A program made the position numbers and the translations under genes. The notes under the pieces were generated by a model. The model ran no database searches, was not told where the DNA came from, and saw nothing but the letters and a program-made list of their open reading frames with translations. From an uncultured Desulfocapsa sp. (GTDB taxonomy: Bacteria > Desulfobacterota > Desulfobulbia > Desulfobulbales > Desulfocapsaceae), in the NCBI GenBank assembly GCA_947311435.1, contig CAMZKT010000022.1, forward strand, positions 1-61,346: a DNA stretch of 61,346 bases, read 5' to 3'. Every line of letters starts with the position of its first letter. The first letter of the stretch is position 1. Positions 1 to 61,346 of this stretch are shown piece after piece.

Positions 1-112
1 CGGCAATATAGAGGGCGACAAAAAAGAATACACAGCAAAGGCAGATCAAAACCGCTTTTTTCCGTTGTAACAAGGATACCTGCTTAGGCTGTTGCACTAT
101 GGTATTTGTCAT
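1..112 (-). CDS. nikC: Nickel/peptide ABC transporter permease, N-terminal fragment (NikC/DppC-like)
   Basis: Partial gene cut by the window edge. Only the first 37 codons are present, reading MTNTIVQQPKQ and then a hydrophobic stretch (first membrane helix). The ATG at 112-110 overlaps the TGA of the upstream permease (ATGA), the usual translational coupling of paired NikB/NikC or DppB/DppC permeases. The assignment as second permease rests on position and on the early transmembrane helix, because too little is visible for family motifs. It should form the membrane channel with the upstream permease. Nickel specificity is inferred from the NikR-like operator in front of the operon. Confidence 0.6.
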   Translation of the reverse strand, partial: MTNTIVQQPKQVSLLQRKKAVLICLCCVFFFVALYIA

Positions 113-1095
113 ATCGCCTCCTCCGTTCGAACTCTGGGGTCAACCAGAGTATAAAGAAGATCGGCTATAAGGTTACCAACAACCACAAATATGGTACTGA
201 ATATGACGACTCCCAATAACAGGGGAACATCACCCCTGATTCCAGCATCAACAGTAGCCTTCCCCAGACCGGGGTAAGAAAAAACCACTTCGGCCAGAAC
301 CGAGCCGCTGAACAACTCTCCCAGGGATGCAAATTGTAAGGTGATTGCCGGCAGGAGGATATTTCTCAAGCCGTGAAAAATAGCTGTACTGCTACGGGTT
401 TCACCACAGGCCAGAGCGTATGTGGCATGGTTACTCTGGAAGAAATCAATCATCTTTTCCCTGGTATGGAGAGTTATCTGGGCAATACCAACAAGGGAGA
501 GTGTAAGAACCGGCAATGCCAAATGATACAGTCGGTCGGCAAAACTGACATCTTCAGGGGCAACACCAAGAGGGCCCGCACAGCAAACCGGAAACCAACC
601 CAGTTTCACGGCAAAGAAAACCAGTAGAATCATGGCCACCCAGAATGTGGGAGTCGAAGCCAGGGTATAGGCGTAGAAGCGTATAACCCGGTCGGCAAGA
701 CTATTTCTGAAGGTTCCTGCCACCGCCCCCAGGATAAAACCAAGCAGTCCTGAAAAGAGCCAGGCAAAAAACACCAACCAGAAGGAAGCGACAAAACGCT
801 TGCCAATTACATCAACCACCGGTTCGTTAAAAATAACTGACTTACCAAAATCACCCCGAAGAATATTACCTGCCCAGGAAAGAAACCGCTCAGAGGGGGA
901 TTTATCCAGTCCCCAGCGGGAGATAATCTGCGCTTCCTGCTCCTGGCTAATCTGCAACCTGTCGTACCCGAGGTAAGCGGTGATTGGATCAAGGGGGGCA
1001 AAGCTGACCAAAACAAACGAGAGAACCGAAACCACAGCAACGATAATACTCAGGCGTAGCATTTTGGAGGCAAAATATTTACAGAATGTTTTCAT
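109..1095 (-). CDS. nikB: ABC transporter permease, NikB/DppB type
   Basis: Inner-membrane permease of a family-5 (peptide/nickel) importer, 328 residues, the usual length. About six hydrophobic helices are visible, starting with residues 14-34. The conserved PLDPITAYLG motif follows the first helix. The EAA-type cytoplasmic loop that contacts the ATPase lies around residues 226-250 (YALACGETRSS then GLRNILLPA). It lies 120 bp behind nikA, with a strong hairpin in the gap, and overlaps the next permease by 4 bp. Peptide and nickel permeases cannot be separated by sequence alone; the promoter operator favours nickel. Confidence 0.82.
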   Translation of the reverse strand: MKTFCKYFASKMLRLSIIVAVVSVLSFVLVSFAPLDPITAYLGYDRLQISQEQEAQIISRWGLDKSPSERFLSWAGNILRGDFGKSVIFNEPVVDVIGKRFVASFWLVFFAWLFSGLLGFILGAVAGTFRNSLADRVIRFYAYTLASTPTFWVAMILLVFFAVKLGWFPVCCAGPLGVAPEDVSFADRLYHLALPVLTLSLVGIAQITLHTREKMIDFFQSNHATYALACGETRSSTAIFHGLRNILLPAITLQFASLGELFSGSVLAEVVFSYPGLGKATVDAGIRGDVPLLLGVVIFSTIFVVVGNLIADLLYTLVDPRVRTEEAI

Positions 1096-1120
1096 TTATG
1101 GCGATACCCTTACAAAAAAG

Positions 1121-1162
1121 CTGCAAGCTGTTTTTCCATGAACAAAAAAAAACAGCTTGCAG
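1121..1162. terminator. 15-bp perfect inverted repeat between nikA and nikB
   Basis: CTGCAAGCTGTTTTT (1121-1135) and its exact complement (1148-1162) flank a 12-base loop. On the leftward transcript this folds just after the nikA stop. Binding-protein genes often have such hairpins, which give partial termination or protect the abundant nikA mRNA. It could also act as a terminator, but nikB would then need another promoter. Confidence 0.6.
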
Positions 1163-1215
1163 GATTAGAGTAATGGCCGCAATTCCATTTGCGACCATTT
1201 GTGATATATATAAAG

Positions 1216-2790
1216 TTAATCCAATATCTTCCAATCGGTTATGTTTGCTGTAATGGGCCAGCCATGACCATGTGGCTCCACCCTTGCTTTGCCAATATCA
1301 AGTTTATCACTGACAAAATATACATGATCAAGGTTCACCAGCCAGGCCCAGGGAGCATCACCCTTTGGTCCTGCTCCGGTTTCACCATCCCATTGTGCCT
1401 TTTTCCACCACTGCATAGAGTCTGCAAAAGAAACAGAAGTTATGGCCTTTTTCAAATACTCATCTACCTTCGGATTTTTGTAGAAACCTCGATTATTGTC
1501 ACTTTCACTGTAGTAAAGACTATATATTTCTATGGGAGTGTGATTGCCCCAGCCATAAACAATCACATTGGCGTGCCGCAAGCCCTTTATCTCATCCCAG
1601 CTCTTACCTATCACATTGGCTTTAATACCAATCTCACGCAACATATCCGAGGCGGCCAGAGCCAGACCTTGACGAATGGAACGGTCTGCCGGATACACCA
1701 GAGTAAACTCTGCCTTCAAACCATTTTTCTCCAGAACCCCGTCACCATCAACATCTTTCCAGCCTGCATCGGCCAGCAGTTTTCTCGCTCCCTTGGGATC
1801 GCCATCTTTAATTTTATTGGCTGGATTATCCCAGGCCAATCCATCACAGACAAAGTATGCCGGCCTGCCATAACCATACAGGACACCATCCACCAATTTC
1901 TTGCGATCAAGAGCCATGTTTATGGCCTTACGGATAGCAATATCTGCCGTGACATCATTACCAATGGGAGCACCATCATCTGTCTTTTTCCCCTCATTCG
2001 GCACAACCGGAAACATCAACCCCCGATTATCAACACTTCTCACCGCTTTCACATGCATCCCCTTAACCTTCTGGTGACCCAGATGAGGAGGAACCACAAC
2101 CATATCCAATTTACCCGCCTTGGCAGCAGCAAACATGGTATCTTCCTTGCCATAAAGAAAGGTTATCTTTTTAAAAGGTGACGGCTTACCATAGTAATAG
2201 GGATTTGGCTCCACGCTCATCTGCTCCCCTTCAACCCAGGAGATCATCTTAAAGGGACCGGAACCAACCGGATTTCTGCCATAATTATCGTTGTAAAGAT
2301 GCTTGGGTACAATGCCAAGGGTCAACAACTTATGAATAAAGGTGCTGTCAGGTTCTACAAAATGAAACTCCACGGTGTAAGGAGCAACAACAACTGCCTC
2401 CTTCATCTGACTAAGGTCAACCTTGCCACCGGCAGTCTTCGCCTTGTTAAAGGTAAAAGCAACATCCTCAGCCGTCACTTTCTTACCGTCAGAAAAGCGG
2501 GCATCCTGACGAATTGTTACCGTCCAGAGAAGCCCATCCCCGGAAACAGTGTAGTCAGTGGCCAGATCGTTAATCGGATTCAGATCATCGTCATGTTTCA
2601 GCAGGGTACTCTGAAACAAGGGATTACCATACCTACCCCAGCCCATCATGGGGTTGAAACCGTCTGAGGGTTCACCCCTAAGGGCCAACACAAGAGTATC
2701 CTTGGCCATAACAGAAGCGGAAAAAGCCCCAAAGGCCATGGTTAAAAGTAGAGCTGTGCATAAAGCAAGAAAGCACTGTTTCCTGTTCAT
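1216..2790 (-). CDS. nikA: Family-5 ABC transporter periplasmic binding protein, NikA-like
   Basis: Extracytoplasmic solute-binding protein of the peptide/nickel family (SBP_bac_5), 524 residues, normal length. A signal peptide covers about residues 1-29 (cleavage near SVMA|KD). Typical family landmarks include LRGEPSDGFNPM, the WTVTIRQDARFSDG block and AEDVAFTF, and then PVGSGPFKM. The start is fixed by a good ribosome site (GGAGG) just upstream. It heads an operon with nikB and nikC. Its promoter carries a NikR-like palindrome, and a 12-bp-stem hairpin sits in the leader. I infer Ni(II) or a Ni chelate as ligand. A peptide-binding role cannot be excluded from sequence. Confidence 0.75.
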   Translation of the reverse strand: MNRKQCFLALCTALLLTMAFGAFSASVMAKDTLVLALRGEPSDGFNPMMGWGRYGNPLFQSTLLKHDDDLNPINDLATDYTVSGDGLLWTVTIRQDARFSDGKKVTAEDVAFTFNKAKTAGGKVDLSQMKEAVVVAPYTVEFHFVEPDSTFIHKLLTLGIVPKHLYNDNYGRNPVGSGPFKMISWVEGEQMSVEPNPYYYGKPSPFKKITFLYGKEDTMFAAAKAGKLDMVVVPPHLGHQKVKGMHVKAVRSVDNRGLMFPVVPNEGKKTDDGAPIGNDVTADIAIRKAINMALDRKKLVDGVLYGYGRPAYFVCDGLAWDNPANKIKDGDPKGARKLLADAGWKDVDGDGVLEKNGLKAEFTLVYPADRSIRQGLALAASDMLREIGIKANVIGKSWDEIKGLRHANVIVYGWGNHTPIEIYSLYYSESDNNRGFYKNPKVDEYLKKAITSVSFADSMQWWKKAQWDGETGAGPKGDAPWAWLVNLDHVYFVSDKLDIGKARVEPHGHGWPITANITDWKILD

Positions 2791-2859
2791 TTTTTTCCTC
2801 CGAAAATGTATTTATTTGTTTTCCACGCCAAAATGTTGAAAGGCAGCGTTTTTTAAGAA

Positions 2860-2893
2860 ACCCGTTCCCTTCAGGAGCCTAAAGGGAACGGGT
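2860..2893 (-). promoter_or_regulatory. Leader hairpin in the nikA 5' UTR
   Basis: ACCCGTTCCCTT (2860-2871) pairs perfectly with AAGGGAACGGGT (2882-2893) around a 10-base loop. In the leftward transcript it lies between the operator and the nikA start and is followed by TTTCTTAAAAAA. It may be an attenuator or a 5' stabilising stem. The role is inferred. Confidence 0.45.
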
Positions 2894-2901
2894 AAGGAGA
2901 A

Positions 2902-2964
2902 GTTAACACGTTTTGCAGTTACGTGTTACCGGCAATGAATAGTTGATATCATTTCACTTGTCAA
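2902..2964 (-). promoter_or_regulatory. nikA promoter with NikR-type operator
   Basis: The leftward promoter has -35 TTGACA (2964-2959), a 17-bp spacer and -10 TATTCA (2941-2936). Immediately downstream lies the palindrome TTAACACG-N11-CGTGTTAC (2903-2929). The same half-sites and spacing recur at three other promoters in this window, always over or just behind the -10 box, as expected for a repressor. From memory, deltaproteobacterial NikR proteins are reported to bind GTGTTAC/GTAACAC half-sites about 13 bp apart. Confidence 0.7.
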
Positions 2965-3022
2965 GAACAAAAACAGTTAAATCTCCCTGCAAAGAGTCAT
3001 TTGGGTGTTTATATCATGCTTA

Positions 3023-3077
3023 TTGACAGGGGATCTCCCCTCCTGTAAAGTAACACGTTATTATAAAACGTACTACC
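3023..3077 (+). promoter_or_regulatory. Promoter with NikR-type operator for the FecBCD-like operon
   Basis: -35 TTGACA (3023-3028), 17-bp spacer, -10 TAAAGT (3046-3051). The operator GTAACACG-N11-CGTACTAC (3050-3076) overlaps the -10 box; its right half has one mismatch to CGTGTTAC. This places the transcription start near 3058 and makes the ATG at 3125 the sensible start for the downstream gene. Confidence 0.65.
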
Positions 3078-3124
3078 GCGTTTCAGTGTTTCAATTTCGT
3101 TCATTCAAATTAACAGGGGTAAAA

Positions 3125-4237
3125 ATGAATTATTTTTTAAAAATATTGCTGTTGTCGGCTCTCATTGTGTGTTTTGCTGCCCCCTACTCTTCGGCAGAAA
3201 CTCGGGTTATCACCGACATGGCTGGAAGAAAGGTTGAGATTCCAATGGTGGTGGAGCGGGTGTTGTGTTCCGGCCCCGGATGTTTGCGTTATTTAACCTA
3301 TCTTCAAGGTCAAAATCTTGTGGTTGGTGTCGACAGCATTGAGAAGCGGCTAAACAGGTTTGACGCCCGCCCATATGCCCTCGCCAATCCACAGTTCAGG
3401 GAAAAACCTCTTTTTGGTGACTTCAGAGGACATGACAACCCTGAATTAATCCTTGGGCTTAAAGATCAACCCCAGGTGATTTTCAAAACCTTCAAAAACA
3501 TGGGATATGATGCCGATGAACTACAGGAAAAAACCGGAATTCCTGTTGTTTGCCTTTCCTATGCCAATCTTGTATCCGGTCGACGGGTTATCTATGATTC
3601 CCTCATGTTAATGGGCGATATCATAGGCAAAAAGGAAAGAGCGACCGCACTATGTAACTTTATGGAAAAAAATATCAATGACCTTGAGCAGCGGACAGCA
3701 GATATCCAAAAGTCAAAACAATATTCAGTGTATATCGGTGGCATAGCAAAAAAAGGTCCCCATGGTTTTCAGTCCACAGAACCTGGCTACCCACCCTTTT
3801 ATTTTGTCAATGCGATTAATGTCGCCAGATCTTCAGGGAAGAAGAGCAAACCACTACAGCATGCCAATGTATCTCGAGAACAGATTGTATCCTGGAACCC
3901 GGATATACTTTTTGTTGATCTTTCCTCCACTCAGCTCGGCAGAAATGCCGGAGCAGTTTATGAACTCCGCACAGATCCCGCCTATCAAAGTCTGACAGCA
4001 GTGAAGAAGGGAGATGTTTACGGAGTTCTGCCCTATAACTGGTACACAATGAACTATGGATCAATCATTGCTAATGCGTATTTTATTGGAAAAGTGTTAT
4101 ATCCAGAACGTTTTGCAGATATAGACCCAAAGATAAAGGCCGATGAGATATATACTTTTATGGTGGGAAAACCGGTTTTGTCCTTGATGGATAAATCCTT
4201 TAACGGGCTGGTTTTCAAACCTGTCTCCATGAACTAA
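3125..4237 (+). CDS. Metal/chelate ABC transporter periplasmic binding protein (FecB/BtuF-like)
   Basis: 370-residue periplasmic binding protein of the siderophore/cobalamin class (class III SBP fold). The start at 3125 gives a clean signal peptide (MNYFLKILLLSALIVCF, cleavage near SSA|ET). An in-frame extension to 3005 would run across the promoter and operator. The mature protein opens with RVITDMAGRKVEIP, the family signature. Later come NPELILGL and the C-terminal WNPDILFVD. It is first in a three-gene operon with a FecCD permease and an ATPase. The NikR-type operator suggests nickel or a nickel complex as cargo. Iron-siderophore or corrinoid uptake are the alternatives. Confidence 0.78.
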   Translation: MNYFLKILLLSALIVCFAAPYSSAETRVITDMAGRKVEIPMVVERVLCSGPGCLRYLTYLQGQNLVVGVDSIEKRLNRFDARPYALANPQFREKPLFGDFRGHDNPELILGLKDQPQVIFKTFKNMGYDADELQEKTGIPVVCLSYANLVSGRRVIYDSLMLMGDIIGKKERATALCNFMEKNINDLEQRTADIQKSKQYSVYIGGIAKKGPHGFQSTEPGYPPFYFVNAINVARSSGKKSKPLQHANVSREQIVSWNPDILFVDLSSTQLGRNAGAVYELRTDPAYQSLTAVKKGDVYGVLPYNWYTMNYGSIIANAYFIGKVLYPERFADIDPKIKADEIYTFMVGKPVLSLMDKSFNGLVFKPVSMN

Positions 4238-4240
4238 GCC

Positions 4241-5308
4241 ATGCACTTCAGTGAAGGTCAAATCCCTGCCGAATACTCACGACACATCAGGATAAAAGTA
4301 GCATTCCTGCTCTCTTCCCTGTTTCTTGTCGGGCTTGTATTAATCTTTTCAATTGGCATGGGCCCTGTTTCAATATCCCCCCTGGCGGCACTAAAAACTC
4401 TGGCTGGAGAGACCGTCTCCAGCCAGTTTGATATGATCATATGGAATATTCGTCTTCCACAGGCTCTCACAGCAGTGGTTGCAGGCATGGGGCTGGCCAT
4501 GGCAGGAGCAGTGATGCAGGCCATTCTCCGTAATCCTCTAGGCTCCCCATTCACCCTTGGCATCTCCCATGCAGCCGCCTTTGGTGCTGCCTTCTCCGTT
4601 ATGATTCTTGACCTCGGGACGATGACCAGCAGCAACGTGGGAGCTGTCCACCTGAACAGCCCGTACTTAACCACAGCCATAGCCTTTGCCTTCAGCCTCA
4701 TTGCTACCTGTATTATTATCGCCATCTCAAGACTCCGTATGGCGCGGCCGGAGACCATGATACTTACGGGTGTTGCCCTTGGCTCCCTTTTCACAGCGGG
4801 AACCATGTTTCTTCAATATTTTGCAGATGATATACAACTGGCAGCAATGGTATTCTGGACCTTTGGGGATGTGGCCAGAGCCTCATGGGCAGAATTACTG
4901 CTGATCACAGTCGTGGTAATCGGAGCCTCTGTGTGGTTTTTTTTGAACCGCTGGAACTTCAATGCCATTGAAGCCGGCGATGAAACGGCCAAAGGCCTGG
5001 GAGTTAAAGTGGAACAGGTTCGGATAACAGGAATGCTTGTTGCCTCACTTGTAACTGCTGTTATTGTTTCCTTGCTTGGAATCATCGGCTTTGTCGGTCT
5101 TGTCTGTCCACATGTATGCAGGAGACTGATAGGTGATGATTACAGGTTTCTTCTTCCAGGTTCCTGTCTCGTTGGCGGGATATTGTTGCTTGCTGCTGAT
5201 ACTGCAGCAAGGCTTATGTTGGCTCCAAACGTACTGCCGGTATCAATTCTTACCGCCTTCATGGGAGCACCCGTATTCATCTGGCTTATTGTACGGAGTA
5301 ACAGATGA
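4241..5308 (+). CDS. FecCD-family ABC transporter permease
   Basis: 355-residue inner-membrane permease of the BtuC/FhuB/FecCD family with about ten hydrophobic helices. Recognisable segments include IWNIRLPQALTAVVAGMGLA near residue 67, where R-LP is the family hallmark, then MQAILRNPLGSPFTLGIS. The coupling-helix region ends in GLVCPHVCRRLIGDD and precedes the last two helices. The ATG lies 3 bp after the binding-protein stop, and the gene ends by overlapping the ATPase start (ATGA). It forms the translocation pore of the putative nickel-chelate importer. Confidence 0.85.
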   Translation: MHFSEGQIPAEYSRHIRIKVAFLLSSLFLVGLVLIFSIGMGPVSISPLAALKTLAGETVSSQFDMIIWNIRLPQALTAVVAGMGLAMAGAVMQAILRNPLGSPFTLGISHAAAFGAAFSVMILDLGTMTSSNVGAVHLNSPYLTTAIAFAFSLIATCIIIAISRLRMARPETMILTGVALGSLFTAGTMFLQYFADDIQLAAMVFWTFGDVARASWAELLLITVVVIGASVWFFLNRWNFNAIEAGDETAKGLGVKVEQVRITGMLVASLVTAVIVSLLGIIGFVGLVCPHVCRRLIGDDYRFLLPGSCLVGGILLLAADTAARLMLAPNVLPVSILTAFMGAPVFIWLIVRSNR

Positions 5309-6075
5309 TTAATATAAATGTCAGCGGCATATCATTTGCCTACAATGGCTGTTCCGTCCTTCACAAAATATCTTTTCACGTTAACCACGGAGAGCTGCTG
5401 GCCATTCTTGGCCCCAATGGAGCTGGTAAGACCACTTTATTGAAGTGTATGAATGGCATTCACACACCTGAGGATGGTGCCGTTCTTGTGGAAGAAAGAA
5501 ATATTTTCACAATGAGCCAGAATGAAATTGCCCGATTATTTGGCTATGTCCCGCAAAGACTTGAGACTGCACGATTGACTGTTTTTGACAGTATACTCCT
5601 TGGCCGCAAGCCTTATATCAAGTGGAGGGTAAGAGAAAAAGATATTCGCATGGTCGACGCTACAATAAGGAGACTCTCCCTTCAACACCTTTCATTGCGC
5701 CATATAGACCGCTTAAGTGGCGGAGAACTGCAAAAGGTATCAATAGGTAGAGCACTTGTCCAAGAGCCAAAGATACTGCTGCTGGACGAACCAACCAGCA
5801 ATCTTGATCTGAAAAATCAGCTTGATATTATGAGTACCATAAAGAATGTGGTGAACAGTCATCAAATATCGGCCGTGATGACAATGCATGATCTCAATAC
5901 TGCCATGCGCTATGCAGATAAGTTTCTCTTTTTAAGAAATGGAGAAATAACTGCCTGTGGCGGATGCGGGAGTATAAATCCAGAGGTTATCGAAAAGGTA
6001 TATGGAGTTAAAGTGGAAATAGAATACCGAAACGGATACCCCGTCATCCATCCGCTGGATGACACTGGCGATTAG
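5305..6075 (+). CDS. FecE/BtuD-like ABC transporter ATPase
   Basis: 256-residue ATPase that energises the preceding FecCD permease. Walker A is GPNGAGKTT (residues 36-44), the signature is LSGGELQKVSIGRAL, Walker B is ILLLDEPTSNLD, and the switch histidine is in MTMHDLN. All catalytic motifs are intact. Its start overlaps the permease stop by 4 bp. Its own TAG stop lies inside the left end of a dispersed repeat, so the repeat marks the end of the operon. Confidence 0.87.
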   Translation: MININVSGISFAYNGCSVLHKISFHVNHGELLAILGPNGAGKTTLLKCMNGIHTPEDGAVLVEERNIFTMSQNEIARLFGYVPQRLETARLTVFDSILLGRKPYIKWRVREKDIRMVDATIRRLSLQHLSLRHIDRLSGGELQKVSIGRALVQEPKILLLDEPTSNLDLKNQLDIMSTIKNVVNSHQISAVMTMHDLNTAMRYADKFLFLRNGEITACGGCGSINPEVIEKVYGVKVEIEYRNGYPVIHPLDDTGD

Positions 6076-6162
6076 TGCCTTACTCCATAAAAGCCATCAT
6101 AAAAAACAAGAAACCGTGAGATTTTTTTATTCAGAAACTTGGAGTTAGCACCAAGGCACTTA
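6072..6162 (+). repeat. Dispersed ~90-bp repeat with inverted ends, copy 1
   Basis: Begins TTAGTGCCTTACTCCATAAA and ends CACCAAGGCACTTA. AGTGCCTT (6074-6081) and AAGGCACT (6153-6160) are exact inverted ends. The body matches the copy at 8032-8124 closely and the copies at 8160-8250 and 15780-15865 more loosely. It is followed by small hairpins (CCCCT/AGGGG, AGAGTC/GACTCT, CCGAC/GTCGG). No ORF is present, which fits a REP- or MITE-like element. Confidence 0.7.
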
Positions 6163-6222
6163 CACCCCTCAAGGGGGTACTGAAAAGAGTCCTGTGACTC
6201 TAAAAAGTTTTCCGACTTGTCG

Positions 6223-6272
6223 GGTTAGTGTCTTACGCCACAAAAGCCGTCATAAAAAAAACGTAACTGTTC
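6223..6272 (+). repeat. Partial copy of the dispersed repeat
   Basis: GGTTAGTGTCTTACGCC followed by a body resembling the first half of copy 1 (CCGTCATAAAAAA). The second half is missing where the sequence runs into the FmdE-like gene. It follows a CCGACTTGTCGG hairpin, like the tandem second unit at 8160. Confidence 0.5.
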
Positions 6273-6302
6273 AGGTAGCACCTGAATTTGGCATATCTGC
6301 CA

Positions 6303-6908
6303 TCAATGGCAAATCCCCCAAACTGGCTCAAGACCGGCACAAGACATGCAGCAGATGTCACCTTCAACATCCCAGGCCTTGTCAAGAGGAATCAGGCTGC
6401 CACAATAATGGCAATGAATCAAATGCCCTTCCTCGTTGTGTATTTGCAAGCGTCGACAACGGCTCTGGCGAATAAAGGAAAAACTGGTCACCGGTTCACA
6501 AAGAATTGTTCTTACAAGAAAATCAAGACTGGCCTGGTACCTTTCCAACTCCTCGTAGTTGTGCTCACACAGTTCCGATTCCAGCTCACGAATTTCCTGC
6601 GGTAACTCAATCCGTTTCCATATAAGTGTGAAACTTAATTGTGTTCCGGTTATGAGATGATAAAAGTGGTAATCCCAGGGTCTGGCAGACTGGGGTACAA
6701 CTATTTGCCCAAGGTAACCACGCCTCTGTATCAGATGTGCAAGAGCCATGGTTGTATCATTGTCGGAGACGGCTGCCACACCCACATCACTGAAGTCATC
6801 GAAACACTCCTCCACGTACATACCAATTTTCCAACCAATGGCCATTTCAGGACTTAGATATCCTTTCCTTTGCACCAGGCTGTATAAATTCATTGGCACT
6901 ATCATCAT
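6303..6908 (-). CDS. FmdE-like protein with C-terminal zinc ribbon, nickel-regulated
   Basis: 201 residues. The C-terminus has a zinc ribbon, CHYCG (C166, C169) and CCMSC (C187, C190), in the context IPLDKAWDVEGDICC, which resembles the tail of FmdE-family proteins. The N-terminal GYLSPEMAIGWKIG (residues 16-29) looks like a degenerate form of the FmdE core HGHLCPGLALG, with the metal-binding His and Cys lost. No signal peptide, so probably cytoplasmic. It stands alone, convergent with the FecBCD-like operon, and has its own NikR-type operator. I infer a metal-handling or sensing role linked to nickel; the biochemical activity is unknown. Confidence 0.6.
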   Translation of the reverse strand: MMIVPMNLYSLVQRKGYLSPEMAIGWKIGMYVEECFDDFSDVGVAAVSDNDTTMALAHLIQRRGYLGQIVVPQSARPWDYHFYHLITGTQLSFTLIWKRIELPQEIRELESELCEHNYEELERYQASLDFLVRTILCEPVTSFSFIRQSRCRRLQIHNEEGHLIHCHYCGSLIPLDKAWDVEGDICCMSCAGLEPVWGICH

Positions 6909-7018
6909 GTTCTCCAGTTATGGGAATATATTATATATTTAACTGCAGTTTTCTTTTCTCACAAATAATATGGCAAGCAGACATACAATTTACATTTGAA
7001 ATGGTAAGCAACGACCAT

Positions 7019-7076
7019 GTAACACGTATTGCATATTCGTATTACCGGAAGATAGTAAAAAAAGATCTTTTGTCAA
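7019..7076 (-). promoter_or_regulatory. Promoter with NikR-type operator for the FmdE-like gene
   Basis: Leftward -35 TTGACA (7076-7071), 16-bp spacer, -10 TATCTT (7054-7049), then GTAACACG-N11-CGTATTAC (7019-7045) directly downstream. One mismatch to the symmetric consensus. Layout is the same as at nikA. Confidence 0.65.
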
Positions 7077-7303
7077 GAACTTAAAAAGAGAGTTGTTACG
7101 GGCTCCATCAGAAAAGCCAGGGTAAGCGTTTACAGAGCCAGGGTTACGGTAAGCCTTGATGACTGGTGAACGGTTACAAGTCAGGCACCCGGTAAAGTAC
7201 AACTGATAACAAAAAAATGAGACCCGTAAGAAGCAGGATAGGGATAAAAGGGGGCAGAGTAAGATTAAAATATGAATATCGGGGGAGAATGCAAACACTA
7301 CCG

Positions 7304-7438
7304 TAACTACTCACAGGGCACCGCATCTCTGCGGAGTCTCGTGTCTCGCTTACCTGCGCGGTCACGCTCACTTGCGTATGACTTATACGCTGTGCCGGCC
7401 TGCCTGCGAAAGTAACCCGCTTACCCCGTGAGTAGTTA
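7304..7438. repeat. 135-bp element with 15-bp inverted ends
   Basis: TAACTACTCACAGGG (7304-7318) and CCCCGTGAGTAGTTA (7424-7438) match as inverted ends at 14 of 15 positions. The interior is GC-richer and has no convincing ORF. It fills most of the gene gap 6909-7462, together with the nickel-type promoter. It may be a MITE-like element or a large stem-loop; no second copy was found in this window. Confidence 0.5.
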
Positions 7439-7462
7439 GCTCTCACCCGTTTATATGAACAG

Positions 7463-7930
7463 TTACATACTTTTTAAAAACTTTCCCTGGTTATCATCAA
7501 GAACATCCGTGGTACGGACGATACAACGAAGGTGCAACATGGTCGCCTCTGCTTTTAAAGCTGCAATCTTCTGGACAAGCGGAGCAAGCTCTTCAGGAGT
7601 TTTTCCGGAAAAAATCCCGCTGGCCACCTCCAGCTCAAGTGGATTGATCTTCATGGCCAGCTCGTGAGCGCCCGCCAGCGTTTCCTGTCTTATCACCAAC
7701 AATTTACTTTTCTGATCTTCACTGAGGTTAAATTCCGGTTTATCCCAAGCCTGCATAACCTGTTTAGTCATATGCGGCATCTTCCCCATAATCAAAAACG
7801 GAGGACTCTTTTTCAACTCTGCAATTTTTATATTTTTAGCAGCAGGTACTGCGTTCTCTGCCATACCATTCACGCAGAACAAAGATAAAGCAAGAGCTGT
7901 CGCTACAGGGATAAAGACTTTTTTAATCAT
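7463..7930 (-). CDS. Small periplasmic protein, possibly Spy/CpxP/ZraP-like
   Basis: 155 residues if started at the ATG at 7930, which follows a good ribosome site (GGAGT) and gives a clean signal peptide (MIKKVFIPVATALALSLF, cleavage near GMA|EN). A longer in-frame start at 8011 would place 27 unlikely residues before it. The mature part is helical and charged. LSEDQKSKLLVIRQE and the later helix pair recall the periplasmic Spy/CpxP/ZraP chaperone or metal-stress family, but the LTxxQ motif is only approximate. Monocistronic; flanked by repeat elements on both sides. Function not established. Confidence 0.6.
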   Translation of the reverse strand: MIKKVFIPVATALALSLFCVNGMAENAVPAAKNIKIAELKKSPPFLIMGKMPHMTKQVMQAWDKPEFNLSEDQKSKLLVIRQETLAGAHELAMKINPLELEVASGIFSGKTPEELAPLVQKIAALKAEATMLHLRCIVRTTDVLDDNQGKFLKSM

Positions 7931-8031
7931 AATCAAACTCCGTTGGTTTATATTGACAAACAATCCTCCCCTTTCACAAAAGAGAAGGTGCACCACAAAA
8001 ATATAACTCACCCGACAAGCCGGAAAACTAT

Positions 8032-8124
8032 TTAGTGCCTTACTCCATAAAATCCATCACAAAAAACAAGAAACCGTGAGGGCTCTTTTTATTCAGCAAC
8101 TTGGAATTAGCACCAAGGCACTTA
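8032..8124 (+). repeat. Dispersed repeat, copy 2
   Basis: AGTGCCTT (8034-8041) and AAGGCACT (8115-8122) inverted ends. The body is nearly identical to copy 1. It is bracketed by a further inverted pair, CCCGACAAGCCGGA (8011-8024) and TCCGGCTTGTCGGG (8145-8158), so 8011-8158 could fold into one long structured stem. Confidence 0.7.
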
Positions 8125-8159
8125 TCCAGCGACTCTAAAATGTTCTCCGGCTTGTCGGG

Positions 8160-8250
8160 TTAGTACCTTACTACAGAGAATCCGTCATAAAAACAAGAAA
8201 CAGCGAAAGATTTTTAAAGTAAGAAAATTAGAGCTACCACCAAGACATTA
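8160..8250 (+). repeat. Dispersed repeat, tandem third unit
   Basis: Starts TTAGTACCTTACTACAGAG and ends CACCAAGACATTA. It is a diverged tandem neighbour of copy 2. Its last bases are the TAA stop codon (reverse strand) of the tetR gene, mirroring copy 1, which starts in a stop codon. Confidence 0.6.
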
Positions 8251-8895
8251 ATCAATCTTTATAAAACTCCCCAAGCCCTGAAGGAAAATTTTACTCACCA
8301 GGTCGGCATAATCATCAAGTGTCACCGATGCCAACCGCTCAGGCTGAACCTGCGCCATAACAGGATTGAACAGGAATTTTGATGCCATCATAGATGTTAA
8401 GGTGGAACAAAAAAGCACCGGGACTGCAAGTTCAGCGATTTCGCTATCCAAATCAACAGAATCAAGAAACTCCTTCACCGTTGCTATCATCTGTTTTCCC
8501 CAGAGAGCCTTATGTTCCGTAATCTCGGGGTCTTCATGTGGCAATTCAGTTATTGTGACCAGCAGATATTCACTATTCTCTGAAAAAAACGTAACGACCT
8601 TGTGTATAAACTTGTCCAGCCTTGTCAAAGGTGGGGCATTTCCGAGGAGTTCACTCCTTGCAATCTCAAGGTACCCAGAAAAGAACATATCCAGAATTTC
8701 CTTAAGCAATGCCTTTTTTGAACCATAAAAATAATTAATCATTGCCAAGTTTACATCTGCCAGTGCCGCCAGCTCCCGAAGCCCGGTATTCCCATATCCC
8801 CGTCGGGAAAACAGCTCCACCGCCGCCTGTAGAATCCGCTCTTTTGAACCTGGATCATTGGTTTTCAAATCTTTTCTTCCCATTGAATCTCCCAT
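8248..8895 (-). CDS. TetR/AcrR-family transcriptional regulator
   Basis: 215 residues. The N-terminal TetR domain starts at SKERILQAAVELFSRRGYGN, and the recognition helix-turn-helix lies about residues 37-60 (LRELAALADVNLAMINYFYGSK). The C-terminal half is a diverged ligand-binding domain, so no ligand can be proposed. A second possible start is Met5. It is transcribed away from a MacB/Lol-type ABC operon. A 17-bp sequence 23 bp upstream of its start also occurs in front of the RND efflux operon at 26.7 kb. The likely role is autorepression plus control of the RND operon and possibly the ABC operon. Confidence 0.85.
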   Translation of the reverse strand: MGDSMGRKDLKTNDPGSKERILQAAVELFSRRGYGNTGLRELAALADVNLAMINYFYGSKKALLKEILDMFFSGYLEIARSELLGNAPPLTRLDKFIHKVVTFFSENSEYLLVTITELPHEDPEITEHKALWGKQMIATVKEFLDSVDLDSEIAELAVPVLFCSTLTSMMASKFLFNPVMAQVQPERLASVTLDDYADLVSKIFLQGLGSFIKID

Positions 8896-8917
8896 AACTG
8901 CTCATCGCCCCTGACTC

Positions 8918-8971
8918 AATCAAACGATTGTTTACCCGTGACATTTAAATCCCTTTCTGTTTTACTGTCAA
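8918..8971 (-). promoter_or_regulatory. tetR promoter and 17-bp operator
   Basis: Leftward -35 TTGACA (8971-8966), 17-bp spacer, -10 TTAAAT (8948-8943). Downstream is AATCAAACGATTGTTTA (8918-8934), whose core is AAAC-N4-GTTT. The reverse complement of these 17 bases is found exactly at 26669-26685. A second palindrome, TCGAC-N6-GTCGA (9009-9024), lies in the rest of the 331-bp divergent gap and may serve the ABC operon. No convincing promoter was found for that operon. Confidence 0.65.
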
Positions 8972-9226
8972 GGAAGCAATCACTGACAAACATCCCCTGT
9001 TTCGACGTAAATGTCGATATAAAACACTGTTTGTCGACAACTCTTCCAACAAACCTGTTTCAGACAATTACCAAGCGAAGCTGGAATGCCACAAGTAACC
9101 CATTCCCATTTTTTGTTTCAGAAGATGTACACGGCCTGTTTTTTGCTAGAAGATTCTGAAAACAAAATAAAATCGAGGTCGTTTAAAGCCATAATATCTT
9201 ACAAGCCACAAAAAGGGAGAAACAGA

Positions 9227-9931
9227 ATGTATCTCGTTGAAAGCAAGAAAATCACCAAAATTTATCAAACAGAAGAGGTCGCCATAACAGCCATTGAAGA
9301 TGTTTCCTTCACCATCGACAAAGGCTCTTTTGTCTCCTTCGTCGGTCCTTCGGGCAGTGGCAAGTCCACTCTTTTGAACATGATTGGCTGTCTGGATCCT
9401 CCCAGCAGCGGATCATTACAGGTTGTCGGACAGGACATAGGAAAAATGAGTCGGAATCAGGCTGCTTCCTTCCGTGGCGAGAACATCGGTTTTGTTTTTC
9501 AGGATTTCAACCTTATTCCCGTTCTGTCTGTAGCAGAGAATGTTGAGTACCCGCTCATAATGGTACAAAACTGGCCCGCCGAGAAACGAAAGAAAAGAGT
9601 CGCGGAAATGCTTGAAGCCGTGGACATAAGCGATCAGGCTAACAAATTTCCCGGCCAGATTTCAGGGGGGCAAAAACAGCGGGTGGCCATAGCAAGAGCT
9701 TTGGTAACCAACGCCCCTCTGGTACTGGCCGATGAGCCAACTGCCAACCTGGATCGAAAATCTGCCGAACGAATTGTGGATCTTATGAAGAAAATGCGAG
9801 ATGAGTTTGGTACCACTTTTATTTTTTCAACCCATGACCCGCGAGTGGTTCAACATGCTGAAACAATTTTCACCCTAGAAGATGGCCGTCTGGTAAGCCT
9901 GGAACAGGGAGAAGGAGGAAATCATGCTTAA
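9227..9931 (+). CDS. MacB/LolD-type ABC transporter ATPase
   Basis: 234 residues with the start at 9227, behind AAGGGAGA. An upstream in-frame ATG at 9086 would add 47 residues unlike the family. Walker A GPSGSGKST (residues 40-48), signature ISGGQKQRVAIARAL, Walker B LVLADEPTANLD and switch THDPRV are intact. The sequence is closest in style to LolD/MacB ATPases, which move substrates out of the inner membrane without a classical import channel. It overlaps the FtsX-like permease gene by 8 bp. Confidence 0.88.
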   Translation: MYLVESKKITKIYQTEEVAITAIEDVSFTIDKGSFVSFVGPSGSGKSTLLNMIGCLDPPSSGSLQVVGQDIGKMSRNQAASFRGENIGFVFQDFNLIPVLSVAENVEYPLIMVQNWPAEKRKKRVAEMLEAVDISDQANKFPGQISGGQKQRVAIARALVTNAPLVLADEPTANLDRKSAERIVDLMKKMRDEFGTTFIFSTHDPRVVQHAETIFTLEDGRLVSLEQGEGGNHA

Positions 9932-11168
9932 CATATTGAAAATTGCCACCCGAAATCTCTGGCGCTACAAAAGACGCACCCTTCTAACCTCAATACTGAT
10001 TACCCTGGGTGTTATGTCCGTGCTTCTGTTTGTCTCGGTTTCCGGTTCATTTAAAAACATGATGGTAGGACAGATCACCGATTCCATGCTCGGTCATATA
10101 CAGATTCACAAAAAAGGTTATCTTTCATCGCTGGACAGCTTACCTCTGGACAGAAATTTAAGCGAAAAACAGATGAAAAAAGTTCGTCAGGTTCTTGAAA
10201 AAGACGAGAATGTGGAAGCTTTTTCCCCACGTATACGACTCGGAGCCATGTTTTCCAACTTTGCAGAAACTACCAATGTACGGCTTGTGGCTGTCAACCC
10301 TGAACTGGAAATGAAAACCGTTCCATTACTGGCCAATCGGATCATCAAGGGTAAAAAAGATGGCCTGATAGGTCGTGGCGAAATACTTATTCCTGAATTA
10401 GTCGCCAGAGGGATGAAAGTCAACATTGGCGATGCCATAGTACTGGTTGCAAGCAATAAGGATGGATCTGTCAATGGTCAGACCTTTACCGTGCGAGGAG
10501 TGCTTGAAGGAATTGTCGGCCCTGGTGGACGAGACGGGGTTATTCACATTCAGGATGCGCGGGAACTCCTTCGTATTTCCAGTAAAGAAGTTGGAGAAGT
10601 AGCCATCAGGCTGACAAAAATGAACAAACTCCAAAATGTCTACGACAGTTTGCAACAGCAAATTGGCTCGATTAAGAATAAAAAAGGGAAACCTGCCTTT
10701 GAGATTCATACCTGGGAAAAGCTCTCCCCCTTCTTCAATATTGCCCGCATGATTGATTTGATGACCCTGTTCATTAAGGTCATGCTTGTGGCCATCGTTC
10801 TGGTTTCCATCATGAACGTTATGATCATGGCGGTTTATGAACGAATCAACGAAATCGGCACCATTGCCGCAATAGGAACCAAGCCTGGTAAGATTCTCTC
10901 GTTATTTGTCACCGAAGGCCTGCTACTCGGCATTCTTGGCAGCATTACCGGTATCGCTCTTAGTCTCGGTGCCATCGCCTGGATGAATGCTATCGGACTA
11001 AGTTTTGATTTTGGTCGGCAGAAAGGCTTATTGCTGGCACCGTCCATTGGAATTTCAGAGATTGTTATGGTCGCAGGAATTGTCATCGCCATTGCAGTGC
11101 TGGGCAGCCTTCAGCCGGCCATTAAGGCAGCAAGAATGGATCCGATCAAAGCTCTCAGGCATGTATAA
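9924..11168 (+). CDS. FtsX-like ABC permease (MacB/LolC-E type)
   Basis: 414-residue inner-membrane protein. One N-terminal helix (about 19-40) is followed by a large periplasmic MacB-type core domain to about residue 270. Three C-terminal helices and the FtsX-type closing motif (PAIKAARMDPIKALRHV) follow. This four-helix topology is that of mechanotransmitting ABC systems such as LolCDE and MacB. It is followed at once by a LolA-like periplasmic protein and an outer-membrane barrel protein, suggesting a trans-envelope lipid or lipoprotein route rather than drug export alone. Confidence 0.88.
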   Translation: MLNILKIATRNLWRYKRRTLLTSILITLGVMSVLLFVSVSGSFKNMMVGQITDSMLGHIQIHKKGYLSSLDSLPLDRNLSEKQMKKVRQVLEKDENVEAFSPRIRLGAMFSNFAETTNVRLVAVNPELEMKTVPLLANRIIKGKKDGLIGRGEILIPELVARGMKVNIGDAIVLVASNKDGSVNGQTFTVRGVLEGIVGPGGRDGVIHIQDARELLRISSKEVGEVAIRLTKMNKLQNVYDSLQQQIGSIKNKKGKPAFEIHTWEKLSPFFNIARMIDLMTLFIKVMLVAIVLVSIMNVMIMAVYERINEIGTIAAIGTKPGKILSLFVTEGLLLGILGSITGIALSLGAIAWMNAIGLSFDFGRQKGLLLAPSIGISEIVMVAGIVIAIAVLGSLQPAIKAARMDPIKALRHV

Positions 11169-11206
11169 ATACAAAACACTCACTGAAAAACATGGAGAAA
11201 ACAGAT

Positions 11207-11950
11207 ATGATGAGGAAAGTACGAATACAACTGGCCATATTCTCCCTGCTGTTTGTATTGCCTGGCACACTCTGGGCGATTGACGGTACGGAGCTACTGA
11301 AACAAGTGGATGCCAACCTGCAGCCTCCCACCTATGAAATGTACAGAAAACTGATCAACATAGAACCCGACGGCAACAAAAAGGAATTCGTCTTTTATAC
11401 TGTCAAGAAAGGAAAGGAAAAGATGCTTATTCTGTTTCTTTCCCCGGCCAGCGAAAAAGGGCGGGTATCTCTGCGGATTGGTGACAATATGTGGCTCTAC
11501 ATCCCCAATGTTGGAAGACCAATCAGGATCACCAGTCTCCAATCCGTTGTGGGAGGTGTTTTTAACAACTCAGACATCATGAGACTTGATTTTCACGTCG
11601 AATATGATGTTGAGAAACTGAGCGATCAGGGCGAAACCTGGTTACTGGAGCTAAAAGCCAAGAGCGGTTCGGTTGCCTATGACCGTTTAAAAATGACGGT
11701 TGATAAAAAGACGGTTCAGCCTCTGGATATAGAATGTATCGCCAGCTCAGGTATGCTCATTAAAACCCTTCACTATAGTGACATTAAGGACTTGGGAGAT
11801 GGCTTTATCCGCCCAGCTAAACTGGTGACAGACAGCCCCCTGCACAAAGGATACAAGTCGGTAATGATCTTTGCCAAGATAAAAAAACGTGAGCTTGATG
11901 ATGAAGTGTTCACCCTTGACTTTATGCCAAAGATTGGCGAGTTACGCTAG
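11207..11950 (+). CDS. LolA-like outer-membrane lipoprotein-sorting protein
   Basis: 247 residues from the ATG at 11207, which has GGAG 10 bases upstream; 11192 is a possible longer start. Signal peptide to about LWA|ID. The body has features of the LolA-like sorting family: GTELLKQVDANLQPPTYEM, a run of beta strands, and the conserved KGRVSLRIGDNMWLYIPN stretch. Such proteins carry acylated cargo across the periplasm in a half-open barrel. It lies between the ABC permease and the barrel protein, so it probably shuttles a hydrophobic cargo between them. Cargo unknown. Confidence 0.75.
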   Translation: MMRKVRIQLAIFSLLFVLPGTLWAIDGTELLKQVDANLQPPTYEMYRKLINIEPDGNKKEFVFYTVKKGKEKMLILFLSPASEKGRVSLRIGDNMWLYIPNVGRPIRITSLQSVVGGVFNNSDIMRLDFHVEYDVEKLSDQGETWLLELKAKSGSVAYDRLKMTVDKKTVQPLDIECIASSGMLIKTLHYSDIKDLGDGFIRPAKLVTDSPLHKGYKSVMIFAKIKKRELDDEVFTLDFMPKIGELR

Positions 11951-11972
11951 GTCCCATTGCCCGGTATGTGCC

Positions 11973-13286
11973 ATGAAACATAATTTTTTCTTTTTTACTA
12001 TCCTTTTCCTGGGCATCTTCTTTAATTGCAGCTTGCTCCCTGCTGAGGAGACAGAGGACAGTTTTGATTTTAAACTGGAGGAATTTGAAAAAAAGCCACT
12101 GCAATGGGGCGGGTATATTGAAGGAAAACTAGAACATTTCTCCCTCAATACAGAGTCATCACTCTACCTGCTCACCATACCCGAAAAGGATCGTTCATCT
12201 CTTGATAGAGCCACCGGAACCCTGCAATTAAAAGGCAACTACAGTTTTGCAAAAAACAGTCTCCACTGGTTGCTCATGGGCTCTGCCAACGCAGACCAGG
12301 AAGAATACGACGACTGGGCTGATATATATGAGACGTACCTGCGGCTGCGTCCCACCGAGACCTTCACCGTTGAAGCAGGAAAGCAAACCTATAAGTGGGG
12401 AACCGGGTATGCCTGGAACCCTGCTGCCTTTCTTAATCGTCGGAAGAACCCCAATGATCCGGGTGAAGACCTGGAAGGATTCATAAGCCTTGAGTCCACA
12501 TGGGTACACAGTTTCGGAAGTACTTTAAATTCCATGGCAGCTTCTCTGAGTATTCTTCCGGTTTGGGAAGGAGTAAACGAAGACTTTGGCCGCCGCGACA
12601 ATGTGAACCTGGCAGCTAAAATCTATCTTCTGGTAAAAGACATCGACGTTGATCTGATTTATTTTACCGGCAACTCCCGCTCCACTCGTTACGGTCTGGA
12701 TTTTTCCTCCAACCTGACCACCAACTTTGCAATTCACGGAGAGTTTTCCCATATTCCCGACAGCAATAGAATTGTACTGACCGAAGATGGTAGTCTGTCC
12801 CCTGAAACACGTTCGGCCACCAGCTACCTGTTGGGATTGCGCTACCTCTCCGAACAAAATATCACCACCATTATCGAATATTATCACAACGGGCAGGGAT
12901 ACTCAGAGGAAGAAATGAACCGCTATTATCAGCTGGCATATGATACCCACGGAGTGACTGAGCCGGAACTCGCTGCCGAACTGCTGGCAAAAGCCTTCAC
13001 TGTCAGTCGAAGCGGCTATGGTGCTTTCCAGAGTGGAAAAAATTATGGTTATGCCCGGGTAACCTGGAAAGAACCGTTTGATATCGTCTATTTCACTCCT
13101 GGTATAACCACCATCGTAAACATCGACGACAAATCCTGGACAATAACCCCCGAGTTTCTCTATACAGGATTCACCAACTGGGAGCTGCGACTGCGAGCCT
13201 CTCTGCTTGCAGGTGGCAGGTTCAGCGAATATGGAGAAAAATCCACTGAAAGTAAAATTGAGCTGCGAGCGAGGTATTTTTTTTAA
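11973..13286 (+). CDS. Outer-membrane beta-barrel protein, last gene of the ABC operon
   Basis: 437 residues with a start at 11973, chosen because it gives a signal peptide (MKHNFFFFTILFLGIFF); 28 residues further upstream are in frame but not signal-like. The mature protein has alternating amphipathic strands and aromatic girdles throughout, and it ends in ELRARYFF. A terminal aromatic is the BamA recognition sign of outer-membrane barrels. GKQTYKWGTGYAWNPAAF resembles DUF1302-like barrels that accompany LolA-like proteins. It is predicted to be the outer-membrane acceptor or pore of the preceding export genes. It is convergent with the next gene, with no gap. Confidence 0.7.
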   Translation: MKHNFFFFTILFLGIFFNCSLLPAEETEDSFDFKLEEFEKKPLQWGGYIEGKLEHFSLNTESSLYLLTIPEKDRSSLDRATGTLQLKGNYSFAKNSLHWLLMGSANADQEEYDDWADIYETYLRLRPTETFTVEAGKQTYKWGTGYAWNPAAFLNRRKNPNDPGEDLEGFISLESTWVHSFGSTLNSMAASLSILPVWEGVNEDFGRRDNVNLAAKIYLLVKDIDVDLIYFTGNSRSTRYGLDFSSNLTTNFAIHGEFSHIPDSNRIVLTEDGSLSPETRSATSYLLGLRYLSEQNITTIIEYYHNGQGYSEEEMNRYYQLAYDTHGVTEPELAAELLAKAFTVSRSGYGAFQSGKNYGYARVTWKEPFDIVYFTPGITTIVNIDDKSWTITPEFLYTGFTNWELRLRASLLAGGRFSEYGEKSTESKIELRARYFF

Positions 13287-14153
13287 TTAATGCCGTCCAC
13301 CACCTCTTCCGGAACCACCAGAATCACCACCGTGTCCCCTGTCTGAATCACCGGCCCCTCCCCCATCATTGCCGGAATCATTACCACTCCCGGAATCTCC
13401 GGCATCAGCATTACCACCTGCCCCAGATTCATTTGAACCACCAGGTTCTCCACCATGCCCAGCTCCTCTATCATGCCCCTCAAGATCTTTCCCCTTCAGA
13501 CCCTGATCCATGGCTGCCCCATATTCCTTAACTAAAGATTCACGGCTTCTGTGTGCTCCATATTGTCCGAAACTGTTTCGCATGGCCTCCATATCTTTCG
13601 CGGAGAAATCCTTTCTCACAGCCTTGCCGACAAGATCAGCAGTTGCTTCTGACGAAGTCCCCCGGCGGCAGAAATCCCGTGCGGTGAGCATTGTTTTTTC
13701 CGCCAATCGGTAAAAATCGTTTTGCTTCATCCTGGCAGCTCTGGCCTCAAGCTCACCTACAAGTTCTTCAGCATCCTGACGGGTCAACCCGGCAGCCATT
13801 CCTGCTGTTATGGTATTGCCAAGTCTAAACCTTTCTCGTGTTTTTTTACTGAGTGTGCTGGCGAGTTGATAGCCATACTGATAACGAGAGCTCACTCTTT
13901 CAAGTGCCTGAACAATTCTATCCGGATCCACCTGTTTTGCGATTCCCTCGTAAACCTTTCCGACCACCGCTCCCGTGGGAAGCCCCTGCTGCTGAGCAGC
14001 GCCGACCATGTTTTCCACCTGCTGGACCTGCTCTGCACTGAATCCGGAAGTTTCCATGGCCTGAACCAGAGTCGGATCAAGTTCAACGGCAAAAACAGCC
14101 GGAGAAACGGAGAGAAGGATAATGATTACAAATGTAAATGTTAAATATTTCAT
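13287..14153 (-). CDS. Secreted protein with Gly/Ser/Asp-rich tail
   Basis: 288 residues, not recognised as a known family. Signal peptide residues 1-22 (cleavage near VFA|VE). Residues 23-220 are helical and charged, with repeated Q/E-rich segments. From about 228 the tail is almost only Gly, Ser, Asp, Asn, His and Arg (GAGGNADAGDSGSGND type), low complexity and probably disordered. It lies downstream of the ECF sigma operon in the same direction and may belong to it. The tail resembles in composition the Gly/Asp-rich protein at 17.9 kb. It could be an envelope or matrix protein, but its function is unknown. Confidence 0.6.
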   Translation of the reverse strand: MKYLTFTFVIIILLSVSPAVFAVELDPTLVQAMETSGFSAEQVQQVENMVGAAQQQGLPTGAVVGKVYEGIAKQVDPDRIVQALERVSSRYQYGYQLASTLSKKTRERFRLGNTITAGMAAGLTRQDAEELVGELEARAARMKQNDFYRLAEKTMLTARDFCRRGTSSEATADLVGKAVRKDFSAKDMEAMRNSFGQYGAHRSRESLVKEYGAAMDQGLKGKDLEGHDRGAGHGGEPGGSNESGAGGNADAGDSGSGNDSGNDGGGAGDSDRGHGGDSGGSGRGGGRH

Positions 14154-14236
14154 ACTAATTACCTGTACCGTGCTTGTTGTTGTGTGCCTTCTGCGTACTT
14201 GTTTCTATAACGCCCGAAGACTGTAATGGTTACAAC

Positions 14237-14560
14237 TCACGGTTGAAAAAGACAGTTTTCCGATCCAAAATCATCGGTTTCCTTGAGTTGACAGTCAGGC
14301 AAATACACAGAACCGTCAACAACATAAAAATATGCAAGCTCCTGAACCGAACCCACAGTTGCCTGCCAGTCTCCAGATTCCGTTTTTATGATATCATGAA
14401 GTGCAAAATTATCCGTTGATGAAGCCAACTGAACACGTTCTGCATCAGGAAGACGTATGGAAAAAAGAACCGTATCCTGGTTTCTCTCAACAAAATGAGA
14501 AGAAGCGCAACCCGATAGAATTGTCGACAACAACAGTGCCAACCAAACTGATTTCATCAT
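14237..14560 (-). CDS. Small lipoprotein with a CBM48-like fold
   Basis: 107 residues. A lipoprotein signal ends in the lipobox LSGC (Cys18). The mature part (VLFSIRLPDAERVQLASSTD, GDWQATV, LAYFYVVDGSVYLPD) follows the strand order of the glycogen-binding domain in the neighbouring gene, in a shorter version. It overlaps that gene's stop codon by 4 bp, so the two are translationally coupled. Likely a membrane-anchored partner of the sigma/anti-sigma pair. Ligand unknown. Confidence 0.55.
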   Translation of the reverse strand: MMKSVWLALLLSTILSGCASSHFVERNQDTVLFSIRLPDAERVQLASSTDNFALHDIIKTESGDWQATVGSVQELAYFYVVDGSVYLPDCQLKETDDFGSENCLFQP

Positions 14561-15129
14561 AGCGAACCTGCCACCCTGATAATTGAATTAATCCCGCCGA
14601 AATCGTCATGTTCATAGGTGAGAACTGTCGGGTCGGCCACCTGCCGGCCATCATCCACCAAATAACTATAACGATGTTCTCCACCAGACAAGCTAAGTTG
14701 TGCTGTCCAGTATCCACTGTCCCCTATTTTTTCCATGGCCACCGGAGACCAGCGGGTAAAATCACCTACGATTTCCACTTTACTCACATCCGGACTATAA
14801 ATAACGAAACGATGCTGCGTCTCAATCGGGGAGACGACCGGAGAAGGATTCGACAGGTACACACCGACCATCAGCACCATGGCTGTTGCAAATCCCGCCA
14901 AGGGGAGAAACCATGACTGGAACCTCCCGACCTTTTCCTCTGCTACCATCGGAATGCTTACATGGGGGAGAGAAACTGCCATACCACCCTGCAACAGTTT
15001 TTCCTGCACAAGAAACTCCACCGCTTCATCCTTGAACGGTTTGTTTCCATGTACATTCTCAACAAATTCAATCTTTTCATCAATATCAAGTTCGTTATCC
15101 ACAAACATACTGATAAGGTAATCTTTCAT
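14557..15129 (-). CDS. Probable anti-sigma factor with CBM48/AMPK-beta-type sensor domain
   Basis: 190 residues in three parts. An N-terminal acidic helical segment (1-50) opens MKDYLISMFVDNELDIDEK, in the style of anti-sigma zinc-less domains. One membrane helix spans about 73-92. A C-terminal early-set/glycogen-binding domain (about 104-187) has VEIVGDFTRWSPVAMEK and HRYSYLVDDGRQVADP, typical AMPK-beta/isoamylase-N motifs. It overlaps the ECF sigma gene by 4 bp. The inferred role is a membrane-held inhibitor of the sigma factor whose outer domain senses a carbohydrate or other ligand. Anti-sigma activity is inferred from position and topology only. Confidence 0.6.
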   Translation of the reverse strand: MKDYLISMFVDNELDIDEKIEFVENVHGNKPFKDEAVEFLVQEKLLQGGMAVSLPHVSIPMVAEEKVGRFQSWFLPLAGFATAMVLMVGVYLSNPSPVVSPIETQHRFVIYSPDVSKVEIVGDFTRWSPVAMEKIGDSGYWTAQLSLSGGEHRYSYLVDDGRQVADPTVLTYEHDDFGGINSIIRVAGSL

Positions 15130-15602
15130 GATTGGCCCTGCCTGAGTATTGTTTTGAGTTTAGTCCGTGAACGATGAATTTTCACTTTGATATTCCCCTC
15201 GCTGTTTCCTGTTATCTTTGCAATTTCCCGGTAACTCAAATTGCTGCTTACCACAAGCGACAAGATATCCCTTTCCTCGTCATCCAGCTTTTCCATGGCA
15301 CGCAACACCCCCTGATACTCCTCTTTGATGCCATACGCTTCTTCCTGACCAGTACCTTCTCCATGCAGTTCATCCTCGTACGATGTATCTCCCCTGTTTT
15401 TCCTGAAATGGTCATAGAGGAGATTCCGTCCAATGGTAAAGAGAAGTGCGGGACTCTCCTCCCTGTCTTTATAGCGTTCAAGATACCTGGTGAAACTTTC
15501 CTGCATAATGTCTGCAGAAAGGTGATAATTCCCCGTTTTGCGAAGCAGATATCCAAAAAACTTTTCTTTATTTTCTATGTAAAACTTTCGAAACGTATTC
15601 AT
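15126..15602 (-). CDS. ECF-type RNA polymerase sigma factor
   Basis: 158 residues, normal for an ECF sigma factor. Region 2 covers about residues 5-70 (FGYLLRKTGNYHLSADIMQE, LLFTIGRNLLYDHFRK). Region 4 covers about 100-153 (LDDEERDILSLVV, SYREIAKITGNSEGNIKVKI). It is first in an operon with the membrane CBM48 protein and the small lipoprotein, all overlapping by 4 bp, and perhaps the secreted Gly-rich protein. Confidence 0.88.
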   Translation of the reverse strand: MNTFRKFYIENKEKFFGYLLRKTGNYHLSADIMQESFTRYLERYKDREESPALLFTIGRNLLYDHFRKNRGDTSYEDELHGEGTGQEEAYGIKEEYQGVLRAMEKLDDEERDILSLVVSSNLSYREIAKITGNSEGNIKVKIHRSRTKLKTILRQGQS

Positions 15603-15779
15603 CCTATAAACATCAACTCTTTTTACCCAAAAAGGTTACGGCAAAAGAAGATTTAAAAGCTTTAATCATAAAACAATCTGCCAAAGAGATGAATTAGACT
15701 ACTCAGAACACTTTTTCCCAACAAGTAGGAAAAGTTTCAAGATTCGCTGGGCCCTTTGATAAAACACATTCAAGATGTG

Positions 15780-15865
15780 TAAGTTCCTTGGTGGAAGCTC
15801 TAACTGTCTGATTGTGAAGCTCCCTCGTTGCTTTTTATTGCTGTTTTACAGAGTAAGCCACTCAA
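15780..15865 (-). repeat. Dispersed repeat, diverged copy in inverse orientation
   Basis: Reads TAAGTTCCTTGGTGGAAGCT and ends ACAGAGTAAGCCACTCAA, the reverse complement of the 8160-8250 unit with many substitutions. It lies in the 387-bp gap between the ECF operon and the chemoreceptor gene. Nothing else was recognised in that gap. Confidence 0.5.
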
Positions 15866-15989
15866 CCAGAGGCAACCGCTCAGGGTACCTTATTTTTCTG
15901 TGGTCATGCGATTTTTGCCCCCCTTACGCCACCGCCGTTCCATAGGAAAGACAAGCAACAAGAGGGCATTTCAAACCTGCCTTAGCTTC

Positions 15990-17693
15990 TTATGAACGTC
16001 CCCTCTGTTCCACCGTCTCAGTATCGATTATAAACTTACTGACCATGTTATTTAAATTATTCACGATATCAGCCAAGTCACCAGCACTGCTACTCACGGT
16101 ATTACCTGTATTGGACAGTTCTCCGGCAAGACTTGACATTTCTGCTATATCCTGAGCGATCTCAACTGAAGCCGCTGAGCTTTGTGCAACATTTTCATTG
16201 ACTTCAGAAATCCCGATGGCTGCCTGCTGGATATTTGATGAAATCTCGTTGGTGGTTGCGGTCTGTTCTGCAACAGAATTACTAATCCCCGCCACAATGT
16301 CATCCACTTTCTCGATGACTTCTGAGATCTGTTTGATTTCGGCCACTGTCTCAGCAGTTGATCCCTGCATGGATTCAATGGACGACCTGATTTCTCCGGT
16401 GGCTTCTGCTGTCTGTTTAGCCAACTCTTTTATTTCGTTTGCAACAACAGCAAAACCCTTTCCGGCCTCGCCTGCCCTTGCCGCCTCAATGGTTGCGTTC
16501 AAAGCCAAAAGATTAGTCTGATCGGAAATTTCAGTTATCACTTCCGTGACTTTGGAAATTTGATTAGCCGCCTCACCAAGAGAATCGACCTTCCTTGAAG
16601 AACTGTTTGCAAGTCGCACCGCATCTTCTGTGACACTTCGTGCTTCCCTGGTTTTTGCATCGACTTCTTCTATGGAACTGGTTACTTCTTCGGAAGCTGT
16701 GGCCACAATATTTACATTAGTTGACGCCTCCTCACTTGCAGCAGCGACAGAATTCATATTCACACTCAGTTGTTCTGTTGCAGCAGCAATTGAACTTGAT
16801 CGTTCTGAAACATTACGACTATTGCCAGACATTGAACCAGCCACACCATTCAACTCATTTGAAGTTGAATCCAGTCCAAGAATTTCACTACTTAAACTTC
16901 CTATCATCCTGTTTAACTTTTCCGCAGTTTTATCCAAAGCACCAACCAGGAGTCCTACTTCATCTTTTTGCTTCAACTCAATTCGTTTGCTAAGATCACC
17001 ATTGGCCAATATTCCTGCGAACCCTACTGCTTTTTGAAGGGAAGAGCTAATCTGTTTTGAGATAATAAAGCTAAAAAGAAACGCAATTGCCAGAGCCAAT
17101 ACAGTAAGGATTTTGAGTAAACGAATTTCAAACAAAGTGTCAGCTTGCAATTGTTTGTCCCCTTCCATAGCAATCTGGTTCACCATCTCCCCCACCTCCT
17201 CAAGCAATTGAGAAGTTCGTATAAGGGATGGTTTTGTTTTGGTTTTATAAACAAGCATGGCGGTCTCTTTTGAACCTCCGCTGGCATTCACTTTTTCCTG
17301 GATTTCTTTTGCAGAATCATGGATAGCCTTATGGGGAGCTTCTATAGATTTCAGTATTGATCCCAGGGAGGGGTTTACTTTTTCAACTAGGCTTCGTTTT
17401 TCTCCGTAAAGCCACTGCCCAAGCTTGCACTTACGATGATCGGTTGAAACACTCATGTTTGTAACATTTTTATCATGAAGAAAGGCCATTACCTTATTTT
17501 GCCATTTCAGATGATCAATCTCTTTCTGAACAACCTCCCCTGCTATCTCGTTCAAGAAGAGATTACGTTCTATTTCATCTGAAATTCCGGTGAAACCAGA
17601 ATAAGTGATAGTACTTATCGTTATAAGTAGGGCACACACCGTCCCGAAACCCACTGCCAATTTCTTCGCTATTGATAAATTGTTCCACAACAT
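15990..17693 (-). CDS. Methyl-accepting chemotaxis protein with CZB-like periplasmic domain
   Basis: 567 residues. TM1 about 10-32, periplasmic domain 33-190, TM2 about 192-212, then HAMP, then the long signalling coiled coil. The hairpin tip EISDQTNLLALNATIEAARA is intact. The periplasmic part contains a chemoreceptor zinc-binding (CZB) pattern: DHLKWQNKVMAFLHD, DHRKCKLGQWLYGE, and PHKAIH, supplying His and Cys ligands. CZB domains are more often cytoplasmic, so the placement outside is notable. Monocistronic. Probably a sensor of zinc, or of an oxidant acting through the zinc site, linked to CheA/CheW encoded elsewhere. Confidence 0.88.
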   Translation of the reverse strand: MLWNNLSIAKKLAVGFGTVCALLITISTITYSGFTGISDEIERNLFLNEIAGEVVQKEIDHLKWQNKVMAFLHDKNVTNMSVSTDHRKCKLGQWLYGEKRSLVEKVNPSLGSILKSIEAPHKAIHDSAKEIQEKVNASGGSKETAMLVYKTKTKPSLIRTSQLLEEVGEMVNQIAMEGDKQLQADTLFEIRLLKILTVLALAIAFLFSFIISKQISSSLQKAVGFAGILANGDLSKRIELKQKDEVGLLVGALDKTAEKLNRMIGSLSSEILGLDSTSNELNGVAGSMSGNSRNVSERSSSIAAATEQLSVNMNSVAAASEEASTNVNIVATASEEVTSSIEEVDAKTREARSVTEDAVRLANSSSRKVDSLGEAANQISKVTEVITEISDQTNLLALNATIEAARAGEAGKGFAVVANEIKELAKQTAEATGEIRSSIESMQGSTAETVAEIKQISEVIEKVDDIVAGISNSVAEQTATTNEISSNIQQAAIGISEVNENVAQSSAASVEIAQDIAEMSSLAGELSNTGNTVSSSAGDLADIVNNLNNMVSKFIIDTETVEQRGRS

Positions 17694-17926
17694 TTGATTG
17701 TCCTCCCATAATTTATTGATAAAATTTACGATATCAGGCCACTACTTTAGTCTATGATAAAAATGCAACTAAACAAAATTGTTTTTTTAAAAAAACCAAA
17801 CAATCTTGTAACCAACCCTACCTTTCTTCGTTGTACTGGTAAGTTCACCAGGTGGATGTGGAAAAAAGCGGGCAGACGTACTGCTCACCATATCCACTGG
17901 TTAATTTTCAATTCAGGAGAAAAATC

Positions 17927-18469
17927 ATGCTTGTAATGACTTCAAAAACTGTAAAGACCCTTGTAATGGCAGCCGCACTTTCCTTTCTTACTATTCCGGC
18001 CATGGCCGGAAACGGGAATGGCGATGGTACTCCAGATCGTGACAGAGATGGGTCATGCCTCACAGTATTCAGTGACAGCTCTGCAGTACTGTTGGCACGA
18101 GGAGGAAATGGTAACGGTGGGAGTGGCAATGGTGGAGGACAAAATGGTAACAGAACCGGTGACCAGGATGGCTCTGGCCCAGACAGACTTAAAGACGGTT
18201 CCTGCCTTGACCTTTTCGCACCGGCCAACAGCACATTACTCGTAAAACAGAATGGTAACAGAACTGGTGACCAGGACGGCACACCAGATCGCGACAGAGA
18301 CGGTTCCTGCCTCACGGCATTCGGTAACAGTTCTGCCGTACTTCTCGCACGAGGAGGAAATGGTAACGGTGGGGGTGGCAATGGTGGCGGTAACGGCGGT
18401 AACGGCCCCGGAGATGGCACAGGGGATGGTACTCCAGATCGTGATGGAACCTGCACACTGAACGTATAA
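17927..18469 (+). CDS. Secreted Gly/Asn/Asp-rich repeat protein
   Basis: 180 residues from the ATG at 17927, preceded by AGGAGA; an in-frame ATG at 17852 lacks a signal peptide. Signal peptide to about AMA|GN. The mature protein is built of imperfect repeats of the form GDGTPDRDRDGSCLT, then an S-S-A-V-L-L-A-R hydrophobic patch, then a Gly/Asn linker. There are three full units and a short fourth ending CTLNV. Each unit has one Cys. The D-x-D-x-D-G spacing recalls calcium-binding loops, but this is unproven. No family recognised. It stands alone and has its own terminator. Confidence 0.65.
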   Translation: MLVMTSKTVKTLVMAAALSFLTIPAMAGNGNGDGTPDRDRDGSCLTVFSDSSAVLLARGGNGNGGSGNGGGQNGNRTGDQDGSGPDRLKDGSCLDLFAPANSTLLVKQNGNRTGDQDGTPDRDRDGSCLTAFGNSSAVLLARGGNGNGGGGNGGGNGGNGPGDGTGDGTPDRDGTCTLNV

Positions 18470-18537
18470 TTTATGTACCTGAAACTTCTATTCTGCAATT
18501 AACAGTGCAGGATTAAGATCCAAGTACTTTTGGAAGA

Positions 18538-18567
18538 GGCGTGTCCCATCTGGGCACGCCTTTTTTT
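18538..18567 (+). terminator. Rho-independent terminator of the repeat-protein gene
   Basis: GGCGTG(T)CCCA / TGGGCACGCC stem with a two-base loop, followed by seven T residues (18561-18567), about 70 bp after the stop codon. Confidence 0.85.
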
Positions 18568-18626
18568 GTTTGCGTACATGCAGTACGTTACCGTTGCCCC
18601 CCAAAACTCAGCTGTACAAATCACTC

Positions 18627-18680
18627 TTGACAGATGAAATAAAAGCTGCTATCGTAACACGTTTTAAAAGATGGTGTTAC
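18627..18680 (+). promoter_or_regulatory. nikMLK promoter with NikR-type operator
   Basis: -35 TTGACA (18627-18632), 17-bp spacer, -10 TATCGT (18650-18655), and GTAACACG-N11-GGTGTTAC (18654-18680) overlapping the -10. One mismatch from full symmetry. This is the fourth site of the same type and layout in the window, and it lies about 100 bp before a nickel/cobalt transporter gene. Confidence 0.7.
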
Positions 18681-18779
18681 AAGGACTGGTATTAGAATTA
18701 TCCCTGCTACCAGACTTTTATCTGTAAACCATAACTATACACATTAAGCAGTTCTACAATTTCTCAAAGGATTTTAACC

Positions 18780-19385
18780 ATGCACATTTCAGAAGGTGTA
18801 TTATCTGCACCTGTTTTAATAAGCGGCGGTGCACTCACGGCAGCCGGAACCGCCATTGGTCTCAAAAAAATAGATTATGAGAAAATAATGCCAGTGGCCA
18901 TTCTGGCCTCGGTCTTTTTTGTGGCATCTCTTATTCACGTCCCCATAGGCCCTGGATCCATTCACCTTGTCTTGAGTGGTCTGCTTGGAATTATCCTTGG
19001 CTGGGCCTGCTTTCCTGCTATACTTGTTGCCCTGCTTCTTCAGGTAATTTTTTTCCAGTTTGGCGGCCTGATGGTTCTGGGGGTGAACACCTTCAATATG
19101 GCCGCTCCTGCGGTTCTCTGTTTTTATTTATTTCGCCCTTGGCTGATTAAGAAAAAAACACGTCTAATTGCAGGATTTGCAACGGGTGCTCTCTCAATTC
19201 TTTTTTCTTCTCTGCTCATGGCTTTGTCTCTGGCCTTGAGCGACAGCGGCTTTCTGGACACTGCTAAAATCATCCTTCTAGCGAATATCCCGATAATGAT
19301 AATTGAGGGAATTATTACCATGTTCACAGTCTCTTTTCTTACTAGAGTTCAACCAGATATCCTCCAACTTGAAACAACCAGGTAA
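18780..19385 (+). CDS. nikM: Nickel/cobalt ECF-type transporter S component, CbiM/NikM family
   Basis: 201 residues, six or seven hydrophobic helices. It starts MHISEG: in CbiM/NikM the N-terminal Met-His pair enters the membrane and its His2 is a metal ligand, so the start at 18780 is well supported. Other landmarks are HVPIGPGSIHLVLSGLLG, with further ligand histidines, and the helix VLGVNTFNMAAPAV. It is followed by NikL- and NikK-like genes, a combination reported for nickel uptake, and preceded by a NikR-type operator. No CbiQ/CbiO energising genes follow. Confidence 0.87.
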   Translation: MHISEGVLSAPVLISGGALTAAGTAIGLKKIDYEKIMPVAILASVFFVASLIHVPIGPGSIHLVLSGLLGIILGWACFPAILVALLLQVIFFQFGGLMVLGVNTFNMAAPAVLCFYLFRPWLIKKKTRLIAGFATGALSILFSSLLMALSLALSDSGFLDTAKIILLANIPIMIIEGIITMFTVSFLTRVQPDILQLETTR

Positions 19386-19388
19386 GCC

Positions 19389-20054
19389 ATGAAACATTCA
19401 AAACGAATAGTGAAGACCCTTGTTGTCCAGATCCTTTTTCTTGTCTTTGTTCTTTCTTCCGCCCAGGCGCATAAGGTTCGAGTATTTGCCTACTCTGAAG
19501 GAAAAAAAATTGTAGGAGAAACCGCTTTCAGTGGCGGCCGTTCTCCAAAGGATTCTAAAATCACAGTACAGGACGCTGCCTCAGGAAAAATACTGACCAC
19601 CACTAAAACTAATGCAAATGGTGATTTTGAATTTCCGATTCCTGTGGAAGCCAGTCAGAACAAACTGGATCTTCTCATTGTTGTAAGTGCTGGTGAAGGG
19701 CATCGTGGTCAATGGAAAATGACTGCTGATGAGTATCTTGAAGAACCGGCTCCATTATCCAATGATACAAACGACTCAACACCTGCTGCTGTTCAGCAAA
19801 TTTCTCAAAATAACGTTAAGAATGAAGGGGCACAAAGAGAAGCTATAGCTGTGGATTCTGCACAGTTGCGTAAGATAATAAATGAAAGTCTGGACAGAAA
19901 ACTGGCACCAATCAAAAGAATGCTGACCGAAAGCAAGGATCAGGGGCCAAGGATACAGGATATCCTTGGAGGCATTGGATATCTGATTGGTTTGGCTGGA
20001 TTTCTTGCCTATTTTAACAGAAATAAAAACACAGGAGAAAGAAATGACGCGTAA
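19389..20054 (+). CDS. nikL: NikL-like accessory component of the nickel transporter
   Basis: 221 residues. Signal peptide to about AQA|HK, so the mature protein starts with His, a possible metal ligand. A periplasmic Ig/transthyretin-like domain follows (about 27-115; SKITVQDAASGKILTTTKTN, NGDFEFPIP). Then come a linker and one C-terminal membrane helix (about 195-212, IGYLIGLAGFLAYF). This layout fits NikL, the accessory subunit seen with NikM in several proteobacteria. It starts 3 bp after nikM and overlaps the NikK-like gene by 11 bp. Confidence 0.7.
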   Translation: MKHSKRIVKTLVVQILFLVFVLSSAQAHKVRVFAYSEGKKIVGETAFSGGRSPKDSKITVQDAASGKILTTTKTNANGDFEFPIPVEASQNKLDLLIVVSAGEGHRGQWKMTADEYLEEPAPLSNDTNDSTPAAVQQISQNNVKNEGAQREAIAVDSAQLRKIINESLDRKLAPIKRMLTESKDQGPRIQDILGGIGYLIGLAGFLAYFNRNKNTGERNDA

Positions 20055-20823
20055 AACGATTTTCACTGGATGTATCACAGGACTGACAATTGCCATGGCT
20101 TCTCAGGCCGTGGCTCATTTTGGCATGGTTATTCCGTCCAGTAATCTCGCCACCCAGGAAAAAAAGGATATCGACATAAGCCTTTCTTTTTCTCATCCAT
20201 TTGAAGTTATCGGCATGGATCTGGTAAAACCTGAAAAGTTTTATGTGGTCAAAGATGGTAAACAAACTGACCTGAAATCAACCTTAAGCCAAACCAGTGT
20301 GATGGATCACATTGCCTGGAAGACCAATTACAAGATTAAAAGGCCAGGTGTGTACCAATTTGTCATGGAGCCAACCCCCTATTGGGAGCCAGCTGAAGAC
20401 CTTTCCATCATTCATTACACCAAAACTGTTGTTTCCGCTTTTGGTGACGCAGAAGGGTGGGATCAGCCAGTGGGATTACCAACCGAAATCGTTCCACTGC
20501 TGCGTCCCTTTGGTAACTATGCCGGAAACTCTTTCACCGGCAAAGTCCTGATGGATGGTAAACCAGTCCCCAATGCTGAAGTCGAAGTTGAGTTTTACAA
20601 TCAGGATGGAAGTCTGCATGCTCCAAGTGACCACCACGTTACTCAGGTAATCAAAGCTGACGGCAACGGCATTTTCAGCTTTGCCTGCCCCCGTGATGGA
20701 TGGTGGGGATTCTCAGCATTGAACGAAGCTGACTACACACTCCCAAATCCAGATGGCGAGTCTAAACCAGTGGAACTAGGTGGAGTATTATGGATATTTC
20801 TCGACAAGTATCAAAAGAAATAA
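20044..20823 (+). CDS. nikK: NikK-like periplasmic protein (DUF4198)
   Basis: 259 residues from the ATG at 20044, which has GGAGAAAG upstream. Signal peptide to about AVA|HF, again leaving an N-terminal His. The body matches the DUF4198 style: HFGMVIPSSNLATQEKKDID, then two beta-rich domains with KVLMDGKPVPNAEVEVEFYN and a C-terminal WWGFSALNEADYT. DUF4198 proteins (NikK) are found with NikM/NikL in nickel clusters and are thought to deliver metal to the membrane subunit. It is the last gene of the operon. Confidence 0.7.
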   Translation: MTRKTIFTGCITGLTIAMASQAVAHFGMVIPSSNLATQEKKDIDISLSFSHPFEVIGMDLVKPEKFYVVKDGKQTDLKSTLSQTSVMDHIAWKTNYKIKRPGVYQFVMEPTPYWEPAEDLSIIHYTKTVVSAFGDAEGWDQPVGLPTEIVPLLRPFGNYAGNSFTGKVLMDGKPVPNAEVEVEFYNQDGSLHAPSDHHVTQVIKADGNGIFSFACPRDGWWGFSALNEADYTLPNPDGESKPVELGGVLWIFLDKYQKK

Positions 20824-20841
20824 AACGCTTCCGCCAATGAT

Positions 20842-20918
20842 TCCTGGAATACACCCTCATTTTTAGCGGGTTCTATTCCAGGAGGCATTAAACACACCGG
20901 CAGATCCCTGATCTGCCG
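20842..20918. terminator. Hairpins between convergent nikK and the RND operon
   Basis: Two stems: TCCTGGAATA (20842-20851) with TATTCCAGGA (20874-20883), and CGGCAGATC-CCT-GATCTGCCG (20898-20918). They lie in a 250-bp convergent gap that otherwise shows nothing convincing. No long T run, so termination is only likely. Confidence 0.4.
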
Positions 20919-21075
20919 TGCTTGAATCAGGATAGAACCATGAAACCCCCAAAACAGATCCACTATTTCATGCTGCATAATGATGGAGTTCGCTGAGCTT
21001 ACACGGGCCGAATACAACACCCGAGCCAGCGTATCCACGGAAAGTTGCGCTTCCCTCTAAACACCTGCCTTACCC

Positions 21076-24000
21076 TTATTGTGTTTTTGCAGTCAAAATA
21101 TATAGCAGCGGGATAAACACCAGGGTGAGAAAAGTCCCTACCAGCAGACCGCCAATAACAACAGCACCCAGAGGGGCCAGCCTTTCAAGACCTATGGCCG
21201 ACCCAAGTGCCACCGGAAGCATCCCTGCGGCAACAGCAAAGGCTGTCATCAGCACCGGCCTTGTGCGGATACGGATACTTTCCAGCATGGCTTCCCGTTT
21301 TTCCATCCCCTCATCTATTTTTTCCTGAGCAAAATGAATAAGGAGTATGGCATTGTTAACGATAATACCCGAGAGCAGAATAAAACCCATCATGGCCGGC
21401 ATGGAGACATGATACCCCATAAGAAGCAAAGTCCATGCTGCTCCGATTATAGTTAAAGGTATCGAGAGAATAATCATTATCGACAACTTGACTGAGTCAA
21501 AAAATGTTATCAGAGTAAAAAATATCAGAACTACGGCAAAACCTATTGCCTTTGCCATTCGTCCAGCCGAATTGTTAAACTCCTTAATATCTCCCACCTG
21601 CGCCATACTCACCGAAGAGGGTAACTCTGTACCTGCAAAACTCTCCTCAAAATTCTCCATAATGTGAGAGATGGCTGCCTTTTCACGAAACCCATACACA
21701 TTAAGCGTATAATTCAGACCTTCCCTGTTAATTATACCCGGCTCCAGCTCTCTTTCGATGGTTGCCAGCCTGGCCAGGGGGATTTTATCTCCGGTTGGTG
21801 TATCAATCAGGGTTGTGGCAAGCAGCTCCATTCTGTCTCGCTGCTTCTGTGGAAGCCAGCCCCGTACACCAAAATCAAGGCTGTTGGTGTTGGGAAAAGA
21901 GGCCACCATGGCACCCCTGAGCAAAACCCGTAATTGACTGATAACATCGTCGTTGTTCAGGCCATATCCGGCAACCTGTTTTCTGTCCAACTTCAGGTTA
22001 AATACGGTTTTATCAATATCCCATGTTCTGGAAACCGAGACAACACCTTTGGTTTTGCACAGTGCGTTTTCCACCAAATCTCCTGCCTTGACCAAATCGG
22101 CAAAATCCGGCCCGGAAAGCATAATATCAATATTGGCTCGAATACTTGAAAGAGCCGTTGCTCCATAATCGACAACTTCAAGCCGTTTAACATGCTCCAA
22201 AGCCGCTAGCCTGGGACGAAGCTCATGCTCTATATCCCAGATGGTTTTATCTCGCTGGTAACGATCAACAAAGGTTGCAGTGATGGCAATGCGATCGGTT
22301 CCGGAGCCGGAACCAATACTGAGTACCCCTGGCTCACTACCAATGGACGCTGAAAGGTATTCCAGTTCACCGCTTTCCTCAATAATCAGGTTTGCCTGAC
22401 GGACAATCCCTTTACTCATCTCGATGGGCAGGTTGGGATCAGTGGTAATTCTTATCATTACTCCTCCTGTATCCATGGGTGGCATAAGTTCACGGCCAAC
22501 TGTGGGCATCACCATCCGAACACTGAAGACAAAGGATATGAGTAAAAGTTGAAAAAGAATAATCCTGGCGAGTTTTTTATTCAAAGCAGCGGTTACAATC
22601 GCCGCAAAAAAGCCATGCATGGCCTCGTTCGCTCTGCTGCTGATGCAGTGAAAAAAACGTTCAGCTTTTAAAAGCCACGGAGAATCGATGGTAAGTATTT
22701 TCAATGAAAGTAAAGGGACTGCGGTAATTGAAATAATATAGGAGGCTGCTAGAGCCAACAGTAAGGTTGAAGTAAGAGGGCGAAACACGGTCTGAGGATA
22801 GCCACCGACAAATAGAATCGGTGCCAAAGCTATCATGGTAGTGATTGTTCCTGACAAATCGGCAAACATTATCTCCCTGGTTCCTTCCATGACTGCCTTG
22901 TGAATCTCAGAGCCCAGTTCCCGGTAATGACGCTCAATATTTTCCATAACCACCACCGCATCATCCAACAGCAACCCCAGTGCCAGAATAATACCGGTGA
23001 GCGTGACCACATTGAATTCGATTCCAACCAGCCACATAAGAGCCACGGTGCTTGCATACACCAGGGGGATGGTAATCAGCACCACCAGAACCTGCCTAAA
23101 ACTTGCCAGAAACAAAAAAACCACAAAGGTTGACATGAGAATGGCATCCCTCAAGGACTCAAACATATTTTGGGTTGACTGAACAATTATATCCTTCTGG
23201 GTATCGGTGATTTCAAAGTTTAACTGCGGGTGCTGTAGACGGAGCTTTGCCAATTCCTGTTCAACCCTCTCCACGGTACGCACCACATCGGCATCCTGTC
23301 CCCGTTGAACCGCCAGAGCTATAGCTTCTTTCCCGTTACCAAAATAGCCGCCGCTGTTCTCAAAATGACCGAAAAAGACATCCGCAACATCCTCAAGTGT
23401 TACAGTTTCGGTGAGACGAAGACCCTTAAGCCCTTGGACAGACTCTTCCCTTGCTGGAGATTTCAGGAGGTAACGGTTCTTGTCTCCAGAGAGAAAACCA
23501 ATGGCAAAATCACGGTTATTGGCTTTTATTGTTGCCAGCACCCGGCCCAGGCTCAGCCCGTAACGATCCAGTTTATGTTTATCAACAATGATCTGAATTT
23601 CTTTTTTATACCCACCAAAAATATCCACATTAGCTACACCAGGCAGCTTGATAAGCTGTTGTTTAAGTCGATTTTCAGCAAGCTGGCGGGTATCCTCAAA
23701 AGCTAGTTTTCCATCCTTCGGACTAATGGCTATCACTAGAACCGGTGGAGTTGCAGCAGAGATCATATGTACCTGGGGAGCCAACATATCAACAGGCAGG
23801 CTGGAGCGAATCTTGTCGAGAGCATTACTGACATCACTGGCTGCAGTCTCAAGATCCTTGGAGTAGGCAAATTCCGCCCGAACCACACTCACCTCATCAA
23901 TGGTGGTGGAATACACTCGGCGAATCCTGTCCAGTGTATACAACTCCTCTTCCACAGGAACACTGATATTAGCAGAAATTGAGCGGGCAGAACCTCCAGG

Positions 24001-24162
24001 CTGGACAAGAACCACAGCAATTTCCGGATAGTTTGATTCTGGAAACAGCTTCCGCTCAACACTATTATAGCCAACTATCCCAAGAAGCAGAAACAAAACA
24101 AGAAAGGAGTAGATAAAATATGGCCGGCTGAGCAAATGTTCAATCCAGCTCTTATTATTCAT
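21076..24162 (-). CDS. RND-family efflux pump inner-membrane transporter (AcrB/MexB superfamily)
   Basis: 1,028 residues from the ATG at 24162, which has GGGAGA just upstream; an in-frame ATG at 24186 is possible. Twelve hydrophobic helices in the two-fold RND pattern. The helix-4 motif GLLLDDAVVVMENIER carries the paired Asp residues of the proton relay. LPGVANVDIFGGYKKEIQI is the porter-domain signature. Proton-driven export from periplasm or inner membrane through a tripartite assembly. It overlaps the adaptor gene by 8 bp. The substrate is not predictable; divergence from AcrB suggests a different one. Confidence 0.93.
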   Translation of the reverse strand: MNNKSWIEHLLSRPYFIYSFLVLFLLLGIVGYNSVERKLFPESNYPEIAVVLVQPGGSARSISANISVPVEEELYTLDRIRRVYSTTIDEVSVVRAEFAYSKDLETAASDVSNALDKIRSSLPVDMLAPQVHMISAATPPVLVIAISPKDGKLAFEDTRQLAENRLKQQLIKLPGVANVDIFGGYKKEIQIIVDKHKLDRYGLSLGRVLATIKANNRDFAIGFLSGDKNRYLLKSPAREESVQGLKGLRLTETVTLEDVADVFFGHFENSGGYFGNGKEAIALAVQRGQDADVVRTVERVEQELAKLRLQHPQLNFEITDTQKDIIVQSTQNMFESLRDAILMSTFVVFLFLASFRQVLVVLITIPLVYASTVALMWLVGIEFNVVTLTGIILALGLLLDDAVVVMENIERHYRELGSEIHKAVMEGTREIMFADLSGTITTMIALAPILFVGGYPQTVFRPLTSTLLLALAASYIISITAVPLLSLKILTIDSPWLLKAERFFHCISSRANEAMHGFFAAIVTAALNKKLARIILFQLLLISFVFSVRMVMPTVGRELMPPMDTGGVMIRITTDPNLPIEMSKGIVRQANLIIEESGELEYLSASIGSEPGVLSIGSGSGTDRIAITATFVDRYQRDKTIWDIEHELRPRLAALEHVKRLEVVDYGATALSSIRANIDIMLSGPDFADLVKAGDLVENALCKTKGVVSVSRTWDIDKTVFNLKLDRKQVAGYGLNNDDVISQLRVLLRGAMVASFPNTNSLDFGVRGWLPQKQRDRMELLATTLIDTPTGDKIPLARLATIERELEPGIINREGLNYTLNVYGFREKAAISHIMENFEESFAGTELPSSVSMAQVGDIKEFNNSAGRMAKAIGFAVVLIFFTLITFFDSVKLSIMIILSIPLTIIGAAWTLLLMGYHVSMPAMMGFILLSGIIVNNAILLIHFAQEKIDEGMEKREAMLESIRIRTRPVLMTAFAVAAGMLPVALGSAIGLERLAPLGAVVIGGLLVGTFLTLVFIPLLYILTAKTQ

Positions 24163-25231
24163 GGCTTTCTCCCATGATGACCTCAACCTTTCCCCAGGTT
24201 GGCAGTAAACTCAACCTAGCCTCACTGGCAACCGCAACATGGTGTTGCACACAGGGGGTAATAAGCGCGAATTCCGAGTCGGCTGCAACGACATCCACTG
24301 CTTGTTCTTCAAAACGGTTTTCTTCAGTATAAACCATTATACCAGTGCCATTTTTACGGTGAAGAATTGCCTCCAACGGCACACTGCAGCCGCTCTGCTC
24401 CGCAATTATCACATTTACAGAGACATAACTTCCCATCGGGAGTTCAAGTTTTTTTCCCAGTCGTAATTCTGCAATGGCAAGACCTTGAGTGCTGTCATTA
24501 TAAATAGTTACTATCTCACCAGTTTCACCTGTTTCCGCAACGACAACCTTCTGTCCCGTCTGTACACTGCTCTTTCCCGGCACAAAGGAAAAAGTAAGCT
24601 TCTGCTCCAGAGAATTGAGACTAAGTATGGGACGGCCCGGAACTGCCAGATCACCTTGATTCTGAATGATGGAACCTACAACTGCCTTAAAAGGTGTTTC
24701 AATTCTGGTATAGGTCAACTGATTAAGCATTCCTTTCACCTTCTGTTCAAGCTCCAGCTTCGCTGCCCGAGATGCCTGCCAACCCACTTCGCTCTCTTCA
24801 AGTTTTTCCTTGGGCAAGCCGCCAGCATCATAGAGTTTACGGTTGCGTTCGTAGAGCTTACGATTGTACTTCAGGCGGGACTTGGCTGCTAAAAGTTGAG
24901 CTTTGGAACCCGCTAGAGATGTTTGCAGATCTTGATCGTCCACCGTTACCAACAGTTCCCCCTGTTCCACCTGCTGACTCTCCCTGACCAGCAGTCCTGT
25001 AATCCGTCCGGAAACCCTGGTAGATATTTCCACTCGTTTATCTGCCTTTAGAGTAGCCAGAAAGGAGCGACTTTCCACAACCTTTCTCTCGGTCGGAGCA
25101 ATAATTCTCACAGTGTAACCAGCTGGCAGGGCCACAGGAAGATCAGCGACTTCCTGCCTCCGTTTTTTCAACAGGACAAGCCCGGAAATAACGATGGCAA
25201 TCAATACAATACTCCCTAAAATCTTCTTCAT
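24155..25231 (-). CDS. RND periplasmic adaptor (membrane fusion protein, HlyD/AcrA type)
   Basis: 358 residues. N-terminal membrane anchor (about 5-21), then a barrel-sandwich lipoyl half (KADKRVEISTRVSGRITGLL), a coiled-coil hairpin (about 95-165), the second lipoyl half (IETPFKAVVGSIIQNQGD) and beta-barrel parts. This is the standard adaptor that bridges the RND pump and the outer-membrane channel. It sits 2 bp after the TolC-like gene and overlaps the pump gene. Confidence 0.9.
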   Translation of the reverse strand: MKKILGSIVLIAIVISGLVLLKKRRQEVADLPVALPAGYTVRIIAPTERKVVESRSFLATLKADKRVEISTRVSGRITGLLVRESQQVEQGELLVTVDDQDLQTSLAGSKAQLLAAKSRLKYNRKLYERNRKLYDAGGLPKEKLEESEVGWQASRAAKLELEQKVKGMLNQLTYTRIETPFKAVVGSIIQNQGDLAVPGRPILSLNSLEQKLTFSFVPGKSSVQTGQKVVVAETGETGEIVTIYNDSTQGLAIAELRLGKKLELPMGSYVSVNVIIAEQSGCSVPLEAILHRKNGTGIMVYTEENRFEEQAVDVVAADSEFALITPCVQHHVAVASEARLSLLPTWGKVEVIMGESHE

Positions 25232-25233
25232 TT

Positions 25234-26625
25234 TTATTCTCCGTCCTGCCCAAAATGATCCATTGCTTCACTGGTGAAATAAGACTCTGTCGCGGTATTC
25301 CGTTCGCCCTGTTCCAATAAATAATCAAGAGAGTAACGAGCTGTCAGATAAGCATATCCGGCAGTGATAAAACGACCATTAGCCAGTTGCTTACGGGATT
25401 TAGCGTAGAGCAAATCATTTGTGGTACTTACTCCCTGTTCGTACCGTACCTGCTCGATTTCTTCAGTCTGTTCGGTCAGCCTTAATTCTTCGCCGGCACT
25501 TTCATAATCAACAACAGCAAGGTTTATCTTATCGACTGCGTCCTTTAAAGATTGTTCCAGTTCAAGTATGATTTTTGACTGTTCATAACGATTCTGGCTC
25601 TCTATTAATTCAGCTTTACGTATTTTGCTTCTATTGACACCGAAATCCATAATTTCCCACTGTAAATGAAGACCTGCCTGCCAGACTTCCTGATTTTCCA
25701 GATCCCCGCTATTGAGATGACTGTCGTCATTGGGGCCAAAATTCTGTCCATAGGAACTGTTGAAAACAATCTGCGGATACAGAGAAGACCGAGTCTTGCG
25801 AAGCTGATAACTGTTTTTTTCCACCTCAAGTTCTGCCACACGCAGACGATCAAGTTTTTCTCCTTCAGGTCGCTTCTGCCGGCCGACCTTAACAATCATT
25901 TCAGGTTGTGGTTGAACTGCCTCCAGTGCTGGCAACTCTCTCACCCCCAGTAAGCGGTAGAGCGAACTCAAGAGAATTCCTCTGTTTGTAACAATTCGCT
26001 GTAATGTCGCCTGTCCGGCTTTTAAATCAGCATTGGCTTTCAGCAAATCAATACGAGCCTTTCTGCCAAGCGCAAGCTCTCCATCAATAATCGAGACCAA
26101 CTCCTGGAGTGCTGTCACATACCTGGATTGTGCTTCTGCCTGAGCATCCAGTGCCATAATATTGCTACATACGCTCTTCACATTATATATTAGCTGTTCT
26201 CTGCTGAGTTTAAGCATGGAAGAAGCTATCTCTTTCTGGAGAGAAGAGACCTGCACCGCACTTGTCATGGAAAATCCGGTAAAAAGAGGCAATTCATAGA
26301 CGACTCCCACCGTATAAAGATCATTTGTGGTGGGAACCGAAGTAGGATCACTTGCTATTGATGCGGGGGTAAGTGGTGCCAGGGTACGGGAAAGATTATA
26401 ATGGGTGTATGAAGAAACAAGCTTCAGACTCCCGAAACCAGTCATCTTCTGCCCGGCAAAATCTTCTTTTGCTATCTGCACTCCCAGTTTCTGCTTATGA
26501 ATATCCGAATTATTATTCAACGCAAGGGATACACATTCATCCATGGTAATCGGGAAACCTGTTACCGGAAAAAATGTGCTGCAAAATAAAACGAGAACCA
26601 AAACAAGATATCGCATCATGTTCAT
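25234..26625 (-). CDS. TolC-family outer-membrane efflux channel
   Basis: 463 residues. Signal peptide to about VTG|FP. Two long alpha-helical repeats typical of the OEP fold are visible, each opening with the MDECVSLALNNNSDI-type motif and the EVEKNSYQL-type motif. LKANADLKAGQATLQRIV and LYAKSRKQLANGRFITAGYA are the paired tunnel helices. First gene of the RND operon, ahead of adaptor and pump. Its promoter region carries the 17-bp TetR-type site found in front of tetR. Confidence 0.9.
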   Translation of the reverse strand: MNMMRYLVLVLVLFCSTFFPVTGFPITMDECVSLALNNNSDIHKQKLGVQIAKEDFAGQKMTGFGSLKLVSSYTHYNLSRTLAPLTPASIASDPTSVPTTNDLYTVGVVYELPLFTGFSMTSAVQVSSLQKEIASSMLKLSREQLIYNVKSVCSNIMALDAQAEAQSRYVTALQELVSIIDGELALGRKARIDLLKANADLKAGQATLQRIVTNRGILLSSLYRLLGVRELPALEAVQPQPEMIVKVGRQKRPEGEKLDRLRVAELEVEKNSYQLRKTRSSLYPQIVFNSSYGQNFGPNDDSHLNSGDLENQEVWQAGLHLQWEIMDFGVNRSKIRKAELIESQNRYEQSKIILELEQSLKDAVDKINLAVVDYESAGEELRLTEQTEEIEQVRYEQGVSTTNDLLYAKSRKQLANGRFITAGYAYLTARYSLDYLLEQGERNTATESYFTSEAMDHFGQDGE

Positions 26626-26668
26626 AAGTATACCTTCACACAGGTTTGTTAAGCAAAGCGCCAGCAGT

Positions 26669-26722
26669 TAAACAATCGTTTGATTATCAACCGATATATA
26701 CACCTGTTTTCGTGAATGTCAA
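26669..26722 (-). promoter_or_regulatory. RND operon promoter with shared TetR-type operator
   Basis: Leftward -35 TTGACA (26722-26717), about 16-17 bp, -10 TATATA, then TAAACAATCGTTTGATT (26669-26685), 44 bp before the start codon. The 17 bases are the exact reverse complement of 8918-8934 in front of tetR. The rest of the gap to 26910 shows nothing definite. Confidence 0.65.
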
Positions 26723-26909
26723 CAAAATCCCTCCTGGACGACAACTGTCGCCCTGCCACCACTGCCCGAGAATCAATTCACATCCCGTTTCAGATCATGG
26801 TTATGCGGATATAATTTCAGGGAAGAGTCTTTTTATTTTCCAAGGAGCTAGTACCATGAAAACCCATAGTAAAAACACGGCTATTCACTGACATGGTCTT
26901 AGGTTCTGA

Positions 26910-27527
26910 TCAAGAGCGTTCAGAACACTTTTCCATCAGAACAGCATTCTCTTCCACAAAAGGTTGAAACAGATGAGGTGAACCGGAAGGGACAAGATTG
27001 CAAATCCTGTCCCTGTCGCTTTGACTAAGCAGAGAACGAACGTCAGTGGTTCTAAAATGGTGAGGAACTCCACTTGTTGCGATAATATCCATGCTTTTGC
27101 TGAGCATATTCTTCTTCACAACAGTTCCAGCCAGGAGATCATATTTTTCGAGAGGAGCCTTGATATCCATGGCAACATAATCAACCAGGCCATCATTCAA
27201 TAGCTCTGTCAACATTGATGGTTGAGATCCATTACTATCGACTTTGATCAAATAGCCAAGTTCTCGAATGGCACGAATGAACTCAGGAAGGTCTCTCTGG
27301 ATGGTCGGCTCCCCTCCTGAAATCACCACAGCATCCAAGTGCCTGACTCGTTTTTCAAGAAAATGAAAACACTCCTGTTCTTTCAGATGCCCCTTCTTTT
27401 TTCTGGAGAGCAATGAAACATTATGGCAGAAAGGACAACAAAAGTTACAGCCCTGGGTAAAAACCACCGCTGCAGTTTTCCCTGGATAGTCACTGAAAGA
27501 ACAGGGTTGCAGGCCACCGAGATTCAT
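26910..27527 (-). CDS. nrdG: Anaerobic ribonucleotide reductase activating protein (radical SAM)
   Basis: 205 residues. The radical-SAM cluster motif CNFCCPFC (Cys27, Cys31, Cys34) follows the N-terminal LGGLQPCSFSDYPGKTAAVV. GGEPTIQRDLPEF is the SAM-binding GGE region. It reduces SAM to form the glycyl radical on NrdD. The sequence type, about 200 residues with an N-terminal SFSDYPGK, is the one usually paired with NrdD in strict anaerobes. Its ATG follows the nrdD stop codon with no gap. Confidence 0.92.
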   Translation of the reverse strand: MNLGGLQPCSFSDYPGKTAAVVFTQGCNFCCPFCHNVSLLSRKKKGHLKEQECFHFLEKRVRHLDAVVISGGEPTIQRDLPEFIRAIRELGYLIKVDSNGSQPSMLTELLNDGLVDYVAMDIKAPLEKYDLLAGTVVKKNMLSKSMDIIATSGVPHHFRTTDVRSLLSQSDRDRICNLVPSGSPHLFQPFVEENAVLMEKCSERS

Positions 27528-29660
27528 TTACGAGGAAACCGTATAATGACTTCTATGTTCAAATTCTTCACGTTTTCCCTGGTTCCATTGTCCAACCGGA
27601 CGCAGATAGCCAACAACCCTGGAATAGACCTCTGTTTCCCGCCCACACTTTGGACAGGCTGGCTCCTCCCCGATGAGATAACCATGATTTTCACAAATGG
27701 AAAAAGAGGGCGTAAGGGTAAAATAGGGGAGCTTGTAATTCCTGCAAACAGTGCGTACAAAGGATTTTACTGCCTGCGGATCCGGAACAGCCTCACCAAG
27801 GAAGCAGTGAACAACCGTCCCCCCGGTATATTTACTCTGCAACTCATCCTGGAGGTCAAGCACTTCAAAGATATCGTCACTGTAGTTCACAGGAAGCTGG
27901 GTTGAGTTGGAATACAGGGCTATACCGTCATCGGTCCGCACCTGGCATTGCACCTCATCGAACCGTTCACTGTCAAGTCGCGCCAGACGATACCCTGTCC
28001 CTTCTGCAGGAGTAGCCTCAAGATTATAATGATTCCCGGTTTCATCCTGAAACTTCTGCAATACCTCCCTCATGTGATCCATCATCTTTATGGCAAATCG
28101 CTGCCCTTCACTGGTGCCGATATCCTTCCCCAGGAGATTTTGTGCGGCCTCATTGGCACCGATAATACCGATGGTGGAAAAGTGGTTTTTCCAGTAGCAG
28201 GAGAAACGTTCTTTTATCTGCCGCAGATAATACCGAGTGTAGGGGTAAAGACCTTTATCTGTATATTTTTCCAGAACTTTCCGTTTCACCTCAAGACTGG
28301 TACTTGCGATATCCATCAAGGTATCCAGTCGGGTAAAAAACTCTTCTTCATTTTCTGCCTGAAAACCAATTGCCGCAAGGTTTATGGTCACGACACCAAC
28401 AGAGCCAGTCAGTGGGTTGGCTCCAAAGAGTCCCCCACCCCTTTTTTCAAGTTCCCGGGTGTCAAGACGCAGTCGGCAACACATGGAGCGTGCATCATCG
28501 GGAGAAAGATCTGAATTGACAAAATTTGCAAAATAAGGGATCCCATACCGAGCAGTAACTTCCCACAATGGATCAAGATCACTCGTGTCCCAATCAAAAT
28601 CTGCACCTATGTTATAGGTTGGAATTGGAAATGTAAAAACCCTGGACTGAGCGTCCCCTTCGGCCATAATCTCTAAAAATGCCCGATTTATCATGGTCAT
28701 TTCAAACTGATACTCTCCGTAACTACTAGCTTGCACACTCCCGCCAATAATCACACCCTGATCGGCAAGAGCGGATGGAGGCTGTAAATCCATGGTCAAA
28801 TTCGTAAAGGGAGTCTGAAAACCAACTCTTGTGGGCACGTTGAGATTAAAGATACACTCCTGGATTGCCTGTCTAACCTCAGTATAATCCAGTCCATCGT
28901 GACGAACAAAGGGAGCAAGTAATGTATCAAAGCTTGCAAAAGCCTGGGCTCCCGCTGCCTCTCCCTGCAATGTATAAAAAAAGTTGACGACCTGGCCAAG
29001 AGCAGAACGAAAATGACGAGCCGGCTTGGAAACGGCTTTCCCCTGTACACCACAGAATCCCTGGCGCAACAGATCCTGAAGATCCCAGCCGACACAATAA
29101 ACTGAGAGTTGCCCCAGGTCATGGATGTGCAGATCTCCTTCTTCATGGGCCTGCCGCACTTCCTTGGAATAGATTGAATTCAACCAGTAGGTTTTACTGA
29201 TTTCACTGGCGATGTAATTATTTAAGCCTTGCAGGGAATAGCCCATATTGGAATTTTCCTCCACCAGCCAGTCAAGTCGATCCAGATAGTTGTCGACCAG
29301 CCTCACATCTGCACGGGTGGTTATTTCCCGAATACGAGCATGTTGTTCCCGATAAAGAATATAGGCCTTGGCAGTCTTTTTATATGGAGACGCCAAAAGA
29401 ACGTCCTCAACAAGATCTTGAATTTGTTCAACATCAACGGTTCTCTTTTCACAAACAGTTTGAGCAAGACTTAATACTCTGATGGTCAAACGTCTCGCTT
29501 CAGGCGCACCAAATTCCTTTGTAACCCGGCCAGCCTTAAGAATCGCATGGGTAATTTTGACAGCTTCAAAAGGTATCACCCGCTGATTTCTTTTTTTTAT
29601 GAATTGAAAAACTGCAGGGGGGGCGGTTTGAGCACACACAGATGCTTTTGCATTCGACAT
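27528..29660 (-). CDS. nrdD: Anaerobic (class III) ribonucleoside-triphosphate reductase
   Basis: 710 residues. ATP-cone regulatory domain about 22-115, then the catalytic ten-stranded barrel. The C-terminal zinc site is CENHG...CPKCG. The glycyl-radical motif is RVVGYLRPVGQWN, with Gly at about residue 684. It makes dNTPs under anoxia with formate or thioredoxin-type reductant. Ribosome site GGAGAGG precedes the ATG. A cobalamin riboswitch precedes the gene, implying a B12-dependent reductase elsewhere in the genome that replaces NrdD when B12 is plentiful. Confidence 0.95.
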   Translation of the reverse strand: MSNAKASVCAQTAPPAVFQFIKKRNQRVIPFEAVKITHAILKAGRVTKEFGAPEARRLTIRVLSLAQTVCEKRTVDVEQIQDLVEDVLLASPYKKTAKAYILYREQHARIREITTRADVRLVDNYLDRLDWLVEENSNMGYSLQGLNNYIASEISKTYWLNSIYSKEVRQAHEEGDLHIHDLGQLSVYCVGWDLQDLLRQGFCGVQGKAVSKPARHFRSALGQVVNFFYTLQGEAAGAQAFASFDTLLAPFVRHDGLDYTEVRQAIQECIFNLNVPTRVGFQTPFTNLTMDLQPPSALADQGVIIGGSVQASSYGEYQFEMTMINRAFLEIMAEGDAQSRVFTFPIPTYNIGADFDWDTSDLDPLWEVTARYGIPYFANFVNSDLSPDDARSMCCRLRLDTRELEKRGGGLFGANPLTGSVGVVTINLAAIGFQAENEEEFFTRLDTLMDIASTSLEVKRKVLEKYTDKGLYPYTRYYLRQIKERFSCYWKNHFSTIGIIGANEAAQNLLGKDIGTSEGQRFAIKMMDHMREVLQKFQDETGNHYNLEATPAEGTGYRLARLDSERFDEVQCQVRTDDGIALYSNSTQLPVNYSDDIFEVLDLQDELQSKYTGGTVVHCFLGEAVPDPQAVKSFVRTVCRNYKLPYFTLTPSFSICENHGYLIGEEPACPKCGRETEVYSRVVGYLRPVGQWNQGKREEFEHRSHYTVSS

Positions 29661-29728
29661 AAGAATTCCTCTCCTCGAAGGATATGCCCGACTCTCAAAG
29701 GGATGAGGCAGGCTTGATTAAGATATTT

Positions 29729-29922
29729 TCTGGCAGGTCTTCGGACTTATGGACATTTCTGAGGAATTGCTATTGCAATTTTCAAACTTTCTACTAACCA
29801 TCGCTTCCCAGGTGAACATACCCAGTGCTCTTTGATGGCGCTCGTTTCCAATTACCGCTGCGGGACAGTCCCGGCTTTGCACCGGGTTCCCTCTTACCGC
29901 GCCTTACGATGGGCGCACCAGT
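29729..29922 (-). promoter_or_regulatory. Cobalamin (B12) riboswitch upstream of nrdDG
   Basis: On the leftward strand the order of conserved blocks is that of an adenosylcobalamin aptamer. GGTGCGCCC opens the element, followed by AGAGGGAACCCGGTGC, then GCCGGGACTGTCCCGC, and finally the B12 box AGTCCGAAGACCTGCCAGA (near 29748-29729). About 69 bp separate it from the nrdD start and no T run is visible, so control is more likely at ribosome access. High B12 should switch nrdDG off. Confidence 0.93.
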
Positions 29923-29933
29923 CGTTTACATAC

Positions 29934-29962
29934 TATATATTGTATACAGAGAGTCATGTCAA
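29934..29962 (-). promoter_or_regulatory. Promoter of the riboswitch-nrdDG transcript
   Basis: Leftward -35 TTGACA (29962-29957), 17-bp spacer, -10 TATATA (29939-29934), placing transcription start just in front of the aptamer. The remaining gap to urtA (29963-30253) is AT-rich and shows only the sigma-54 site. Confidence 0.6.
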
Positions 29963-30157
29963 TACTATTACCCTCTTTCCTCACTCTACTTCCTCAATGA
30001 AAAAAACAGTCCTTATAACATTTATGTAACATATTCATTCCCCACCGTACTTTTTTGTAACATCAAACCCGCCAGTCTCCAGTCCTCCTCCAGTATCATG
30101 CCCATCTAAAACAGTAAGACAGCTATTTAAAGAAAAAATACCACTAGCCCTCAATTG

Positions 30158-30173
30158 TGGCACATAAATCGCT
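30158..30173 (+). promoter_or_regulatory. Probable sigma-54 promoter of the urea operon
   Basis: TGGCAC-N5-TCGCT, with GG and GC separated by the required 10 bases, 81 bp upstream of urtA. The -12 element has one mismatch to TTGCW. Urea uptake is commonly under NtrC and sigma-54, but no clear NtrC site was seen upstream. Confidence 0.55.
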
Positions 30174-30253
30174 ATACAGCTCCCGTCGGTTAGAAATGAA
30201 TCAAAACCCAAACATAAGCAGTATAACTATCAACACTTCCCAAAGGAGAAGAA

Positions 30254-31540
30254 ATGAAATCAAAACTTTTATCACTGTCCCTCGGTTGCACACTCGCACT
30301 GGGGTCGCTATTCGGCACGCAGGCTTTAGCAGAAGAAACTATCAAAGTCGGCGTACTCCACTCTCTTTCAGGCACCATGGCAATCAGCGAGACAACCCTC
30401 AAGGACACCATGCTTATGCTTATTGACGAGCAAAACAAAAAAGGTGGCCTTCTTGGTAAAAAACTTGAGGCTGTGGTCATTGATCCCGCATCTGACTGGC
30501 CTCTTTTTGCAGAAAAGGCTAGAGAACTCATTGAAAAAGAAAAAGTAGCATCGGTTTTCGGCTGCTGGACTTCAGTATCCCGCAAGTCTGTTCTTCCAGT
30601 TTTCGAAGAACTCAACAGCCTCCTTTTTTACCCTGTTCAATATGAAGGAGAAGAATCCTCAAGGAATGTCTTTTACACAGGAGCAGCACCTAACCAACAG
30701 GCAATTCCGGCTGTAGAGTATCTCATGAATGAAATAGGTGTTCAGCGTTGGGTTTTGGCTGGAACCGATTATGTCTACCCCCGTACTACCAATAAAATTC
30801 TGGAAGCCTATCTCAAAGCAAAAGGTGTTGCTGCTGAGGATATTATGATCAACTACACACCATTCGGTCACTCTGACTGGCAATCCATTGTTTCAGATAT
30901 CAAGAAATTTGGTTCTGCCGGAAAAAAGACGGCTGTTGTTTCCACCATTAATGGCGACGCTAACGTCCCCTTTTATAAAGAACTTGGAAATCAGGGAATC
31001 ACCGCTGATACCATTCCAGTGGTTGCCTTTTCTGTTGGGGAAGAAGAACTCTCTGGTATCGACACCAAACCTTTAGTTGGCCATATGGCCGCATGGAATT
31101 ATTTCATGAGTGTCGACGATGAGACAAATGATTCATTTATCGAAAACTGGCAGAAATTCATCAAAAACGAGAAGAGAGTAACCAATGATCCAATGGAAGC
31201 CCACTACATAGGTTTCAATATGTGGGTAAAGGCTGTTGAAAAAGCAGGTACCACCGATCCTGATGCAGTTCAGGATGCCATCATCGGTGTTACCGTAGCC
31301 AACCTGTCGGGCGGTTATTCTGCGATGATGCCAAATCACCACATCACAAAACCAGTCTTGATTGGTGAAATACAGGACGACGGCCAATTCGAAGTTGTCT
31401 GGCAAACATCCGGCATGGTAGCCGGTGATGCATGGTCCGACTATCTGCCCGGATCTAAAAACCTGATTTCAGACTGGAGGAAACCTCTTTCCTGCGGAAA
31501 TTACAACGTCAAGACAGGAAAATGCTCGAGTCAACAATAA
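30254..31540 (+). CDS. urtA: Urea ABC transporter binding protein
   Basis: 428 residues, signal peptide to about ALA|EE, preceded by AAGGAG. Type-I periplasmic fold of the branched-chain amino acid/amide family. Urea-type landmarks are TIKVGVLHSLSGTMAISETT, ASVFGCWTSVSRKSVLPV, NSLLFYPVQYEGEESS and WVLAGTDYVYPRTTN. The length and the GCWTS segment are characteristic of UrtA rather than LivJ. It binds urea in the periplasm and hands it to UrtB/C. First gene of a 12-gene uptake-plus-urease cluster. Confidence 0.95.
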   Translation: MKSKLLSLSLGCTLALGSLFGTQALAEETIKVGVLHSLSGTMAISETTLKDTMLMLIDEQNKKGGLLGKKLEAVVIDPASDWPLFAEKARELIEKEKVASVFGCWTSVSRKSVLPVFEELNSLLFYPVQYEGEESSRNVFYTGAAPNQQAIPAVEYLMNEIGVQRWVLAGTDYVYPRTTNKILEAYLKAKGVAAEDIMINYTPFGHSDWQSIVSDIKKFGSAGKKTAVVSTINGDANVPFYKELGNQGITADTIPVVAFSVGEEELSGIDTKPLVGHMAAWNYFMSVDDETNDSFIENWQKFIKNEKRVTNDPMEAHYIGFNMWVKAVEKAGTTDPDAVQDAIIGVTVANLSGGYSAMMPNHHITKPVLIGEIQDDGQFEVVWQTSGMVAGDAWSDYLPGSKNLISDWRKPLSCGNYNVKTGKCSSQQ

Positions 31541-31623
31541 AATAGTTCCTACGCCTGTTAATCGGCAGTTTTTGCCGGTTAACAGGCCCACAACCTACCC
31601 TATGAACAATACCGAGAGCCCTC

Positions 31624-33270
31624 ATGTATCCGGCAGCAAACATTTCACGCAAAACAAAAACTCTCTTTGTCACGCTCGTTGTATTTATAACGTACTCAAT
31701 TTCTCTTTTTCCTATAGGTTTCTGCCATGCCAGGGAAAACGAGACACAATTTAATGAAGGCCTCGCTCTCCTCCTCCAGAGGAATTTTAAACAAAAAGAA
31801 GTCGGTATCAAAAAAATTGCAGCAAGTAGCGATCCTCGCTCCGAGAAAATTCTTACTTCTCTGCTTGCAGGAAAGTTCTATCGCCTAAAAAAAGATACCA
31901 CTCTGGTTTACACCACCTTTAATGAATCGGTGGCAGAAGTGACATCGGCCATTGATGGAAAACCGCTAGGTTCTGTCAAAAAACGAAAATTAAAAAAGAT
32001 TACCATCAACAACAAGCTACGAGGAATACTCAAAAATGCCTTGGCAGAAATCCGCCTCGGATCAAATGATCCCAAAGTCAGGGAGAAGGCTGCCGATAAT
32101 TTATTGAACAATCCAACTCCTGAATCGGCCAGGCTTCTCGAAAAGCTTCTCAAAACAGAAAAAGACGAAACTATCATCAAAATACTCACAACAGCCTCGC
32201 ATATTGTAAATCTGCGCAATCCCGACAACGAACAAAAAATCCTTGCCCTTGATAACCTACAAGGAAACCTCACCCCAGTGGTTCGTAATGAAATAAGCCG
32301 CTTGGTCACTGATGAGAGCGACCCCGTGGTTCTTAAAAAAGCTGAATCCGTACTTGCATCACTCGATGCGAAGGTTTCCTTCTACGGTTTTCTTGAAACG
32401 ATCTTCTTTGGGCTCAGCCTTGGCTCAGTGCTTGTATTGGCAGCTATCGGACTTGCCATTACTTTTGGGGTGATCGGAGTCATCAATATGGCTCATGGAG
32501 AGCTGATAATGATTGGAGCATACACCACTTATGTCATCCAACAACTCATGCCCGAGTCAATAGGAATTGCTCTCCTGCTTTCCATCCCGGCGGCATTTTG
32601 CGTTTCAGGCCTTACAGGAATCATAATTGAGCGCTCGGTCATTCGTTTTCTCTATGGCCGTCCTCTGGAAACACTCCTTGCAACCTTCGGTATCAGTCTC
32701 GTTTTGCAACAGACTGTACGATCAATTTTCTCCCCGCTCAACAGAAGTGTTGCCAGTCCTGAGTGGATGAGTGGTTCCCTGCAGCTTAATCCGATTTTGT
32801 CTCTAACCAACAATCGAATAGCAATCCTTGTGTTTTCTTTACTGGTTTTTGCCGGCCTTTATTTTGTCCTCAAAAAAAGTTCCATAGGCCTTCAGGTGAG
32901 AGCAGTGTCACAAAACAGGAAAATGGCAAGAGCCATGGGTATTCAAGCAGCAAGAGTTGATGCTCTCACCTTTGGCCTTGGCTCCGGCATTGCCGGAATT
33001 GCAGGGGTTGCTCTTTCACAGCTCACCAATGTAGGTCCAAACCTTGGCCAGAATTACATTATTGATTCCTTCATGGTCGTGGTTTTCGGTGGAGTCGGCA
33101 ACTTATGGGGAACGTTGATTGGCGGCCTTTCCCTCGGGGTTGCCAATAAATTTCTTGAACCATGGGCTGGAACAGTACTCGCCAAGATTCTAATTCTTGT
33201 CTTTATTATTCTCTTTATTCAGAAACGACCCCAGGGATTGTTCCCACAAAAGGGCCGGGCTGCGGGGTGA
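31624..33270 (+). CDS. urtB: Urea ABC transporter permease UrtB
   Basis: 548 residues. N-terminal signal-like helix (about 15-35), then a soluble helical region (about 38-255) with HEAT-like pairs such as DPKVREKAADNLLNNPTPES. The LivH-type permease domain follows (about 256-545: FGVIGVINMAHGELIMIGAY, and FMVVVFGGVGNLWGTLIGG near the end). The long extracytoplasmic extension is typical of proteobacterial UrtB. It forms half of the urea channel. Start region has only a weak ribosome site; alternatives nearby would truncate the signal helix. Confidence 0.92.
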   Translation: MYPAANISRKTKTLFVTLVVFITYSISLFPIGFCHARENETQFNEGLALLLQRNFKQKEVGIKKIAASSDPRSEKILTSLLAGKFYRLKKDTTLVYTTFNESVAEVTSAIDGKPLGSVKKRKLKKITINNKLRGILKNALAEIRLGSNDPKVREKAADNLLNNPTPESARLLEKLLKTEKDETIIKILTTASHIVNLRNPDNEQKILALDNLQGNLTPVVRNEISRLVTDESDPVVLKKAESVLASLDAKVSFYGFLETIFFGLSLGSVLVLAAIGLAITFGVIGVINMAHGELIMIGAYTTYVIQQLMPESIGIALLLSIPAAFCVSGLTGIIIERSVIRFLYGRPLETLLATFGISLVLQQTVRSIFSPLNRSVASPEWMSGSLQLNPILSLTNNRIAILVFSLLVFAGLYFVLKKSSIGLQVRAVSQNRKMARAMGIQAARVDALTFGLGSGIAGIAGVALSQLTNVGPNLGQNYIIDSFMVVVFGGVGNLWGTLIGGLSLGVANKFLEPWAGTVLAKILILVFIILFIQKRPQGLFPQKGRAAG

Positions 33271-33274
33271 TATT

Positions 33275-34363
33275 ATGCAACTTGTAAGACTTTTAAAAAC
33301 TGATCGTGGCGGAACGACGATGCTTGCCCTGCTGGCCTTCGTAACACTTGTCGTCCCTCTCTGCAATATACTGCTTCCAGAAGGACACGTTCTACACATT
33401 TCAACCTACACCATGACCCTGCTTGGCAAGTATCTTTGCTATGCCCTGCTTGCAATAGCTGTGGATCTTGTGTGGGGCTATCTCGGCATACTCAGCCTTG
33501 GACACGGTGCCTTTTTCGCCCTTGGAGGGTACGCCATGGGCATGTATCTGATGAGACAAATAGGCACTCGCGGAATGTACGGAGACCCTGTTCTTCCGGA
33601 CTTTATGGTTTTCCTCAACTGGCAGGAACTGCCCTGGTTCTGGCATGGATTTCACTGGTTCTGGTTTGCCATACTCATGGTGATGCTTGTTCCTGGTCTA
33701 CTGGCTCTACTCTTCGGCTGGTTTGCATTCCGTTCTCGAGTCACAGGAGTTTATCTCTCCATAATGACCCAGGCTCTAACCTATGCGCTTTTACTGGCAT
33801 TTTTCAGAAATGAAATGGGCTTTGGGGGGAATAACGGCCTGACAGACTTTAAAGATATACTTGGTTTCTCCCTACAGGCAGACAGCACTCGGATTGCACT
33901 TTTTATTTCTTCCGCCATTGCCCTTGGTGCAGGATACCTCAGCTGTCTTTATATCACCCGCTCCCGGTTTGGTAAATTGTGTACTGCCATCAGGGATCAG
34001 GAAGACAGAACTAGATTCCTTGGTTACCGGGTGGAAAATTTCAAACTCTGGGTCTTTACCTTTTCTGCTATGTTGGCTGGAATTGCCGGTGCTTTGTATG
34101 TCCCTCAGGTTGGGATCATAAACCCGGGTGAGTTTGCTCCTCTAGCATCCATTGAAATAGTAGTGTGGGTTGCGATTGGCGGCAGATCAACACTGTACGG
34201 AGCAGTAGTTGGTGCCTTACTGGTTAATTACGCCAAAAGCTACCTGACCGCAGCCATGCCGGACGCCTGGCTCTTCGCCCTTGGCGCAGTTTTTGTCCTC
34301 GTTACGCTGCTCCTGCCAAAGGGAGTCACTGGACTGTTTCAAAAAAAGGAGATAAGTAAATGA
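33275..34363 (+). CDS. urtC: Urea ABC transporter permease UrtC
   Basis: 362 residues from the ATG at 33275, 4 bp after urtB; a longer in-frame start at 33197 would overlap urtB widely. LivM-type permease with about ten helices. VDLVWGYLGILSLGHGAFFA and the coupling region YITRSRFGKLCTAIRDQEDR are present, followed by AGIAGALYVPQVGIINPGEF. The Asn-Asn-Gly-Leu-Thr-Asp segment (GGNNGLTDF) is typical of UrtC. Overlaps urtD by 4 bp. Confidence 0.93.
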   Translation: MQLVRLLKTDRGGTTMLALLAFVTLVVPLCNILLPEGHVLHISTYTMTLLGKYLCYALLAIAVDLVWGYLGILSLGHGAFFALGGYAMGMYLMRQIGTRGMYGDPVLPDFMVFLNWQELPWFWHGFHWFWFAILMVMLVPGLLALLFGWFAFRSRVTGVYLSIMTQALTYALLLAFFRNEMGFGGNNGLTDFKDILGFSLQADSTRIALFISSAIALGAGYLSCLYITRSRFGKLCTAIRDQEDRTRFLGYRVENFKLWVFTFSAMLAGIAGALYVPQVGIINPGEFAPLASIEIVVWVAIGGRSTLYGAVVGALLVNYAKSYLTAAMPDAWLFALGAVFVLVTLLLPKGVTGLFQKKEISK

Positions 34364-35190
34364 AGTCTATGGATTCCATCCGCTCTCTATTGCAACGTGA
34401 TGAGGTTTTTGAATTTCTCGTCCCTGAAGTACCACCCGATCTTGACCTGACTCATGGCATAATCCTCTATCTGGAGGGGATAAACGTCTGTTTTGATGGT
34501 TTTAAGGCCATTAACGAACTAAACCTTTACATTAACAATGGTGAATTGCGTTGTATCATAGGTCCAAATGGAGCTGGAAAAACAACAATGATGGATATAA
34601 TCACCGGGAAAACCAATCCGGACAGTGGCTCTGCCTGGTTTGGTCAAAGAATCAATCTTCTTGAGATGGACGAACCGGAAATTGCAGCCGCAGGAATAGG
34701 CCGGAAATTCCAAAAACCCACTGTATTTGAAAACCACACTATTATAGACAATCTCGAGCTTGCCATGGCTGGGAACAAAGGGGTATGGTCGATGCTTAAC
34801 GCCCGTATTACCAGTGAACAACACGACCACATCAATGAAATTCTACAGACAATTGGCCTCAAAGAACAATATCGTAACCCTGCCGGTTCCCTCTCACATG
34901 GACAAAAGCAGTGGCTTGAAATTGGAATGCTTCTTATGCAAAGCCCCAAGTTATTACTAGTCGACGAACCCGCCGCCGGGATGACCCATCAGGAAATGGA
35001 GAGAACCGCAGAACTCCTCACCAGCCTGGCAGGTGACCACAGCATTGTTGTCGTTGAACATGACATGGACTTTGTTCGCTCGATTGCAAAAAAAGTTTCG
35101 GTATTACATCAGGGGAGCATCCTGGCCGAAGGAACTATGGATGAAATACAAAACAACCAGCAGGTCATAGAAGTTTATCTCGGAGAATAG
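34360..35190 (+). CDS. urtD: Urea ABC transporter ATPase UrtD
   Basis: 276-residue LivG-type ATPase. Walker A GPNGAGKTT follows GELRCIIG. IGRKFQKPTVFENHTIIDNL is the UrtD-type Q-loop region. The signature LSHGQKQWLEIGMLLMQ is the SHGQ variant typical of UrtD, with Walker B LLLVDEPAAGMT and switch VVEHDMDFV. Unusually long N-terminal lead of about 35 residues before the ABC fold. Start overlaps urtC (ATGA). Confidence 0.94.
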   Translation: MKSMDSIRSLLQRDEVFEFLVPEVPPDLDLTHGIILYLEGINVCFDGFKAINELNLYINNGELRCIIGPNGAGKTTMMDIITGKTNPDSGSAWFGQRINLLEMDEPEIAAAGIGRKFQKPTVFENHTIIDNLELAMAGNKGVWSMLNARITSEQHDHINEILQTIGLKEQYRNPAGSLSHGQKQWLEIGMLLMQSPKLLLVDEPAAGMTHQEMERTAELLTSLAGDHSIVVVEHDMDFVRSIAKKVSVLHQGSILAEGTMDEIQNNQQVIEVYLGE

Positions 35191-35193
35191 CAG

Positions 35194-35889
35194 ATGTTGG
35201 AAATCAAACAACTTAATCAGTACTACGGTGAAAGCCACACTCTCTGGGACATTGACCTTGTTGTTCCAATGGGAAAATGCTCCTGCCTGATGGGGAGAAA
35301 CGGCGTTGGAAAAACCACCCTTCTGGATGTCATAATGGGTCTGCTGCCCTCCCGTTCCGGCCATATTTATTTTGAGGGAAAAGATATCACAAAACTATCA
35401 GCGGAAAGACGAGCTGGACTCGGTATTGGTTACGTTCCTCAGGGCAGGCAAATATTCCCACTCCTTACTGTGCGTGAGAATCTTGAAATTGGTCTTGGAA
35501 AGGGAAGAACAAAAAGAAAAACCATTCCCGATCTTGTATTTTCTCTCTTTCCGGTATTAAAAGAAATGCTGCATCGCCGAGGTGGAGATCTTTCAGGAGG
35601 GCAACAGCAGCAACTTGCCATCGGCCGTGCGCTGGTGCTCGATCCATCGCTTCTCATACTCGATGAACCCACAGAAGGTATTCAACCAAATATTGTCCAG
35701 GAAATAGGAGACATCATTAATCGCTTGAAAAATGATATGGGAATGACCGTTCTGCTGGTAGAGCAAAAGCTTCCTTTTGCCAGAGCAGTGGCAGATGGAT
35801 TTACTATTGTGGATCGCGGCCGTTCCGTTGCCACTGGCAAAATAGAGGCTCTCGATAAAAAATTAATCCGCGAATACCTCACTGTATAA
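35194..35889 (+). CDS. urtE: Urea ABC transporter ATPase UrtE
   Basis: 231-residue LivF-type ATPase. Walker A GRNGVGKTT (residues about 36-44), signature LSGGQQQQLAIGRALVL, Walker B LLILDEPTEGIQPN, switch VEQKLPFA. The NQYYGESHTLWD opening is typical of UrtE. Pairs with UrtD to power urea import. Ends one base before the ureD start, tying transport to hydrolysis in one transcript. Confidence 0.94.
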   Translation: MLEIKQLNQYYGESHTLWDIDLVVPMGKCSCLMGRNGVGKTTLLDVIMGLLPSRSGHIYFEGKDITKLSAERRAGLGIGYVPQGRQIFPLLTVRENLEIGLGKGRTKRKTIPDLVFSLFPVLKEMLHRRGGDLSGGQQQQLAIGRALVLDPSLLILDEPTEGIQPNIVQEIGDIINRLKNDMGMTVLLVEQKLPFARAVADGFTIVDRGRSVATGKIEALDKKLIREYLTV

Positions 35890-36732
35890 ATGCCCCAGAG
35901 AGAGACACAGGGAAATATAGGCAGCGGTTGGAGTGCCAGACTTAAACTTGGGTACAAGTACCGGCCAGAGCGCACTGTTCTTGCCCAAAACAAGCACCAT
36001 GGCCCCCTGATGGTACAACGCCCCCTTTACCCGGAAGGAGAGGTTTGCCATACCTATATCCTCCACCCGCCCGGCGGAGTGGTTGGTGGCGATCAACTGG
36101 AGATTGACATCCATGCAGGTAAAGAAACAGACATTCTTATAACCACACCCGGGGCGACTAAATTCTACCGTTCAACCGGGGCAACAGCGATACAGAATCA
36201 ACACATTAAAGTCGATGAAGGGGCAACAGTTGAGTGGTTCCCCCAGGAAAATATTATCTTTCCTGGCGCCGAAGCAGAGATTAGCACAACTTTTGATACA
36301 GGATCCAGTTCAACACTCATTGGCTGGGAGATTCTCTGTCTGGGATTACCGGTAAACAATCAGGTTTTTGACAAGGGAAAACTTGCGACCTCCCTTATCA
36401 TACGCCGCAAAGGCATCCCCCTGCTCACCGAACGACTTCGCCTCCAAGACGGCAAGGGACTCCTTGGCAGTGCCGGACTGCGCGGATATCCTGTCATAGC
36501 CACTTTCGTCGCCACAGGTTGTACAAATAACATTCTTAGCACCTTGAGAGAACTTTCCCCGCACGAGAAAAATGTGTTATATGGTGTAACTCTTTTGAAT
36601 GATATGCTTGTAGCGAGATATCTGGGCTACTCAACCTTTGCTGCCCGCGATCTGTTTATCAATATCTGGCGACTTTTACGTCCAGATGTTACGGGGAGAC
36701 CTGCCTGTCTGCCACGAATATGGGCCACTTGA
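35890..36732 (+). CDS. ureD: Urease accessory protein UreD
   Basis: 280 residues. UreD/UreH scaffold that binds apo-urease with UreF and UreG and channels nickel to the active site. Recognised from HHGPLMVQRPLYPEG, HPPGGVVGGDQLEIDI, TTPGATKFYRS and the C-terminal RDLFINIWRLLRPDV. The ATG touches the urtE stop codon. No signal peptide. A 57-bp gap before ureA contains only its ribosome site. Confidence 0.94.
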   Translation: MPQRETQGNIGSGWSARLKLGYKYRPERTVLAQNKHHGPLMVQRPLYPEGEVCHTYILHPPGGVVGGDQLEIDIHAGKETDILITTPGATKFYRSTGATAIQNQHIKVDEGATVEWFPQENIIFPGAEAEISTTFDTGSSSTLIGWEILCLGLPVNNQVFDKGKLATSLIIRRKGIPLLTERLRLQDGKGLLGSAGLRGYPVIATFVATGCTNNILSTLRELSPHEKNVLYGVTLLNDMLVARYLGYSTFAARDLFINIWRLLRPDVTGRPACLPRIWAT

Positions 36733-36789
36733 GACACGATGAACAAAAAAACCACACCCACTCCAGCGGTGTAAAACTGAGGGAACAAC

Positions 36790-37092
36790 ATGGAACTGAC
36801 TCCAAGAGAAAAAGACAAACTCCTACTCTTCACTGCCGGATTACTTGCCGAGCGACGCAAGAAACGCGGGCTAAAGCTCAACTACCCTGAGGCTGTAGCC
36901 TTCATAAGCGCTGCCATCCTTGAAGGGGCACGCGATGGTAATTCTGTAGCAAAACTTATGGAATACGGCCGAACACTACTGACTTCAGAAGATGTTATGC
37001 CAGGGATTGCTGAAATGATTGAGGACGTCCAGGTCGAGGCCACCTTTCCCGACGGCACTAAACTAGTCACCGTTCACAATCCTATTGTATAG
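36790..37092 (+). CDS. ureA: Urease gamma subunit
   Basis: 100 residues, the normal gamma length. [20 protein letters not shown], the [19 protein letters not shown] block and [14 protein letters not shown] are the family's most conserved parts. Small structural subunit of the (gamma-beta-alpha)3 urease, cytoplasmic. Separate gamma and beta genes are the usual bacterial arrangement, unlike the fused subunit of Helicobacter. Confidence 0.97.
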
Positions 37093-37106
37093 GAAGGAGA
37101 AATGTT

Positions 37107-37424
37107 ATGATACCAGGTCAAATAATAACTGCTGAAGGCGAAATCGAGCTCAACGCCGGGCGTGAAACCATTTCTATCGTTGTTGCCAACAGTGGAGACA
37201 GGCCCATTCAGGTTGGCTCCCATTATCATTTCTTTGAAACCAATCCGGCTCTTTTATTTGACAGGGAAAAAAGCAGAGGCTTCAGGCTTAATATTGCTGC
37301 CGGAACAGCCGTTCGATTTGAACCCGGACAAAACAGGACAATCGAGCTGGTGGCGTATGCCGGTGCACGAAACGTATACGGTTTTAATAATGCAATTATG
37401 GGTTCTTTGGAGGAGAGTAAATGA
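37107..37424 (+). CDS. ureB: Urease beta subunit
   Basis: 105 residues, complete. [50 protein letters not shown] and [10 protein letters not shown] are all diagnostic. Preceded by AAGGAGA. Overlaps ureC by 4 bp, keeping subunit stoichiometry coupled. Confidence 0.97.
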
Positions 37425-39124
37425 CAAAACTCAGCCGTAATGGCTATGCAGAAATGTTCGGACCAACTACAGGTGACAGAGTACGGCTTGCTGACACAGA
37501 GCTCTTTATTGAGGTGGAAGAAGATCGTACCATCTACGGAGAAGAGGTGAAGTTTGGTGGAGGCAAAGTTATCCGCGACGGCATGGGACAAAGTCAGCAT
37601 GGCAGCGGCAAGACAGCAGACCTTGTCATCACCAACGCTCTCATCCTTGATCATTGGGGAATAATCAAGGCTGATATTGGAGTCAAAAATGGCCGAATCA
37701 ACACAATCGGCAAAGCCGGTAATCCTGATGTACAACCCGGTGTTGATATTATAATTGGCCCCGGTACCGAAATAATTGCAGGAGAAGGATCTATCATCAC
37801 CGCTGGTGGCATAGACGCTCATATCCATTTTATTTGCCCTCAACAGATTGAAGATGCCCTCATGAGCGGGATAACCACCATGCTGGGAGGAGGAACAGGC
37901 CCGGCAACCGGAACTAACGCCACCACCTGTACCCCGGGCCCCTGGAACATACATCGTATGCTTCAGGTGGCGGATACTCTTCCCATGAATCTCGGTTTTA
38001 TGGGCAAGGGGAACGCCAGCATACCCGATGGACTGACAGAGCAGGTTGAAGCCGGTGCCATGGGACTAAAACTTCACGAAGACTGGGGAACAACCCCTGC
38101 CACCATAGATAACTGTCTGAATGTTGCAGAAGAAATGGATATCCAGGTAGCCATCCACACAGACACTTTGAACGAGTCAGGATTCGTCGAGCAGACCATT
38201 GCCGCGTTCAAGGATCGCACCATACACACCTACCACACCGAAGGTGCAGGAGGCGGACATGCTCCAGATATCATCCGAGCCTGTGGCAAAAATAATGTCC
38301 TCCCCTCTTCCACCAACCCTACCCGCCCATATACAATCAACACCGTAGATGAACATCTTGACATGCTTATGGTTTGTCATCATCTTGACCCGAAAATTGC
38401 AGAAGATGTGGCCTTTGCTGAATCCCGCATTCGTCGGGAAACCATTGCGGCAGAGGATATTCTTCATGACCTCGGGGCGTTTTCCATGATCGCCTCAGAC
38501 TCACAGGCCATGGGCAGAGTTGGAGAAGTCATTATTCGTACCTGGCAAACTGCCCACAAAATGAAAACACAACGGGGCAGCCTGCCAGGAGACCCTTCAC
38601 ATCACGACAATTTGCGCGCAAAACGCTATATTGCTAAATACACCATCAACCCAGCGATTGCCCACGGCATCAGCCACGAAGTTGGTTCCATCGAAGTAGG
38701 AAAGCTTGCTGATCTTGTTCTCTGGAAACCTGCCATGTTCGGTGTAAAACCTAGCCTTATCATCAAAGGAGGTCTGATTGGCGCGGCACCAATGGGAGAT
38801 CCAAACGCCTCAATTCCATCACCTCAGCCCGTACACTACCGTCCAATGTTCGGCTCTCTCGGAAGAGCTGCAAATGCAACTTCGCTCACATTTCTCTCTC
38901 AGGCAGCGATGAATGCAGGAATAGTGGACCAACTGCACCTTCGTAGTCTCACCAGTGCTGTTAAAAACTGCAGAACAGTAACTAAAAAAGATATGATATT
39001 AAACGACTATCTACCAACTATTGAAGTTGACTCCCAAACCTACGAAGTACGTGCAGACGGAGAGCTCCTCACCTGCGAGCCGGCTACGATACTTCCCATG
39101 GCTCAACGCTATTTTCTCTTTTAA
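37421..39124 (+). CDS. ureC: Urease alpha (catalytic) subunit
   Basis: 567 residues, same length and numbering as classical bacterial ureases. The di-nickel ligands are all visible: His134 and His136 (DAHIH), carbamylated Lys217 (GLKLHED), His246 (AIHTD), His272 ([13 protein letters not shown]) and Asp360 ([11 protein letters not shown]). The catalytic His320 sits in the flap motif MVCHHLDP (Cys319 next to it). Hydrolyses urea to ammonia and carbamate in the cytoplasm. Fully intact, so the cluster is expected to be functional if nickel is supplied by the importers nearby. Confidence 0.98.
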
Positions 39125-39125
39125 G

Positions 39126-39569
39126 ATGTTAACTTTTATCAAAAAAGTGGATGCAACTGTCCCCCCAACAGGGACACTCACTCTCCCTTGGGAAAAACGA
39201 CAAAAAAGCCGTCAACGCGTACACCTCGACAGCGGTGAAGAAGCCGGCTTGTTTTTAGTTCGTAGGACAATTCTACGAGACGGCGACCACCTTATATCCG
39301 AAGATGGAGTCGTTATCCAAATCCGAGCAGCTACAGAAACACTATCCACCATCTACTGCACAGACCCTTTGTTGTTTTCCCGAGCCTGCTACCACTTGGG
39401 AAATCGTCACGTCAACATTGAGATCCGCAACAATAACATCAGCTATTTATATGATTTAGTAATTGATGCCATGCTGAAGTCACTAGGACTATCACCACAG
39501 GTGGAACATGCACCATTTGAACCCGAGCCAGGAGCTTATGACAACGCCCCCCACCACAGACACAACTGA
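39126..39569 (+). CDS. ureE: Urease nickel metallochaperone UreE
   Basis: 148 residues from the ATG at 39126, directly after ureC; the in-frame start at 39021 would lie inside ureC. N-terminal peptide-binding domain (LTLPWEKRQKSRQRVHLDSG, EEAGLFLVRR), then the metal-binding domain with GNRHVNIEI, whose His is the conserved nickel ligand. A short His-containing tail (PHHRHN) is much smaller than the His-rich tail of Klebsiella UreE. Delivers Ni to UreG. Its 3' end overlaps ureF. Confidence 0.93.
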   Translation: MLTFIKKVDATVPPTGTLTLPWEKRQKSRQRVHLDSGEEAGLFLVRRTILRDGDHLISEDGVVIQIRAATETLSTIYCTDPLLFSRACYHLGNRHVNIEIRNNNISYLYDLVIDAMLKSLGLSPQVEHAPFEPEPGAYDNAPHHRHN

Positions 39570-40236
39570 GCAAGAGCAACTCCTGCGCCTCCTCCACCTG
39601 GTTAGTCCGACCTTGCCAACAGGGGCGTTCAGTTACTCACAAGGGCTGGAGTGGGCAGTGGAGTCAGGCTGGGTCCACGATGCCTCAAGCTTTGAAAAGT
39701 GGATCAGTGACATACTGGAACATGCCATCGCTTTTGTTGATATTCCTCTTCTTATTCGTATGGTATGGTCTATAAAAGCAAATGACCTGGATGCTTTTAC
39801 TAAATGGTGCAATATACTCCTTAGCTGTCGTGAAACCACTGAATTACGCAATGAAGAAGAAGTACGTGGCCGAGCCTTGGCAACACTATTGGAAACTCTG
39901 GGTGTAGGTAAGGGCATACGATGCAAAAAGATATTAAACCGTTGCCAACTTGCCGGATTTGCATTGGCAGCGGTCGAATGGGGCATCTCCCCACAGAGAG
40001 CAGCGCTCGGTTACAGCTGGGCATGGCTGGAAAATCAGATCATGGCTGGGATAAAGACCATCCCCCTTGGACAGACAGCAGGACAACAGCTTCTTTTTCA
40101 ACTCAGCACGAAACTACCAGAGATTGTCAGCCTGGGATTACAAATTAACAGTGCAGATATTGGAGCAACTTGTCAGGCACAGGCATTGGCGAGCTGTCTC
40201 CATGAGACCCAATACACTAGACTTTACAGATCATAA
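39538..40236 (+). CDS. ureF: Urease accessory protein UreF
   Basis: 232 residues with the start at 39538 (GGAG upstream); another ATG at 39508 would overlap ureE further. LLHLVSPTLPTGAFSYSQGL is the family opening. The all-helical body includes CRETTELRNEEEVRGRALAT and the late NQIMAGIKTIPLGQTAGQQL. It acts as a gate for UreG GTPase activity in the UreDFG complex. Overlaps ureE by 32 bp. Confidence 0.93.
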   Translation: MTTPPTTDTTEQEQLLRLLHLVSPTLPTGAFSYSQGLEWAVESGWVHDASSFEKWISDILEHAIAFVDIPLLIRMVWSIKANDLDAFTKWCNILLSCRETTELRNEEEVRGRALATLLETLGVGKGIRCKKILNRCQLAGFALAAVEWGISPQRAALGYSWAWLENQIMAGIKTIPLGQTAGQQLLFQLSTKLPEIVSLGLQINSADIGATCQAQALASCLHETQYTRLYRS

Positions 40237-40248
40237 AGGAAACACAAG

Positions 40249-40866
40249 ATGACAAGCCCCTCCCCTTTGCGCTTAGGAATAGGCGGCCCCGTAGGTTCCG
40301 GGAAAACCGCACTTATCGAAGCCCTCTGCAAGAAAATGCGGTACAAATATCAGGTTGCCGTAGTAACAAATGACATTTATACTCGTGAAGATGCAGAATT
40401 TCTCACCCGTAACCACGCTCTGCCTCCTGAGCGTATAACGGGTGTGGAAACAGGAGGGTGCCCCCATACAGCTATCCGCGAAGATGCTTCCATGAATCTT
40501 GCTGCTGTGGATGATTTTGTCAATACTTTCCCCGATCTTGATATTATCATCATTGAAAGTGGTGGTGACAATTTGAGTGCGACCTTCAGTCCGGAATTAG
40601 CCGATCTTGCTATCTATGTAATAGATGTGGCCGTTGGAGATAAAATACCTCGCAAGGGTGGGCCGGGAATCACCAGATCCGACTTACTCGTCATTAACAA
40701 AATCGATTTAGCTCCCCTGGTGGGAGCTTCCCTTAAGGTGATGGATAAAGACACAAAAAGAATGCGGGGGGAAAAGCCATACGTTTTCACCAACATGAAA
40801 ACGGGGAAAGGACTTGATGTAATAACGAGTTTTATAAAAAAAGAAGGGATGCTTGGTATTAAATGA
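40249..40866 (+). CDS. ureG: Urease accessory GTPase UreG
   Basis: 205 residues. P-loop [10 protein letters not shown] (residues 12-21), the metal-binding CPH motif in [17 protein letters not shown], switch-like [20 protein letters not shown] and the base-recognition [16 protein letters not shown] hydrolysis powers nickel insertion into urease. It is the last gene of the cluster. A GGCCG/CGGCC hairpin just after the stop (about 40902-40926) probably ends the transcript and that of the convergent gene. Confidence 0.96.
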
Positions 40867-40939
40867 GCGCCCAGACCTTCTCCCTACAACGAGAAAACAG
40901 TCAAGGCCGCACCAATACAGGTACGGCCCTGAAAAAGAA

Positions 40940-41350
40940 CTAAACCTCCGTTTCCGTTACCCAGAAGTCGTGTAGATTACAAAAGCTGGTGGCATAAATG
41001 TCGCCCTTATAGCCATCAGGTAAAGTGTAAGAAGAAATAGCCTTGTCTGTGGGAGAAAAGGTTTTTGTTCCCAAAACTTTTCCTTCATCAAGGACTAGTG
41101 TATGTCGGACGATAAAATGAGCCGCCACCATACCATGTTTTGTTTCCACTGTAACTTCATTGCCCTTAACAGTGATTACCGGTGCATGGCTGCCAACTTT
41201 TTTGGCCCATTTCCCAGGGTTCTTTGCCGTATAAATAATCCCGGCATAATCATCTCCACCGGAAGAAGCATTTGCCATACCAACACTTCCAAGAGTGAGG
41301 GCAGAAACTGCTACAGCGGAGCTTTTCAAAAACATTCTTCTGTCAGTCAT
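40940..41350 (-). CDS. Tat-exported superoxide reductase-like (desulfoferrodoxin family) protein
   Basis: 136 residues from the ATG at 41350 (AAGGTG upstream); a longer start at 41482 lacks a signal. Twin-arginine signal DRRMFLKSSAVAVSAL, cleaved near ANA|SS. The rest is the neelaredoxin/SOR iron-centre domain: His55 (SHAPVI), His72, His78 (AAHFI), Cys124 and His127 (FCNLHDFW), a full His4-Cys set. The Glu-Lys that normally precedes the first His (EKHVP) is replaced by Gly-Ser, so the lysine that aids superoxide reduction is missing. It may be a slower SOR or an iron protein with another role. Periplasmic export is also unusual. Confidence 0.75.
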   Translation of the reverse strand: MTDRRMFLKSSAVAVSALTLGSVGMANASSGGDDYAGIIYTAKNPGKWAKKVGSHAPVITVKGNEVTVETKHGMVAAHFIVRHTLVLDEGKVLGTKTFSPTDKAISSYTLPDGYKGDIYATSFCNLHDFWVTETEV

Positions 41351-41777
41351 ATTATTCACCTTTTTGATAGTGGGAAGCATTATTACCAATACAACAGTTA
41401 CCACGTCAGACCTTCTTTTGCAAACCTTAATAAAGAGCCAGGCATAATTATCATTATCTATTTTCAAACAATCCTGCATCAATTTCTTTCAATATCCAAT
41501 TTGGTTAAGTGCAGACAAAAGACATTAAAAATCGCGGAGACACCACAGTCTCAACTTAAATCATCAAACTAGCACCCAATTTCGCAGCCTGCATCACCCA
41601 CCAAAAACCCATTCACGAATTAGTACAATTACAAACATACATCACTGAACTTAATTATTTCGCCAATTTAACCGAAAAGACCTAAAACATTATTCCGCAA
41701 ATCACATCATTGATTCAGACAAAGAACAATAAAAACAATCAGAATCCAACGCTAACTATGTTATACTAAAAATATAA
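41351..41777. other. AT-rich divergent intergenic region
   Basis: 427 bp between the divergent SOR-like and zinc-ribbon genes. It is clearly AT-rich and must hold two promoters, but I could not pick a single convincing pair. No repeat or RNA recognised. Confidence 0.5.
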
Positions 41778-42083
41778 ATGCAATTTTGTAAAAACTGCGG
41801 AGGAGTTCTCAATCTCTTTGGCAACAATTCATCAACTCTTTGCTCCTCCTGTATTCATCATAAAAGAGAAGCAAAGCCAAAACAGGACACATGCACCACT
41901 AAGGTTCCTGATTTGCCAGGAGATTCCGTCTTCACAGTCGAAAATGGCAGAATTGTCTTACGTTCAAAAGAAGGTTGGCACCTATGGAGCGCCCCAAGTG
42001 GTTCTCAAACGGAGTTGCAGACAATCCTCAAGTCGGCAAACCTCATATATTCCATCCGCAATAAGCGAAGAAACAAAAAATAA
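41778..42083 (+). CDS. Small zinc-ribbon protein
   Basis: 101 residues. N-terminal zinc ribbon with CKNC (Cys4, Cys7) and CSSC (Cys22, Cys25), then a basic linker. A C-terminal beta-like segment contains VFTVENGRIVLRSKEGWHLW. It ends in a basic tail (IRNKRRNKK). No known family recognised; it could bind nucleic acid or a protein partner. It lies 38 bp before a MinD-like ATPase in the same direction, so they probably share a transcript. Confidence 0.55.
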   Translation: MQFCKNCGGVLNLFGNNSSTLCSSCIHHKREAKPKQDTCTTKVPDLPGDSVFTVENGRIVLRSKEGWHLWSAPSGSQTELQTILKSANLIYSIRNKRRNKK

Positions 42084-42121
42084 CTTTTAGAGGAAAGCCG
42101 ACTCAGCTTGTTTTAAATACT

Positions 42122-43033
42122 ATGGCAGTTACTATCTCTATAGGATCAGGAAAAGGCGGGACAGGCAAAACCACACTCCTGTGCAACCTTGCCCTCCTAC
42201 TTGCAAAAAAAGGTAAAAAAGTTTGCCTGGTTGACCTTGATATAGGAGGTGCCGACACACACCTTCTATTCGGGCTCTTTGAACCCAAGTATTCACTAAC
42301 GGATTTTTTAAATAAAAAGTTTGATTCACTTTCAGAGGTTGCCCACACCTTTTACTCGTTCCACGGTCTGCAAATAATTCCCGGTACGGGAAGTACTCTT
42401 CAAACAGCCAACATGTCGTACCAGGAAAAGCAGCGCCTACTTCGTGCAATATCTGCACTGGATGTTGATGTGGTTTTGCTGGATGTTGGGGCCGGCACCA
42501 GTTATCATACCCTTGATTTCTTCATGTACAGTGACATTCAAATATGTGTGACCATGCCTGAACCAACTTCAATAATGGATCTTTTCGGCTTTTTACAACT
42601 TGCAACCATACGCAAGGTTCTTAGCAGTTTTCTTTCCAGTAGTGAAGTTGGCAAAATTCTAAAAAAAAACAGCTTCCCAACCCTTAAAGACGTTTTCGAC
42701 CTTGCAGAACAAACGCAGGAGGGAGCGAAGGAAAAAGCCCAGCAGGCTTTGCTTTTCTTTCATCCCTTACTTGTAATCAATAGGGACGTTGACAATGCCA
42801 GACTCAATAAAGTAAAACTCAAGCAGTTAGTGGCCAAATATCTGGGCATCGATATCCCGCTGCTTGGCAATATCCCTGAAGATCCGGCAATAAAAGATGC
42901 CCTGAGAGCATATATGCCTGTTTGTGAGTTGTCTTCCAAAGCCCCGTCTGCACAAGCAATGGGAGTAATAGCAGACAAGACTGAAAAACTTATAGAGCTT
43001 TTCAACAAGAAATCTGGGAATTCAACCCAATAA
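42122..43033 (+). CDS. MinD/ParA-family ATPase
   Basis: 303 residues. Deviant Walker A GSGKGGTGKTTLLCNLA with the signature lysine (about residue 11), then VCLVDLDIGGADTHLLFGL (switch I region) and VVLLDVGAGTSYHTLDF (Walker B/switch II). The central insert (about 165-215) is unusual and Lys-rich. The C-terminus IPLLGNIPEDPAIKDALRAY is like FleN/MinD-like regulators. Such ATPases position complexes at poles or membranes; no ParB, MinC or flagellar gene lies nearby. Partner may be the upstream zinc-ribbon protein. Confidence 0.85.
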   Translation: MAVTISIGSGKGGTGKTTLLCNLALLLAKKGKKVCLVDLDIGGADTHLLFGLFEPKYSLTDFLNKKFDSLSEVAHTFYSFHGLQIIPGTGSTLQTANMSYQEKQRLLRAISALDVDVVLLDVGAGTSYHTLDFFMYSDIQICVTMPEPTSIMDLFGFLQLATIRKVLSSFLSSSEVGKILKKNSFPTLKDVFDLAEQTQEGAKEKAQQALLFFHPLLVINRDVDNARLNKVKLKQLVAKYLGIDIPLLGNIPEDPAIKDALRAYMPVCELSSKAPSAQAMGVIADKTEKLIELFNKKSGNSTQ

Positions 43034-43108
43034 CACTCCCCTTTCCTACTCCCGTTGACACAATCCGCCATAAATAATCATTTTTTTATATCAATTATCG
43101 TTCGCTGC

Positions 43109-43137
43109 TTGACAGAACATTATTTATTAAGTATTTT
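43109..43137 (+). promoter_or_regulatory. Probable ffh promoter
   Basis: TTGACA (43109-43114), 17 bp, TATTTT (43132-43137), 138 bp before ffh. A second TTGACA at 43055 has no good -10. Confidence 0.5.
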
Positions 43138-43274
43138 TCTTTCCTTTTTCGACTCATTATTTTTGGGAGTTATATATATTTTTTAAAAGGGCTTTTATTC
43201 TGCATTGTTCTAATAATTCCCTTAATAGGATGATTGACGTCCATCGTGACACAATACAAGACAAATAAACAACT

Positions 43275-44627
43275 ATGTTTGACAATCTAACAGACAGGCT
43301 GGAAGGAGTATTCAAAAAACTTCGCGGCACTGGCAAACTCACTGAAGAAAACATCAAGGAATCCATGCGTGAAGTGCGTATGGCGCTTCTTGAAGCTGAT
43401 GTCAATTTTCAGGTTGTCAAAGATTTCATTGCCAGAGTTACTGAAAAAGCTGTTGGACTTGAGGTAACGAAATCTCTTTCTCCTGGTCAACAAGTTATAA
43501 AAGTTGTTCATGATGAACTGGTGGATCTCCTCGGTGGCATCACCGAGCAGATCCGACTCGATGGCAGGCAACCCGTCACCATTATGATGGCAGGTTTGCA
43601 GGGTTCCGGTAAAACAACCACCTCTGGAAAACTTGCCAAAATGCTCAAGGAAAAAGGCCGGAAACCTTACCTTGTTCCTGCTGACGTTTATCGTCCAGCA
43701 GCCATTGAGCAGCTTCAGATCCTTGGAAAAAGCCTTGATATCCCCGTCCATAACTCAACCACTGACATGAATCCGGTTGAGATTTGTCAGCAGGCAATGC
43801 TTGTTGCAGACGAAAAAGGCTACGATACCCTGATCTTTGATACTGCCGGCCGACTGCACGTTGACGAAAAGCTCATGGCAGAATTGCAGGATATACAAAA
43901 CAGTATCCAGCTTTCTGAAATTCTTTTTGTTGCAGATTCGATGACAGGACAGGATGCGGTTACGGTTGCGGACACCTTCAACAAGCAACTTGAAATTACA
44001 GGTGTTGTTCTTACCAAAATGGAAGGCGATGCTCGTGGTGGTGCTGCTATTTCCATTAAAAGCGTTACCGGTAAACCGATAAAGTTTATTGGTATCGGTG
44101 AAGCACTTGATGCTCTGGAGATATTCCACCCAGATCGTGTCGCATCCCGAATTCTCGGTATGGGTGATGTACTTACACTCATCGAGAAAGCCGAGGCAGT
44201 GGTTGATAAAAAGGAAGCCGACAAGCTTGCTAAAAAACTGCGACATTCAACCTTTACTCTGGAAGATTTCCTTGAACAAATCCAGCAGATAAAGAAAATG
44301 GGTTCCCTTGATCAAATCATGTCCATGATTCCGGGAATCAACAAACTGAAGCAATTAAAAGATGCCCCTAAGCCTGACGAGAAGGAGCTGGCCAAAACAG
44401 AAGCCATTATCCGCTCCATGACCAGAAAGGAACGTAAGAACTACAAAATCATTAACGCAAGCCGCAGAGTACGTATAGCCTCTGGTTCCGGTACCAGTGT
44501 TACAGAAGTAAACAGAGTAATTAAAAGCTACTCGGCCATGCTGAAAATGATGAAAAAAATGCGCGGAAAGCCGGGACTCATCAGTGGCAAAAAGCGTAGG
44601 AAAATGCCCAAGGGCATGCGACGATAG
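43275..44627 (+). CDS. ffh: Signal recognition particle protein Ffh
   Basis: 450 residues, usual length. N domain to about 95, then the G domain with G1 GLQGSGKTTTSGKLA, YRPAAIEQLQ, G3 DTAGR and G4 TKMEGDARGGAA. The Met-rich M domain (about 300-450) includes GSLDQIMSMIPG and ends in basic GKKRRKMPKGM. Binds 4.5S RNA and signal peptides for membrane targeting. First gene of a conserved translation block that continues to yraN. The 4.5S RNA gene itself was not seen here. Confidence 0.97.
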   Translation: MFDNLTDRLEGVFKKLRGTGKLTEENIKESMREVRMALLEADVNFQVVKDFIARVTEKAVGLEVTKSLSPGQQVIKVVHDELVDLLGGITEQIRLDGRQPVTIMMAGLQGSGKTTTSGKLAKMLKEKGRKPYLVPADVYRPAAIEQLQILGKSLDIPVHNSTTDMNPVEICQQAMLVADEKGYDTLIFDTAGRLHVDEKLMAELQDIQNSIQLSEILFVADSMTGQDAVTVADTFNKQLEITGVVLTKMEGDARGGAAISIKSVTGKPIKFIGIGEALDALEIFHPDRVASRILGMGDVLTLIEKAEAVVDKKEADKLAKKLRHSTFTLEDFLEQIQQIKKMGSLDQIMSMIPGINKLKQLKDAPKPDEKELAKTEAIIRSMTRKERKNYKIINASRRVRIASGSGTSVTEVNRVIKSYSAMLKMMKKMRGKPGLISGKKRRKMPKGMRR

Positions 44628-44731
44628 AAATTCAATTAATAACTTTTCAGCAATCGTGCTGGAAAAACAGGCATAAAGCCTGATTTATGGTGCACACGAG
44701 TGCCCCGACAAAACCTGAGGATATATCTGGA

Positions 44732-44977
44732 ATGGCAGTTAGAATTCGTTTAACAAGACTTGGAAGAAAGAAGAAACCATTTTACCGTATCGTTGTTGCC
44801 GATGCAGAACGCTCTCGGGACGGAAAATTCCTCGATGTGATAGGAACTTACGACCCTCTCAAGGATCCCGCTGTAATCAAGCTTGATCAAAGCAAACTTG
44901 AAGATTGGCTTGGACGTGGTGCGCTTCCGACACCAACTGTAAAAAGTCTTCTCAAGAAAGCCCCTGCTGCCGAGTAA
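44732..44977 (+). CDS. rpsP: 30S ribosomal protein S16
   Basis: 81 residues from the ATG at 44732, which gives the canonical opening [20 protein letters not shown]; an in-frame ATG at 44687 would add 15 atypical residues. Continues [22 protein letters not shown] as in all S16 proteins. Small-subunit assembly protein. Seven bp before khpA. Confidence 0.96.
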
Positions 44978-44983
44978 TATATT

Positions 44984-45214
44984 ATGCAGGAACTAATCAC
45001 TTTTATTGCCAAATCGCTGGTGGACACCCCTGATGAAGTTCGGGTAACTGTCACGGAAGAAGATGAAACGATCCTAGTCGACTTGGCCGTTGCAAAAGAC
45101 GATCTTGGTAAGGTGATTGGTAAACAGGGACGAACGGCACGAGCAATGCGATCCCTGCTTACTGCTGCCGCAGGAAAAGAAGACAAGAAATCTCGTCTTA
45201 ATATCCTGGAATAA
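44984..45214 (+). CDS. khpA: KH-domain RNA-binding protein KhpA
   Basis: 76 residues. A single KH domain with the GxxG loop IGKQG in GKVIGKQGRTARAMRSLLTA. MQELITFIAKSLVDTPDEV is the family opening. Found between rpsP and rimM in many bacteria. RNA chaperone, usually partnered with KhpB. Confidence 0.94.
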   Translation: MQELITFIAKSLVDTPDEVRVTVTEEDETILVDLAVAKDDLGKVIGKQGRTARAMRSLLTAAAGKEDKKSRLNILE

Positions 45215-45226
45215 TCACTGAATAAA

Positions 45227-45802
45227 ATGGCAGACGACTTTGTTTATGACAACAACAGGTTTGTTCTTATTGCTAAAGTAGGCAGAGCACACGGCATTAA
45301 AGGTGAGCTAAAAATGCACTCCTTTTCCGGGCAGCAGCAGAGTATCACAAGGCATCGCAAACTGTTTCTCGTTTCCATAGAGGGGCAACTTTTACCTGTT
45401 TTTGATGTCGTTCGGTCACGCCATGGAAACAAAGAGACGCTTGTGCAATTACAGGGTGTTAATGACAGGAATGGTGCAGAGAGATTAAGCGGCTTTGGCG
45501 TTCTTGTTGAGAAAAGGGCACTACCCGAACTTAAAGATGGTGAGTTCTACCTTCACGAACTCGAAGGCCTTCTGGTTAAAACTGAGGATGGGAAGATTGT
45601 AGGCACGGTGCATTCCTTCTTCAACAATGGCATGCAGGATCTCCTTGTTGTACGAAAGGGTGTACATGAGGTAATGATACCTCTTGTTCCTTCCATTATT
45701 ACTGCAAGGGATGCACATTGTTTAATCATCTCCCCACCATCGGGACTCCTCGAGTTAAATGATGATGAAGGAGCAAAGGGGGTAGCACCCCATGATATTT
45801 GA
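45227..45802 (+). CDS. rimM: Ribosome maturation factor RimM
   Basis: 191 residues. N-terminal RimM domain (VLIAKVGRAHGIKGELKMHS) and C-terminal PRC barrel (ELKDGEFYLHELEGLLVKTE, LLVVRKGVHEVMIPLVPSII). Helps the 3' domain of 16S rRNA mature near S13/S19. The final 11 bp overlap trmD. Confidence 0.94.
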   Translation: MADDFVYDNNRFVLIAKVGRAHGIKGELKMHSFSGQQQSITRHRKLFLVSIEGQLLPVFDVVRSRHGNKETLVQLQGVNDRNGAERLSGFGVLVEKRALPELKDGEFYLHELEGLLVKTEDGKIVGTVHSFFNNGMQDLLVVRKGVHEVMIPLVPSIITARDAHCLIISPPSGLLELNDDEGAKGVAPHDI

Positions 45803-46556
45803 CATACTGACTATTTTCCCGAATCTTCTTGATTCCCCCCTGAACGAAGCTATTATTCGAAGAGCCAGGGAGGACGGGAAAGTTCGAGTGGAGCTAACCG
45901 ATATCCGAAACTTTGCAACGGATAAACACTCCATGACAGATGACAGGCCATTTGGAGGCGGTGAGGGAATGGTCATGAAACCAGAACCTCTAACTGCCGC
46001 TCTGGAATCCGTACAAGAGAACAATGGGTCTGGTCATGCGGTACTGCTCAGCCCACAGGGAAGACAGTACAATCAAGAGATAGCACGTGAATTCAGCAGA
46101 AAAGAACACCTTATTCTCATCTGCGGAAGATACGAGGGTGTAGACAAGCGCTTCATTGATGCTGAGGTTGACGAAGAGATATCTATTGGTGACTATATTC
46201 TCACTGGTGGTGAGCTTGCAGCCATGGTTATTATTGATTCTGTGACCAGATTACTACCAGGTGTTCTGGGATGTTCAGATTCTGCAGACAACGATACGTT
46301 CAGCAGAAACTTACTAAAACATCCGCAATATACTCGACCACGTAAGTTTAATGGCGTTGAGGTACCTGATGTGCTTTTGTCAGGAGATCATGCCAGGATT
46401 GAGCAATATCGTTTCTTGGAGTCGATTCGCAGAACACTTACTCATCGGCCTGACCTGCTGGTGCAGGAGTATGGTTCATTCAGCAGAACTGAAGTAAAGT
46501 TACTGAAGAAAAACAAGCTATTTGACCAAATAAAAAAAATACACACAGGGCCATGA
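45792..46556 (+). CDS. trmD: tRNA (guanine-N1-)-methyltransferase TrmD
   Basis: 254 residues, normal length. SPOUT knot methyltransferase: MIFDILTIFPNLLDSPLNEA, DDRPFGGGEGMVMKPEPL, and the knot DEEISIGDYILTGGELAA. Methylates G37 of tRNAs to prevent frameshifting. Overlaps both rimM and the following gene. Confidence 0.97.
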   Translation: MIFDILTIFPNLLDSPLNEAIIRRAREDGKVRVELTDIRNFATDKHSMTDDRPFGGGEGMVMKPEPLTAALESVQENNGSGHAVLLSPQGRQYNQEIAREFSRKEHLILICGRYEGVDKRFIDAEVDEEISIGDYILTGGELAAMVIIDSVTRLLPGVLGCSDSADNDTFSRNLLKHPQYTRPRKFNGVEVPDVLLSGDHARIEQYRFLESIRRTLTHRPDLLVQEYGSFSRTEVKLLKKNKLFDQIKKIHTGP

Positions 46557-47119
46557 AAGCAGGAGCAAGTAGCTTGGATATCGTTCTTGTTCACCACCCT
46601 GTAGTGAATAAGGTTGGAGATATCATTGGTTCCGCCGTAACCAATCTAGATATTCACGATATTGCCAGAGCAGGAAAAACGTATGGAGTTGATAATTATT
46701 ATATTGTAACCCCCTACGAAGATCAGCAAAAACTGGTCACAGAAATACTTAGGCACTGGAAAACAGGCCATGGAGCCAGCCGAAATCCTGCAAGAAAAGC
46801 AGCTCTTGAGCATGTGGAACTTGCAGACAATCTTGAGACGGTTGTCGAGCGTATTACAAAGAAACGAAACTGCATTCCACTAATTATCAGTACCAGTGCC
46901 AGGATACAGGAAAAAACCATAGGGTATAACGACGTTCGTGTAAAAATAAACGATAACCAGGCAATACTCCTTCTTTTTGGCACAGCGCATGGATTAGCTC
47001 CACAGGCCATGAAAATGGCTAACCATTGTCTTCCTCCTGTAGGGGCAGGAACTGGTTATAATCATCTTTCTGTACGTTCTGCAGTATCGATAATTCTCGA
47101 CAGACTGCTTAGTGAATAA
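46553..47119 (+). CDS. SPOUT-type RNA methyltransferase between trmD and rplS
   Basis: 188 residues. LDIVLVHHPVVNKVGDIIGS, DIARAGKTYGVDNYYIVTP, LLLFGTAHGLAPQAM and GYNHLSVRSAVSIILDRLL are typical of the small SAM-dependent RNA methyltransferase family (PF09936-like) seen in this position in deltaproteobacteria and some other lineages. The target RNA is not known to me. Overlaps trmD by 4 bp. Confidence 0.82.
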   Translation: MKAGASSLDIVLVHHPVVNKVGDIIGSAVTNLDIHDIARAGKTYGVDNYYIVTPYEDQQKLVTEILRHWKTGHGASRNPARKAALEHVELADNLETVVERITKKRNCIPLIISTSARIQEKTIGYNDVRVKINDNQAILLLFGTAHGLAPQAMKMANHCLPPVGAGTGYNHLSVRSAVSIILDRLLSE

Positions 47120-47191
47120 ATAAAATGTTAAGATACCAATACAACACGACGCTACATAAAGTAGCATAACCGAGAAACAACGGAAACTATT

Positions 47192-47545
47192 ATGAGTACA
47201 ATTATTGACAAAATTGAAATGGAACAAATGCGTCAGGATCATCCTGACTTTCGTCCTGGTGACACTATTAAAGTGCATATTCGTATTATCGAGGGTGCCA
47301 AAGAACGTATCCAGATTTTCCAGGGCGTGGTTATCAAACGCAACAAGGCAAATATGGGTGCTTCCTATACTGTCCGCAAGATATCCCATGGTGTTGGAGT
47401 TGAAAAAACCTTTGCCCTGCACAATCCCCGTATAGAGAAGATTGAGGTTGTCAGTCGTGGCCGGGTTCGTCGCTCTCGCCTTTATTACCTCCGTGATCGT
47501 CATGGTAAGGCAGCACGGATCCGCGAGCGCGGGTATGTGCGTTAA
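47192..47545 (+). CDS. rplS: 50S ribosomal protein L19
   Basis: 117 residues. [53 protein letters not shown] and [19 protein letters not shown] are diagnostic. Large-subunit protein at the 30S-50S interface. Its last 11 bp overlap rnhB. Confidence 0.97.
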
Positions 47546-48248
47546 GAAACGCAACGCATCCTGTACGACCAAACAACACAAACAGCTACCGAAGAATCTT
47601 CTGTCGCTGTTTTGTTCTCCTTTTCAGGAGGACAACTTTTTTCTCGAACGGAACCTGCAGCAACAGGGATACTCTGCTGTTGCAGGTCTTGACGAAGTAG
47701 GCAGGGGGCCGCTTGCAGGGCCCGTTGTTGCAGCTGCTGTTATACTGCCTAATACTTGTGACAAGACCATCTTCCCCCTCTTTATAGACTCAAAAAAACT
47801 TTCTCCCAAAAAACGTCGTCACCTTTTCAATCTTCTTTTAGATATTCAGGCTTTCATTGGAATTGGTGTTGTTTCACACAAGCTCATAGACAAGATCAAT
47901 ATACTCCAGGCATCTCTTCTTGCCATGAGACGAGCGGTTTACAGTCTAAAGAAGGAGTCTCTAAAGCCAAACTTTCTCTTGGTGGACGGCAAGTTTCCAG
48001 TAGCTATGAACATTACTCAACAGCCATTGATCAAAGGTGAATCACGCTCTGCCTCCATCGCTGCTGCTTCCATCATTGCCAAGGTTACCCGTGACGAAAT
48101 CATGGCAAAACTTCACAATAAGTATCCGCAATACAACTTTATCAAAAACCAGGGCTACCCGACCAAAGAACATCGTAATGCTATAAAAAATCATGGAGTC
48201 AGTCCTCACCATCGCCTGAGCTTTAAAGGGGTAAAAGATTTTGCCTAA
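47535..48248 (+). CDS. rnhB: Ribonuclease HII
   Basis: 237 residues if the ATG at 47535 is used, overlapping rplS; the 47442 start would overlap it far more. The catalytic block is [20 protein letters not shown] (Asp-Glu), followed by [15 protein letters not shown] and [10 protein letters not shown]. Cleaves RNA in RNA-DNA hybrids and misincorporated ribonucleotides. The N-terminal 40 residues are longer than usual, so an internal start is possible. Confidence 0.92.
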
Positions 48249-48612
48249 AAGCACTATCAGCCTTGGAACACAAGGGGAGGAACTTGCCGTTGTTCATCTA
48301 AAAAAACAAGGCTTTAAAATACTTGCACAAAATTACAGGCAAAAAACCGGAGAAATTGATATTATAGCCAGGGATGGGACATATCTGGTTTTTATTGAAG
48401 TAAAAACCAGGAAAAGCCTTCGCTTCGGCCGCCCTTATGAAGCTGTCACCCACAAAAAACAGACACAGATCACTAAGGTCGCATTGGAATATATTACCCG
48501 AAACAAACTTCACGACCAACCGATGCGCTTTGATGTTATTTCCATCACTATTCACGCCCACCATGGAATAGATATTAAACATCTCAAAAACTGTTTTGAG
48601 GCAACATTCTAA
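48241..48612 (+). CDS. yraN: YraN/UPF0102 family nuclease-like protein
   Basis: 123 residues, apparently starting with TTG at 48241 and overlapping rnhB by 8 bp. The endonuclease-like motif GEIDIIARDGTYLVFIEVKT is the family core (PD-(D/E)XK fold). LGTQGEELAVVHLKKQGF is the usual opening. Often found beside rnhB; function is not settled, with a link to DNA processing proposed. Confidence 0.88.
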   Translation: MPKSTISLGTQGEELAVVHLKKQGFKILAQNYRQKTGEIDIIARDGTYLVFIEVKTRKSLRFGRPYEAVTHKKQTQITKVALEYITRNKLHDQPMRFDVISITIHAHHGIDIKHLKNCFEATF

Positions 48613-48639
48613 TTCCAAAACTTTAAACCAATTACCATC

Positions 48640-49659
48640 ATGCTTCCACTCGCTATAACAATGGGATGTCCCGCAGGTATTGGCCCGGAAATTATTCTCA
48701 AGTATTTCTCAAAAATTCACAACAAATTTTCCGCCCCAATTATCGTAGCCGGAGACATAGCCGTCCTTGACTTCTATATAAACGCACTACAGATAGACTG
48801 TTCTCTGATCCCATGGCAAGTTGGTGACTATGCGCCAATAGAACAAGGAATTATTCCCGTTTTTAAAACATCACAGCTCTCACCAACGGATATTCATCCC
48901 GGGATCTTCTCAAAGAAGACATCTATTGCCATGGCCTCCGCAATTTCAATGAGTGTGCAGGGGATTCAAAACGGTTATTTTTCAGGAATTTGTACCTGCC
49001 CTATCTCAAAAGAATCCTTAAACAAAAGTGGTTGCCACTATCCTGGCCACACTGAAATGCTTGCAGATCTCACAAGATGCTCCGGCCAGGTTATGATGCT
49101 CGCCGGAACGTCCCTTCGAGTAACCCTAGCAAGCATCCATTGCAGTATTGACCAGGTTCCCGCTTTATTGAACATCAAATCACTCTACTCACTCTACCAG
49201 ACTACCTACTCAGCTCTTGTCAAGGATTTCAATATTCCTTCTCCTAAAATTGCCGTTGCCGCACTCAATCCACACGCCGGAGAAGGTGGCATGTTTGGAA
49301 CAGAAGAGCAGGAAATCATCTTCCCCTCCATACTCAAAGCTCAAAAACAGGGCATGGATATTCACGGCCCATTTCCCCCAGATACAATTTTCGTTAACGC
49401 AGCTCAGGGTAAGTATGATGCTGTGGTCTGCATGTGCCACGATCAGGGACTTATCCCCTTCAAGCTGCTCCATTTCAAAGATGGTGTAAATATTACCCTT
49501 GGCCTTCCCATTGTACGGACATCGGTGGATCACGGGACAGCCTACGATATTGCCGGCAAGGGAACCGCAGACCCGGCAAGTCTTACCGCGGCCATAGAAC
49601 TATGTCATACCATTATCCAAAACAGAACGACAACCCAAACGAACAACGCTAAAGGATAA
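48640..49659 (+). CDS. pdxA: 4-hydroxythreonine-4-phosphate dehydrogenase
   Basis: 339 residues. LAITMGCPAGIGPEIILKYF is the opening signature. Metal ligands lie in CHYPGHTEMLADLT (His), LNPHAGEGGMFGTEE (His) and VVCMCHDQGLIPFK (His). Third step of the DXP-dependent pyridoxal phosphate pathway. Twenty-seven bp after yraN and 3 bp before tmk, so cotranscribed. Confidence 0.95.
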   Translation: MLPLAITMGCPAGIGPEIILKYFSKIHNKFSAPIIVAGDIAVLDFYINALQIDCSLIPWQVGDYAPIEQGIIPVFKTSQLSPTDIHPGIFSKKTSIAMASAISMSVQGIQNGYFSGICTCPISKESLNKSGCHYPGHTEMLADLTRCSGQVMMLAGTSLRVTLASIHCSIDQVPALLNIKSLYSLYQTTYSALVKDFNIPSPKIAVAALNPHAGEGGMFGTEEQEIIFPSILKAQKQGMDIHGPFPPDTIFVNAAQGKYDAVVCMCHDQGLIPFKLLHFKDGVNITLGLPIVRTSVDHGTAYDIAGKGTADPASLTAAIELCHTIIQNRTTTQTNNAKG

Positions 49660-49662
49660 CTC

Positions 49663-50274
49663 ATGCCTGCAAACACTCCCGGTCTGTTGATTGTTTTTGA
49701 AGGAACCGACGGAACTGGAAAATCAACCCAGCTCAAACTCCTCGCAACAGCATTAGAAAAACAGGGATTTCCGGTTGTGTCCACCTGCGAACCCAGCAAC
49801 GGTAAATATGGTAAGCAGATTCGTGCCCTCTTTACCAAACGGAACACAATAAAACCGGAAGACGAACTTGAGCTCTTTCTTGCCGACAGAAAAGACCACG
49901 TGGACGACTTAATAATACCGGAGTTGAAAAATGGCAAAATAGTCCTCTGCGACCGTTATTACCTTTCAACCATTGCCTATCAAGGTGCTGCCGGCCTTGA
50001 CCCTACAGACATTCTTACACGCAACAATTTTGCACCCACACCAGACCTCGCCATCCTCTTTCATGTACCCCTTGAGATAGGCATTAAAAGAATAACAGAG
50101 AGCCGGAGAGAAGCCCTTAATGACTTTGAAAGCAAAGAATACCTTCAAAAAGTTTCCATCCAATTTGAACGTCTACAACTCCCCTGTATTCAGCGTGTTG
50201 ATGCGACAAAAGATATCAATTCAGTTCATCAAAATGTTCTTGCCCTTGTAACCCCATTGCTACGGTCATTATGA
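49663..50274 (+). CDS. tmk: Thymidylate kinase
   Basis: 203 residues. P-loop FEGTDGTGKSTQLKLLATAL (GTDGTGKS about residues 13-20) and the DR[YH] motif LCDRYYLSTIAYQGAAGLDP are intact. Phosphorylates dTMP to dTDP. Overlaps the TPR lipoprotein by 4 bp. Confidence 0.95.
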   Translation: MPANTPGLLIVFEGTDGTGKSTQLKLLATALEKQGFPVVSTCEPSNGKYGKQIRALFTKRNTIKPEDELELFLADRKDHVDDLIIPELKNGKIVLCDRYYLSTIAYQGAAGLDPTDILTRNNFAPTPDLAILFHVPLEIGIKRITESRREALNDFESKEYLQKVSIQFERLQLPCIQRVDATKDINSVHQNVLALVTPLLRSL

Positions 50275-51986
50275 TATATCGCCCCTACTGTAATTTAATC
50301 GTTGTTTGTTGTGCAGTTGCCCTGTTTTTCAGCGGCTGTTTTCCTACAGATCAGCACCTCATACCTGAAGATTCAGAAGCGATACCATTCACAGATCAAC
50401 CCGATAGCGCATGCTCCTATTTTTATTTTTTGTGGGGAACACACGCAGAGAACAATAATCGTTATAATGAGGCCCAGGAGGCCTTTGAAAAAGCTCTTAT
50501 TTGCGATCCTGACTCCAGCCACATTATGCGCCGTCTCCCCATTCTCCTTATTAAAATGGGTAAACCTGACGAAGCAGCGGAATGGCTGCGAATGCTGATA
50601 CAAAAATTTCCGGAAAAGAGCCAGGACAGACTGCTTCTTGCCCGTCTTGCCAGCCAAAGTGGTCATACTGATAAAGCCATCCAATTATACACAGAACTTA
50701 TTACTCTCAACCCGAAAGATGAGTCCATGTACCTTCGTCTGGGGGCTCTTTATTCCGATAAAAATCAATACAGGGAAGCTGAGCAAACATTCCGTCAAGC
50801 ACTCGAGGTTAACCGGGAATCTCTCTTTGCCTACCTCTATCTGGCACGGCTTGCCCTCCTCACAAAAAAAACCGAAAAAGCAGTTGAGTGGTACGAGAAG
50901 GCTCTTGCTCTTAACTGGTCTGCAGATCTGGCACTGGAACTTGCTGAAGTATACAGCATGATGCAAAACTACACAGCAGTGGAACAGCAGTATCGGAAAA
51001 TACTCAGAGAAGAACCCGACGACCACCGATCCGGGCTGGGCCTTGTTCACGTACTGTTATTGCAGGACAAAGAGGAGGAAGCCTTACAGGTTCTCGCAAT
51101 CTTACGAAATTCCGACTACTCCACAGACCAGGTGGATACAATTACAGCAAGGCTCTATCTTCGCTCTGGCAAACTTGAACAGGCTGTTGCTCTCCTGGAG
51201 CCTATTATCTCTCGGGAAGGAACACCGGAACTCATCTATATGCTGGCTGTGATTCGCTACCAACAGCAGGAATATAAAGCATCCCTTGACCTGCTCCGAA
51301 GCATGGAAAAAGACTCCACTCAATACGAGGACAGTATCTACCTTCAGGTTCGCATCCTTCTGGAACAACAGGATCGTGAACAGGCAATTACTCTTCTCCT
51401 CCAAAACCTCGCCCATAAAGAAACTGCTACTCCCGGTCTTTACACACTTCTGGCCTCTCTCTACCAGGAACAAAACCAACTTCAAAAAGGCTACGAACTC
51501 CTGGAAACCGCCATCAGCAGGTACCCTGACAATCCACAAATCTATTTTGAATATGGCCTTCTTCTTGAGCAGGGTTCCCAACAGAAAAAAGCCATAACAC
51601 ACATGAAAAAGGTTTTGGAGCTTGAACCGGATCATGCTGAAGCCTTAAATTATCTCGGGTATACCTGGGCCGACAACAATACCAACCTTGAGAAAGCACT
51701 GAAATATATACAGAGATCCATGCGCTTAAAACCAGGAAATGGATATATCCAGGACAGTTTAGGATGGGTGTACTTCCGAATGGGGAAACTCAGCCTTGCT
51801 GTTGAAGAAACCCTCGCCGCCCTGAAATTTGAGCCAAACGACCCGCATATCCATGAACATCTGGGTGACATCTATGTCAGGCAGGGGAAGAAGATTAAGG
51901 CTAAGGAGGCATACAAAAATGCCGAAAAACTGTTCACCACTCTTCCAGACAAAAAACGTGTACAGGGGAAAATTGATGAACTTTAG
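50271..51986 (+). CDS. TPR-repeat lipoprotein
   Basis: 571 residues. Lipoprotein signal with lipobox FSGC (Cys about 23). About twelve tetratricopeptide repeats follow, for example RYNEAQEAFEKALICDPDS and DHAEALNYLGYTWADNNTN, and the C-terminal repeats ending QDSLGWVYFRMGKLSLAVEE are especially clear. Predicted periplasmic face of the outer membrane, acting as an assembly scaffold. It overlaps tmk at its start and the LolB-like lipoprotein gene at its end, suggesting the two lipoproteins work together. Confidence 0.85.
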   Translation: MIYRPYCNLIVVCCAVALFFSGCFPTDQHLIPEDSEAIPFTDQPDSACSYFYFLWGTHAENNNRYNEAQEAFEKALICDPDSSHIMRRLPILLIKMGKPDEAAEWLRMLIQKFPEKSQDRLLLARLASQSGHTDKAIQLYTELITLNPKDESMYLRLGALYSDKNQYREAEQTFRQALEVNRESLFAYLYLARLALLTKKTEKAVEWYEKALALNWSADLALELAEVYSMMQNYTAVEQQYRKILREEPDDHRSGLGLVHVLLLQDKEEEALQVLAILRNSDYSTDQVDTITARLYLRSGKLEQAVALLEPIISREGTPELIYMLAVIRYQQQEYKASLDLLRSMEKDSTQYEDSIYLQVRILLEQQDREQAITLLLQNLAHKETATPGLYTLLASLYQEQNQLQKGYELLETAISRYPDNPQIYFEYGLLLEQGSQQKKAITHMKKVLELEPDHAEALNYLGYTWADNNTNLEKALKYIQRSMRLKPGNGYIQDSLGWVYFRMGKLSLAVEETLAALKFEPNDPHIHEHLGDIYVRQGKKIKAKEAYKNAEKLFTTLPDKKRVQGKIDEL

Positions 51987-52809
51987 GTCTGTTTCCCATA
52001 ATGTTTTGGGTCTGCTTCCACTGCTCCTCCTCGCTCTTTCTCTACTGGCCGGTTGTGCCGGGAAACGCTGGGAAAGCCGGTTGAACGAAGACGAGAACAG
52101 CAAGGCATTGTCCGCCATCACCGCCCTCCAGGAGACATACAGATCATGCCCCGACAGCCTGGATGCCGACATAAAAATATTCATAAAAAGCCCAACCGGG
52201 AATAGCGGTATAGCCGGCTATCTTCAACTTGCTTCGCCGTCCCATATAAAATTTATACTGAGCAATCCCCTGGGTATGATGCTCTACGCCTTTGCCAGTG
52301 ACGGAAATACATTTCAGATTTTAGATACTTCCAGACAGCAACACATAAGAGGCGGGATTCGTTCACTTGCTATTCGTAAAAAACTGCCATTGGTCATTGC
52401 AGAAGGAGACTGGTTCAGTTACCTGACCGGCTATATACCCTCCACCCTCTTCCAGGCAGAGCAGGTTTACAGGGATGCTTCGGATCAGACAATCTGGATT
52501 CCTCTTGCCCGACAAAGATCGAGCATGAGTGATGAACAGACATGGCTCCATCTTGATTTACAACACCAACAGCTCCTGGGATATCTGTTTCTTGACAGGA
52601 ATGGGAAAACCCTCGCTGAAATTTCCTACGGGAATCCGGCAAAAAACCACACACTTTGCGCCGCCAAAGAAAAAACTCAAATAACAGGACTCCCCTGGGG
52701 GGCGAAGGTTATCATTGAATTACACAATATCAGTACTGCAACCCGTTTCACAGAGTCTGATTTTGTTCTACCGGTTCCAACCAGCTACAGCAAACAATTA
52801 GTGCCCTGA
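51976..52809 (+). CDS. LolB-like outer-membrane lipoprotein
   Basis: 277 residues from the ATG at 51976; the longer in-frame start at 51829 lies in the TPR gene. Lipobox LAGC (Cys about 26). The mature part has the half-barrel pattern of LolA/LolB relatives: SPTGNSGIAGYLQLASPSHI, NPLGMMLYAFASDGNTFQIL and a C-terminal VIIELHNISTATRFTESDF. It could accept lipoproteins or another hydrophobic ligand at the outer membrane. Overlaps the TPR gene by 11 bp. Confidence 0.65.
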   Translation: MNFRSVSHNVLGLLPLLLLALSLLAGCAGKRWESRLNEDENSKALSAITALQETYRSCPDSLDADIKIFIKSPTGNSGIAGYLQLASPSHIKFILSNPLGMMLYAFASDGNTFQILDTSRQQHIRGGIRSLAIRKKLPLVIAEGDWFSYLTGYIPSTLFQAEQVYRDASDQTIWIPLARQRSSMSDEQTWLHLDLQHQQLLGYLFLDRNGKTLAEISYGNPAKNHTLCAAKEKTQITGLPWGAKVIIELHNISTATRFTESDFVLPVPTSYSKQLVP

Positions 52810-52887
52810 AGTACATATTCTACTTGTAAAAAAGAAGGGAACTGTTCAGCAGCACTGGAACTGAATATAAACACAGTATATGTGCCC

Positions 52888-55800
52888 ATGGACAGTCAGG
52901 AATTTCTCAGCAAATGTTTCCTTTTTGATATTGAAATCAATGAGAGAAACCAAATATACTCACTCGGTGCAGTATGTGGAGATGACTCATTTTTACTGGA
53001 AGCCGGAAGAAGAATCACCAAAACAGAACTTGCTGAATTTGATGCCCTTTCCAGGAAAGCGAACTTCATTCTCGGCCATAACGTACTCTCCCATGACATT
53101 CCTCACCTCAGCAAACTTGCGCCTGACCTGGCCTTTTTACAAAAACCGTGCATTGATACCCTTTACCTTTCCCCCCTTGCCTTTCCGGAAAATCCTTATC
53201 ACCGCCTGGTGAAAAACTATCAATTAGTCCGAGACAGCGTAAACAACCCGGTGGAGGATGCAAAGCTTGCCGGGAAGATCTTTTGCGAGCAGTGGGATGC
53301 ATTTTCTCTCCAAACAACTTCCTGCTCCGACGCTCCCCTGCTTTACCGCAGTTTTTTTCACAAGGACACAAGGCTTTCCGGCTTATCATCTGCAATGGGA
53401 GCAATGGGAATTGCACTTCTCGAAGGAGATGACCTTGTGGAAAGTTTTTCCTGGTTTATCCGAGAGAATGTTTGTGCGAACGCATTACAATACCTGCTCG
53501 ATCAACTTGACACTGGAAATTTCAATTTCCCCCCACTGGCCTATGTCACGGCATGGCTCACTGTGGCCGGGGGCAACTCCGTGCTTCCTCCGTGGGTTCG
53601 TCACCACTTCCCGGAAACCCCTCAGATAATACAACAATTACGAGAAACCCCATGCAGGAAAAAACACTGCCACTATTGCAATACCCATCACAATCCAACA
53701 CTCTTTCTTAAAAACTTTTTCGGTTTTGAAACATTCAGAGAAACTCCTGCCACTAAAAACGGAAAAAGCCTACAAGGAGAGATCGTCCAGGCCGCATCCG
53801 AGAATAAATCAATTTTCGCCACATTACCAACGGGCGGCGGCAAATCCCTCTGTTATCTCCTCCCTGCCCTTATGCGTTACCAGCACCGAAATGCGCTGAC
53901 CATTGTTATATCTCCTCTCCAGGCCTTAATGAAGGATCAGGTAGACAATTTTTCAAGCCAGACCGGAACCTCCATTGCCGCAGCCCTCTCGGGAATGCTC
54001 ACTCTTCCTGAAAGGCGTGTGGTTCAGGAAGGTGTACGACTGGGCGACATTGGGATTCTCTATGTCTCGCCCGAGCAGTTACGAAACAGCTCGTTTATCA
54101 ACTGCGTCAAACAGCGTGAGATTGGTGCCTGGATTTTCGATGAAGCCCATTGTCTCTCCAAATGGGGTCACGATTTCCGCCCTGACTACCTCTATACAGT
54201 CCGCTTCATCCGCGAAATGGCACAACGTGAAAAATGCAGCATTCCACCTGTACAGTGTTTCACCGCCACTGCAAAAAAAGATGTCAGAATGGAAATCATC
54301 GACATACTTGGTCGTGAGCTTGGAATACGCATTGTTGGATTTGAAGGTGGACATGAACGCTCCAACCTTATTTACGAAGTATATCCCACGAGTCCCTACG
54401 AAAAAAAAGAAACAGTTCTGGAACTGCTGCGTTTACGATACAATGTATCCGGCAGTGTGGTTATTTACTGTGCAAAACGAAAAAGCACCGAAGAGCTGGC
54501 GGAACTTCTGCAAAATGGTGGCTATATTGCCCATGCCTTCCATGCTGGGCTTGTCCCATCAGAAAAGAAACAGATTCAGGATGATTTTATAAAGGGTGAT
54601 ATCCCCGTAATATGCGCCACAAATGCCTTTGGCATGGGGATAGATAAAGACAATGTTCGCCTTGTAATTCATTATGACATCCCGGGCTCTCTTGAAAATT
54701 ACCTGCAGGAAGCAGGTCGTGCCGGGCGTGACAGGAACACCGCTGAATGTATTCTCATTTTTACCGATCAGGACATAGAGACCCAGTTTACCCTGAGTGC
54801 CATCTCACGATTAAGCAAACGCGAGATAGCACAGCTCCTGCGTGGTATTCGGTATGCAGCAAAGGGCGAAAATGAACTGGTACTCACCACTGGCGAACTC
54901 ATCCGTCAGGAAGTAGTTGACCTTGATCCGGAAGAAACACCCGACTATGACACCAGAGTACGTACCGCGATTTCGTGGCTTGAACGAGGCAATTTTCTGG
55001 AACGTAACGAAAACAATACCAGAGTTTTCCAGGGAACGCCCCTGGTGAAAAATCTGGTTGAAGCAAAAGAGAAAATCGATACCTTAAATCTTTCCAAACG
55101 TCAGCAGGAACGTTGGCTGGCAATTCTTGAGTCGCTCATGGAAAACCGGAAACCAAACCGGGGCTTCAGTGCCGATGAACTGGCGGCTCACTCCTCTTTT
55201 CAGAAAAGCGAACACGATTCCGCAAACGAAACAGAGTCTCAGCGCGTAATCAGAACATTACAGGACATGGCTGACCAGGGGCTGTTAAACAAGGAAACAA
55301 TCCTTACTGCCTATGTCCGTCATAAGGTGAAAAACAGTTCTCAAAAACGCCTGAAACAGACCGCTGCTCTGGAGAAGGATTTCCTGAGAGTCCTTGAACA
55401 AACTGCTCCCGATGTGGATACCGGGCAGCACCTGGAAATAGACCTGAGACAGGTCAATCAAAAACTTCTCGATATGGGACATTCCTACAGCACCCCACGC
55501 AGTCTGAACCTTATCCTCCATGGATTGTCCCTGGACGGCAAAGGAATTGCCGGAAAAAAGGGCAGTGTCTCCATTCGGGATCGTGGCTATCACAGATTCT
55601 CCATGATTTTGCACCGTGACTGGCGGAGCCTGAACAAAACCGTAAAAATCCGTCAACAGGCATCGTTCAAGGCACTTGAAGTGCTGATTGCTGCCATCCC
55701 CGTTGACGTACAACGCAGTAAGGCTGTTCTGGTGGAGTTCACCCTTGAAAAGATCATTGGAGAATTAAAACATGACCTGCTTCTCCACGATCTGAAAGAC

Positions 55801-58059
55801 CCGTTGGCAGCCGCAGAACGTGCACTCACTTTTATGAACGAGCAGTCCATCATCGACCTTCAACAGGGACTTGCTGTGTTCCGTCAGGCCATGACCATAC
55901 GTTTGAACGCAGATAAAAAAGGTGTACATTACACAAACAATGACTTTGCGCCCCTGAAGACCCATTACGGAGAACGTAATTTCCAAATCCATGTGATGAA
56001 TGAATATGCAAAGAGGGCACTGGACACAATCAATGCAGCAAGAGGTCTTGTTACATCCTACTTCCAGGACGAAAAGGAAGATTTCATTAAACGCTTCTTC
56101 CCGGGTCGTGAGCAATCATTGCAGCGTGCCACCAGCGAACAGTCCTACCAGCAGATCGTTGATGATCTCCACAACCCTGCTCAAGAGACCATTGTTTCGT
56201 CAAAAACGGATAAAAACATGCTGGTTCTTGCCGGCCCTGGCTCCGGAAAAACCAGAGTAGTTGTGCACCGGATCGCCTATCTTCTTCGGGTTCAACGCAT
56301 TCGCCCAGGTTCCATTCTTGCTCTTTGTTATAATCGTTCTGGTGTCACAGGGCTGCGAAAACAACTGCTTGCCTTAATTGGACATGATGTACAAAGAATC
56401 ACAACACTTACCTTCCACGGCCTGGCCCTTCGTATAACCGGACGTTCACTTGCTCTGGAAAAAAGTGCTAACAGGGAAACAGATATCGACTTTTCCATAC
56501 TCATTCGCGATGCAATAGCATTGCTGAAAGGTGAAGGCGATGTTCTGGGCTTTGGCAATGGAGCTCCCAGAGATGAGTTGATTCACAGATTCAGCCATAT
56601 CCTCGTTGACGAATATCAGGATATTGATGAAGAGCAATATACATTAATCTCTCTTCTGGCCGGGAAACAGCTCACGAACAGTGAGGAAAAAATGGCCATT
56701 ATGGCTGTCGGCGATGACGATCAGAATATATACCGATTTCGTGGTACCAATGTTGAGTTTATCCGTAAGTTCCACAATGACTATAAGGCCGACATCCACT
56801 ATCTTACTGAGAACTATCGTTCAACAGCTCATATCATCGCAGCCTCCAACCAGTTGATACAACTCAATCAAGACAGGATGAAAACCCAACATCCAATCAG
56901 AATAAACGATGGTCGCAAAACACTCCCACCGGGGGGAAAACTGGAACAGAGCGACCCCGAAGCTCAGGGAAGAGTAAGGATTTATCAAGTGGCAGACATA
57001 CATGCTCAGGCTCTGACAGTTTTACAACAAATCAGGAAACTCCAACAAATCGACAACGCTTTCAGCTTCGATCAGTGTGCAGTGCTGGGCAGAGAATGGC
57101 AGGATCTTAACCACATCCGAACCTTGCTTGAAGAACATGGTCTTCCAGTATCCATAAACTTTGGAAGATATAACTTCCCTTCCCTTACACGCATCCTGGA
57201 AAACAATACTCTTCTGAACTTTCTACAGGAAAACAACACTAAAGAAATGGTTGCGAAAATGCTGTTCGATATACTTCCCCCTACTCAGGAAGAGGATAAC
57301 CCATGGCAGGCCAACCTTCGCCATCTCATTGAAATATGGGAAGATGAAACAGCAAACACGGCTCAACCTGTACCGGATATCCAGGAGTTTTTCTACGAGA
57401 TACTTGGTGACCAGCGCCACTCCGGCAATCTCGGCAATGGTACTTTTCTCTCCACCTTACATTCCGTGAAAGGTATGGAGTTTAATCATATCTTCATCCT
57501 GGGGGACAACTGGCGTGAAATGCAAGGTTCAGAGTTTGAGGAAGAACGGCGGCTCTATTACGTTGGTATGTCCCGGGCCAGGGAATCTCTCCACCTCTTC
57601 TCACTGCAACACGCCAACAACAAATGGAAGAATCCGCACTGTTCAGTTCTCGATGGACAACCAATTTTTCATACATCAATGACTCTCAATGAACAACCCA
57701 AATTTCCATTCTTCCAATATGAAATTCTGGGCATGAAAGAACTTTTTATTGACTACGGTGCTGGAAAACCAGCATTACACCCCACGCACAGGGAGCTTGA
57801 CAGGCTTCAGCCGGGTGATATGCTGGAGCTGCATGAACAGAATAAACAGATTGAATTGAGAAGCAGAAACATACCCGTTGCCCTCCTGTCCCAAAAAGCG
57901 GCAAAACGCTGGGCACCTCGATTACGATCCATCAAAACGGCAAGAGTTGTTGCCATAACTGTCCGATACTCTACCGATATAAGCGATGAGAACTTTAACA
58001 AACGCTGCAAGGTGGACAGCTGGAAACTCCCCATTGTAGAGCTTAAATTTGTGTCCTGA
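52888..58059 (+). CDS. Exonuclease-RecQ-UvrD fusion helicase
   Basis: 1,723 residues from the ATG at 52888 (a GTG at 52882 is possible). Residues 1-140 look like a DEDD 3'-5' exonuclease: FDIE, GHNVLSHD and VEDAKLA carry the acidic residues. A Cys/His knuckle (CRKKHCHYC, about 256-264) precedes a RecQ SF2 helicase with LPTGGGKSLCY (about 313), DEAHCLSKWGH (about 418), and ATNAFGMGID and AGRAGRD (about 580-610). A linker of about 450 residues follows, then a UvrD/Rep SF1 helicase with GPGSGKTR (about 1117), VDEYQD (about 1240) and SVKGMEF (about 1527). One chain thus joins one nuclease and two opposite-class motors. Likely DNA repair or recombination; it abuts an integron scar, so a mobile-DNA role is possible. 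Confidence 0.9.
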   Translation: MDSQEFLSKCFLFDIEINERNQIYSLGAVCGDDSFLLEAGRRITKTELAEFDALSRKANFILGHNVLSHDIPHLSKLAPDLAFLQKPCIDTLYLSPLAFPENPYHRLVKNYQLVRDSVNNPVEDAKLAGKIFCEQWDAFSLQTTSCSDAPLLYRSFFHKDTRLSGLSSAMGAMGIALLEGDDLVESFSWFIRENVCANALQYLLDQLDTGNFNFPPLAYVTAWLTVAGGNSVLPPWVRHHFPETPQIIQQLRETPCRKKHCHYCNTHHNPTLFLKNFFGFETFRETPATKNGKSLQGEIVQAASENKSIFATLPTGGGKSLCYLLPALMRYQHRNALTIVISPLQALMKDQVDNFSSQTGTSIAAALSGMLTLPERRVVQEGVRLGDIGILYVSPEQLRNSSFINCVKQREIGAWIFDEAHCLSKWGHDFRPDYLYTVRFIREMAQREKCSIPPVQCFTATAKKDVRMEIIDILGRELGIRIVGFEGGHERSNLIYEVYPTSPYEKKETVLELLRLRYNVSGSVVIYCAKRKSTEELAELLQNGGYIAHAFHAGLVPSEKKQIQDDFIKGDIPVICATNAFGMGIDKDNVRLVIHYDIPGSLENYLQEAGRAGRDRNTAECILIFTDQDIETQFTLSAISRLSKREIAQLLRGIRYAAKGENELVLTTGELIRQEVVDLDPEETPDYDTRVRTAISWLERGNFLERNENNTRVFQGTPLVKNLVEAKEKIDTLNLSKRQQERWLAILESLMENRKPNRGFSADELAAHSSFQKSEHDSANETESQRVIRTLQDMADQGLLNKETILTAYVRHKVKNSSQKRLKQTAALEKDFLRVLEQTAPDVDTGQHLEIDLRQVNQKLLDMGHSYSTPRSLNLILHGLSLDGKGIAGKKGSVSIRDRGYHRFSMILHRDWRSLNKTVKIRQQASFKALEVLIAAIPVDVQRSKAVLVEFTLEKIIGELKHDLLLHDLKDPLAAAERALTFMNEQSIIDLQQGLAVFRQAMTIRLNADKKGVHYTNNDFAPLKTHYGERNFQIHVMNEYAKRALDTINAARGLVTSYFQDEKEDFIKRFFPGREQSLQRATSEQSYQQIVDDLHNPAQETIVSSKTDKNMLVLAGPGSGKTRVVVHRIAYLLRVQRIRPGSILALCYNRSGVTGLRKQLLALIGHDVQRITTLTFHGLALRITGRSLALEKSANRETDIDFSILIRDAIALLKGEGDVLGFGNGAPRDELIHRFSHILVDEYQDIDEEQYTLISLLAGKQLTNSEEKMAIMAVGDDDQNIYRFRGTNVEFIRKFHNDYKADIHYLTENYRSTAHIIAASNQLIQLNQDRMKTQHPIRINDGRKTLPPGGKLEQSDPEAQGRVRIYQVADIHAQALTVLQQIRKLQQIDNAFSFDQCAVLGREWQDLNHIRTLLEEHGLPVSINFGRYNFPSLTRILENNTLLNFLQENNTKEMVAKMLFDILPPTQEEDNPWQANLRHLIEIWEDETANTAQPVPDIQEFFYEILGDQRHSGNLGNGTFLSTLHSVKGMEFNHIFILGDNWREMQGSEFEEERRLYYVGMSRARESLHLFSLQHANNKWKNPHCSVLDGQPIFHTSMTLNEQPKFPFFQYEILGMKELFIDYGAGKPALHPTHRELDRLQPGDMLELHEQNKQIELRSRNIPVALLSQKAAKRWAPRLRSIKTARVVAITVRYSTDISDENFNKRCKVDSWKLPIVELKFVS

Positions 58060-58061
58060 AT

Positions 58062-58390
58062 CAGTATCATGAACCCGAAGTCGAATGGCTTCGGTAATAT
58101 GTAATCCGCAGCCGTAAAGAAGCCCTGTTATCAGGCGTGGGATGCCCGTCATTCGCTCTACACATCTGCTACTTCTTTCCGTAAGAAAACCACCGGGGCT
58201 ACTATGGCTTCTGCTGACTTCTGTATTCTCACCATACCAATTGCTCAGCATGGCGCTGTATATCCTCAGTTTCCTGTCTGCCTTCTTTGTTTCGTATCTC
58301 ACAGATAGGCGGGACATTCCTTGTCTGTGCCGGGATTTGTTTTTTTTTGTACCGGAACCCACCGGTGATTACACTGGAAATGATTAGCTT
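58062..58390 (-). pseudogene. Integron integrase (IntI-type tyrosine recombinase) remnant
   Basis: Reading leftward, one frame gives IVAPVVFLRKEVADV (58206-58160). After a frameshift another gives ERMTGIPRLITGLLYGCGLH and then ITEAIRLRVHDTD, ending near 58062. Together they match the central part of IntI proteins (PVVLTREEV, then [25 protein letters not shown]). The catalytic half is cut off at the helicase stop codon, and the part before 58210 is no longer recognisable. Clearly inactive. Confidence 0.7.
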
Positions 58391-58512
58391 CCTTCAGACC
58401 TTAGCTCACGGTAACGCCCTTGCCATCGGCTAGTAATTTTGTTACGTTTCACAACGTTACATGGAACACTTACAGGGGACTTTAACCCCATTAGTTCACG
58501 CCCATGTCGGGC

Positions 58513-58586
58513 GTACACAAGGCGCTGCACCGGAATTTTGCTACGCTGCGCTTCGCAAAATCCAGTGAGCTGGGTCGTTCGGCTTA
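58513..58586 (+). other. attC-like recombination hairpin
   Basis: GCTGCACCGGAATTTTGC (58524-58541) pairs with GCAAAATCCAGTGAGC (58555-58570) around the loop TACGCTGCGCTTC. Two bases (a G and an A) bulge from one arm, as in attC sites. GTTCGGC (58577-58583) differs from the R' core GTTRRRY at one base; the left core (GTACACAA) is poorer. It lies on the 5' side of the intI fragment, where cassettes should be. Upstream, 58430-58520 has further small hairpins, including ACGCCC/GGGCGT. Confidence 0.55.
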
Positions 58587-58637
58587 AATAAAATGCCAAT
58601 AAATATAAAAAATCACCCACAGAACCAGAATCAAAAT

Positions 58638-58666
58638 TTGACAAATAATACCGTATGCAGTATCGT
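58638..58666 (+). promoter_or_regulatory. Toxin-antitoxin promoter with palindrome
   Basis: TTGACA (58638-58643), 17 bp, TATCGT (58661-58666), seven bases before the PIN gene. The spacer contains ATACCGTATGCAGTAT, an ATAC/GTAT palindrome that could be the antitoxin's own operator. Confidence 0.6.
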
Positions 58667-58672
58667 TAGATC

Positions 58673-59092
58673 ATGAAAGATAATATTATCATAATGGATA
58701 CAAATATACTCTTTTCTGGCCTATATTCATCTACAGGGGCATCATATCAAATACTTAGGTTGCTAAATGCCAAAAAAATAAAGCCTGTAATATCAACTAC
58801 ATTGTTATTTGAATACGAAGATGTTTTGAAAAGAGAGCAAACAGTATTGAAATTATCACATAAACAGGTGGATATAGTCCTTGATAACATTTGTGCCCTT
58901 AGCAAATTTCAAGAAATTTATTTTTTATGGAGGCCATACTTAAAAGATCCCAAAGATGATCATGTTCTTGAGGTTGCGGTGGCATCTAAAACAAAAACAA
59001 TTGTCACCCACAATATTAAAGATTTTAAAGGTGTTGGTAAATTTGGCATTAAAGCCATAACACCAGGTAATTATTTGGAGGGAATAAAATGA
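58673..59092 (+). CDS. PIN-domain ribonuclease toxin
   Basis: 139 residues. PIN fold with the acidic site visible as MDTNILFSGL (Asp9), EYEDVLKRE, DPKDDHVLEVAVA (Asp and Asp) and THNIKDF (terminal Asp). It belongs to the putative toxin component PIN family (TIGR00305-like). Likely cleaves RNA when not neutralised. AT-rich and different in codon use from the genes to the left, suggesting transfer. The toxin precedes the antitoxin and overlaps it by 4 bp. Confidence 0.85.
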   Translation: MKDNIIIMDTNILFSGLYSSTGASYQILRLLNAKKIKPVISTTLLFEYEDVLKREQTVLKLSHKQVDIVLDNICALSKFQEIYFLWRPYLKDPKDDHVLEVAVASKTKTIVTHNIKDFKGVGKFGIKAITPGNYLEGIK

Positions 59093-59325
59093 GTGCATTA
59101 AGCTTAAGGTTACCCAACTCTATTCATCGCCATATTAAAGAGATAGCCTCACAAGAAGGTGTTTCTATAAATCAATTTATTTCATCAGCAGTATCTGAAA
59201 AAATATCTGCCATATCAACAGAAGATTATTTAGTTCAAAGAGCAAAAAGAGCCAACAGAGAAGGATTTACGGCAATACTAAATAATGTACCAGAAAGAAC
59301 TCCAGTACCAGGTGATGAGCTGTAA
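59089..59325 (+). CDS. Ribbon-helix-helix antitoxin
   Basis: 78 residues. LSLRLPNSIHRHIKEIASQE and GVSINQFISSAVSEKISA form a ribbon-helix-helix DNA-binding domain (HicB/Arc type). The C-terminal part (about 50-78) is probably the toxin-binding tail. It should neutralise the PIN toxin and repress the pair's promoter. Confidence 0.85.
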   Translation: MSALSLRLPNSIHRHIKEIASQEGVSINQFISSAVSEKISAISTEDYLVQRAKRANREGFTAILNNVPERTPVPGDEL

Positions 59326-59456
59326 TATATATATTAATTGAACAGCAATAGTTTCGAGTTGCAGATTCCCTTTCTTGTATCTAATATCTAAAAATAGAAA
59401 AACAAAAAAAGCGGCAGAAATCGCCGAATCGGGTAGCCGGGGAGCCCCCACACCAC

Positions 59457-59476
59457 CTTTCTATTACCCACAAATC
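59457..59476 (+). repeat. IS left terminal inverted repeat
   Basis: CTTTCTATTACCCACAAATC, identical over 20 bp to the complement of the right end. Its last base is also the first base of the accessory ORF's stop codon. Confidence 0.95.
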
Positions 59477-59802
59477 TAATCGTTTGATTTCAGTTTAGCT
59501 TTCTTCTTCAGAATATCAATGTTTGTCTCAAAAAGCTTATCCATCAGGTCACGCATTTTACTGTAATTGGATAACATTCTACGTGCCTCAGGTAATTGGG
59601 CGTTAGAAATATAAACTGTTCGCGTTTTTTGTTGTTTGTCTTTGTATGTTAACCGGTACGCCCTTCCTGTTGGTTTGCCTGTACAAATGCAATTTGCCCT
59701 GTTGCACGTTGAGCAGACACTTGTGATTGACCCACGCAAAAATTCTGAATAGTCATCAATTCTCTGTAATAGCGATTTTTTTTTATGAAGTAAAGCTTTC
59801 AT
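59476..59802 (-). CDS. IS accessory protein, DUF6788-like
   Basis: 108 residues, inside the insertion sequence and divergent from the transposase. An N-terminal helix is followed by FLRGSITSVCSTCNRANCIC, a Cys cluster that may bind zinc. Next comes YRLTYKDKQQKTRTVYI, the strand pattern of DUF6788-like proteins often found beside transposases, and then a long coiled C-terminal helix. Good ribosome site (AAGGAG). May regulate the transposase or aid transposition; function unproven. Confidence 0.7.
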   Translation of the reverse strand: MKALLHKKKSLLQRIDDYSEFLRGSITSVCSTCNRANCICTGKPTGRAYRLTYKDKQQKTRTVYISNAQLPEARRMLSNYSKMRDLMDKLFETNIDILKKKAKLKSND

Positions 59803-59823
59803 TGGTTCTCCTTTTTTTGTAAA

Positions 59824-59846
59824 GTAGACGTATTATATACGTTTAC
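59824..59846. promoter_or_regulatory. Palindromic operator between IS genes
   Basis: GTAGACGTAT-TAT-ATACGTTTAC (9 of 10 arm positions pair) in the 79-bp divergent gap. It is centred where both promoters should lie. A binding site for the accessory protein or for the transposase is the likely role. Confidence 0.5.
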
Positions 59847-59881
59847 CACATGATAAACAATACCTGAAAAGGAGGTTCCGA

Positions 59882-61333
59882 ATGGGGTGGGCAGCTGATG
59901 AGTTTCAAGAGGTAGATCTTGGCGATAAGAGACTCGATTCAAGGTTGATAAAAATCTGCGACTCCTTCTCTCAATCTCCTGAGAGCCCAATCAACCAGGC
60001 CTGTGCCGACTGGGCCGAAACAAAGGCAGCTTATCGTTTCTTTAAGAACAAGAACGTTGATGTTGAACAGATCATGGCAGCACATCGCCAAAAGACCTTT
60101 GGTCGTGCCAAAGGCCATAGTATTGTTCTTGCAATTCAGGATACAAGTTATTTGATCTACACCAATCACCCAAAAACAAAGGGGCTGGGGAAAATTTCCA
60201 TGAAAAAAGGGAAGAATATTGACAAGATATATTCCCGGGGCTTAGTCATGCATACCTGTTTTGGTGTGACAACGAAAGGCACCCCTTTAGGTCTTTTTGA
60301 TCAGAAGATATTTTCCCGCGAGCTCCATCCTGAACATGAACGTCGCACTGAGAGAGGTAGAAATATTCAGGATGTGCTGCCCGTTGAAGAGAAAGAGAGT
60401 TACCGGTGGATCGAATCTCTCAAGACAACTATGAAGGTGCCCACCAAAGCAACAATTATCACTGTATGTGACAGAGAGTGTGACTTTTATGATTTTTTCA
60501 AAGTGGCTGACGAGAATAATTCAATCGCGCTTGTGCGTGCTTCTCAGAACAGGACTATCAACAGAAGAAGTCGATATGCAGAAAAGAATGTCGAGAAATT
60601 ATGGGATTACATTTTGTCGAAGCCCTCTGCGGGTACGTATGCCATAGATATCTCTGGTCGACAAAAAACAAGACACAGCAAGGAGCGAAAATCGAGAAAA
60701 GCAGAAATGGAAATAAAGTATGGCAATTTCAAAATGAATCCTCCACGAAATCATCCAAAACATAAAGCTGAGGTATTACCTGACATTCATATGTATGCCA
60801 TCCATGCAATAGAAAAGCATCCTCCTGAAGGGGAAGATGCTATAGAATGGATGCTTCTTACGAATGAGCCTATAGAAACCTTGGTCGAAGCTTGTGAGCG
60901 TATACGTTGGTATATTCTTCGGTGGCGGATTGAGATGTATTTTAAAGTATTGAAATCCGGATTTCGTGTGGAAGCCTGTCGTCTTGGAACGGCAAACCGG
61001 CTAATATGTTATCTCACTTTAATGAGCATCGTTGCGTGGCGATTGTTTATGATTACGTTGATTGCTCGCACAAACCCCTCCCGGCCTTGTTCTGAGTTCT
61101 TAACAGAGCTGGAATGGAATGTACTTGTCGCCATATTGTCACCTTATGGTAGCCGCCCTACGGCTCCACCTCCCATTGCTGATGTGGTTACAGAGGTAGC
61201 CAAACTTGGTGGCTATTTAGCAAGAAAGAAGGATGGACCGCCAGGCACCCTCGCACTTTGGCGAGGATGGAAACGGCTGATTGATATTGCTGAAGGATGG
61301 TCTATGGCGTTGCGGCTTGGGATTTGTGGGTAA
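59882..61333 (+). CDS. IS4-family transposase (Tn5/IS50-like)
   Basis: 483 residues, close to the 476 of Tn5 transposase, with no frameshift. The N-terminal DNA-binding region has WAADEFQEVDLGDKRLDSRL and AETKAAYRFFKN. Catalytic residues are Asp87 (IQDTSYL), Asp197 (VCDRECDF) and Glu351 in the YREK signature (Tyr344, Arg347, Glu351, Lys358). The C-terminal dimerisation part has LAVLWRG-like LALWRGWKRLIDIAEGW. Strong ribosome site AAGGAGG. It should act by cut-and-paste on the 20-bp ends. Confidence 0.95.
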   Translation: MGWAADEFQEVDLGDKRLDSRLIKICDSFSQSPESPINQACADWAETKAAYRFFKNKNVDVEQIMAAHRQKTFGRAKGHSIVLAIQDTSYLIYTNHPKTKGLGKISMKKGKNIDKIYSRGLVMHTCFGVTTKGTPLGLFDQKIFSRELHPEHERRTERGRNIQDVLPVEEKESYRWIESLKTTMKVPTKATIITVCDRECDFYDFFKVADENNSIALVRASQNRTINRRSRYAEKNVEKLWDYILSKPSAGTYAIDISGRQKTRHSKERKSRKAEMEIKYGNFKMNPPRNHPKHKAEVLPDIHMYAIHAIEKHPPEGEDAIEWMLLTNEPIETLVEACERIRWYILRWRIEMYFKVLKSGFRVEACRLGTANRLICYLTLMSIVAWRLFMITLIARTNPSRPCSEFLTELEWNVLVAILSPYGSRPTAPPPIADVVTEVAKLGGYLARKKDGPPGTLALWRGWKRLIDIAEGWSMALRLGICG

Positions 61334-61346
61334 TAGAAAGCCCACA

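Follow-up and report, generated by a model that had tools for sequence, protein, structure and literature searches.

The window analyzed here, a stretch of 61,346 nucleotides on contig CAMZKT010000022.1 of an uncultured Desulfocapsa sp. (Desulfobulbales), carries four promoters marked by a shared palindrome (Table 1). A sequence-only reading of this DNA had named their targets as NikABC-like, FecBCD-like, FmdE-like and NikMLK genes, and profile matches agree for three of them: an SBP_bac_5 protein is followed by a NikB/Opp-type permease, the Peripla_BP_2, FecCD and ABC ATPase genes extend across 3125-6075, and CbiM/NikM, NikL and DUF4198 (NikK) genes extend across 18780-20823. The product of 1216..2790 reaches 95.5 bits against the curated NikA model, below its cut-off of 393, and is therefore called NikA-like on SBP_bac_5 superfamily membership only. 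The third set represents an ECF transporter of the NikMLK(QO) type, with NikL above its cut-off, CbiM/NikM and DUF4198 partners, and NikQ and NikO adjoining nikR on another contig. In this regard, relatives have nikR-nikM-nikL-nikQ-nikO operons, consistent with the position of NikQ/NikO beside nikR here, and homologues of NikK in other genomes likewise bear the site.

Table 1. Predicted NikR operators, promoters and target genes in the window.
Feature	Positions	Strand	Remarks
nikB-like permease (NikB/Opp-type)	109..1095	-	profile matches; operon continues beyond window start
nikA-like nickel/peptide-family solute-binding protein	1216..2790	-	SBP_bac_5; NikA models below cut-offs
predicted NikR operator, nikA-nikB transcript	2903..2929	-	TTAACAC-N13-GTGTTAC on +; starts 6 bp past -10 box
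nikA promoter, sigma-70-type	2936..2964	-	TTGACA-17-TATTCA
fecB-like promoter	3023..3051	+	TTGACA-17-TAAAGT
predicted NikR operator, fecB-fecCD-fecE-like operon	3050..3076	+	2 mismatches; 2-bp overlap with -10 box
Fe-siderophore/B12-type periplasmic binding protein	3125..4237	+	Peripla_BP_2; predicted nickel(-chelate) carrier
FecCD-family permease	4241..5308	+	profile match
ABC ATPase, FecE/BtuD type	5305..6075	+	profile matches
FmdE-fold protein (predicted)	6303..6908	-	CxxC...CxxC zinc finger at the C terminus; HxHxC lost
predicted NikR operator, FmdE-like gene	7019..7045	-	GTAACAC-N13-GTATTAC on +; starts 3 bp after -10
FmdE-like gene promoter	7049..7076	-	TTGACA-16-TATCTT
nikM promoter	18627..18655	+	TTGACA-17-TATCGT
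predicted NikR operator, nikMLK	18654..18680	+	perfect GTAACAC-N13-GTGTTAC; 2-bp overlap with -10 box
nikM, CbiM family	18780..19385	+	profile matches
nikL	19389..20054	+	NF058648, 178 vs cut-off 100 bits
nikK, DUF4198	20044..20823	+	profile match

The description of the remaining target as FmdE-like stands for the fold and fails for the metal site. The protein has no Pfam or NCBIfam match, PF02663 included, and reads RKGYLSPE where the FmdE of genome G178 has HGHVCPE, so that the HxHxC motif is absent; distant homologues in G178 match PF02663 at 6e-27. Its structure model (pLDDT 71) retrieves FmdE structures as the top four Foldseek hits (E 5.5e-4 to 1.8e-3, probability 0.99-1.00) and aligns to 2glz with a VIA Z of 9.3 over 121 residues; the PDB folds ranked under the FmdE ones were set aside as noise. 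Judged from this model, the product is predicted to have the FmdE core fold. With the FmdE family (PF02663; PDB 2glz, 2gvi, 3d00) it shares that core and the C-terminal CxxC...CxxC, and genes of the family often adjoin metal transporters, as the window gene does, whereas it is devoid of the HxHxC metal ligands and of a Pfam match.

The four palindromes lie where the sequence-only reading had placed them and differ from GTAACAC-N13-GTGTTAC at 1, 2, 1 and 0 positions (sites 2903, 3050, 7019 and 18654, respectively), both mismatches of site 3050-3076 falling in one arm. Against the 16-position pattern of that reading, which had claimed at most one or two mismatches, a recount gives 1, 2, 1 and 1. 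These are the only window matches to that pattern with up to three mismatches, while dinucleotide shuffling, repeated 100 times, produced 0.09 matches on average and never more than 1. An N14 spacing and the classical orientation, searched for in the window, returned chance-level matches only. The repeats have the architecture of NikR operators, with 7-bp half-sites GTGTTAC/GTAACAC set as an inverted repeat of 27-28 bp around a spacer of 13/14, here in reversed (GTAACAC...GTGTTAC) rather than classical (GTGTTAC...GTAACAC) orientation. The label "NikR-type palindrome" probably holds as to the regulator but not as to the textbook form, and the motif is a rediscovery of the reversed NikR site reported in Desulfotalea psychrophila by Rodionov et al. 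(2004; PMC545781).

The regulator itself is encoded outside the window, which had correctly been said to lack nikR. A NikR homologue on contig C112 of the same assembly (G000:C112) combines an N-terminal ribbon-helix-helix (RHH) domain (RHH_1, PF01402) with the C-terminal nickel domain (PF08753, 1.8e-34), scores 180 bits against the NCBIfam NikR model (cut-off 105) and retains the invariant H76, H87, H89 and C95 (alignment A2); 2bj1, 2ca9 and 1q5v/2hzv are solved relatives. A fifth site, absent from the sequence-only reading, lies at the start of this gene, in the order nikR-nikQ-nikO. A pattern search of the 2.45-Mb assembly found seven matches with up to two mismatches, of which five are nickel-gene promoters; the other two, 2-mismatch matches inside unrelated coding sequences on C32 and C42, were rejected as intragenic. 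Only matches at this threshold are trusted, because with up to three mismatches the backwards-read control exceeds the motif (84 matches versus 47). Sites at nickel transport genes with none at unrelated promoters, and a nikR in the same genome, are the outcomes for which the sequence-only reading had asked in its two computational checks, and together they support the compact nickel regulon that had been proposed from the window.

Promoter geometry, measured by script at all promoters, also bears out the placement of the sites over or just behind the -10 box. All four window promoters have a perfect TTGACA and a spacing of 16-17 bp, and, counted from where the -10 box ends, the site starts at -2 bp (fecB, nikM), +3 bp (FmdE-like) or +6 bp (nikA). 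With nikR included, each of the five sites lies at the downstream edge of its promoter, which is of TTGACA/C type, and starts between -2 and +6 bp from the -10 end.

Taken together, these findings lead us to propose, with a probability of about 0.9, that the palindromes are operators of one NikR, at which nickel-bound NikR would block RNA polymerase and so repress nickel import; NikR binding, nickel dependence and repression at these sites are what we infer. When cytoplasmic nickel is sufficient, a Ni-loaded NikR tetramer would occupy the predicted operators, with one RHH dimer per 7-bp half-site and the half-site centres 20 bp, or two helical turns, apart. Bound NikR would extend over the start site and the last bases of the -10 box, blocking RNA polymerase. 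The peptide/nickel-type ABC importer (nikAB...), the FecBCD-type importer, the ECF nickel importer encoded at two separate places (nikMLK in the window, nikQO on C112) and the FmdE-fold accessory gene would thereby be shut off, and nikR would be shut off as well. That NikR activates some of these promoters, as H. pylori NikR does at urease, is very unlikely, given that every one of the five sites falls on the -10/+1 region, where a steric-block repressor is expected to bind.

Iron or B12 often controls transporters of the FecBCD type, and a TetR-family-like gene (8248-8895) lies within the interval. The palindrome could accordingly belong to another regulator, either Fur/Zur/MntR-like or the product of that gene, with NikR binding elsewhere. 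We consider this improbable, since the published NikR consensus has identical half-sites and spacing (PMC545781), and the palindrome coincides in many genomes with the beginning of nikR, is common to ECF nickel genes and has the 20-bp centre spacing of H. pylori NikR; moreover, in G073, a genome without nikR, the FmdE-like gene is without the site.

The predicted NikR operators and their spacing are kept in congeners (Desulfocapsa-like, Desulfobulbales). G012 preserves the nikA<->fecB arrangement with exact copies of the nikA operator, at the same promoter position (L231 10588-10614), and of the fecB operator (L231 10416-10442), as well as the site at the FmdE-like gene; its nikB-like permease is 99% identical, and promoter geometry is retained despite diverged spacers. 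The operator of the FmdE-like gene recurs at the same position, with one mismatch, in G012 and G143, preceding FmdE-like-nikA-nikB in the latter. Of 146 genomes of the order, 14 contain exact reversed sites, mostly at nikR, nikM, nikK or nikA. Two exact sites have neighbours for which no nickel link was found: one lies upstream of a TrmO-like gene (G124, L046), the other close to a radical-SAM gene (G131, L235).

The D. psychrophila regulon (PMC545781) shares the half-sites GTAACAC-N13-GTGTTAC and comprises an ECF operon, nikMLKQO, and a further target that bears a pair of these sites at a distance of 73 bp. In contrast, five promoters were recognized here, including those of nikR itself, nikAB, the fecBCD-like operon and the FmdE-fold gene, and nikMLK and nikQO form separate transcripts. 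Our analysis extends the Desulfobulbales nickel regulon to FecBCD-type and FmdE-fold genes, and completes a sequence-only prediction with its regulator, a fifth site and a clean regulon. Like E. coli NikR at nikABCDE, the regulator is a predicted Ni-responsive RHH repressor at a nickel ABC importer promoter, but the E. coli operator, GTATGA-N16-TCATAC, has another half-site sequence and serves essentially a single target operon. Helicobacter pylori NikR likewise governs a multi-target nickel regulon, with FecD/FecE and CeuE-type genes and a 20-nt centre spacing, yet its half-sites are A/T-rich and degenerate, and TonB receptors and urease are among its targets. The Geobacter and Desulfovibrio sites, GTGTTAC-N13/14-GTAACAC, share the 27-28 bp inverted repeat, 7-mer, spacing and target class, but their half-sites point the opposite way; the beta strand reads RFG in the NikRs compared here (L219 of Geobacter; L194, L212 and L220 of Desulfovibrio type) and RFT in the C112 NikR.

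This difference follows the NikR lineage. Where a site precedes nikR, NikRs with RF[ST] are paired with the reversed type only and those with RFG with the classical type only (17 reversed to 0 and 0 to 19 classical in the order; 5 to 0 and 0 to 10 in a named multi-phylum set, the comparison covering NikRs other than that of D. psychrophila), which is new here. A motif-free count of inverted repeats recovers the same two half-sites. When only the fixed position directly preceding nikR is considered, a reversed site (up to three mismatches) is present at 30 of 100 RF[ST] genes, with 0 classical and 0 control matches, and about 70% have no recognisable site directly at nikR. In a quick NikR tree, RF[ST] and RFG part in what is nearly one event, so the match between lineage and operator does not represent many independent events: leaving the causal residue aside, operator orientation tracks one branch of the family, largely one split.

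Departures from the half-site, from outer to inner position, number 13, 0, 0, 4, 11, 1, 0 in the reversed type and 2, 0, 4, 10, 4, 0, 9 in the classical type; conservation correlates at 0.63 when one is flipped and at 0.07 in frame, a pattern that persists in a diversity-filtered subset. This mirrored tolerance suggests a true flip, the same half-site being read in opposite orientation, as the local two-fold symmetry of the RHH dimer would allow. We put at somewhat less than even odds the idea that two NikR lineages read one 7-bp half-site oppositely at an unchanged 20-bp spacing, with orientation tracking the beta strand/N-terminal arm. If so, an RHH repressor family would have changed its operator through half-site flipping and not through the sequence read.

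The complete segregation of Ser/Thr from Gly could instead mean that the frame stayed fixed and that the bases preferred at half-site positions 3-4 changed (GT-AA-YAC versus GT-GT-TAC), as set by RHH residue 5. This residue aligns with Thr5 of E. coli NikR, which we take to be a DNA-contacting beta-strand residue (2hzv). We regard this alternative as rather unlikely, for the tolerated positions mirror each other and two groups break the code: two Atribacteria RFS NikRs, nested among RFG, have no site or a weak one of classical-like form (3 mismatches), and the NikR of H. pylori, also RFS, has an operator left arm, TRTTA, resembling the classical type. Because of these misfits residue 5 alone does not set orientation, and a one-residue code, also considering the quick tree, was not accepted as proven. 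The alternative bears on nothing but the lineage rule and leaves the regulon reading intact. Two natural NikR-operator pairs coexist in one bacterial order, even in one genus, and offer a ready-made system for studying how half-site orientation is determined by a tetrameric RHH repressor.

One exact classical match (L055) was discarded, as it lies inside a PEP-carboxykinase-like gene. Counting against the lineage match, one reversed-like site (nikK) in Desulfovibrio vulgaris is listed by Rodionov et al. (PMC545781).

All four NikR-type palindromes proposed by the sequence-only reading lie exactly at the coordinates claimed, and they are the only matches to GTAACAC-N13-GTGTTAC in the window at up to two mismatches (dinucleotide shuffles, mean 0.09). 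The placement over or just behind the -10 box of promoters with 16-17 bp spacing was likewise borne out, with a perfect TTGACA at each of the four. Across the assembly, seven matches are found at the same threshold; five are nickel promoters, in agreement with the expectation that further sites would be confined to nickel genes, and the remaining two are intragenic, in coding sequences of unrelated genes.

Features of the window and of the nikR locus (L009, on another contig of the assembly)
Feature	Position	Strand	Remarks
nikA site	2903-2929		1 mismatch; starts +6 bp from -10 box end
fecB site	3050-3076		2 mismatches; -2 bp
FmdE-like gene site	7019-7045		1 mismatch; +3 bp
nikM site	18654-18680		0 mismatches; -2 bp
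nikR operator	L009 7189-7215		contains Shine-Dalgarno-like AAAGG
Hairpin, nikA 5' leader	2860-2893	-	just 3' of NikR site; -26.6 kcal/mol, z -6.4
Cobalamin riboswitch	29715-29937	-	103 bits; upstream of anaerobic-type ribonucleotide reductase gene (27528-29660)
Urea ABC transporter, then urease cluster (nickel enzyme)	30254-40866		without NikR site
5' ureB sRNA antisense	37570-37856		Rfam; overlaps conserved urease coding sequence, which may drive the match
group-II-D1D4-1 intron fragment	58148-58255	-	Rfam, 49 bits; downstream of large helicase gene

A search for nikR with an RHH domain, covering 2.45 Mb in 134 contigs (89% complete), recovered a single NikR, encoded on contig C112 in the order nikR-nikQ-nikO (PF08753, 1.8e-34; RHH_1 domain; NCBIfam NikR, 180 bits versus a cut-off of 105). 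A fifth palindrome, TTAACAC-N13-GTGTTAA, extends across the nikR promoter (TTGACC-17-TATCTT) and leader; it shares 2 bp with the -10 box and stops 2 bp short of the likely ATG. Translation more likely begins at this ATG (L009 7218), since the upstream GTG called by the ORF tool falls within the operator. In about 30 relatives the nikR operator abuts the start codon at a fixed distance. The ECF nickel transporter genes are thus divided between nikMLK, in the window, and nikRQO; as each set lies behind the palindrome, the split transporter is reunited by a common operator. In relatives, nikR-nikM-nikL-nikQ-nikO form a single operon with one site in front.

With the sites, the nikR gene, the promoter geometry and their conservation directly observed, a mechanism can be proposed in which Ni-loaded NikR would bind the predicted operators, its tetramer spanning both half-sites, and would sterically block RNA polymerase, presumably also at its own gene.

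The deltaproteobacterial NikR site has been described as GTGTTAC-N13/14-GTAACAC, whereas Desulfotalea psychrophila carries the half-sites in the opposite orientation, GTAACAC-N13-GTGTTAC, and in Desulfovibrio vulgaris one such reversed-type site lies at nikK (Rodionov et al., 2004, PMC545781). The window motif is of the reversed type, not of the classical orientation, and is therefore itself already known; the window regulon is richer than the published reversed-site cases.

Site orientation follows the NikR beta strand, which comes as RF[ST][IV]S or RFG[IV]S. Among nikR loci gathered from the order Desulfobulbales (110) and from named genomes across phyla (80), two sets that overlap in some genomes, reversed and classical sites carrying at most two mismatches and located no more than 700 bp upstream of nikR numbered 17 and 0 for RF[ST] and 0 and 19 for RFG in the order, and 5 and 0 versus 0 and 10 in the named set. 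At up to one mismatch and any non-coding position in the loci, the reversed:classical ratio was 13:0 (RF[ST]) versus 0:18 (RFG). An inverted-repeat count without a preset motif gave GTAACAC and GTGTTAC as the sole recurrent half-sites of the two groups, and the fixed place right before nikR held a reversed site (up to three mismatches) in 30 of 100 RF[ST] genes, with no classical and no control match. Most RF[ST] NikRs form one clade in a quick tree (support 97), so that the match between lineage and orientation amounts to nearly a single event, and Fisher values for it ignore relatedness. The data do not establish a one-residue rule, as H. pylori NikR (RFS) and two Atribacteria RFS proteins deviate from it.

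Counted from the outer to the inner position, the departures were 13,0,0,4,11,1,0 in reversed half-sites and 2,0,4,10,4,0,9 in classical ones (5,0,0,2,4,0,0 and 0,0,1,2,1,0,5 in a diversity-filtered subset). The two profiles mirror one another, as expected if one 7-mer were read flipped about its own centre, which would keep the 20-bp centre spacing of the half-sites. Such a flip by the RHH dimer appears sterically plausible, given the two-fold symmetry of the dimer. Within the Desulfocapsaceae, genus g2 has both NikR lineages (G023, G056 and G093 versus G033, G084, G089 and G100), RFG with classical sites and RFT without clear sites, which suggests that NikR was replaced between close relatives.

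Judged by NikR, the nearest named relatives are Desulfocapsa (Desulfocapsaceae, Desulfobulbales). The congener G012 retains the entire block, comprising the FmdE-like gene and its site, fecBCE, two exact sites, nikA and nikB, with offsets (-2 fecB, +6 nikA, +4 FmdE-like) nearly equal to those of the window despite differing spacers. A second congener, G143, has a site in front of an FmdE-like-nikA-nikB cluster, and in G178 nikABC is preceded by a bona fide FmdE gene (PF02663, 2e-26), the site there having two mismatches. Of the 146 genomes of the order, 14 contain exact reversed sites, mostly at nikR, nikM, nikK or nikA/fecB.

Profile searches with the 201-aa FmdE-like protein gave no match. 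Alignment with six relatives shows a retained CxxC...CxxC finger and RKGYLSPE in place of the FmdE HGHVCPE; the top structure matches of its AlphaFold model (pLDDT 71, pTM 0.65) are all FmdE. FmdE proteins are known as neighbours of metal transporters, and one binds Zn/Ni via ligands absent from the window protein (PMC2954224). As the FmdE metal site is lost, our guess would be an accessory role in nickel import or handling through the zinc-finger part.

In locus L232 of G143 (contig C153, 8581-12996), an exact NikR-type site (10926-10952) is flanked by a TonB-dependent receptor on one side and two nicotianamine-synthase-family genes on the other (PF03059, E 1e-23 and 2.5e-32), with nikAB nearby, a candidate NikR-controlled nickelophore system; the synthase is present in just 1 of 93 genomes of the family. 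Additionally, the nikA leader of G012 has its hairpin where the window has one, with bases changed and pairing kept (z -6.1); the leader hairpin could possibly act as a second control layer or as an mRNA stabiliser.
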